Virus record (IMG/VR): IMGVR_UViG_3300017762_000094 | Span: 1 to 21,762 of that record | Strand: one strand, 5' to 3' | Origin: a virus | DNA: 21,762 nt | Part shown: in pieces, positions 1 to 21,762 of the stretch | Layout: the number at the start of each line of letters is the position of its first letter | How positions within the stretch are numbered: position 1 is the first letter of the stretch | The notes under the pieces: generated by a model | The model's database searches: none | Told to the model about the DNA's origin: nothing | Seen by the model: only the letters and a program-made list of their open reading frames with translations | Made by a program: the position numbers and the translations under genes

Positions 1-780
1 ACTCGTTCACTTCTGGAGGAGCGCAACATTGACACCAGCCGTTTTGTGGTGATGAATGTTGTTACGATTGAAGAGTTTAGAGTCAAAGCACTTCAGTCTG
101 TAGATAAATATATGAAACTGGATAAGGCTGATCGCCAGCCCATGATGTTCGTTCTTGACTCTCTTGGAATGTTATCCACAGAGAAGGAAATTGGAGACGC
201 CTTGATTGATAAACAAGTCAAGGACATGACGAAATCACAACTCGTCAAGGGCGCTTTTAGAATGTTAACACTCAAATTAGGACAAGCTGATGTTCCACTC
301 ATTGTTACCAATCACACTTATGATGTCATCGGAGCTTACGTTCCAACTAAAGAAATGGGAGGGGGTTCGGGACTCAAGTACGCTGCAAGTTCAATCATTT
401 ATCTCAGCAAGAAGAAAGAGAAGGATGGAAAAGAAATCATTGGCAACATTATCCGCGCAAAGACTGCTAAGTCGCGTCTAAGTAAAGAAAACCAACAAGT
501 TGAAGTGAGACTTTATTATGATGAGAGAGGACTCGACACCTACTACGGACTCCTGGAACTTGGAGAGAAAGGTGGGCTTTGGAAGAACGTGGCAGGGCGT
601 TACGAGATGGATGGCAAGAAGGTTTATGCCAAAGCAATCCTTGCAGATCCAGAAAAATACTTTACACCAGAAGTACTCGACAAGTTGGATGCAGTCGCAA
701 AGCGAGTGTTCTCTTACGGAGGAGGAGATAAGGTTCTGGATGGAGGAGTTTCCGAGCCTGACGAAGAAGGAGATAGTTGA
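1..780 (+). CDS. uvsX: UvsX RecA-like recombinase, 3' part
   Basis: This is the C-terminal 259 residues of the T4-type RecA-family recombinase, which coats single-stranded DNA and drives strand exchange for recombination-dependent replication and repair. The frame is open from base 1, so the ATG at 46 is internal and the true start lies upstream; T4 UvsX has about 390 residues. A Walker B strand (PMMFVLDSLG, visible residues 47-56) is followed by a conserved NHTYD segment and the glycine-rich loop GGGSGLKYAAS, which matches the DNA-binding L2 region of UvsX. The P-loop is outside the window. The C-terminus is acidic (EPDEEGDS), as in many RecA-like proteins. The 2OG oxygenase and gp41 helicase follow in the same direction, the replication-block arrangement of T4-like cyanophages. 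Confidence 0.95.
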   Translation, partial: TRSLLEERNIDTSRFVVMNVVTIEEFRVKALQSVDKYMKLDKADRQPMMFVLDSLGMLSTEKEIGDALIDKQVKDMTKSQLVKGAFRMLTLKLGQADVPLIVTNHTYDVIGAYVPTKEMGGGSGLKYAASSIIYLSKKKEKDGKEIIGNIIRAKTAKSRLSKENQQVEVRLYYDERGLDTYYGLLELGEKGGLWKNVAGRYEMDGKKVYAKAILADPEKYFTPEVLDKLDAVAKRVFSYGGGDKVLDGGVSEPDEEGDS

Positions 781-818
781 GATCTTAGAAGTAACTGACA
801 TGTATTGTAATCACAACG

Positions 819-1352
819 ATGCTTGCTGATTTTATAAAGGTTTATGATGCTCTTGACACTGAATATTGTCGTGGCATCATAAACTTATTTGAACATAATG
901 AAACTCACCATGTTCGTAATGACAACATGGTTCAGTGTTTCACTGAATGGAATCTAACACATTACTGTCCAGATTCAATTCAGCATGGATTCAGTAACAT
1001 TATTATTGATGTGATTGACAAATACAAGGCAGATGTGCCAGAATGTAGATATTTCCCAGAACAATTAGCATTGGAAGAGTTTAGAGTGAAGAGATATGTT
1101 GCTAACACAGGTGAACAGTTCAACTGGCACGTTGATGTTGGTGACAATGTCTCATCTAAACGTTATCTCTCATTCCTCTTTTATCTGAATGACAACTTTG
1201 AAGGTGGTGAGACCATCTTTGATGGCACCACAATCAAACCAATCAAGGGTTCAGTCCTTGTCTTTCCACCAACCTGGCAGTATCCTCACAGAGGATGTCA
1301 GGTTAGTATGGGAAGTAAATATATTATGTCCACCTATTTGAATTACACTTAA
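819..1352 (+). CDS. 2OG-Fe(II) oxygenase (prolyl 4-hydroxylase-like)
   Basis: A 177-residue protein of the 2-oxoglutarate/Fe(II)-dependent dioxygenase superfamily, which couples decarboxylation of 2-oxoglutarate to oxidation of a protein, nucleic acid or small-molecule substrate. The iron facial triad is visible as H104-x-D106 (NWHVD) and H157 (YPHRG). K167 is placed to bind the 2-oxoglutarate carboxylate. The strands between them (RYLSFLFYLND, FEGGETIF, GSVLVFPP) are typical of the P4H subfamily. The start at 819 has no strong Shine-Dalgarno match. The stop overlaps the gp41 start (TAATG). Cyanomyoviruses commonly carry several P4H-like enzymes of unknown substrate, and its place between uvsX and gp41 suggests early or middle expression. 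The substrate cannot be inferred from sequence. Confidence 0.9.
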   Translation: MLADFIKVYDALDTEYCRGIINLFEHNETHHVRNDNMVQCFTEWNLTHYCPDSIQHGFSNIIIDVIDKYKADVPECRYFPEQLALEEFRVKRYVANTGEQFNWHVDVGDNVSSKRYLSFLFYLNDNFEGGETIFDGTTIKPIKGSVLVFPPTWQYPHRGCQVSMGSKYIMSTYLNYT

Positions 1353-2740
1353 TGCTTTCCCAGATTGAAACAACAATTCTGAGAGGATTGATCTACAATG
1401 AAACTTACACCAGGAAAGTCCTTCCATATGTTAAGGACACTTACTTTGAGACGTCCACTGGACGCACTTTATATCAATTCTGTAAGGAATACTTTATGGA
1501 ATATGGGACTTGCGCGACAAAGGAAGTTATCGCCATCAGGATTGAAAACACTGTTGGACTCAACGAAGACGAATTCCAACTCCTTGGACAAACAGCAGAA
1601 TCAATCTTCGTTGATGAGCAAATTGATCAGCAGGTGGACTTTCTAGTCAATGAGACTGAGAAGTGGTGTAAGGAGAGAGCAGTTTATCTCGCTCTCTTAG
1701 AATCAATCTCCATCCATGAGGGTGATGGTAAGACATCAAGAGACTCTATTCCCTTATTGTTATCTGAAGCTCTTGGTGTTTCATTTGACTCTCACGTTGG
1801 ACATGAATATCTTGCAGACTACCAAGAACGATATGACTTTTATCACTTAAAGGAAGAACGAACAAGCTTTGGACTCGAATACTTTGACAAAATCACAAAA
1901 GGTGGTATCCCTAATAAAACTCTCAACATCGCACTTGCTGGTACAGGTGTCGGCAAGTCTCTATTCATGTGCAGCTTTGCTAGCTCGCTCCTCCTTCAAG
2001 GGAAGAACGTTCTGTATATCACAGCTGAGATGGCAGAGGAAAGAATTGCAGAGAGAATTGATGCCAACCTTCTTAACACGAATCTTCAGGACATAACTGA
2101 GATTCCACGTCCCATGTTTGAAACTAAGATAACTAACTTACAGAAGAAGACGCAAGGCAAGCTCTTCATCAAAGAATATCCAACAGCTTCAGCACATGCA
2201 GGACACTTCGATGCACTCATCAGCGAATTGCAACTTAAACAAAATTTCAAACCTGATGTGGTTTTTGTTGACTATCTCAATATATGCATCTCTAGTCGGT
2301 ATAGTGCTGGTTCCAACGTCAATTCTTATACTGTTGTCAAGGCTATTGCCGAAGAACTTCGAGGTTTAGCAGGTAAACACAACGTTCCTGTTATCTCCGC
2401 TACACAAACAACTCGTTCTGGTTTCTCTTCATCTGATGTCACTCTCACTGATACGTCTGAGTCTTTTGGCTTACCTGCTACTGCCGACTTTATGTTTGCT
2501 CTTATTTCTAACGATGAGCTCGAAGCGATGGGTCAAATAATGGTTAAACAACTTAAGAATCGTTATAATGACACTTCAGTTCATCGTAAGTTCGTGGTTG
2601 GAATCGATAGAGCAAAGATGAGACTCTATGATGTTGAGCAATCAGCACAAGAGGATGTACTTGACTCTGAACCCGAATTCAAATATAATGACGAGAAACC
2701 TAAGTTCTCACCTAAATCCTTTGCTGACTTCTCTTTCTAA
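1352..2740 (+). CDS. 41: Replicative DNA helicase, gp41 (DnaB family)
   Basis: This 462-residue hexameric 5'-to-3' helicase unwinds the fork and works with gp61 primase as the primosome. T4 gp41 is about 475 residues, so this copy is complete. The N-terminal half (1-150) is the helical primase-interaction domain. A RecA-like motor follows, with Walker A GTGVGKS at 197-203, Walker B PDVVFVDYLN near 302-311, a SATQTTRSG segment, and a C-terminal segment VGIDRAKMRLYD. The start overlaps the oxygenase stop by one base and its stop overlaps the next start by one base, so translation is probably coupled. The primase partner begins at 21367, about 18.6 kb downstream, with accessory genes between them. 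Confidence 0.95.
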   Translation: MLSQIETTILRGLIYNETYTRKVLPYVKDTYFETSTGRTLYQFCKEYFMEYGTCATKEVIAIRIENTVGLNEDEFQLLGQTAESIFVDEQIDQQVDFLVNETEKWCKERAVYLALLESISIHEGDGKTSRDSIPLLLSEALGVSFDSHVGHEYLADYQERYDFYHLKEERTSFGLEYFDKITKGGIPNKTLNIALAGTGVGKSLFMCSFASSLLLQGKNVLYITAEMAEERIAERIDANLLNTNLQDITEIPRPMFETKITNLQKKTQGKLFIKEYPTASAHAGHFDALISELQLKQNFKPDVVFVDYLNICISSRYSAGSNVNSYTVVKAIAEELRGLAGKHNVPVISATQTTRSGFSSSDVTLTDTSESFGLPATADFMFALISNDELEAMGQIMVKQLKNRYNDTSVHRKFVVGIDRAKMRLYDVEQSAQEDVLDSEPEFKYNDEKPKFSPKSFADFSF

Positions 2741-3018
2741 TGGGACTAACAACTAAAAAATTACAATCAGAACTCGTGGTTCAAGATGAACCACATTATT
2801 ATGAACTGAGAGATTCTCGTGGTAATCTTGTTCGTTGTTGTGGTTCTGCCACTGACGTAAACAAGGTATTACCTCTGTTTCCTGGTTGTACCTACCATAA
2901 GGTGTATTACAACATCCCAGACACAGTTGATGTGTCACACACTAATATAGGTGAGGAACTCACACTTCCTTCCCAACAAATCCTACCCCAATCTGAATTA
3001 GAACCCCTAGATCTATGA
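2740..3018 (+). CDS. Small conserved-looking protein, unknown
   Basis: A 92-residue protein I do not recognise. It starts at the TAATG overlap with gp41 and ends in an ATGA overlap with mazG, so it is translationally embedded in the replication operon and is probably a real gene. The first 60 residues look like a small alpha/beta fold (HYYELRDSRGNLVRCCG, then TYHKVYYNIPDTVD). The last 25 residues are rich in Pro, Gln, Leu and Glu and probably flexible. Adjacent cysteines (CC) lie in the middle, but no metal-binding pattern is evident. There is no signal peptide or membrane segment. Its position directly after gp41 suggests a replication-associated accessory role, but that is inference from context only. 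Confidence 0.7.
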   Translation: MGLTTKKLQSELVVQDEPHYYELRDSRGNLVRCCGSATDVNKVLPLFPGCTYHKVYYNIPDTVDVSHTNIGEELTLPSQQILPQSELEPLDL

Positions 3019-3425
3019 CTAAGAAAGTTGACTTTAAGAAATACAGTAAGTTCGTCGATGCTGTTACTAGTGACGAGTCTCGTGACTTCGTCGCTCTCAG
3101 CGATCGCCTGGTTTCACTGGATGAGAAGGGTGCTAATATTGAACGCCTGATGACAGGAGCCATTGGACTCAACGCAGAAGGTGGTGAGGTGATGGAAATC
3201 GTCAAGAAGATGGTGTTCCAAGGTAAACCATGGAATGATGAGACCAAGTATCACCTGAAGAGAGAACTGGGTGATTGTATGTGGTATATCATGCAGTGTC
3301 TGATTGCTCTTGATTCCTCTGTTGAAGAGATTGTCGACATGAATGTCGAGAAACTCAAAGCCCGTTATCCTGGCGGTGAGTTTGATGCGTTTTACAGCGA
3401 AAACCGACAAGAAGGAGACTTATGA
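3015..3425 (+). CDS. mazG: MazG-like nucleotide pyrophosphohydrolase
   Basis: A 136-residue all-helical NTP pyrophosphohydrolase. The family hydrolyses (d)NTPs to monophosphates with Mg2+; the cyanophage form is often discussed as shaping host nucleotide or alarmone pools, although its substrate is debated. The metal-binding signature is present: N-A-E55-G-G-E58-V-M-E61 on one helix, then R-E84-L-G-D87-C-M-W-Y on the next (the ExxE...ExxD pattern). The size fits the single-domain phage MazG rather than the double-domain bacterial enzyme. The start overlaps the previous stop (ATGA at 3015) and the stop overlaps the next start (ATGA at 3422), placing it in the middle of a translationally coupled run. 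Confidence 0.92.
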   Translation: MTKKVDFKKYSKFVDAVTSDESRDFVALSDRLVSLDEKGANIERLMTGAIGLNAEGGEVMEIVKKMVFQGKPWNDETKYHLKRELGDCMWYIMQCLIALDSSVEEIVDMNVEKLKARYPGGEFDAFYSENRQEGDL

Positions 3426-3664
3426 AACAGATTGTCATCTATTCTAATAACAACATTGAGTCTGACAGGGCAATGAGTTACCTCTTTAGACAAGAGGGTG
3501 ACTTATGTGTCCTGTATTTGGACAGAGACTTCACAATGAAACAATTTGTGAGTGAGTTTGGAGAACAAGCAGAGTTCCCACAGATTGCTGTGGGTTCTCG
3601 TCATATTGGCGGACTAAAAGAAGCATTGAACTATTATGAGCGACACATCACCAATATCGGATGA
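3422..3664 (+). CDS. Glutaredoxin-fold protein lacking the CxxC
   Basis: An 80-residue protein with glutaredoxin/thioredoxin-fold features: an initial strand KQIVIYS, a strand CVLYLDRDF, the conserved cis-proline segment FPQIAVG, and the HIGGLKEAL turn-helix that contacts glutathione in true glutaredoxins. The active-site segment that should read C-P-x-C (IYSKPNCPYC in typical enzymes) is replaced by IYSNNNIESD, so neither catalytic cysteine is present. The only cysteine, about residue 29, is in a strand. It is therefore unlikely to be a dithiol reductase and may be a structural or binding module. It is coupled to mazG by an ATGA overlap. The fold assignment rests on motif resemblance; I am fairly sure of the gene and moderately sure of the fold. 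Confidence 0.8.
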   Translation: MKQIVIYSNNNIESDRAMSYLFRQEGDLCVLYLDRDFTMKQFVSEFGEQAEFPQIAVGSRHIGGLKEALNYYERHITNIG

Positions 3665-3824
3665 TCAAGCCTGGTATGAGGCTGTCTCCTGTATAAAGAA
3701 GTTGAATGAGAAGTTGGGAGGTAAGTTTACTTCTCAACTATGTACAGATCACTCAGGACGAGTGTCTCGAAAACTTATACTTGAATTGAGTGTTGAATCT
3801 GAGAAAATTGTGAATCCTGAGTGA
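3636..3824 (+). CDS. Small hypothetical protein
   Basis: A 62-residue open frame starting inside the glutaredoxin-like gene (29-base overlap) and ending at the hairpin that closes the replication block. No family is recognised. It contains an amphipathic helix (WYEAVSCIKKLNEKLG) and a strand-like segment (SRKLILELSVESEKI). No other in-frame ATG lies downstream, so if the gene is real the start is 3636. The ribosome-binding site is weak. The overlap with the upstream gene and its position before the hairpin favour a real last gene of the operon, but the short length leaves doubt. Confidence 0.55.
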   Translation: MSDTSPISDDQAWYEAVSCIKKLNEKLGGKFTSQLCTDHSGRVSRKLILELSVESEKIVNPE

Positions 3825-3846
3825 GAATTTCTAACAGGATTCTCAC
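3821..3846 (+). terminator. Hairpin at end of replication block
   Basis: A perfect 8-bp inverted repeat, GTGAGAAT (3821-3828) and ATTCTCAC (3839-3846), with a 10-base loop, overlaps the stop codon of the preceding small gene. A competing pairing GAATCCT (3812-3818) with AGGATTC (3836-3842) is also possible. No T-tract follows, so it is not a canonical intrinsic terminator. It may be a processing or weak termination site, or protect the 3' end of the upstream message. It separates the replication genes from the separately promoted pilin cassette. Confidence 0.5.
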
Positions 3847-3856
3847 CAAAATCTTC

Positions 3857-3885
3857 TTGAAATAGGACTCCAGGTGTCATAAGAT
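3857..3885 (+). promoter_or_regulatory. Sigma70-type promoter of the pilin cassette
   Basis: TTGAAA (3857-3862), a 17-base spacer, then TAAGAT (3880-3885). This matches the bacterial consensus at 5 of 6 and 4 of 6 positions. It lies in the only sizeable intergenic gap of the first 5 kb, just after the hairpin and 46 bases before the prepilin ATG. The mRNA leader contains a purine-rich GAGGAAGGAAAGGAAA run. Confidence 0.6.
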
Positions 3886-3931
3886 ATAGAGGAAGGAAAG
3901 GAAATTACCTTTTCACTATCTAAACATCAAA

Positions 3932-4336
3932 ATGACTTCGTTTCAATCCAATCTTCTTCGACGTATCTCTTCTAAGAAAGGTCGCAAGCAAAACGGATTC
4001 ACCCTCATTGAATTGATGGTGGTCGTTGCAATCGTTGGCATCCTGTCGGCTGTCGGTTTGCCTGAGTTGACCAAAGCACAAGACAAAGCAAAGGACAACG
4101 TCGCTGTAGCTACTCTCACTAACGCTGCTAAAGAATGTGCTCTGTCACTCATCCTCAATGGTGATGACACTGACTACATCACTGATGAAACTGCCGGATC
4201 TGAAACTGGTTGGGCAGCACAGGGTGTTACTGGCACCTGTGATGCTGATGAAGTCCTAACAGTTGAATCTGAGACTGAAGCTGAGTGGACTATCACATTC
4301 GTTGGCTCCACTCCTGGCACAGCAGTAAAGAGTTGA
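3932..4336 (+). CDS. Type IV prepilin-like protein (PilA/GspG-like)
   Basis: A 134-residue protein with a complete class-III (type IV pilin) signal: a basic leader of 22 residues (RRISSKKGRKQNG), cleavage after G22, then F23-T-L-I-E27-L, with the conserved Glu at mature position 5 and a hydrophobic helix MVVVAIVGILSAVGLPEL. The methylation and cleavage site GFTLIE is the substrate of the cellular prepilin peptidase (PilD). The mature protein would be 112 residues, small for a major pilin, with two cysteines (C69 and C103) that could form the pilin disulfide. The segment AKECA after the helix resembles, from memory, marine picocyanobacterial pilins, so a host origin is likely (inference). The gene has its own promoter and is followed after one base by a second pilin-like gene. 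A role in the phage particle itself is less likely but not excluded. Confidence 0.85.
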   Translation: MTSFQSNLLRRISSKKGRKQNGFTLIELMVVVAIVGILSAVGLPELTKAQDKAKDNVAVATLTNAAKECALSLILNGDDTDYITDETAGSETGWAAQGVTGTCDADEVLTVESETEAEWTITFVGSTPGTAVKS

Positions 4337-4337
4337 T

Positions 4338-4910
4338 ATGAACTTAGCATCCACTATTGTAGGGGTTGCCATCATGGGGGCTTCGGCTCCCTCTATGATG
4401 CAAATGTCAATCGCACCCTATGAAGCTCAAATTAGAGCAAAGAATCTAGGTATTGCTGAGACATCAGCAGTTGTCTATGCTGCTACCTATGAGGGTGGTA
4501 TCGACATACCTGGCAACACTGACACTTGTGTGTCTAGTGAGCGTGAGGACACTATGAACGCCTTTAGCGTCACTTGCACTCACGGCACTGGCAAGTATGT
4601 CCAGTCTGTCACTCGTGCATTCCGTCTTGCTGTTCCTGATAAAGAACTAGACAGCACTGGTGATAGTATGTCTGGCAGAACATTTGCTTATGAGACACCA
4701 ACACGGTTCTCGGGACACTCCTGCCCATACTATGATGAGTGGGGAACAAACGGTTACAATGACCAATACTATGAGGCACAAAACGGCGCTTGCATCCCCT
4801 TACCAGTGTGGACACAGACTGCTTATCAGTTCTCTAATCCTGATGCTTGGCTGTACGACGTGAACAACTACAATGGATGGGGTCATCACCCAGACTATGA
4901 TAATGGTTAA
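4338..4910 (+). CDS. Pilin-like/secreted protein, partner of the prepilin
   Basis: A 190-residue protein starting one base after the prepilin stop (TGATATG), so almost certainly co-translated. The N-terminus is an uncharged hydrophobic helix (STIVGVAIMGASAPSMMQMS, residues 5-24) followed by an amphipathic stretch (YEAQIRAKNLGIAETSAVVY) that looks like the stalk helix of minor pilins. It lacks the basic leader, the Gly cleavage site and the Glu-5 of true prepilins. The rest holds four cysteines (C64, C80, C129, C152), enough for two disulfides, and a C-terminal third rich in Tyr, Trp, Asn and Gly, all consistent with an extracytoplasmic protein. It could be a minor pilin, a pilus-tip adhesin, or a membrane-anchored secreted protein. 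The gene is certain; the role is inferred from its neighbour. Confidence 0.75.
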   Translation: MNLASTIVGVAIMGASAPSMMQMSIAPYEAQIRAKNLGIAETSAVVYAATYEGGIDIPGNTDTCVSSEREDTMNAFSVTCTHGTGKYVQSVTRAFRLAVPDKELDSTGDSMSGRTFAYETPTRFSGHSCPYYDEWGTNGYNDQYYEAQNGACIPLPVWTQTAYQFSNPDAWLYDVNNYNGWGHHPDYDNG

Positions 4911-5082
4911 TCCCTTTAAATTCCTGAAAGAAGAATGGGAAGACTTCTGGTATAAGTATTCAGACGAACGAATTGAACTTGCCAGGGAAAGACTGGCAGT
5001 TCATCGTCTGAACTTAGAGGGTAAATGTGAATTCAATCCATACACAGAACCCGATAGCGATTGGTACAAATTTGTTCCTTGA
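4903..5082 (+). CDS. Small hypothetical protein
   Basis: A 59-residue protein starting at the ATG at 4903, which overlaps the end of the preceding gene by 8 bases. An upstream in-frame ATG at 4873 would give 69 residues but lies deeper inside the previous gene. The protein is rich in charged and aromatic residues (NPFKFLKEEWEDFWYKYSDE, then a helix ELARERLAVHRL) and is probably a soluble helical protein. There is no membrane segment or signal peptide, and the family is not recognised. It closes the pilin cassette and its last bases overlap the -35 box of the next promoter. Confidence 0.55.
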   Translation: MVNPFKFLKEEWEDFWYKYSDERIELARERLAVHRLNLEGKCEFNPYTEPDSDWYKFVP

Positions 5083-5107
5083 CACCCCCTGTTACCTATG
5101 TTATAAT
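5079..5107 (+). promoter_or_regulatory. Consensus sigma70 promoter (TTGACA-17-TATAAT)
   Basis: TTGACA (5079-5084), a 17-base spacer and TATAAT (5102-5107): both hexamers are perfect matches to the bacterial housekeeping consensus. The -10 box sits in the loop of the hairpin at 5087-5123 and overlaps a T4-type late motif at 5105-5112, so host sigma and phage late sigma could both initiate here. The -35 box overlaps the end of the preceding small gene. Confidence 0.85.
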
Positions 5108-5118
5108 AAATAGGTAAA
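5099..5118 (+). repeat. 20-bp promoter repeat, copy 1
   Basis: The 20 bases TGTTATAATAAATAGGTAAA are identical to 9591-9610. Each copy contains TATAAT overlapping ATAAATA and lies 12 bases upstream of a start codon. Confidence 0.9.
5105..5112 (+). promoter_or_regulatory. T4-type late promoter motif AATAAATA
   Basis: AATAAATA differs by one base from the T4 late consensus TATAAATA recognised by the gp55-class sigma factor. It ends 18 bases before the ATG at 5131, within the 17-21 base spacing seen for the other copies in this window. It sits in the loop of the hairpin at 5087-5123. Confidence 0.6.
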
Positions 5119-5130
5119 CAGGGAACACCC

Positions 5131-6324
5131 ATGGCAGTCAGAGGAAAGAATTTACACCTTGAACATCTGGAAGATGAGATTATTAATCTGGGATCAGAAG
5201 GTGGCAAACAAGCCATCAAGATTCTACGAGAAATGGGTAAGTTCTTGTCTGGCACAGGTGGAAATGTTAAGGTCACAACCAAGTGGGATGGTGCACCGGC
5301 TATCGTCTGTGGCACTGACCCTACTGATGGCAATTTCTTTGTCGGAACAAAGTCTGTCTTTGCAAAGAGTGAACCTAAGATATGCAAGAGCGAGGCAGAT
5401 GTCCAGAGACTCTACGATGGTGTCCTGGCTAAGAAACTCTCAGAATCTCTGAAACTTCTAAAAGATTGTAACATCAAAGGTGTGTTACAAGGTGACTTGA
5501 TGTTCACCGATGATAAAAAATTAGAAACCATTGATGGCGATAGGTTGATTTCATTTCGTCCTAACACCATCACTTATGCTGTGGATCCTAACTCAGACTT
5601 GGGCAAGAAGATTGATAAAGCTCAGTTAGGAATTGTATTCCACACAAAATACACTGGTGACACACTACCAGAGATGACATCATCCTTTGATGTCAAAGAT
5701 AACGACTATAATTCAAATAATAATGTGTGGATTGAGAAGGCAGAATTCAAAGACATTGGTGGTGTCGCTTCAATGACGATGTCAGAGAAGAACACTTATG
5801 ATTCTGCTGTGAACAAAGCAGAAGGTTCACTGAAGCAAGCATCTCGTGTCCTGGATATGATTCAGACAGGTAAGAAGAACCTTCAGATTGACACAGAGTT
5901 CAAGAAGTTCTTCAACAAATATGTGAAGTCAGGTAATAATATCCCGTCTGTTGACAGAGCTTATGATGATTTTATTGAGCATCTGACAGGTGAGTTTCAG
6001 AAAGCAATGGATAAAGTCAAGACTGACGCTGCTAAGACAAAGAAAGCAGTGGACTTGATGGAAAAGTTAGATAAGATGGAAAAAAACAAACAGGGATTCA
6101 AGATGGTCATTGCCTCTTATATGAATCTACAGGTTGCTAAGAACATTCTTGTTGGTAAAATGAAACGGGTTCAATCACTCCGTCTCTTTGTTGACATGGG
6201 TAATGGTGATTATAAAGTCACATCACCTGAAGGATTTGTTGGAATCAGTGGTAAGTCAGCAGTTAAGTTTATTGACAGGTTAGAGTTTGCTCGTCTCAAC
6301 TTTACAGTACCTAAGTCGTGGTAA
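5131..6324 (+). CDS. KxDG nucleotidyltransferase-like protein (resembles DUF6267)
   Basis: A 397-residue soluble protein of a family common in T4-like cyanophages, which I recall as DUF6267 (tentative). Its first 180 residues resemble covalent nucleotidyltransferases (RNA/DNA ligases, capping enzymes): K51-W-D-G-A-P-A like ligase motif I, GNFFVGTKSVF (67-77) like motif Ia, GVLQGDLMF (117-125) like motif III, and LGIVFHTKY (166-174) like motif IV but without the usual Glu. No clear motif V lysine pair was found, so activity is uncertain. The C-terminal half is helical and Lys/Glu-rich. Both an early and a late promoter precede it, with a hairpin that may hide its ribosome-binding site. No capsid-targeting peptide is obvious at its N-terminus. 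Confidence 0.85.
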   Translation: MAVRGKNLHLEHLEDEIINLGSEGGKQAIKILREMGKFLSGTGGNVKVTTKWDGAPAIVCGTDPTDGNFFVGTKSVFAKSEPKICKSEADVQRLYDGVLAKKLSESLKLLKDCNIKGVLQGDLMFTDDKKLETIDGDRLISFRPNTITYAVDPNSDLGKKIDKAQLGIVFHTKYTGDTLPEMTSSFDVKDNDYNSNNNVWIEKAEFKDIGGVASMTMSEKNTYDSAVNKAEGSLKQASRVLDMIQTGKKNLQIDTEFKKFFNKYVKSGNNIPSVDRAYDDFIEHLTGEFQKAMDKVKTDAAKTKKAVDLMEKLDKMEKNKQGFKMVIASYMNLQVAKNILVGKMKRVQSLRLFVDMGNGDYKVTSPEGFVGISGKSAVKFIDRLEFARLNFTVPKSW

Positions 6325-6332
6325 GATAAATA
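6325..6332 (+). promoter_or_regulatory. T4-type late promoter motif GATAAATA
   Basis: GATAAATA directly follows the stop of the previous gene and ends 19 bases before the ATG at 6352. ATAAC (6330-6334), overlapping its end, can pair with GTTAT (6349-6353), which contains the start of the ATG. This again places the promoter in the left arm and the translation start in the right arm, though this stem is weak. Confidence 0.55.
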
Positions 6333-6351
6333 ACTCTAAACCATAAGGGTT

Positions 6352-7299
6352 ATGAACTTCAGAGAGTTTAGTAAGAATTTAACAGAAGGACCTAAGTACG
6401 ATGACGAAAGGGGTCGTGTAAATAAAGGGAGTTCAGTAAGACAGGGTGATAAACTTCCTATGAAGAACCACAAGCCTATGCAGAGAAAGGCATCGGGCGA
6501 TCCATCTGGTAGTGACCATAAAGTAAGAACAAAAGACGGCAGAAAGAATACAATCACATTGGATAAGAAGCACCCTGCAGTCAAAGGTGCTGTGTCTCGT
6601 AATCAGGCATATGGTGGTGAGAGTGAGCAACAATATAACCCTCTCAAGTATCGTAAAATCAAACAGGAGCTTAGAGACAAAGGTGGGCAGATCAAAGTAC
6701 CTGGCAAACCACCTTATAAGTCTGCTGATAATAATTACACAGTGATCAGAGGCAAAGACGCTTATGATAACTGGAAGCCCGACTCCGCAGATATGGATGC
6801 AGTCGAGAAGTTAAAAAAGAAGAACTTAGAGAAAGCTTATAAAAAAGATGCCAAAGATTACCCTAAAATTGAGGAACAAACAATGAATTTTACAGAGTGG
6901 CAAGATTCACTTTGTTCGCCACTTTATGAGACGGACGAAAACCCCAAGTGTCCTCCTGGTTATAAGTGGAATAAGAAACAGATGAGCTGTGTTCCCAAGA
7001 CAGAGAAAGATGACGTCAGTAAGAATAACAGCAAGGATAGACACCCCGGTAATGGACCCGGTTACCACACTATTGGTTCTCACGGAATGAACGGTGCCCC
7101 TTATGCTTATGAGGAGCCTGCAGCATCAGATTCTGTTTCAGAATCTCACGATTATGATAAGGAAGATGAAGACGAAAAGAAGTTCAAAAAGGATGATGCC
7201 AAAATGAAGTATGGTAAGGAGGGCAAGCCTTCATCACTGCGCCCTGGTGAAGTTCGTAAATATAACAAAGAAACAGGTAAGTGGGAGAGTAACAAGTAA
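6352..7299 (+). CDS. Hydrophilic protein with capsid-targeting-like N-terminus
   Basis: A 315-residue, strongly charged, low-hydrophobicity protein that looks largely disordered. The N-terminus M-N-F-R-E-F-S-K-N-L-T-E-G fits a capsid-targeting peptide ending in an LTE site for the gp21 prohead protease. A second similar start, MNFTEW, occurs at residue 178 (base 6883) behind a GAGGA ribosome-binding site, so an internal 138-residue product or a fusion of two units is possible. Residues 200-213 hold a C-x12-C motif (CPPGYKWNKKQMSC, then VPK) that recurs in the nucleotidyltransferase at 18882. The C-terminal part is an acidic/basic polyampholyte. It has its own late promoter and its stop overlaps the next start (TAATG). 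It is probably a head-internal or other virion protein; no enzymatic domain is visible. Confidence 0.75.
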   Translation: MNFREFSKNLTEGPKYDDERGRVNKGSSVRQGDKLPMKNHKPMQRKASGDPSGSDHKVRTKDGRKNTITLDKKHPAVKGAVSRNQAYGGESEQQYNPLKYRKIKQELRDKGGQIKVPGKPPYKSADNNYTVIRGKDAYDNWKPDSADMDAVEKLKKKNLEKAYKKDAKDYPKIEEQTMNFTEWQDSLCSPLYETDENPKCPPGYKWNKKQMSCVPKTEKDDVSKNNSKDRHPGNGPGYHTIGSHGMNGAPYAYEEPAASDSVSESHDYDKEDEDEKKFKKDDAKMKYGKEGKPSSLRPGEVRKYNKETGKWESNK

Positions 7300-9587
7300 T
7301 GAAGAGTTTCTCAACTTACATTGCAGAACGCAAGGGCGAGAAAGCTCATCGTGATGCTGTAGCAATGGGTCTTCAGTACAAAGGCTTTGGTTATTGGGCA
7401 GATCCCCAGACAGGTGAAGCAAAGTATAAGACTGTGAACGATAACCTCGTTCCTGTTGAAGGCGATGTGGAGTCAGATCTCTATAAGGGTGATGACGTCG
7501 AAGGAGATCCTGCTGCCTCAGGTGGTGGACAGGGACAGATGGCTGTGCCTGGTGGTGCCGCTGCCGGTGCTTTACCTCCTGTAGTTGGAGATGGAAGTGG
7601 GTTAGGTGGCCCTGCTGATGGTATGGATGCTCAGGCACCTAAGAACTCTGGTTGGGAGGCAGGTCCAGAAGGTGACACGTGTGTTGGTGGACAGAAACCT
7701 GGTGAGATTGCTAAGGACGTGTTTGTTGGTAAGACAAATTATGTGAATTGGACTGCTGGTCCTGAAGGTTCCAATGCAATGACAATGGAGCTCGGTGAGA
7801 TGAGGAGATGGATCACCGAGGGTACATTTACAAAAGAACTTAGAAGAAAGCAAGCAGCAGACCAAAAGATTCGTGATATTGAAGATGGAGTAAAAAGAAG
7901 TGCACCAGATGATGAAACTGCGGGCAAAATCAAACGAATGATTGCCAGAGGTGAATTGGATGCAAGTAAGATGAAGGCAGCTGGATTTGTGGCTCCAAAA
8001 ACAGAACCACAATTCTCACCTTCTGTTGCTCCTGGTCCTCACACTGATGATGAAAGTGGTGGGATGGTGAGCGCTCCAAAGATGATGCAGCGTAGACCTG
8101 AAACAGTTCCTCCAGAACCAACAGGTCCAGAACAAGGTCCTAAACGACCACTCAATCGTCCTGGCGCTGGCACAATGATGCGTCGTGCAATGGGTGCACA
8201 AAAAAATGATGGTGATGTATGGGCAGGTGACATTCAACCAGCAAGAGATGCAGTCCAGAAAGCTAAAGAGGGCGGTAATGATGTCGCTTTAGGGAACCAG
8301 ATTGCTCAGATGATGGCAATCAGAAACAATGATGAAGATAAAGGAACAGGACTTGATGCCACATTCAATCAGGATGAGCAAAAAAGAGTTGAAATGTTCA
8401 AAAAGATCCTCAGATTGCCTGCTGCACTGAAGGATGGAGAGGCAGTCAAGGGGTTGAATGAAGCAATCAAAGGACTCATCAAAAATCCAGACTTTGACTT
8501 AGATCAGGTTGGTGCAGACGATGATGAGGATTCTGATTCTTATTTGGATGAGGGTGCATTTGGTTCTGTGTTTGACGCTGGTGATGCAGTCATCAAGAAA
8601 GGTCAGTTGGGTCCTAAGGAGATCCAAGCTCTTTATGCAATGAGGGACTCACCTTACTTCCCTGATCTTATCAATGCAAGGTTTGATGGTGTGTTCAAAC
8701 ATCAGTCATCAGAATATAATAATCCTCTTCAGAAACCCTCTCGCGCAAGAGGACAGGATGGACAGGCAGCAAACGACTATTGGGATCCCCAAGATCAATC
8801 TGAATGGGAAGATAAGTATCCCAGTGCTGCTGGAACTTATGCGATGTCCAAAGCAAAGGGTGGACCTTTGTATCAGATGTGGGATGAGTTGACTCCTGAA
8901 GCACAAGAGAAAGCAAAGCGTCAGTTCTGGGAAGCAAGAGGGCAACTTCATCAGGCAGGCATTTCACATAACGATATGCACGATGGAAACATTTTTGTTG
9001 ATGAAGAAGGAAATGTTCAGATTATTGACTTAGGACTCGCTAATGACAATCCATTGTCCGCTCTTATGGAAGGAATGGGTGGAATGAATTTTGAAGAGGG
9101 TGAGGATTATCAACTTGGTAATTATATGGGTGGTTCAGGAGCTCCTGAATCCCTGAGACAAAGAATGTTAGATAATCTTGAAGGTGTTATAGAAATGATT
9201 CAGGATCAGTGGTCTCTAGATGGTGCTGATTATGATGATTATGATGAGGATGAAGATTACTCAGCTAAAATGTCTGACGGTACTGAGATGATAGACAGAA
9301 TGAGACAAGGGCAGATCAGAATGCAACCTGATTCATTAGAATTGATGGAAACATATCTACCTCTACTTCAGAATAAAGACACTGTGATGTCTCTTATCAA
9401 GAGACTTTATCAGAACATGGGTGTGGAAGATGACGAAGAAGATTCCAGTGAGGTTGGTCAGATGTTACAATCTATTAAAAAACCTGAGATTGGTGGATTC
9501 AGTAGTGCACTTGACAGACTAAGAGGATTGGGAGTAAATACAACTCGGATGGATAAAGTCAAACAAGCACTTGATATGGATGACTAA
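7299..9587 (+). CDS. Large protein with kinase domain; candidate injected head protein
   Basis: A 762-residue multidomain protein. Residues 1-11 (MKSFSTYIAER) closely match the T4 capsid-targeting sequence, with IAE as the likely gp21 cut. Residues 24-53 (GLQYKGFGYW, DPQTGE, TVNDNLV) form a small module shared with the HNH protein at 9886. Residues 70-310 are low-complexity Gly/Pro/Ala and charged linker with another possible protease site (ITEG, 172-175). Residues 417-580 are a protein-kinase-like fold: glycine loop GAFGSV (419-424), VIKK with candidate ATP lysine K433, catalytic loop HNDMHDGN (557-564; D559 and N564), and DLG (577-579) for metal binding. The key residues are intact, so activity is plausible. 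The region after 600 is acidic and helical. The start overlaps the previous stop by one base. It is likely packaged and injected to phosphorylate a host target (inference). Confidence 0.85.
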   Translation: MKSFSTYIAERKGEKAHRDAVAMGLQYKGFGYWADPQTGEAKYKTVNDNLVPVEGDVESDLYKGDDVEGDPAASGGGQGQMAVPGGAAAGALPPVVGDGSGLGGPADGMDAQAPKNSGWEAGPEGDTCVGGQKPGEIAKDVFVGKTNYVNWTAGPEGSNAMTMELGEMRRWITEGTFTKELRRKQAADQKIRDIEDGVKRSAPDDETAGKIKRMIARGELDASKMKAAGFVAPKTEPQFSPSVAPGPHTDDESGGMVSAPKMMQRRPETVPPEPTGPEQGPKRPLNRPGAGTMMRRAMGAQKNDGDVWAGDIQPARDAVQKAKEGGNDVALGNQIAQMMAIRNNDEDKGTGLDATFNQDEQKRVEMFKKILRLPAALKDGEAVKGLNEAIKGLIKNPDFDLDQVGADDDEDSDSYLDEGAFGSVFDAGDAVIKKGQLGPKEIQALYAMRDSPYFPDLINARFDGVFKHQSSEYNNPLQKPSRARGQDGQAANDYWDPQDQSEWEDKYPSAAGTYAMSKAKGGPLYQMWDELTPEAQEKAKRQFWEARGQLHQAGISHNDMHDGNIFVDEEGNVQIIDLGLANDNPLSALMEGMGGMNFEEGEDYQLGNYMGGSGAPESLRQRMLDNLEGVIEMIQDQWSLDGADYDDYDEDEDYSAKMSDGTEMIDRMRQGQIRMQPDSLELMETYLPLLQNKDTVMSLIKRLYQNMGVEDDEEDSSEVGQMLQSIKKPEIGGFSSALDRLRGLGVNTTRMDKVKQALDMDD

Positions 9588-9599
9588 ATGTGTTATAAT
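9571..9599 (+). promoter_or_regulatory. Sigma70-type promoter (TTGATA-17-TATAAT)
   Basis: TTGATA (9571-9576), a 17-base spacer and TATAAT (9594-9599). The -35 box lies inside the last codons of the kinase gene. Its -10 region is part of the 20-bp repeat shared with the promoter at 5079-5107. Confidence 0.75.
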
Positions 9600-9610
9600 A
9601 AATAGGTAAA
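9591..9610 (+). repeat. 20-bp promoter repeat, copy 2
   Basis: Identical to 5099-5118. This copy lacks the left hairpin arm present at the first site, so only the promoter core is conserved. Confidence 0.9.
9597..9604 (+). promoter_or_regulatory. T4-type late promoter motif AATAAATA
   Basis: AATAAATA overlaps the sigma70 -10 box and ends 18 bases before the ATG at 9623. An AGAGGA ribosome-binding site lies between them (9613-9618). Confidence 0.6.
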
Positions 9611-9622
9611 GAAGAGGAATCT

Positions 9623-9859
9623 ATGAAGAACTTAAACGACTTTATTTCAGAAGAAGATAAGAAGAAAGAAGGCATCAAGCCTGAAAAGAGTAATAATCGT
9701 GGAGCTGACGATAAGAAATATGTTCGTCTGATGGAGAAGTATAAGAGAGCTCGTCGTGGTGATAAGGATGAAGCTAACAAGATTCTGAAGCAGGCGTTTA
9801 CCTTGGCAAAAGATGGTGATGTTTCTAAGCAGGCAATCACAGCAGGCGCTTATATTTGA
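9623..9859 (+). CDS. Small basic candidate internal head protein
   Basis: A 78-residue Lys-rich protein. The N-terminus MKNLNDFISEED matches the capsid-targeting pattern, with ISE as the probable gp21 cleavage site. Removal of the first 10 residues would leave a basic helical protein of about 68 residues (YVRLMEKYKRARRGDKDEAN). Size, charge and leader resemble the T4 internal proteins IPI-IPIII, small basic proteins packaged with DNA and injected, one of which (IPI) blocks a host restriction system. No catalytic motif is visible. It has a good AGAGGA ribosome-binding site and its own dual early/late promoter, so it can be expressed independently of the kinase gene. Confidence 0.75.
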   Translation: MKNLNDFISEEDKKKEGIKPEKSNNRGADDKKYVRLMEKYKRARRGDKDEANKILKQAFTLAKDGDVSKQAITAGAYI

Positions 9860-9860
9860 A

Positions 9861-9867
9861 CTAAATA
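9861..9867 (+). promoter_or_regulatory. Late-promoter variant CTAAATA
   Basis: CTAAATA ends 18 bases before the ATG at 9886, the same spacing as the ATAAATA sites. It begins a module, CTAAATA-nn-AAAAAAGG-k-TATT-n-GA, repeated before the nucleotidylyltransferase at 15771-15793. Confidence 0.45.
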
Positions 9868-9882
9868 CCAAAAAAGGGTATT
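9864..9882 (+). promoter_or_regulatory. Hairpin overlapping late motif and RBS
   Basis: AATACC (9864-9869) pairs with GGTATT (9877-9882) around an AAAAAAG loop. With a one-base bulge the stem can extend by CTA/TAG. The left arm overlaps the CTAAATA motif and the right arm contains most of the AGGG ribosome-binding site (9875-9878) of the gene at 9886. This could be another site where read-through RNA is silenced and locally initiated RNA is not. Confidence 0.45.
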
Positions 9883-9885
9883 AGA

Positions 9886-12165
9886 ATGTCACGCTGGAGT
9901 GTTTGGAGTAGGGGATTAGAAGATAAGCCAAGGTTTCTTAGTAACTTTGTAAAAGAGGCTTTAGACACAGGCAACCCATCTGTTGGTTCTTCTCCTGCTG
10001 AGAGAGCAAGGCAATTAGGACTTCAATCTGACGGAAGTGGTGGTTATATCGATCCTGAGACAGGACAAAAAGTTGCTGCCACAGTCAACGGTGAGTTAGT
10101 GTTCTATGACAACAGAGGACAGGGCGGTGGAGCAGTTTCTGACGGTTCAGGAGGTGCTGAATTAGCAAATGCTCAACCGACCTGGCAAGATCCTGCCACT
10201 GGAATGGCGATCACACCACCGTCTCGTCCAGAGTCTCCTGAAGAACAGATGGCAGTACCAGATCCAATTCCTGCCTCTGCTCCTGCTGGTTATGATTCGT
10301 TTATGAATCAACAAAGGATGAGAGCTTATGCTCAGAAGAATGCAAATAATATGCAGAACAATGTGGATCAGGCTGCCGCAACACCACATGCTGCTGGAAC
10401 TGTTCAGGGTATCAATCCTATTGGTCCTGATGGCAATGTTATGGGTGGTTCTGATATTGAAGGAGTCCAAGAAGGATTAGGTGACAATAAGGAGTTGAGA
10501 GATAAATCTGGAATTTTACCGAAACCAGGTAAAACCTTTCAACAGATGCGTCAAGAGTTACAAAGATCACAAGGCGAACAAGGCCCATTTACCCCGCAAC
10601 AAGATCTCCAAACAAGAATCGATACTCGTTTGTCAGATAAGGGCGGAATTCAAGATCAGGCAGAAGTTTCCAAAAAAAGAGAACAGATGTTGAAGCCACT
10701 ACAGGCTTTGGCAAATCAAGAGGGTACAGATCCCAGAGTTATGCACAGACTGACAAGTCTTGGTTCCAGATTATATAAGGATGAGATTGGTGGAAGGAAA
10801 GATAAAAAATTGAATCAAATGAATGATGAAATTATTGATGGTGTAATTCAAAATGGTGATAAAGTAAAAGAAGTATTTGCTCCTGATCCAGAAACAGGAC
10901 TGCCTAATGTTCAAGCGATTGCACAACACTTAGAAGAAACAAAGGAATTTCCAGACACTCCCATCGAAGCAAGTAAAGCTTTATGGAAATCGATTCCACC
11001 AGAAATGAGAAGTAATTTTGGTGGGCAAGGCAAGAAAGGTTTTGATGCTTTCCACGATTGGGTTTGTCGTGATGGAAAGTGTGCAATGTCTGGTGCTTGG
11101 ATGCATCCTGATTTCATCAACGAAGATCATCAAATCCCTCACTCAACTACGAGAAATCCAGGACTTTCTGATGAGGATCGCGATTACATCAAATCTACAA
11201 AAAATCTTTGGGCAATTCATAAGTCATTAAATCAAGTGATGGGTGAAAAAGAGAAAGGCCAAACAATTGATGACATCACATCAGAATATGGAGGCGATAA
11301 AAGAATTGAAGGATTGCAAGATTATCTGTTCTCTTTGAATAAAGAAAGAGAAGAAATTCATGGTAATCTACCTAAAATGCTTGAAGCTTCATTACTTGAT
11401 AGTGACGATGATGGAAAATTCTTGAAGGAAGGTGTAGATATGGACGGCGTTGATGGTGCTATTGAGATGGGACAACATCGACAAGAAACCATCATGCAAG
11501 ACATCATGGATGCTTTCAAATCTAGATTTGATCCAGATGACTTGATTGGAAATAGAAAGGTTCCTGAAGAATCAAAAGCCAAAAAGGCAAAACTTCAGAA
11601 AGCCAAAAAGGTAATTGAATCCATCAAAGGTAAAGGTGGAATTGAACCTTTATTCAGGGCATTGGGAATTCCAACAACTTTTAGAGCTGACTCACAAAGA
11701 GGTGGATCATTCACTGGAATGGCACCAATTCTTCGCGGGGTTATGGGACAAATTGCGGGACAACCAAAAGAGAAACAGAGAGAGATTATCAAACAATGGA
11801 GTGAGATGCTTTCTGCCAGCAACAAGAGAGCTGGATCTAAGTGGGATGAAATTCATGGTGATGACACACTTGCAGGATTAGACAAGGACGGAAGACTTGC
11901 AAAAGAGTTAGAATATAAGAAAGAAGCCGCTCGTCATGTTGCTCAACAGGCACAAGAAATGGGATTCCTTGATATGGATTCTCTTGAGGACGGAACTGAT
12001 AAGAAAGGACTCCTTGAACTCCTTAATAGAGATACCCTTTATGAACAAAATGAAGAATCCATGATTAATTTCCAGGATGATTTCGACCTCAGAGAATTAC
12101 TTGAACTTCTTATGGGATTGATGGGTGATGAAGGAGAACAAGAGTTGACAGATACACCTTTCTAG
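9886..12165 (+). CDS. Large HNH-nuclease-domain protein; candidate packaged protein
   Basis: A 759-residue multidomain protein. The first ATG is followed by RFLSNFVKEA at residues 16-25, resembling a capsid-targeting peptide displaced by about 15 residues, with VKE as a possible gp21 site. Residues 45-73 (GLQSDGSGGYIDPETGQ, TVNGELV) match the N-terminal module of the kinase protein. A long Gln/Pro/Gly linker follows. Residues 357-368 (DTPI...ALWK) begin a core shared with the HNH protein at 13109. An HNH domain lies at 394-450: C394-x4-C399, SGAW, E413-D414-H415-Q-I-P, N440-LWAIH445 and N449, the expected metal and catalytic residues. The C-terminus is helical and acidic. The large context argues against a homing endonuclease. 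A SPPY DNA methyltransferase follows directly. A DNA-cutting role is inferred from the motif. Confidence 0.85.
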   Translation: MSRWSVWSRGLEDKPRFLSNFVKEALDTGNPSVGSSPAERARQLGLQSDGSGGYIDPETGQKVAATVNGELVFYDNRGQGGGAVSDGSGGAELANAQPTWQDPATGMAITPPSRPESPEEQMAVPDPIPASAPAGYDSFMNQQRMRAYAQKNANNMQNNVDQAAATPHAAGTVQGINPIGPDGNVMGGSDIEGVQEGLGDNKELRDKSGILPKPGKTFQQMRQELQRSQGEQGPFTPQQDLQTRIDTRLSDKGGIQDQAEVSKKREQMLKPLQALANQEGTDPRVMHRLTSLGSRLYKDEIGGRKDKKLNQMNDEIIDGVIQNGDKVKEVFAPDPETGLPNVQAIAQHLEETKEFPDTPIEASKALWKSIPPEMRSNFGGQGKKGFDAFHDWVCRDGKCAMSGAWMHPDFINEDHQIPHSTTRNPGLSDEDRDYIKSTKNLWAIHKSLNQVMGEKEKGQTIDDITSEYGGDKRIEGLQDYLFSLNKEREEIHGNLPKMLEASLLDSDDDGKFLKEGVDMDGVDGAIEMGQHRQETIMQDIMDAFKSRFDPDDLIGNRKVPEESKAKKAKLQKAKKVIESIKGKGGIEPLFRALGIPTTFRADSQRGGSFTGMAPILRGVMGQIAGQPKEKQREIIKQWSEMLSASNKRAGSKWDEIHGDDTLAGLDKDGRLAKELEYKKEAARHVAQQAQEMGFLDMDSLEDGTDKKGLLELLNRDTLYEQNEESMINFQDDFDLRELLELLMGLMGDEGEQELTDTPF

Positions 12166-12173
12166 CTTATAAT
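12145..12173 (+). promoter_or_regulatory. Consensus sigma70 promoter of methyltransferase 1
   Basis: TTGACA (12145-12150), a 17-base spacer and TATAAT (12168-12173): both hexamers are perfect. The -35 box is inside the end of the HNH gene. There is no ATAAATA late motif here; AATAAAGG occurs instead. This implies early transcription by the host polymerase. Confidence 0.85.
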
Positions 12174-12183
12174 AAAGGAGTAA
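12167..12183 (+). repeat. 17-bp methyltransferase leader repeat, copy 1
   Basis: TTATAATAAAGGAGTAA is identical to 14879-14895. It carries the -10 box and a GGAG (12177-12180) lying 17 bases before the ATG, rather far for a standard Shine-Dalgarno site. Confidence 0.9.
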
Positions 12184-12197
12184 ACACATCTATAACT

Positions 12198-13079
12198 ATG
12201 CTCGACATTAACAAAGTCCATCTGATGTCCAACATCGATGGCATGGCTGCCATGGATGCAGAATCGGTGGATCTTGTCGTTACATCACCTCCTTATGACA
12301 ACCTTCGTTCTTACAATGATTCGTCATCCTGGAACTTTGAGATGTTTAAGCAGGTTGCTGATGGATGTATGAGGGTCCTCAAACCAGGTGGTGTCATTGC
12401 CTGGAACGTGGCTGATGCTGTCGTTCAGGATATGCATGGTAAGAAGTCTGGTTCCTCTAAGACTGGAACCTCTTATCGTCAATGCATTTATTTCCAAGAT
12501 GGCGGAATGAACTTTCATGATGAAATTGTTTATCAGAAGCATGCTCCACGATTTGCTTCTGGTGTCAAATCTCTTCGTTATTCTGATGTTACTGAATATG
12601 TGTTCATTATGTCTAAAGGACGTCCTAACATCATCAACCTGATTCGTGACAAGCCCAACAAAGGAGCTGGTAAGACATTTAAGCGTGATGGTGGACGTAA
12701 CGTTGATGGATCACGTAACCGTGCTGGATCTGATGCTAAGACTGGTGTCATTCATGAGTTTGGTGTTCGTGAGAACATCTGGCGTTATGTGACATCCTTT
12801 GGTGCTGGACAGAATGATAAGAGAGCTTATGAACATCCTGCTCTGATGCCAATGAACCTGGCTCTGGATCTCATCAAGTCTTATTCTAATGAAGGTTCTC
12901 TTGTCTTAGATCCATTCATGGGTTCTGGAACCACAGCTCGTATGGCTCACTCAGTTGGACGTAATTACATTGGATTTGAAATTGATCCAACCTATCATCA
13001 ACTCTGTGAAACAATTACATCTGATGCTATCAATAAGATGGCAGAAGAGGCTGCTGTTGATTTGACATCCTTGATGTGA
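12198..13079 (+). CDS. DNA methyltransferase, beta-class (SPPY)
   Basis: A 293-residue S-adenosylmethionine-dependent DNA amino-methyltransferase. Motif IV TSPPY (29-33) comes near the N-terminus and motif I LDPFMGSGTT (237-246) near the C-terminus, the circularly permuted beta-class order. The SPPY form methylates N4 of cytosine or N6 of adenine; sequence alone does not decide which. VLKPGGVIAWN (60-70) and IGFEID (about 257-262) are the expected flanking strands. The central region (150-205) probably includes target recognition. Length is normal. It sits between two HNH-domain genes with a strong consensus promoter of its own, so it could modify phage DNA against host restriction or against the neighbouring nucleases (inference). 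Confidence 0.9.
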   Translation: MLDINKVHLMSNIDGMAAMDAESVDLVVTSPPYDNLRSYNDSSSWNFEMFKQVADGCMRVLKPGGVIAWNVADAVVQDMHGKKSGSSKTGTSYRQCIYFQDGGMNFHDEIVYQKHAPRFASGVKSLRYSDVTEYVFIMSKGRPNIINLIRDKPNKGAGKTFKRDGGRNVDGSRNRAGSDAKTGVIHEFGVRENIWRYVTSFGAGQNDKRAYEHPALMPMNLALDLIKSYSNEGSLVLDPFMGSGTTARMAHSVGRNYIGFEIDPTYHQLCETITSDAINKMAEEAAVDLTSLM

Positions 13080-13082
13080 TAA

Positions 13083-13090
13083 AATAAATA
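13083..13090 (+). promoter_or_regulatory. T4-type late promoter motif AATAAATA
   Basis: AATAAATA ends 18 bases before the ATG at 13109, followed by AAAGAAAG. The same AATAAATAAAAGAAAG string occurs near 19784-19799. A TTGACA at 13062-13067 lies 17 bases before TAAATA, so a weak early promoter is possible too. Confidence 0.6.
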
Positions 13091-13108
13091 AAAGAAAGAG
13101 AGAATCTA

Positions 13109-14884
13109 ATGTTTAGCGGTTGGTTGAAGAAAGAATCAGGAATTGAAGAACCTACTGGGTTAGAAGCCGCTAAGCAAAAGATTCTTGGTGAGGCAGAAGA
13201 AACAGTTGGTCCTCTTGTAAGACGAGGAACAAATCCACAGAGAGAGGGTCAACCAGACCTCAACAAAGTGATCTCTGATGTTAGGGGAACAAAACCGCCG
13301 ACACCACAACCCGCGGCATCACCGGAGATCGAAAGACAATCTGGACAACCAGCACAAAATCTCGATGATGCAAATGAAATTCATCAACAAGTCGGTTCTG
13401 GTGTTCTCAGTGAACGTCAACAGTTAATTGGTGACTTTAGATCAAAGTTGAGAGAATCTTTTGATCTCGAAGATGATATGGTTGATACTCAAATGAGACC
13501 CTTAAGGGATTCAATCAGAAATATAATGGCAACAAGAAATCAAGACAGTGGTGGTTCAGAGGATGAAATGAGAGATCAATTTATTTCATTGATGGCGCTC
13601 GCCAATACTTACGATGGTAGAATTCGTCATGGTGAAGGTAAGAGGACAATGTTTTATGAGGATGCACAAAGATTAATGGATCCGGTTGTACAACAATCCT
13701 TACTTGAAGGATATGGAGATGGATCACCAGAACAAATTGAAAAGTTTGTTAATTCAAGGAAAGTGGTCGATACTCCGATGGCAGATGTTAATGCATTGTG
13801 GAAAGTTCTCCCAGATAAGTTTAAACAGGCTCTTGGGTCGGGCAGTCTTGGAAATTCAATTAAATTACTGCAAGACGATGGCACGATTAAAAACGAAGAT
13901 GCAAGAAAATTACACTTTGGTGGAGATGACAACAGAGTTACTAATGGATCAAACTTAAGAAAGAAACTTTTACTTAAGTTATTCCTTGATCAAGCTGGTC
14001 GTGATGGTTATACAGGCAATGAATTAGATCCCAGATACATGGAATTGGAACATGTTCGTGGTGTTAATAATTTAATGGATGGAGAAGTTGCTCCAACTTT
14101 AGAACAAGTGATGCAACGAGAAAATTTAAGAAATTGGCTTTGGATTGGAACTGGAGTTAACAATGAGAAGTCCGACCTTGATATGAAAAAATTTCTTGAA
14201 AACACTCAAGAGAAACATAGTAAAATGGCCAAGGAAGATTACATTGATCTCGAAGCTTCAGACAAAACATTCCAAGAGAGACAGTCTGGGATGTCATCAC
14301 TCTTAGAAGATTTTATTCAAAACAACGAATTTACTGAAAATGCAACTCCAGATGCAATCCAAGCATTGTTTGATAATGAACTGAATGAAAGTGAAGCGAT
14401 GCATCGGAACGGAATCAAAAAAACACCAGTCCAACTTGGAGACAAAATGAGAAAAGCTTTGGGTATGGTAAAAGATCGTAAACTAACTCGGTCTCAACTC
14501 AAAACTCAAAAAGAATTGTTTAGACCTCTAATAATGAATGCTCTCTCACTTCCCCCAGAGGAAAGATCAGGAATGATTGAAAAATATAATCAATTATTTC
14601 ACTCTGCAGCTGATAGAACAGCTGAACTCAGTTCAATGGGTCCTGAAGGTTTAACTCAAGATGGAGCAATAGAAGGATCTGGGAAGAGTAAAGGAAAGTT
14701 GAATGAAAAAGGAACATGGGAAAAAATGTTCTATAAATCTTTGGCTGATTCCGGGTTAATTACTGCCGAAACACTTAAAAAACATCTACAATCTAAAGAG
14801 TTTGATAAGTTTAATAAATTGCTGTTTGAAGGAATTTATGAAGAACAAGACTGGGTTGACAAAAGAGAGTTCATTCTGTTATAA
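13109..14884 (+). CDS. HNH-domain protein, paralogue of the 759-residue protein
   Basis: A 591-residue soluble protein. The N-terminus (MFSGWLKKESGIEEPTG) is not a clear capsid-targeting peptide, although IEE could be a gp21 site. A Pro/Gln-rich linker (60-100) is followed by helices. Residues 221-245 (DTPM...NALWKVLPDKFKQALG) align with 357-380 of the HNH protein at 9886 (DTPI...KALWKSIPPEMRSNFG), so the two are related beyond the nuclease motif. The HNH-like domain at 301-356 reads YTGNELDPRYMELEH315V, N342-WLWIGTGVN351-NEKSD; the cysteine pair of the other copy is absent. The C-terminal 200 residues are helical and Lys/Glu-rich. A late promoter motif precedes it and an NPPF methyltransferase follows. 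Nuclease activity is inferred from motif only. Confidence 0.8.
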   Translation: MFSGWLKKESGIEEPTGLEAAKQKILGEAEETVGPLVRRGTNPQREGQPDLNKVISDVRGTKPPTPQPAASPEIERQSGQPAQNLDDANEIHQQVGSGVLSERQQLIGDFRSKLRESFDLEDDMVDTQMRPLRDSIRNIMATRNQDSGGSEDEMRDQFISLMALANTYDGRIRHGEGKRTMFYEDAQRLMDPVVQQSLLEGYGDGSPEQIEKFVNSRKVVDTPMADVNALWKVLPDKFKQALGSGSLGNSIKLLQDDGTIKNEDARKLHFGGDDNRVTNGSNLRKKLLLKLFLDQAGRDGYTGNELDPRYMELEHVRGVNNLMDGEVAPTLEQVMQRENLRNWLWIGTGVNNEKSDLDMKKFLENTQEKHSKMAKEDYIDLEASDKTFQERQSGMSSLLEDFIQNNEFTENATPDAIQALFDNELNESEAMHRNGIKKTPVQLGDKMRKALGMVKDRKLTRSQLKTQKELFRPLIMNALSLPPEERSGMIEKYNQLFHSAADRTAELSSMGPEGLTQDGAIEGSGKSKGKLNEKGTWEKMFYKSLADSGLITAETLKKHLQSKEFDKFNKLLFEGIYEEQDWVDKREFILL

Positions 14885-14885
14885 T
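14856..14885 (+). promoter_or_regulatory. Consensus sigma70 promoter of methyltransferase 2
   Basis: TTGACA (14856-14861), an 18-base spacer and TATAAT (14880-14885), both hexamers perfect. The promoter overlaps the last codons and stop of the HNH gene. Its -10 region is the 17-bp repeat also found before the first methyltransferase. Confidence 0.8.
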
Positions 14886-14895
14886 AAAGGAGTAA
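14879..14895 (+). repeat. 17-bp methyltransferase leader repeat, copy 2
   Basis: Identical to 12167-12183. Both copies overlap or abut the stop codon of an HNH gene and precede a methyltransferase start by 12-14 bases, although the two methyltransferases belong to different classes. Confidence 0.9.
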
Positions 14896-14907
14896 CAAGC
14901 CCATAAT

Positions 14908-15774
14908 ATGTCAGATTTCTCTAAATCAATCTCTGATGCTTACTTTACGCATCCAGAGAGTGTTACATTCATTCACAGCATCTTAGCTGATGCTGGTTGG
15001 CTTGAAGGTTCTGTTCTGGAACCTTGTTGTGGCAATGGACATCTAATCAAAGGATTAGATAATGTCACAGCTTGGGATCTCAATCAATATGAGATTCCAT
15101 TGGATCGTGTTGGCAACTTCCTTGAGCAAGAGCCAGATCAGAAGTTTGATTTGGTTCTAACTAATCCTCCATTTGGATTCTTAGGTGGACTTGCCTGTGA
15201 CATCCTTAATCACGGCACTCTGTTCTCTGACAGGGTGGCAATTGTGTTACCTCAGTGTTTCCGTAAAGTTCAAAGGATTGACAGAATCAACCCTTACTTT
15301 CATCCTGTTGGTGATTACAATCTTCCTAATGAGACTTACATTCTTCCAGATGGCACTGAGAAATATGTAAGAACCTGTTTCCAAATGTGGGAACGCCGTG
15401 ATTACAAACGTAAGAAGTTTGCCAACACCTCTTATGAAGAGTTCTTCACTCAGGTGCCTTATGAAGAGGCTGAATATTATCTGAGAACACAAGGCTCAAC
15501 TGCTGGTTGCATCCTTGAGGGGCTTGCTTATCCTAAGACTGGTAAGGTTTACAATCATAACTCAGGACGTTTCATGAAAAGAGGTAAGGATGACATTCTT
15601 GCCCATGACTGGACAAAGGTCGCCAGGTTTGCTTCTGGTGCCCCATCCATTGGACTTCATGACATTGCATGGGGATTACGTTCTCCAGACATTGAATCTT
15701 ATCTGGTTCATGGAATCATGAGTGATCTTATCAGTGGTTTTTATGATGAAACTGGTGGCGTTCTGCCAATCTAA
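14908..15774 (+). CDS. DNA adenine-N6 methyltransferase-like protein (NPPF)
   Basis: A 288-residue class I methyltransferase with motif I LEPCCGNGHL (37-46) near the N-terminus, AWDLN (55-59) as the acidic residue that binds SAM, and motif IV TNPPFG (85-90). The NPPF form is characteristic of N6-adenine DNA methyltransferases. YFTHPE (12-17) resembles the N-terminal motif X. Motif order is I then IV, so the class differs from the beta-class enzyme at 12198 and the two are not recent duplicates. The C-terminal 150 residues probably carry target recognition. It follows the second HNH gene and shares a 17-bp promoter repeat with the first methyltransferase. The target sequence cannot be predicted. 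Confidence 0.85.
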   Translation: MSDFSKSISDAYFTHPESVTFIHSILADAGWLEGSVLEPCCGNGHLIKGLDNVTAWDLNQYEIPLDRVGNFLEQEPDQKFDLVLTNPPFGFLGGLACDILNHGTLFSDRVAIVLPQCFRKVQRIDRINPYFHPVGDYNLPNETYILPDGTEKYVRTCFQMWERRDYKRKKFANTSYEEFFTQVPYEEAEYYLRTQGSTAGCILEGLAYPKTGKVYNHNSGRFMKRGKDDILAHDWTKVARFASGAPSIGLHDIAWGLRSPDIESYLVHGIMSDLISGFYDETGGVLPI

Positions 15775-15777
15775 ATA
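15771..15777 (+). promoter_or_regulatory. Late-promoter variant CTAAATA
   Basis: CTAAATA overlaps the stop of the methyltransferase gene and ends 20 bases before the ATG at 15798. The following AT-AAAAAAGG-T-TATT-G-GA is nearly the same as at 9868-9885. A weak AATAA/TTATT stem (15774-15778 with 15788-15792) is possible. Confidence 0.45.
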
Positions 15778-15797
15778 ATAAAAAAGGTTATTGGATA

Positions 15798-16637
15798 ATG
15801 GGTTTTAGAACCTTCTACGAACAGACTGGAGGAGCTCAAGAAATTCTGGGCTCTGAAGGGCAACCAGTAAATAAAGGTGTCGTTGAGGTGTTTGGTAGAC
15901 ATAACCCACCTCATGATGGACATCTGAAGACTTTAGATAAGGCAAATGATATTGCACAGAATGAAGGTGCAGATATGTCTCTGTACACTTCCAGAAGTCA
16001 AGATCCTAAGAAGAACCCACTACCTTTCAGAGAGAAGCTTGGGTTTCTAAAAGAGTTGGCTCCTCAATATGCTGACAACTGGGATGACGATGAAGGCATT
16101 AGAACCGTCTTAGGTGCGGCAGCAAAAGCAGGACAGAAGGGTTATAAGGACTTCCACTTCGTTGGTGGGAGTGACAGGGTTGGTGCCATGGGTGATTTGC
16201 TAAGGCGTTATAATGGAAACCTTTATGACTTTGAGAACATCTATTCTCACTCTGCTGGTGAAAGAGATGAAGAGGATGAAGGTGTTGGTGGATTATCAGC
16301 ATCTAAACTGAGGAAGTTTGCTGAAGGTGGCGACTTTGAAGGATTCAGTGGAGGCATTGGTGGTGGACAGAAGATGGAACTGGCACGAAGAATGTTTGAA
16401 GCAGTCAGAAAATATGGACAGAAGAATGAAGACTGGGAAGTGGCGCCAAGATATAACAAAGAGTTTATCAGAGAGATGTATCTTGATGGACAACTTTATG
16501 AGATTGGAGACATCGTTGAGTCTCTCTCAACTGGATTGATTGGTAAGGTACATCGTTGTGGAACTAATCACCTTATCTGCGTGACAGAAGAAGGTATTAT
16601 GTTCAAGGACTTTGTTCACGACGTTCAGTTTGTATGA
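15798..16637 (+). CDS. HxGH nucleotidylyltransferase-domain protein
   Basis: A 279-residue protein with a cytidylyl/adenylyl-transferase fold (the NMN adenylyltransferase and pantetheine-phosphate adenylyltransferase superfamily). Visible are the phosphate-binding motif GRHNPPHDGH (33-42, with H39-x-x-H42), FVGGSDR (121-127), and the second signature LSASKLRKFA (166-175), equivalent to the ISxxxxR motif. The N-terminus MGFRTFYEQTGG loosely fits the capsid-targeting pattern. The last 50 residues (GQLYEIGDIVESLSTGLIGK onward) form a small beta-rich domain separate from the enzyme fold. The substrate is not determined; NMN or nicotinate mononucleotide would link it to NAD and to the ADP-ribosyltransferase-like neighbour, but that is speculation. 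The stop overlaps the next start by 4 bases. Confidence 0.85.
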   Translation: MGFRTFYEQTGGAQEILGSEGQPVNKGVVEVFGRHNPPHDGHLKTLDKANDIAQNEGADMSLYTSRSQDPKKNPLPFREKLGFLKELAPQYADNWDDDEGIRTVLGAAAKAGQKGYKDFHFVGGSDRVGAMGDLLRRYNGNLYDFENIYSHSAGERDEEDEGVGGLSASKLRKFAEGGDFEGFSGGIGGGQKMELARRMFEAVRKYGQKNEDWEVAPRYNKEFIREMYLDGQLYEIGDIVESLSTGLIGKVHRCGTNHLICVTEEGIMFKDFVHDVQFV

Positions 16638-18472
16638 TGATTGATTTTAGTAACGTATCAAGACAATTAGACGAAAACCCAAGAGTCCTTGATAATCCAC
16701 CAGGATTTGAAGATAGAATACGTCAAGGTGGCGCAGGACGACAGGGAAGAAATACTGAAGGTGATGTCATAAATTTCATGAAGGATCACATCAATCCCCA
16801 TGGAAATTACAAAGTTGCAGGTGGCAATAATATAAAAACAGATTTTTATGATGATGCTGAAACGGGAGATCCAAAAGATAATACTAATTATTCAGTCAAG
16901 ATGACTAAGAATCCCGATGTTCCTGTAAAGGTTCAACAATCAGGATTTCAAAATGGTTCTCGTGGAGCAATGAATAAGCTTCTCATTCCAGGATCACGTG
17001 ACGATGATCTTATGGGTGCGAGACTTGATACACCTGAGGGCAAACAAAAGTTCATCCAGTCAATTAGAGGTAATCCATTGATGCAAGCTTTTGTTATGAA
17101 GTTTGGTGCAAACATCCAAGGAGAGAATGGTAGGAACTTAAGCCTCAGTAACTTTAAGAATGTTTTTGCTAATGGAATGAATCAACAAGAACTCAGTCAA
17201 GAGCAACTGAGAATGTTGGAAAGGATTAATGAAGCTCAAAGGATGAAACAAAATCCTTTTATGAGAACTGAAGAAATGCAGGACATGTTTCCTGATCATT
17301 TTAAACAATTAATGACACACCTGAATGATAATAAGGCAGGAATCTTTGATCAGATGGTAAGAAAACATGATTCCAGATATCCATCTAAATCATATCAATA
17401 TGGAGATCCGTCTCCTGTAGATAAGATGATTCATGTTAGAAATAATAAAGGTACAAATGGTTTAAACGGCAAAATTGATATTAGAGATATGAGCGACGAA
17501 GAAGTTGCAGAGTCTATGAAGATGGTTGATTGGTATGGTGATGGAAACAATCTCTATCTTGCCAATCAAGAAACGGATGATATTAATAAGAGACTTCTAG
17601 ACGTATATTCTATGACTGAAGATGCAGACTCATGGGAATTACTTGCAGGAACAGGTGATAGACCACAGGGACAACGCAAAGGTGCTCAACCAGGATTGTT
17701 AAAATCAACTATGGGCATTGATGAAGAAATGTTAGATGAGGTATTTGGACCTGCTGAGTTTTCTGCTAATATTGGACCGGCGCCTCGTGGAGATATTAAG
17801 AAACATGTCATTAAAAACGTAATAAATAATATAAAAGAAGAAGTTATGAACTTCAATAAGTTGCATTTTAGTGAAACCTTAGAGCAAGAAAAAATTGCAT
17901 CTGAGAAAGCCAATATGAGTGGTGAGAAACAGAGAAACATGTCTCGCCAACAAAAACAAAAAGACATGATGGCTTCTAAGACTGGATTAGCTCAAAAGTC
18001 TAATGTGGTCTATGCTTCAGAGGATTACTTTAAGCAATTGCGTGATAATGTAGAGATGTTTAAGGCTCATGAGGAAGCTAAGTATGACTGGAGAAAAACT
18101 TTAAATGAGGGTCGCCCTCCCAAAGAAGACCCAGAAGACGAAGGAGAACATCCTTATGTCGCTGTCATGCCACATAAGGATTCTAAAGAGAAAGAAGTCA
18201 AGAAGAAGTATGAAAAGAATAAAGAGTCTGAAGACGCCGCAAAAGCCCTCATGAAATCACAAGGTATCGTAGGAGAAACCATGGAATTTGACGAACTTAT
18301 TGGAAATCTAATCGAGTCAGAGAAACCTTTTGATCCTGATGCACGCAGGAAGCAAAGAGGAGCAATGTTAAAGAAACAGGCAGAGAAAGCTCCTAAGGAC
18401 ACAAGAACAGACGCACAGAAGATGGCAGACGCCACTGGACCTCGTCCTGGTTCACGTTTCAGAGGAGACTGA
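16634..18472 (+). CDS. 612-residue virion-type protein, possible PD-(D/E)xK nuclease
   Basis: A multidomain hydrophilic protein starting at an ATGATGA overlap with the previous gene. The N-terminus (M)MIDFSNVSRQLDENP resembles a capsid-targeting leader with LDE as gp21 site. Residues 39-91 (E42 in a helix, KTD70F, NYSVK89MTK) look like a restriction-endonuclease-like core, but the usual Asp/Glu before xK is Ser87, so nuclease function is uncertain. Two internal leader-like peptides occur: MNFNKLHFSETLE at residue 405, with a late promoter motif 17 bases upstream, and MEFDELIGNLIES at residue 550, behind an AGGAG. The protein may therefore be a composite of packaged units or encode nested products. 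The C-terminus is highly charged and probably disordered (KKEVKKKYEKNKESEDAA region). It overlaps the next gene by one base. Confidence 0.75.
   Translation: MMIDFSNVSRQLDENPRVLDNPPGFEDRIRQGGAGRQGRNTEGDVINFMKDHINPHGNYKVAGGNNIKTDFYDDAETGDPKDNTNYSVKMTKNPDVPVKVQQSGFQNGSRGAMNKLLIPGSRDDDLMGARLDTPEGKQKFIQSIRGNPLMQAFVMKFGANIQGENGRNLSLSNFKNVFANGMNQQELSQEQLRMLERINEAQRMKQNPFMRTEEMQDMFPDHFKQLMTHLNDNKAGIFDQMVRKHDSRYPSKSYQYGDPSPVDKMIHVRNNKGTNGLNGKIDIRDMSDEEVAESMKMVDWYGDGNNLYLANQETDDINKRLLDVYSMTEDADSWELLAGTGDRPQGQRKGAQPGLLKSTMGIDEEMLDEVFGPAEFSANIGPAPRGDIKKHVIKNVINNIKEEVMNFNKLHFSETLEQEKIASEKANMSGEKQRNMSRQQKQKDMMASKTGLAQKSNVVYASEDYFKQLRDNVEMFKAHEEAKYDWRKTLNEGRPPKEDPEDEGEHPYVAVMPHKDSKEKEVKKKYEKNKESEDAAKALMKSQGIVGETMEFDELIGNLIESEKPFDPDARRKQRGAMLKKQAEKAPKDTRTDAQKMADATGPRPGSRFRGD
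17821..17828 (+). promoter_or_regulatory. Internal T4-type late promoter motif AATAAATA
   Basis: AATAAATA occurs inside the 612-residue gene, 17 bases before an in-frame ATG (17846) that encodes a leader-like MNF peptide and is preceded by AAGAAGAAG. The spacing matches the late motifs placed before genes in this window (17-21 bases). Chance occurrence in AT-rich coding sequence is the alternative. Confidence 0.35.
17846..18472 (+). CDS. Possible nested gene: C-terminal product of the 612-residue frame
   Basis: Same frame and stop as the gene at 16634, giving 208 residues starting M-N-F-N-K-L-H-F-S-E-T-L-E. Support comes from the leader-like N-terminus, the late motif 17 bases upstream and a purine-rich stretch (AAGAAGAAG) before the ATG. 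The product would be a highly charged helical protein comparable to small internal head proteins. Phage genes for scaffold and internal proteins do sometimes have internal starts. It is listed as a hypothesis; the longer frame is open throughout and remains the primary gene. Confidence 0.3.
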   Translation: MNFNKLHFSETLEQEKIASEKANMSGEKQRNMSRQQKQKDMMASKTGLAQKSNVVYASEDYFKQLRDNVEMFKAHEEAKYDWRKTLNEGRPPKEDPEDEGEHPYVAVMPHKDSKEKEVKKKYEKNKESEDAAKALMKSQGIVGETMEFDELIGNLIESEKPFDPDARRKQRGAMLKKQAEKAPKDTRTDAQKMADATGPRPGSRFRGD

Positions 18473-18885
18473 TGAAAACATTTGAAATGTTTATGGAGGA
18501 AGCTCCTCAAAGATTAAAGATGAAGAGGTTATATCATGGAACTGATAAGAACTCTTCAGATAGTATTGACAAGGGTGGTTATGATACTTCCAAGGGTGAG
18601 AACAAACTTGCAGGTGATGGAATCTATGCCTCTAAAAAGAGAAAGATTGCATCAGATTATGCAAACACCAGGTCAAGCGCCAGAGGTTCTACACCAAGAA
18701 CCAAAGAGTTCCTAGTCCCCAAAAATAACCTAGGCACCAAGAAAGCAAGACTCAGAGGTGGCAAGCCAGTTCCAAGTAAATCAGATAAAATTCAGAAGGT
18801 GGATCTTAACAATTATCTACTGAAGGATAAGGATGCAAATAGATTCTCCGTTTCTAGACAACCAATTATTAGAAGCAAAAAATGA
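18472..18885 (+). CDS. Small ADP-ribosyltransferase-like protein with capsid-targeting leader
   Basis: A 137-residue protein. Residues 1-11 (MKTFEMFMEEA) are an excellent match to the T4 capsid-targeting sequence MKTYQEFIAEA, with MEE as the predicted gp21 cut. The rest resembles the PARP/Tpt1-like (H-Y-E) class of ADP-ribosyltransferase folds: LYH22GT, then an S-I-x-x-x-G turn (31-35), D49-G-I-Y52-A-S with A-S-D-Y-A (60-64), and TKE79F as the candidate catalytic glutamate. These enzymes transfer ADP-ribose from NAD+ to protein or nucleic acid. T4 Alt, also packaged and injected, modifies host RNA polymerase. The domain is small but covers the main motifs. The C-terminus is basic. The start overlaps the upstream stop (TGATG) and an AGAGGAGA ribosome-binding site precedes it. 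Confidence 0.75.
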   Translation: MKTFEMFMEEAPQRLKMKRLYHGTDKNSSDSIDKGGYDTSKGENKLAGDGIYASKKRKIASDYANTRSSARGSTPRTKEFLVPKNNLGTKKARLRGGKPVPSKSDKIQKVDLNNYLLKDKDANRFSVSRQPIIRSKK

Positions 18886-19781
18886 AACTTCTAATTTCTG
18901 AACTGAAGACAACCCTTCAGTCACACGATACTCTCAATCCTAAACTATTTACTGATAAGAAGTTAGATCCTGAAGTTTGGCAGGCGCTAAATAAAATCGG
19001 CAAAGAATGGGCTTCTTTTGCCAATATCCCATCAGCCGCAATAAGGGATGTAATCGTCGTTGGCGGCAACGCAAACTATAACTACACTAAGCACTCAGAC
19101 ATTGACTTACACCTCGTGGTCGATAAGAAGGGTATTAAATGTCAAGGCTTAGTTGATGACTACTTACAATCAAAGAAACAACTTTGGGCTTTAACTCATG
19201 ACATCACAGTCAAGGGACAGCCTGTCGAACTATATGCGCAAGATTTTAGAGATCCCTTCCGACAAGGTCAGGGAGTCTATTCTCTCAAGTCTAATCGATG
19301 GCTCCAAGAGCCAGAGAAAGTCAAGTTCAACAGTAGATCCCCAGAAGTGGTGAATAAGGTTAGGGACATTCAGTTCCAAATCGATTCGTTAATAGATTCA
19401 AAATCAGATGACATCAGTGCATTCAAACAGATTAAGAATCGTTTGAAGGGAATGCGTGCGTCTGCAATTGAGAAAGGTGGCGAGTATGCACCCGAAAACC
19501 TTGCGTTCAAAGAACTGCGTAATCGTGGAACTTTAGATAAGATGAACAAATATCTTCGTAACTTAGAAGATGCAGATCTGTCTCTGTCTGAAGGACACAA
19601 GAAATGTAAAGATGGTAAAGAATGGGATAAAGATAAAAAGAAATGTGTGAAGAAGAAACGATCCCACAGGGCTTATGCAGGTGGATATTGGTTAAGTGGT
19701 CATAATCACTCTGGAGATACTGGTGAAGAAGGTACAGGTGGAGACGGTGGTGGTGACGGCGGAGGTGGTGGTGGAGAGTGA
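18882..19781 (+). CDS. Polymerase-beta-type nucleotidyltransferase with glycine-rich tail
   Basis: A 299-residue protein overlapping the previous stop (ATGA). The nucleotidyltransferase signature is clear: V-V-G61-G62-N, then HSD73-I-D75-LHLVVD and the third carboxylate E116 (PVELYAQD), the metal-binding triad of the DNA polymerase beta / MNT / antibiotic nucleotidyltransferase superfamily. The fold transfers AMP or another NMP to a small molecule, RNA or protein; the target is unknown. Residues 130-230 are helical. LSE (235-237) could be a gp21 site, followed by C242-x12-C255 (CKDGKEWDKDKKKC, then VKKK), the same cysteine motif as in the protein at 6352. The tail is Gly/Asp-rich (GGDGGGDGGGGGGE). 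It is last in the run 16634-19781, suggesting co-expression with the ADP-ribosyltransferase-like protein. Confidence 0.85.
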   Translation: MKLLISELKTTLQSHDTLNPKLFTDKKLDPEVWQALNKIGKEWASFANIPSAAIRDVIVVGGNANYNYTKHSDIDLHLVVDKKGIKCQGLVDDYLQSKKQLWALTHDITVKGQPVELYAQDFRDPFRQGQGVYSLKSNRWLQEPEKVKFNSRSPEVVNKVRDIQFQIDSLIDSKSDDISAFKQIKNRLKGMRASAIEKGGEYAPENLAFKELRNRGTLDKMNKYLRNLEDADLSLSEGHKKCKDGKEWDKDKKKCVKKKRSHRAYAGGYWLSGHNHSGDTGEEGTGGDGGGDGGGGGGE

Positions 19782-19791
19782 TAAATAAATA
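19781..19791 (+). promoter_or_regulatory. Double T4-type late promoter motif
   Basis: Two overlapping ATAAATA motifs (19781-19787 and 19785-19791) begin at the stop codon of the nucleotidyltransferase. The second ends 21 bases before the ATG at 19813. No sigma70 -35 box was found upstream, so this looks purely late. Confidence 0.6.
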
Positions 19792-19812
19792 AAAGAAAGT
19801 TAACACAAAACC

Positions 19813-20376
19813 ATGCCATCAAGAGCAACTAAATTAGACGATATCGGAACAGCAAAAGCTGCTTCTGATTCTTATGATGTAGAAAATATCTTTCTCTCTG
19901 ATGAGGGTTGGGTTTATCGTCATTATAAAACATCAGACAAATCAAAATTCTGGGACGAAATCATCGTTGCAGGTGAAGTCGATTCTACTCTCACCATCGA
20001 TGGTGTAGCAAATACTCCAGTTGATGCAGTCGCTGCTGGAAGCCCAACATTTGAAAGCGTTGCTGGCGACGGAGCTGGTGACACCAAACAAGACATTGAA
20101 TATTCCGCTGATTTCTCTGCATCTGCTCCAACTCCCCCTGCCACAGGTCCCGCCGCGTCAGTATCCTTAGTTGGAACAACTTCAACTGAATCGGACGGAT
20201 CAATCACAGCAACTGCAACAACTAGTAGCAATGGTTCAGGATTGACAGTGACATATGATGTTACATCAAATGTCGCATCTAACCTGGCGATCGCCGTTGC
20301 TGGATCTGGGTATCAGGCTGGTGATTCCTTCACAGTTGCTGGAGATACAGGTGTTACAGGAACAGTTGCCATCTAA
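19813..20376 (+). CDS. Probable virion structural protein (fibre/decoration-like)
   Basis: A 187-residue acidic protein. The N-terminal 60 residues (VENIFLSDEGWVYRHYKTSD, then KFWDEIIVAGEV) look like a compact beta-domain of a type I associate with cyanophage virion proteins. The rest is very rich in Thr, Ser, Ala and Gly with alternating beta-strand patterns (VSLVGTTSTESDGSITATAT, LAIAVAGSGYQAGDSFTVAG), as in tail fibres, Ig-like decoration domains or pectin-lyase-like repeats. There are no cysteines, signal peptide or membrane segment. It has a late promoter, consistent with a structural gene. The exact location in the particle cannot be told. A DUF7207-like gene follows 3 bases after its stop. 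Confidence 0.7.
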   Translation: MPSRATKLDDIGTAKAASDSYDVENIFLSDEGWVYRHYKTSDKSKFWDEIIVAGEVDSTLTIDGVANTPVDAVAAGSPTFESVAGDGAGDTKQDIEYSADFSASAPTPPATGPAASVSLVGTTSTESDGSITATATTSSNGSGLTVTYDVTSNVASNLAIAVAGSGYQAGDSFTVAGDTGVTGTVAI

Positions 20377-20379
20377 TAG

Positions 20380-20751
20380 ATGAAATTTGATGAATTGAAT
20401 AAAGACAACTTTGTCTTTTTTGCTATTAAAAATTATGATAATCCAACCTCATCGACATCAGAGGATTTTGATGAGGATATGAATAGGTTCAAATATGTAA
20501 AGAGGTGGTTGAAGAAATACCACGAAACTGGGAATATGAACACCCACCTCTTATTGAACCACATTATTATTATCTTTAACTGTTGGCACGAAGCCGCCGT
20601 TCCAATGTTGTTTTATAAGATTGAACCCAAATACTGGGGAAGTCTTATATCATTTTTAATTTATTTACAAAGATTACCAGAATATCCCTCAACAGACTTA
20701 CATGGGATCATACCTGATAGAGAAATTATTATGAAGCTACAAGGAATGTAG
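20380..20751 (+). CDS. Conserved phage protein (resembles DUF7207)
   Basis: A 123-residue helical protein of a family found widely in T4-like marine phages; I recall the name DUF7207 but could not check it. Typical features are the N-terminal MKFDELNKDNFVFFAIKNYD, the central helix LLLNHIIIIFNCWHEAAVPM, and the aromatic run LFYKIEPKYWGSLISFLIYL. It is complete and has no signal peptide; the hydrophobic helices look like a soluble helical bundle core rather than membrane spans. It starts 3 bases after the virion-protein stop, so it is co-transcribed with a late gene. Its function is unknown. Confidence 0.8.
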   Translation: MKFDELNKDNFVFFAIKNYDNPTSSTSEDFDEDMNRFKYVKRWLKKYHETGNMNTHLLLNHIIIIFNCWHEAAVPMLFYKIEPKYWGSLISFLIYLQRLPEYPSTDLHGIIPDREIIMKLQGM

Positions 20752-20802
20752 TTATAGTGACCTTTCTCAGTGTCAGTACAACCATAGCACAATTATCACA
20801 AA

Positions 20803-21003
20803 ATGTCAAGATTTAAGTCAATTCAAGAGAGAAAAGAAAGCATTCTTGAAGATATGGGATGTGCTTCATGTGGCGGAGGGATGTCTGCTGGTGATGGTGG
20901 ATTCAGTGGTGACTCCCCCTCAGAAGGACCCACAGCAGGTTACGATCCTCTTATGAGTAAGTTGGATAAGGTTCGTAAGAAACGCAAGAAGAAAGTGATT
21001 TAA
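20803..21003 (+). CDS. Small basic protein with leader-like N-terminus
   Basis: A 66-residue protein. The first 20 residues (MSRFKSIQERKESILEDMGC) include IQE and ILE, both possible gp21 prohead-protease sites. The next segment is a short CASCGGG cysteine pair with a Gly/Ser-rich linker, then TAGYDPLMSKLD and a strongly basic end (KVRKKRKKKVI). The composition fits a DNA-associated internal head peptide or a small virion protein. The two cysteines alone are too few for a zinc site without a partner. Its stop overlaps the next start by one base (TAATG). The family is not recognised with certainty. Confidence 0.65.
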   Translation: MSRFKSIQERKESILEDMGCASCGGGMSAGDGGFSGDSPSEGPTAGYDPLMSKLDKVRKKRKKKVI

Positions 21004-21338
21004 TGGAACTCATACTAGCAATCATTGGACCTTGTCTTGGTGGTATTATTAGTGTTGGTGTGTGGCAGTCCAGAAGAAACTCAGAGAACGTCCAAAGTGG
21101 ACTAAACAACCTTCATAGTTGTGTTCATGAGATGTCTCTAAAGGTGGAGACACTCTCAATTGATGTTGCAAAGAATTATGTAACACAAGAAGAATTGGAA
21201 AACCATGAGAAGAGAGAAGAAGAGTGGCATAGAGAGAATCAAGATGAGGTAAAAGAGATAAAGTCAGACATCAAAGAAATCAAAGAGATGCAATGGAGCA
21301 TGAGACTGGACATGCTTGACATCAAGGACAGGAAGTGA
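21003..21338 (+). CDS. Membrane-anchored coiled-coil protein
   Basis: A 111-residue protein with a single N-terminal hydrophobic segment (LILAIIGPCLGGIISVGVW, residues 3-21) followed by basic residues SRR. This suggests a signal-anchor or N-terminal membrane helix rather than a cleaved signal peptide. The remainder (30-108) is a long charged helix with heptad-like spacing (HEMSLKVETLSIDVAKN; EELENHEKREEEWHREN; VKEIKSDIKEIKEM), predicted to form a coiled coil. Such architecture occurs in spanin-like, holin-associated or membrane-tethering phage proteins, but no lipobox or proline-rich spacer is seen. The role is unknown. It overlaps the upstream gene by one base, and its end carries the primase promoter. 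Confidence 0.7.
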   Translation: MELILAIIGPCLGGIISVGVWQSRRNSENVQSGLNNLHSCVHEMSLKVETLSIDVAKNYVTQEELENHEKREEEWHRENQDEVKEIKSDIKEIKEMQWSMRLDMLDIKDRK

Positions 21339-21344
21339 TAAGAT
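21316..21344 (+). promoter_or_regulatory. Sigma70-type promoter of primase gene
   Basis: TTGACA (21316-21321), a 17-base spacer and TAAGAT (21339-21344). The -10 box is the same TAAGAT as in the pilin promoter. It overlaps the end of the coiled-coil gene and lies 22 bases before the primase ATG at 21367. It marks the return from the accessory block to replication genes. Confidence 0.7.
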
Positions 21345-21359
21345 AAGTCTGGTATCACT
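21334..21359 (+). promoter_or_regulatory. Intercistronic hairpin before primase
   Basis: AGTGATA (21334-21340) and TATCACT (21353-21359) form a perfect 7-bp stem with a 12-base loop. It overlaps the stop codon of the coiled-coil gene and the primase -10 box. No T-tract follows. Like the hairpin at 5087-5123, read-through RNA would contain both arms, while RNA from the local promoter would lack the left arm. Confidence 0.45.
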
Positions 21360-21366
21360 AGTTCAT

Positions 21367-21762
21367 ATGTTTACTGAGATTAAATATCTCAATCTCTTGT
21401 CGATTCGTTTAGAAAAATTCAAACAGATGAAAGATTATCTGTGGAATTTCCGTTGCCCAATTTGCGGTGACTCTCAACGCAATAAGAATAAGAAGAGAGG
21501 ATTCGTATTTCAGATTAAGGGTAAACTTAGATACAAATGTCATAACTGTGGTTCTTCACTGACATTTGACAAGTTTCTGGAGTCAGTTGATCCTGCACTT
21601 ATGAAGCAGTATAAGCTTGAGAAGTTCCAGGAATCTGGTAAGAAGAAACCAGTTGATATGAGGAAAGTCAAGAGGATTGTTTCCAATGCTCCAGTGTTCA
21701 AACCTCATAACATTTTATCGGACCTCACTCCTGTTGACAAACTAAATACTTCACATCCGGCA
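21367..21762 (+). CDS. 61: DNA primase gp61, 5' part
   Basis: An open frame of 132 codons from the ATG at 21367 to the window edge without a stop; the 3' end is outside the window. It is the N-terminal zinc-binding domain of T4-type primase, which makes short RNA primers with gp41 helicase. The zinc ribbon is explicit: C30-P-I-C33-G-D-S and C58-H-N-C61-G, the spacing expected from T4 gp61. The segment between (RNKNKKRGFVFQIKGKLRYK) is the usual basic strand pair. The Lys-rich stretch after residue 80 is probably the linker to the catalytic TOPRIM-like domain, which is not in the window. A CTAAATA at 21748-21754 lies inside the coding frame and is probably fortuitous. Confidence 0.92.
   Translation, partial: MFTEIKYLNLLSIRLEKFKQMKDYLWNFRCPICGDSQRNKNKKRGFVFQIKGKLRYKCHNCGSSLTFDKFLESVDPALMKQYKLEKFQESGKKKPVDMRKVKRIVSNAPVFKPHNILSDLTPVDKLNTSHPA

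Follow-up and report, generated by a model that had tools for sequence, protein, structure and literature searches.

The region between about 6.3 and 21.0 kb of the 21,762-nt stretch of viral DNA analysed here (the window) is best explained as a module of late-expressed cargo genes for the phage head, a reading we consider likely. The window represents part of a T4-like cyanophage genome, namely the gp41/MazG to gp61 interval. About ten of the encoded proteins are probably loaded into the head and delivered with the DNA. At least two of them look like DNA-cutting enzymes, and beside each lies an enzyme that marks DNA and might spare the viral genome from cutting. The cargo would comprise a protein kinase, NMNAT-like, ADP-ribosyltransferase-like and nucleotidyltransferase-like enzymes and polymorphic nucleases. 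A preliminary description of this DNA had proposed a large set of head-packaged proteins among which are kinase, ADP-ribosyltransferase, nuclease and nucleotidyltransferase domains; virion-detected homologues now support such a set. Four features presented below were absent from that description: the GL domain, the exchange of C-terminal domains, the nuclease-methyltransferase pairing and the contrast between late and sigma-70 promoters. The genes of the module and its border are:

6352..7299, plus strand: ORF 6352, 315 aa, N-terminal peptide MNFREFSKNLTE
7299..9587, plus strand: ORF 7299, 762 aa, capsid-targeting peptide (CTS) MKSFSTYIAE, GL domain, long linker and kinase core
9623..9859, plus strand: ORF 9623, 78 aa, CTS MKNLNDFISE, homologue of S-CREM2 gp13
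9886..12165, plus strand: ORF 9886, 759 aa, SRW leader, CTS-like PRFLSNFVKEA at residues 15-25, GL domain and variable HNH-like C-terminal domain
13109..14884, plus strand: ORF 13109, 591 aa, predicted HNH nuclease
15798..16637, plus strand: ORF 15798, NMNAT/cytidylyltransferase-like
16634..18472, plus strand: ORF 16634, 612 aa; its N-terminal part, a relative of L085 17361-18560 (4e-81), is fused to a gp155-like part
18472..18885, plus strand: ORF 18472, 137 aa, CTS MKTFEMFMEEA followed by an ADP-ribosyltransferase-like domain
18882..19781, plus strand: ORF 18882, nucleotidyltransferase-like
19813..20376, plus strand: ORF 19813, head/decoration-type protein adjoining the module
20803..21003, plus strand: ORF 20803, 66 aa, similar to the major capsid protein's N-terminal arm

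Ten module proteins could be tested for homologues in S-CREM2 virions, and for eight of them mass spectrometry had detected one; the same held for none of seven flanking proteins. The detection concerns these homologues and not the window's own phage. The S-CREM2 virion list includes gp12 (ORF 9886), gp13 (ORF 9623, detected by one unique peptide), gp14 (ORF 7299), gp15 (ORF 6352), gp154 (ORF 15798), gp155 (ORF 16634), gp156 (ORF 18882, 72% identity) and gp160 (ORF 20803), as well as gp6, which belongs to the SAM lyase family and carries the peptide MKDFDSFLEE. In ORFs 9886 and 16634 the homology covers a part of the protein, the N-terminal one for gp12 and the C-terminal one for gp155. ORF 6352 is homologous to gp15 (E 1e-27) over its C-terminal region, which starts around residue 178 (MNFTEWQDSLCSPLYE). 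The homologue of ORF 19813, gp158, is missing from the proteins detected in the S-CREM2 virion. In the same genome interval of S-SCSM1, six of seven genes are labelled virion proteins vs 41/275 elsewhere (p=1e-4). The S-SCSM1 virion protein gp281 is a further homologue of ORF 15798. A virion NMNAT of S-SCSM1, with peptide and GL domain, has the top-scoring N-terminus of that genome by the matrix described below, and the S-SM1 cytidylyltransferase (T4-GC190), also a virion protein, begins with the peptide plus a GL domain.

The preliminary description gives the T4 capsid-targeting peptide as MKTYQEFIAEA. The T4 internal proteins IPI-IPIII and Alt are CTS-targeted, processed by gp21 and injected, and the module peptide MKxFxxFLxEA is of the same kind. 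The peptides quoted in the preliminary description for seven proteins all occur in the sequence, with two placements to be corrected: LSNFVKEA is residues 18-25 of ORF 9886, and the N-terminus of ORF 16634 begins MMIDFS. Since a loose regex gave an unclear enrichment in S-CREM2 (6/52 virion proteins vs 7/167, p=0.085), we adopted start anchoring and an independently trained position-specific matrix. Its training set was limited to 28 unique 11-mers taken from the N-termini of GL-domain proteins (loci L024-L082), leaving out the window's own gene families, and scores were compared with a null of 5,595 internal segments of S-CREM2 proteins. The peptides of ORF 7299 and ORF 18472 (both p=0.0002) and ORF 9623 (p=0.001) scored well, as did ORF 9886 when the first 30 starts were scanned (p=0.0014); the majority of ORF 9886 homologues score above ORF 9886 itself. 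ORF 6352 was borderline (p=0.009), and ORFs 20803 (p=0.03) and 16634 (p=0.13) were not above chance allowing for about 25 ORFs. Thus, of the seven listed peptides, four hold, one is doubtful and two fail. ORFs 18882, 15798 and 13109 showed no N-terminal peptide above chance with the matrix. The noise level is indicated by the ORF 14908 methyltransferase, for which packaging is not expected and which scored p=0.005.

In two pooled cyanophage proteomes, a strict start-anchored pattern, composed after the motif had been seen, occurred in 6/99 virion-detected vs 1/402 other proteins (Fisher p=0.0003). The matrix gave p=0.0065 for S-CREM2 alone, and for S-SCSM1 alone only 2/47 virion proteins vs 1/235 others (p=0.07). 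The major capsid protein precursor has LLTE/A or FLAE/A near residue 56, a likely cleavage site of the same type as FLTE/A and FLSE/A of the predicted targeting peptide. A T4-like CTS would recruit many cargo proteins into the prohead core, a gp21-type prohead protease would trim the peptide after (L/I/F)xE, and the trimmed cargo would leave the head along with the DNA.

These could instead be late proteins of high abundance that adhere to virions or co-purify with them, without being head cargo. The authors of both the S-CREM2 and S-SCSM1 proteomes raised this for their own enzymes, the former cautioning about carry-over of abundant proteins, and the S-SCSM1 virion list includes even a RegA-like repressor. 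However, detection in S-CREM2 is selective, with the methyltransferase gp8 and many replication proteins absent from the list. Moreover, related families reappear in three proteomes, and the strict peptides lie almost entirely in virion proteins. We regard co-purification as quite improbable and packaging of the module proteins, as predicted by homology, as highly probable.

We observed a GL domain of about 34 residues, previously undescribed, that often follows the targeting peptide and is fused to kinases, NMNATs and nucleases. The window contains two:

7353..7454, plus strand: GL domain of ORF 7299, residues 19-52 (2e-15)
10000..10104, plus strand: GL domain of ORF 9886, residues 39-73 (7e-15)

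The two full proteomes contain three GL-domain proteins, each of them a virion protein, and the domain beside the peptide probably aids packaging or exit. An alignment of ORF 9886-type N-termini (A1; 67 loci found) shows that alike N-termini carry unrelated C-termini, i.e. a constant trafficking N-terminus with swapped enzyme domains; a direct scan for ORF 9886 relatives found none. The domains exchanged behind one targeting region include HNH types and PD-(D/E)XK-like types, the latter assigned by motif. ORF 7299 matches Pkinase with E 5e-7, slightly below the curated cut-off, and its kinase core has the conserved HNDMHxGN, DLGL and Lys (alignment A5). The ART-PolyVal match of ORF 18472 (1.6e-4) is weak and below the curated cut-off.

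A structural or DNA-condensing role, with enzymatic domains that are mostly inactive or undelivered, would fit the long low-complexity or charged stretches of several proteins, and T4 internal proteins do contact packaged DNA. Yet kinase catalytic motifs and HNH residues are kept across wide divergence, and the C-terminal domains are exchanged as entire enzymes. This role is improbable in our view, and delivery of the module proteins into the cell is a likely outcome.

The module resembles the T4 system in having a prohead protease and late promoters in a T4-like phage and, as with Alt, an ADP-ribosyltransferase-like protein. Unlike the T4 set, described as defence proteins with only the CTS in common, its proteins are more numerous and much larger, they add a GL domain and comprise kinases, NMNATs and predicted nucleases, and the nuclease genes adjoin methyltransferase genes. 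The exchange of C-terminal enzyme domains behind a conserved, virion-linked N-terminus also recalls the MuF polymorphic toxins of temperate phages (PMC5576092). MuF itself is a different N-terminal domain; the module proteins have a leader made up of a T4-type CTS and a GL domain, with a methyltransferase as the protective partner. No MuF domain was matched in Pfam scans of the window proteins. Polyvalent proteins (Iyer et al. 2017, PMC5512222) are likewise phage proteins with ART-type and other effector domains, with injection known, but they are large multidomain chains whereas the module consists of separate proteins in a gene cassette. The P1 Dar proteins are also head-carried and deal with restriction; they shield phage DNA from host restriction, whereas the phage here seems to carry the cutting enzyme.

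Two of the predicted nucleases are of HNH type:

11086..11280, plus strand: HNH-like region of ORF 9886, recognised by motif, EDHQIPHS at residue 413, then NLWAIHKSLNQVMGEK
13994..14203, plus strand: predicted HNH nuclease domain of ORF 13109, YTGNELDPRYMELEHV...NWLWIGTGVNNEKSDL

The pattern H...NWxW...NxxK is common to three distinct C-terminal families, and a profile of these three HNH families ranked gp12 first and an annotated HNH endonuclease second among about 220 proteins. The best 20 Foldseek matches of the ORF 13109 HNH segment were nearly all HNH nucleases, mainly Cas9, all with E-values >0.05; the AlphaFold model of this segment is of low confidence (pLDDT 51) and was used solely for consistency of the Foldseek matches. 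The C-terminal part of ORF 13109 was also modelled with low confidence (pLDDT 47). No nuclease family exceeded the Pfam or PHROG threshold, the nuclease domains received no name from Pfam, PHROGs or PADLOC, the HNH models PF13395 and PF01844 had no match within the window, the profile of the three HNH families gave none at the ORF 9886 site, and PDB sequence searches returned nothing useful. The ORF 13109 homologues in L012-L014 have a longer leader before the equivalent C-terminal part; in L012 and L013 this leader matches the GL domain. The N-terminal part of ORF 16634 carries a putative PD-(D/E)XK-like motif.

Both predicted HNH-type nuclease genes of the window are followed by a type II DNA methyltransferase gene. 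The two methyltransferases and the promoters of the module are:

12198..13079, plus strand: ORF 12198, type II/orphan-type N6/N4 methyltransferase (PF01555, 3e-40; 1e-60)
14908..15774, plus strand: ORF 14908, type II DNA methyltransferase (2e-16)
6325..6332, plus strand: T4-type late promoter GATAAATA, 27 nt before ORF 6352
9597..9604, plus strand: late promoter AATAAATA, 26 nt before ORF 9623
13083..13090, plus strand: late promoter AATAAATA, 26 nt before ORF 13109
19780..19791, plus strand: two overlapping late promoters GATAAATAAATA, before ORF 19813
12145..12173, plus strand: perfect sigma-70 promoter TTGACA-17-TATAAT, before ORF 12198
14856..14885, plus strand: perfect sigma-70 promoter TTGACA-18-TATAAT, before ORF 14908

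Late promoters (NATAAATA) occur eight times on the plus strand of the window and never on the other; six of the eight lie 26-33 nt before starts, and the one at 9597..9604 overlaps an 11/12 sigma-70 match at 9571-9599. The window methyltransferases have no late promoter. Among the loci examined, late promoters lie upstream of 23/51 cargo, 0/15 methyltransferase and 0/14 replication-type genes, a comparison made after the pattern had been seen and on loci many of which are kin to one another. A late promoter also precedes the DUF6267 gene ORF 5131, which has no support as cargo: we rejected it, as it is without the peptide and its distant homologues are absent from virions.

In most loci the predicted nuclease adjoins a type II DNA methyltransferase, many of these loci being mutually related. 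The two genes are adjoining or a few genes apart in the window and L015 (twice each), L012, L013, L014, L016, L023, L092, S-N03, MA01 and S-CREM2. A methyltransferase of the ORF 14908 family comes directly after the nuclease homologue in L012, L013 and L015, and one gene further on in L014. Short forms without the nuclease domain (S-CRM01, L025, L026) have no methyltransferase there, and in L090 and S-B68 nuclease-type domains occur with no methyltransferase adjoining them.

HNH nucleases are common in homing elements, and pair order and identity differ among relatives, so the pairs might be selfish elements (homing or mobile restriction-modification units) inserted by chance into a packaging module. 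We consider this unlikely: in many loci the nuclease domains are in-frame behind targeting and GL regions, the fusion protein gp12 is present in S-CREM2 virions, and the pairs draw on different methyltransferase families. In S-CREM2 virions gp12, the predicted nuclease, was detected and the gp8 methyltransferase was not listed, which extends to the window by homology; the window methyltransferases are expected to be absent from the particle. The phage genome would be methylated during replication and the endonuclease packaged; upon entry, it would cut unmethylated host (or competing) DNA. Restriction-modification as the reading of the pairs is tentative, at close to even chances.

The proposed arrangement would resemble that of chlorella virus PBCV-1, with a restriction-type nuclease in the particle (predicted here), an adjoining methyltransferase gene and an unpackaged methyltransferase. 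PBCV-1 differs in being an algal virus with unrelated particle and targeting, and both nuclease activity and host-DNA cutting are predictions here. Alternatively, the packaged nuclease may target competing phages or plasmids and not the host chromosome, or the methyltransferases may serve only to protect phage DNA against restriction by the host. Polymorphism and swapping would suit a phage-phage contest, and the virion-associated SAM lyase family protein is of a typical anti-restriction type. However, the packaged restriction enzymes of chlorella viruses are thought to degrade host DNA and are not responsible for mutual exclusion, and cyanomyoviruses, which are without denA, denB and ndd, may need another route. 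These alternatives have an appreciable chance, on the unlikely side. Our full proposal is that the bacteriophage head delivers restriction enzymes in the form of swapped HNH or PD-(D/E)XK-like nucleases placed behind a T4-type targeting peptide and a GL packaging domain. These would cut unmethylated DNA of the host or of a rival as the phage enters, the phage genome having been marked in the cell before by the adjoining methyltransferase, expressed from a sigma-70 promoter. We put this forward as possible, somewhat short of even chances.

If true, packaged restriction could be the missing route of host-DNA breakdown in cyanomyoviruses. The module would then tie together the unexplained virion enzymes of cyanophages, the lack of T4 host-DNA-degradation genes in cyanomyoviruses, and the methyltransferase genes adjoining large proteins of unknown function. 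The capsid-targeting peptide plus GL domain would give a simple sequence rule for delivered effectors in marine phages, and a testable model of cell takeover within the first minutes.

The 21,762-base IMG/VR window is a T4-like cyanophage fragment with uvsX, gp41 and MazG on the left and gp61 on the right. The MazG-gp61 interval, filled with variable genes in the relatives examined, is mostly taken up by the module at 6352-21003, which the preliminary description had read as a large set of head-packaged proteins. We compared the window ORFs (named by start coordinate) by BLAST with all proteins of the cyanophages S-CREM2, whose virion list holds 52 proteins from CsCl-purified phage (PMC10665884), and S-SCSM1, for which 'virion protein' labels are given gene by gene (PMC9602691). 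Virion-detected homologs were found for eight of the ten module ORFs with homologs (6352, 7299, 9623, 9886, 15798, the C-terminal part of 16634, 18882 and 20803); the homologs of ORFs 19813 and 20380 were not virion-detected. Outside the module the count was 0 of 7. The homologous interval of S-SCSM1 has the label on 6 of 7 genes, compared with 41 of 275 elsewhere. Virion presence holds for the homologs alone, and co-purification of enzymes is a possibility raised by the proteome authors themselves.

The 66-amino-acid ORF 20803-21003, whose homolog gp160 is in virions, contains a GFxG...GPxAGxDPxM stretch that also occurs in the major capsid proteins of S-CREM2 and S-SCSM1, in their N-terminal arm (E 2e-4 and 7e-5); its product is possibly a capsid-arm mimic. 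To the left of the module, a type IV prepilin-like ORF (GFTLIELMVVVAIVGILSAVGLPEL) lies at 3932-4336 in this cyanophage, and a second ORF of unknown type comes after it (4338-4910). The DUF6267 protein (5131-6324) has a KWDG (KxDG) motif, as in ATP-dependent ligases. PHROG 455 spans both this protein and the NMNAT, which suggests a fusion in other phages.

All the N-terminal peptides quoted as T4-like targeting signals were found in the window sequence. Every window ORF was scored with a matrix whose training set, 28 unique 11-mers, came from GL-domain proteins (see below) of 59 IMG/VR loci, the window's own families being left out; internal segments of S-CREM2 proteins served as the null. The peptide was clearly above chance in ORFs 7299, 18472 and 9623, borderline in 6352 and not above chance in 16634 and 20803. 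Scanning the first 30 starts recovered it in ORF 9886 (p=0.0014), and 9 of 11 homologs of this ORF scored below 0.01; the noise level is indicated by methyltransferase ORF 14908 at p=0.005. In the S-CREM2 and S-SCSM1 proteomes, the strict start-anchored peptide occurred in 6/99 virion proteins versus 1/402 others.

The peptide was also seen in further S-CREM2 and S-SCSM1 proteins. S-CREM2 gp136 (L010 30302-31015), a virion protein whose gene lies outside the module and adjoins the terminase genes, begins with MQTFSMFFSED. The virion-detected gp6 (L006 23766-25010), a SAM lyase family protein and likely an anti-restriction enzyme, begins with MKDFDSFLEE. A 106-amino-acid S-SCSM1 protein (L103 44215-44535) has the strong peptide MKTFKQFMSES and no virion label; being small, it was possibly missed.

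Behind the peptide, ORFs 7299 and 9886 have a common stretch (MGLQYKGFGYWADPQTGEAKYKTVNDNLVPV in ORF 7299), here called the GL domain, for which Pfam scans gave no convincing family. Across the fetched loci an iterated HMM detected this domain in 95 ORFs, a count that includes overlapping contig copies; nearly all have an N-terminal MKxFxxF(L/I)xE-type peptide. Its partners are NMNATs (the commonest), kinases, several with two GL domains, HNH proteins and polymorphic proteins of the SRW type. The full S-CREM2 and S-SCSM1 proteomes contain three GL proteins, each of them a virion protein. The S-SM1 cytidylyltransferase T4-GC190, experimentally identified in virions (PMC3037559), also has the domain, behind MKKFSAFLNEA. 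We propose that the GL domain and the peptide may act together, either during packaging or at exit.

In the ORF 9886 family the first ~150 residues are constant and the C-termini unrelated.

C-terminal types in the ORF 9886 family
HNH-like: S-N03, MA01, S-CREM2, L015
PD-(D/E)XK-like: L016, L023, S-B68
Another type: L090, L092
Without such a C-terminus: S-CRM01, L025

Homologs of ORF 13109 (L012-L014) have the same C-terminal part behind a longer leader, which was identified as a GL domain in L012 and L013. ORF 13109 and distantly related proteins of L015, L090 and L092 have H, NWxW and NxxK as invariant residues. Among ~220 proteins, S-CREM2 gp12 was the top-ranking match to a profile of this segment, followed by gp177, which is annotated as an HNH endonuclease. 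With few exceptions, the first twenty PDB matches of a low-confidence structural model of the segment were HNH nucleases, mainly HNH domains of Cas9 and the nicking enzyme Gme. Since the segment reached no curated family threshold, we consider ORF 13109 a likely, not proven, HNH nuclease. The HNH-like assignment in ORF 9886 comes from the motif alone, and the putative PD-(D/E)XK-like assignments, among them that for the first half of ORF 16634, from motif and alignment. In several cyanophages, proteins PD-(D/E)XK-like by motif are encoded just upstream of an NMNAT or DUF6267 gene.

PD-(D/E)XK-like proteins by motif
L104 39459-40793: S-SCSM1 gp282, labelled virion protein
L002 8645-10135: P-HM2
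L101 621-1298: P-SSM2
L108 1255-2088: S-SM1

ORF 12198 clearly encodes an N6/N4 DNA methyltransferase; the product of ORF 14908 is a methyltransferase of type II. A methyltransferase gene lies directly or a few genes 3' of a nuclease-type gene in the window and L015 (twice each), L012, L013, L014, L016, L023, L092, S-N03, MA01 and S-CREM2, with L090 and S-B68 as exceptions; these are small numbers from related loci. L016 has three in tandem, two more (9473-11019) being stacked after the first, with one nuclease-type effector ahead. No methyltransferase was found at that place in S-CRM01, L025 or L026, whose SRW protein is without a nuclease domain. The S-CREM2 virion list includes gp12 and lacks methyltransferase gp8.

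The late promoter reported for cyanophages, NATAAATA (PMC2984593), has eight copies in the window, all on the plus strand. Six of them are placed 26-33 nt 5' of ORFs 5131, 6352, 9623, 13109 and 19813; upstream of the DUF6267 gene (5131-6324) sigma-70 and late promoters overlap. Both window methyltransferases instead have perfect TTGACA-N17/18-TATAAT promoters. Across the loci examined, window included, the late promoter precedes 23/51 cargo, 0/15 methyltransferase and 0/14 replication-type genes, and sigma-70 matches of at least 10/12 precede 10/15 methyltransferases versus 0/18 nuclease-type genes; since the pattern was first noticed in the window, this follow-up comparison was not blind.

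Virion kinases, NMNATs and even gp12, as a 'Cas9-like' protein, were known from the S-CREM2 authors. A limited open-access literature search turned up no earlier account of the GL domain, of the peptide's occurrence in these proteins, of their polymorphic architecture, of the pairing of nucleases with methyltransferases or of the contrast between promoters.

Beyond virion presence of the homologs, we infer a mechanism by analogy with T4 and chlorella viruses. Precursors made from late genes would be brought to the prohead core by the targeting peptide and cut by the prohead protease after (L/I/F)xE, a site type as in the capsid protein precursor (LLTE followed by A). DNA would be packaged around the cargo proteins, which would enter together with it. 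Host proteins and NAD would then be changed by the kinase, the NMNAT and the ART-like and nucleotidyltransferase-like enzymes, and the nuclease would cut unmethylated DNA. Chlorella viruses package restriction enzymes and not methyltransferases, and degrade host DNA from within 5 minutes. The T4 genes denA, denB and ndd are missing from cyanomyoviruses, and it has been suggested that host DNA is degraded by a route not yet described (PMC2984593).

Follow-up and report, generated by a model that had tools for sequence, protein, structure and literature searches.

A candidate virion-delivered restriction-modification-like system of polymorphic-toxin build in T4-like cyanophages

Two putative HNH nuclease genes alternate with two DNA methyltransferase genes (HNH1-MT1-HNH2-MT2) in the window analyzed here, the whole 21,762-nucleotide stretch of the IMG/VR virus record IMGVR_UViG_3300017762_000094, which raises the question of what a phage does with nucleases and methylases arranged in this way. 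The virus infects cyanobacteria, and the four genes lie in a T4-like cyanophage cluster whose proteins have capsid-targeting-like N-termini, flanked by a kinase-like neighbor cargo protein with a targeting-like N-terminus (7299..9587, +) and an NMNAT/cytidylyltransferase-like one (15798..16637, +). The ORF coordinates agree with a preliminary description of this DNA, which had reported the alternating order; all four genes are on the plus strand, with no further gene in between. Our preferred answer, to which we assign a probability of roughly 0.58, is a virion-delivered, restriction-modification (RM)-like weapon with the build of a polymorphic toxin, in which the putative nucleases are packaged and early methylases protect the phage genome.

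HNH1 (9886..12165, +; 759 aa) comprises an N-terminal module of ~145 aa (9886..10320, +) and a variable nuclease part with an HNH-like core, C394..C399..D414-H415..N440..N449 (11065..11250, +), and HNH2 (13109..14884, +; 591 aa) is a virion-type HNH protein with its core at E314-H315, N342, N351, and K354 (13991..14170, +). Neither protein matched an HNH family in Pfam, PHROGs, NCBIfam, or PADLOC, and therefore the name "HNH" rests on motif and fold; the defense-library models also gave no match to the window nucleases. The HNH2 core residues are invariant across a 25-row alignment. Among PDB rows re-aligned with the HNH2 AlphaFold2 model (mean pLDDT 70.8), the top seven are Cas9 HNH domains, with weak Z values of 4.2-4.7, aligning inside residues 136-371; Foldseek returned no match to this model at E ≤0.001, and a PDB sequence search returned 15 sequences up to E 10, with 0 HNH proteins among them. 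HNH1 is less securely assigned: its own structure model, for which an alignment of only two sequences was available, cannot be used (pLDDT 37.9), and the core residues D414-H415, H419, N440, and N449 were picked by eye, with H415, H419, N440, and N449 common to L160, the one sequence with which core conservation was seen. The nuclease part behind the HNH1-type N-module varies between phages, and a scan of close relatives with HNH1 alone gave no match.

The two methylases belong to two different classes, as previously proposed. MT1 (12198..13079, +; 293 aa; SPPY at 12285-12296) is an N6/N4-type DNA methyltransferase matching PF01555 N6_N4_Mtase (E 3.2e-40), and MT2 (14908..15774, +; 288 aa; NPPF at 15163-15174) is of the N6-adenine type, matching a PADLOC type II MTase model (E 2e-16), with weak Pfam matches and with the TaqI methylase, at an E of only 0.045, as its closest solved relative. 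Both proteins carry SAM-binding/catalytic methylase motifs, judged for MT2 mainly from the PADLOC model and NPPF, and both are matched by type II methylase models.

Targeting-like N-termini and the detection of a relative of the HNH1 module in S-CREM2 virions point to carriage of the nuclease in the virion, which the preliminary description had suggested. The capsid-targeting-like leader of HNH1 (9886..9957, +) ends in LSNFVKE, followed by A; T4 gp21 cleaves at L/I-x-E (PMC9026906), and the HNH1 site reads FVKE, with V in place of the L or I of that rule. A targeting motif, written after looking at the sequences, was found in 89/178 cargo-type N-termini versus 3/372 background ones, a comparison that left out DUF6267 proteins (8/25), unlabelled proteins (34/683), and four smaller groups (1/65). 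By group, it occurred in 19/23 N-module proteins, 9/12 h9623 proteins, and 0/101 methylases; in the HNH2 group, the strict motif was present in only 3/47.

The first ~145 residues of HNH1 are, by sequence comparison, common to S-CREM2 ORF12 and others, and ORF12 yielded 28 unique peptides in the published virion proteome obtained by mass spectrometry (PMC10665884). Also listed in S-CREM2 virions are the kinase ORF14 (the counterpart of the window kinase-like protein), ORF13, ORF15, and the cytidylyltransferase ORF154, the methylase ORF8 and the EcoRI-like ORF11 being absent from that virion protein list, and its authors regard co-purification as possible (PMC10665884). ORF12 shares the N-module and HNH core with HNH1, and it likewise has a methylase gene downstream, at a distance of four genes. 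It was published as an acquired "CRISPR-Cas9 nuclease" (PMC10665884), a name that we do not retain, as no Cas9 model matched and the HNH core alone resembles Cas9 (seen for HNH2); we interpret ORF12 as one of the alleles in a family of packaged HNH proteins.

Each methylase gene is preceded by a perfect sigma70-type promoter lying over the end of an HNH gene, as had been described: TTGACA-17-TATAAT for MT1 (12145..12173, +), with the -35 element within HNH1, and TTGACA-18-TATAAT for MT2 (14856..14885, +), with the -10 element overlapping the HNH2 stop codon. The window holds three TTGACA-N16-18-TATAAT sites (12145, 14856, and 5079) versus 0.01 expected, the third preceding a DUF6267 gene. The identical 17-bp repeat noticed earlier in both methylase leaders, TTATAATAAAGGAGTAA, is present in exactly two exact copies (12167..12183 and 14879..14895, both +), with 4 matches versus 0.07 expected when ≤3 mismatches are allowed, and the DNA similarity of the window to L024 and L014 restarts exactly at 12167..12183, past unlike nuclease parts. 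Late-promoter-like motifs of the NTAAATA type are located 18 bp 5' of HNH1 (CTAAATA, 9861..9867, +), before HNH2 (ATAAATA, 13084..13090, +), and before the NMNAT-like gene (CTAAATA, 15771..15777, +). The number of CTAAATA copies in the window (4 versus 2.2 expected) is weak evidence taken alone; across loci, NTAAATA stands upstream of 12/24 N-module, 23/47 HNH2, and 52/63 NMNAT genes, and of 4/102 methylase and 246/714 other genes. Taken together, these signals suggest early-type expression of the methylases versus late-type expression of the nucleases. Early-type promoters also precede DUF6267 (7/25), h9623 (7/12), and sigma (8/11) genes, and promoter scores, given out of 12, are low at some slot methylases (L024 MT1, 7.1; L014 MT2, 9; L160 MT1, 9.1).

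The view of the locus as two fixed cognate pairs is not supported as first stated, and neither is strict one-to-one pairing of nuclease and methylase among the loci compared. HNH2 relatives are directly followed by a methylase gene in 10/29 cases, compared with 9/327 for the remaining genes of the 32 loci concerned, and the nuclease-then-methylase order recurs in related phages with six or more methylase groups (our own grouping). The constant genetic linkage expected of type II RM was not found, given that 10/29 frequency and the MT1 relatives located where no nearby gene carries an HNH annotation, for example in Syn9-type phages; in addition, 29/50 distinct HNH2 loci contain no methylase in the DNA examined with nine HMMs of our choice. 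Independent occurrence of the two genes, named in advance as grounds for refuting the proposal, was thus encountered in part (MT1 without HNH, HNH2 without methylase). MT1 proteins 87-95% identical to one another follow unlike HNH proteins in L160, L164, and L166, and in L165, a member of this group comes after MT2; the HNH2 genes of L165 and L166 are 85% alike in DNA, with MT2 and MT1 behind the former versus MT1 only behind the latter. The HNH2-MT2 block is colinear in L014 (2.4 kb, 74%), despite the reversed order relative to MT1.

Truncated module proteins (L028, L030, and L032) were excluded from the neighbor comparison. Five phage genomes were searched for PF01555 and three additional methylase families, MT2 was looked for in fourteen, and these searches returned one C5 methylase each in S-CRM01 and S-B05, DamA and an Eco57I match in MA01, and DamA in S-CREM2. 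In S-B68, which has a DruA-like gene behind its module protein, a search for the four families and MT2 found none. PF01555 gave one match in ten IMG/VR records, the three further families were searched in five, and fragments without a methylase match are uninformative. Syn9 gp61, upstream of an MT1 relative, appeared restriction-enzyme-like by eye, which Pfam, PADLOC, and NCBIfam did not support.

Such loose linkage would also be produced by a hot spot of unrelated morons, in which anti-restriction methylases with their own early promoters recombined beside virion cargo and the HNH protein has another role at infection. The Syn9-type MT1 relatives and the 87-95% identical MT1 proteins behind unlike nucleases fit this explanation, as does a sigma gene that is next in 8/32 HNH2 slot loci, 7 of those 8 without methylase. 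We nevertheless consider it unlikely, since virion nucleases of two kinds are directly followed by methylases of six or more groups, at a frequency not approached by other genes, and since the nuclease part of ACG-2014f changes jointly with the gene next to it, with breakpoints at methylase starts.

The 45 ACG-2014f records share a near-constant nuclease N-terminus followed by one of five HNH C-terminal parts (in 2, 5, 19, 8, and 11 records), and the N-module group likewise combines a constant N-terminus with an exchanged C-terminal part, as in polymorphic toxins. The swapped block begins at codon ~209-227 and ends, depending on the pair compared, at or ≤37 bp from the start of Eco57a, Eco57b, or DamA, which yields nested methylase stacks, with four methylases following the nuclease in US36. 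Each of the five C-terminal parts is followed by a gene whose promoter-like site, scoring 10-11.1 out of 12, falls within or at the end of the nuclease gene; scores are lower one gene further back (Eco57a in US36, 7.1; Eco57b in C24, 8.1). A methylase lies directly downstream in 4/5 alleles, the exception being US30, where a 169-aa protein, PD-(D/E)XK-like by eye, takes the place of the methylase. The nuclease of the isolate US7, whose siblings are of the US30 type, is naturally split. The C-terminal parts of US57 and MA01 are 63% identical, with DamA directly behind both, and the pairings C58-Eco57b and US36-N6N4 were seen within ACG-2014f. The nuclease part of C58, used as a scan query, gave no match, and that of US57 matched only an ACG-2014f genome; outside ACG-2014f, tblastn found no match for the US36 part and only S-CREM2, S-H34, S-N03, and the MA01 group for the US30 part. 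A further Dam-type gene is located upstream in every representative read, whichever allele it carries. US17 contains an inserted small ORF annotated as an HNH endonuclease.

Non-specific virion DNases, indifferent to methylation and engaged in early host-DNA breakdown, with methylases serving packaging, repair, or gene control, would agree with one MT1 type behind several HNH parts and with the many HNH2 loci without methylase, but high sequence turnover around a conserved HNH core and allele swapping among siblings are unexpected for a housekeeping enzyme, and ejection of such a DNase would threaten the phage's own genome; we regard this explanation as improbable. The HNH core and the small ORF of US17 might suggest self-moving homing endonucleases, a reading rejected as highly improbable in view of protein size (~570-980 aa), mostly packaging-like N-termini, a position conserved in many phages, a relative detected in virions, and exchange limited to the C-terminal part.

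In the virion-delivered RM-like weapon that we favor, the methyltransferases would be produced early in infection from the strong sigma70-type promoters and would mark replicating phage DNA; late in infection, to judge from promoters and N-termini, the HNH nucleases with a capsid-targeting leader would enter the prohead and be trimmed by a gp21-type protease. The nuclease would then be ejected with the methylated genome, virion presence having been published for the relative S-CREM2 ORF12 only, and might cut unmethylated DNA, whether the host chromosome or that of a co-infecting or rival phage, sparing the phage genome. The window methylases probably shield the virus's own DNA. As for evolution, the comparisons demonstrate, at the level of gene sequence, that exchange affects the C-terminal part of the nuclease while a constant packaging N-terminus is retained, and that methylase genes accumulate behind the nuclease like orphan immunity genes. 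More tentatively, cyanophage virions may carry a polymorphic-toxin system with DNA methyltransferase immunity, the window holding two such sets; successive captures of a nuclease part with its methylase would leave the nested stacks, and a sibling dominance order (US36 > C24 > C58 > US57) would therefore be expected.

A literature search found no description of this nuclease-methylase pairing. If our reading is true, phages practice an offensive form of restriction-modification, the particle carrying the restriction half and the cell producing the modification half at an early stage, which would help account for the "orphan" methylases of T4-like cyanophages and would connect phage heads with polymorphic toxins. 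The ACG-2014f isolate collection would then offer a ready test of competition between close phage relatives.

In type II RM systems, the genes for the nuclease and the DNA methylase are neighbors; the window resembles them in this adjacency and in the type II model matches of MT1 and MT2, but differs in that the nuclease has a packaging-like leader and late signals, and the methylase an early promoter. CDI/Rhs polymorphic toxins combine a constant N-terminus, a swapped C-terminal toxin part, and stacked orphan immunity genes, each with a likeness here, whereas delivery would be by the phage head and the putative immunity would act on DNA instead of the toxin. T4 internal head proteins and Alt are CTS-targeted and cut by gp21 (PMC9026906); they resemble the window proteins in a putative short leader ending x-E, clustered cargo genes, and expected ejection with DNA, but the window cargo is a large polymorphic putative nuclease accompanied by methylases. 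Polyvalent proteins of phages and plasmids are multidomain conflict proteins that are packaged and in some cases contain methylase or nuclease domains, and the accessible text of their survey names T4-like phages just for ART proteins (PMC5512222; Iyer 2017). Their domains are joined in one polypeptide, whereas here, a separate early methylase and a packaged nuclease are predicted.

We favour, from anatomy and surveys together, a reading in which the nuclease is packaged and made late and the methylases, which we infer to be protective, are made early. The window spans a complete 21,762-base virus record whose source is, judging by gene content and a gene order in common with S-CRM01, a T4-like cyanophage. 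It starts with genes that we label RecA-like, gp41-like and MazG-like, continues with DUF6267, kinase-like, HNH1 (9886-12165), MT1 (12198-13079), HNH2 (13109-14884), MT2 (14908-15774) and NMNAT-like genes, and ends with genes that we read as ADP-ribosyltransferase-like and nucleotidyltransferase-like. HNH1, MT1, HNH2 and MT2, all on the plus strand, lie where the preliminary description placed them; as it also held, the promoters of MT1 and MT2 (DNA methyltransferases) each overlap the 3' end of the HNH gene in front, and the 17-bp repeat of their leaders is exactly identical. Both promoters are of perfect sigma70 type. Since a third perfect sigma70-type promoter precedes the DUF6267 gene, and a repeat variant with three mismatches lies before DUF6267 and a small gene at 9623, an early promoter is not special to the methylases. 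At the latter two places TTATAATAAATAGGTAA occurs in identical copies (5101-5117 and 9593-9609), in which a late-like ATAAATA overlaps the early -10 (TATAAT); in the copies before the methylase genes AAAGG stands there, so that the late part is lost. Elsewhere, the small product of 3932-4336 has an N-terminus like that of type IV prepilins (GFTLIELMVVVAIVGILS), which is unexpected for a cyanophage, and 16637-18472 encodes a 611-aa protein, placed in no family by family searches, with a near-N-terminal stretch that is PD-(D/E)XK-like by eye.

None of the family libraries searched named HNH1 or HNH2 as HNH. The E-H...N...N..K core of HNH2 is invariant in a 25-row alignment; its structure model is of moderate confidence (70.8) and has weak structural matches (Z 4.2-4.7), with Cas9 HNH domains at the top. 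The same core was read in HNH1 by eye and in one homologue. Of 15 nuclease proteins inspected, 14 visibly have it (YTGLPL-like turn, D/E-H, N, N), the core of locus L014 having been missed by regex and identified by eye.

The N-terminal module of HNH1 (N-module) is common to 12 phage records, every one a Synechococcus phage, including S-CREM2 (ORF12). In S-CREM2 virions, ORF12 was represented by 28 unique peptides (27.4% coverage); the virion list, in the available part of that paper, also has kinase ORF14, ORF13, ORF15 and cytidylyltransferase ORF154, lacks methylase ORF8 and EcoRI-like ORF11, and comes with the authors' caution that co-purification is possible (PMC10665884). A targeting-leader pattern, modelled on the T4 leader and gp21 L/I-x-E rule as excerpted from PMC9026906 and composed after the sequences had been seen, matched 89/178 N-termini of HNH2, N-module, kinase, h9623, NMNAT and h6352 proteins, against a background of 3/372 replication, metabolic, sigma, gp61 and methylase proteins (methylases alone, 0/101). 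Groups outside both counts were DUF6267 (8/25), unlabelled proteins (34/683), p16637 (1/12), NTase (0/5), h19813 (0/8) and h20380 (0/40). ORF12 and the leader pattern favour the earlier proposal of an HNH nuclease in the virion, although in the HNH2 group only 3/47 matched. Another S-CREM2 virion protein (L007:12227-13471), encoded near the DamA methylase gene and bearing a targeting-like leader, is annotated as a SAM hydrolase, odd beside a SAM-dependent methylase. In the window, the product of 18472-18885 is short and has a clear targeting leader (MKTFEMFMEE|A) and, by eye, a YHGT motif like that of ADP-ribosyltransferases. An 'LGLxSDGHGGWxD..G.xVAKT' module also stands behind the leader of NMNAT-like proteins in many contigs of marine phages (L035-L090); it is a general cargo module that carries no family name here.

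NTAAATA, which we take to be a late-promoter-like motif, was counted inside 110 bp upstream of each gene; it precedes 23/47 HNH2, 12/24 N-module, 52/63 NMNAT and 246/714 other genes versus 4/102 methylase genes, and these motif counts point to the proposed timing, methylase early and nuclease late. Sigma70 scores of at least 10 occur at 3/47 HNH2 and 0/24 N-module genes, at 3/5 MT2, 3/3 DamA, 3/4 DamB, 22/73 MT1 and 0/9 C5 methylase genes, and at 111/714 other genes.

IMG/VR scans gave 69 HNH2 loci (70 with the window, 50 of them distinct), in which methylases were searched with nine HMMs built from our own seed sequences. A methylase lies within two genes downstream at 11 of the 50 (MT2, MT1, MT2 plus MT1, or DamB) and a C5 methylase two to ten genes upstream at 10 others. 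At the 32 cyanophage-slot loci, a methylase comes immediately after 10 of the 29 HNH2 genes whose neighbour is visible, as against 9 of 327 genes of other kinds (Fisher p 1.5e-7, shared descent not corrected for). The nine HMMs found no methylase in the available DNA of 29 of the 50 HNH2 loci. The MT2 scan returned four loci, and their contigs are the four that carry the closest HNH2 relatives; HNH2 lies upstream at all four MT2 loci (a sigma gene between in one).

MT1 follows the N-module protein in the window (HNH1) and at L014, L024 (with L025 and L026) and L160; a different N6/N4 methylase follows it at L031 and DamA in MA01 and S-N03, while in S-CREM2 DamA stands four genes further on. 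A second, HNH-bearing protein stands between N-module protein and MT1 at L164, and L024 has a run of three N6/N4 methylases, of which the third shares 76% identity with the only one at L031. In S-CRM01, L033 and L034 the module proteins have no nuclease part, and a methylase is absent at that place. In S-B68, a DruA-like gene (L006:8793-9863; PF14236, 2e-10) directly follows the N-module protein in place of a methylase; is it a different kind of partner? The C-terminal part of that module protein shares 30% identity with an L011 protein of PD-(D/E)XK-like look.

The ACG-2014f nuclease locus occurs in 45 records, four of them RefSeq copies; the ACG-2014 genomes presumably come from a paper on wild-cyanophage genomes. 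Annotations were examined for seven records and nuclease translations for six. Among the representatives that were compared, identity is 96-99% in the left flanks and 83-98% in the right, and the nuclease N-terminus is near-constant over ~210 residues (relative to isolate US30, 80% identical in C24 and at least 95% in the others), followed by one of five C-terminal parts, those of C24 (2 records), US36 (5), C58 (19), US57 (8) and US30 (11). DNA similarity is lost at nuclease codon ~209-227 and returns at Eco57a (C24/US36), at Eco57b (C24/C58, US36/C58), at DamA (C58/US57, US57/US30, C24/US57) or, for C58/US30, 33-37 bp before DamA. Because it resumes at successive methylase starts, the stacks behind the nuclease are nested: DamA in US57, Eco57b-DamA in C58, Eco57a-Eco57b-DamA in C24 and N6N4-Eco57a-Eco57b-DamA in US36; behind the US30 nuclease come a gene for a 169-aa PD-(D/E)XK-like protein and DamA. 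All seven records with examined annotations have one more Dam-type gene, placed upstream of the nuclease. A promoter-like site for the first gene behind each nuclease lies at the end of that nuclease gene, and the second gene in the US36 and C24 stacks, the next methylase, scores poorly for a promoter. The US57 C-terminal part is 63% identical to that of MA01, whose N-terminal module is different, and in both DamA directly follows the nuclease. In US7 (L245) the nuclease ORF is split by a 95-bp tandem duplication, and the methylase genes beside it are annotated as usual.

Of the suggested nuclease-methylase pairs, the linkage is supported and fixed pairing is not. MT1 proteins 87-95% identical sit behind unlike nucleases; L165 and L166 differ in the presence of MT2, with the nuclease type unchanged; and in five Syn9-type phages no HNH gene is annotated near the MT1 relatives. 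The best 80 of 124 matches gave 57 distinct MT1 loci, of which 5 follow a virion nuclease or MT2, 14 a gp61 relative and 20 other genes; at the remaining 18, no upstream gene was called within reach. These observations, together with US30, indicate that nuclease part and methylase are linked, yet reassort.

The literature searched, including the accessible portions of PMC5512222 and PMC7824862, yielded no description of a packaged polymorphic nuclease with a methylase stack, and 'methyl', 'HNH' and 'nuclease' are absent from the main text of the wild-cyanophage genomes paper (PMC5112629) as available. What is new here rests on that combination. Polymorphic toxin loci have a layout with orphan immunity genes, which the layout of the ACG-2014f locus resembles.
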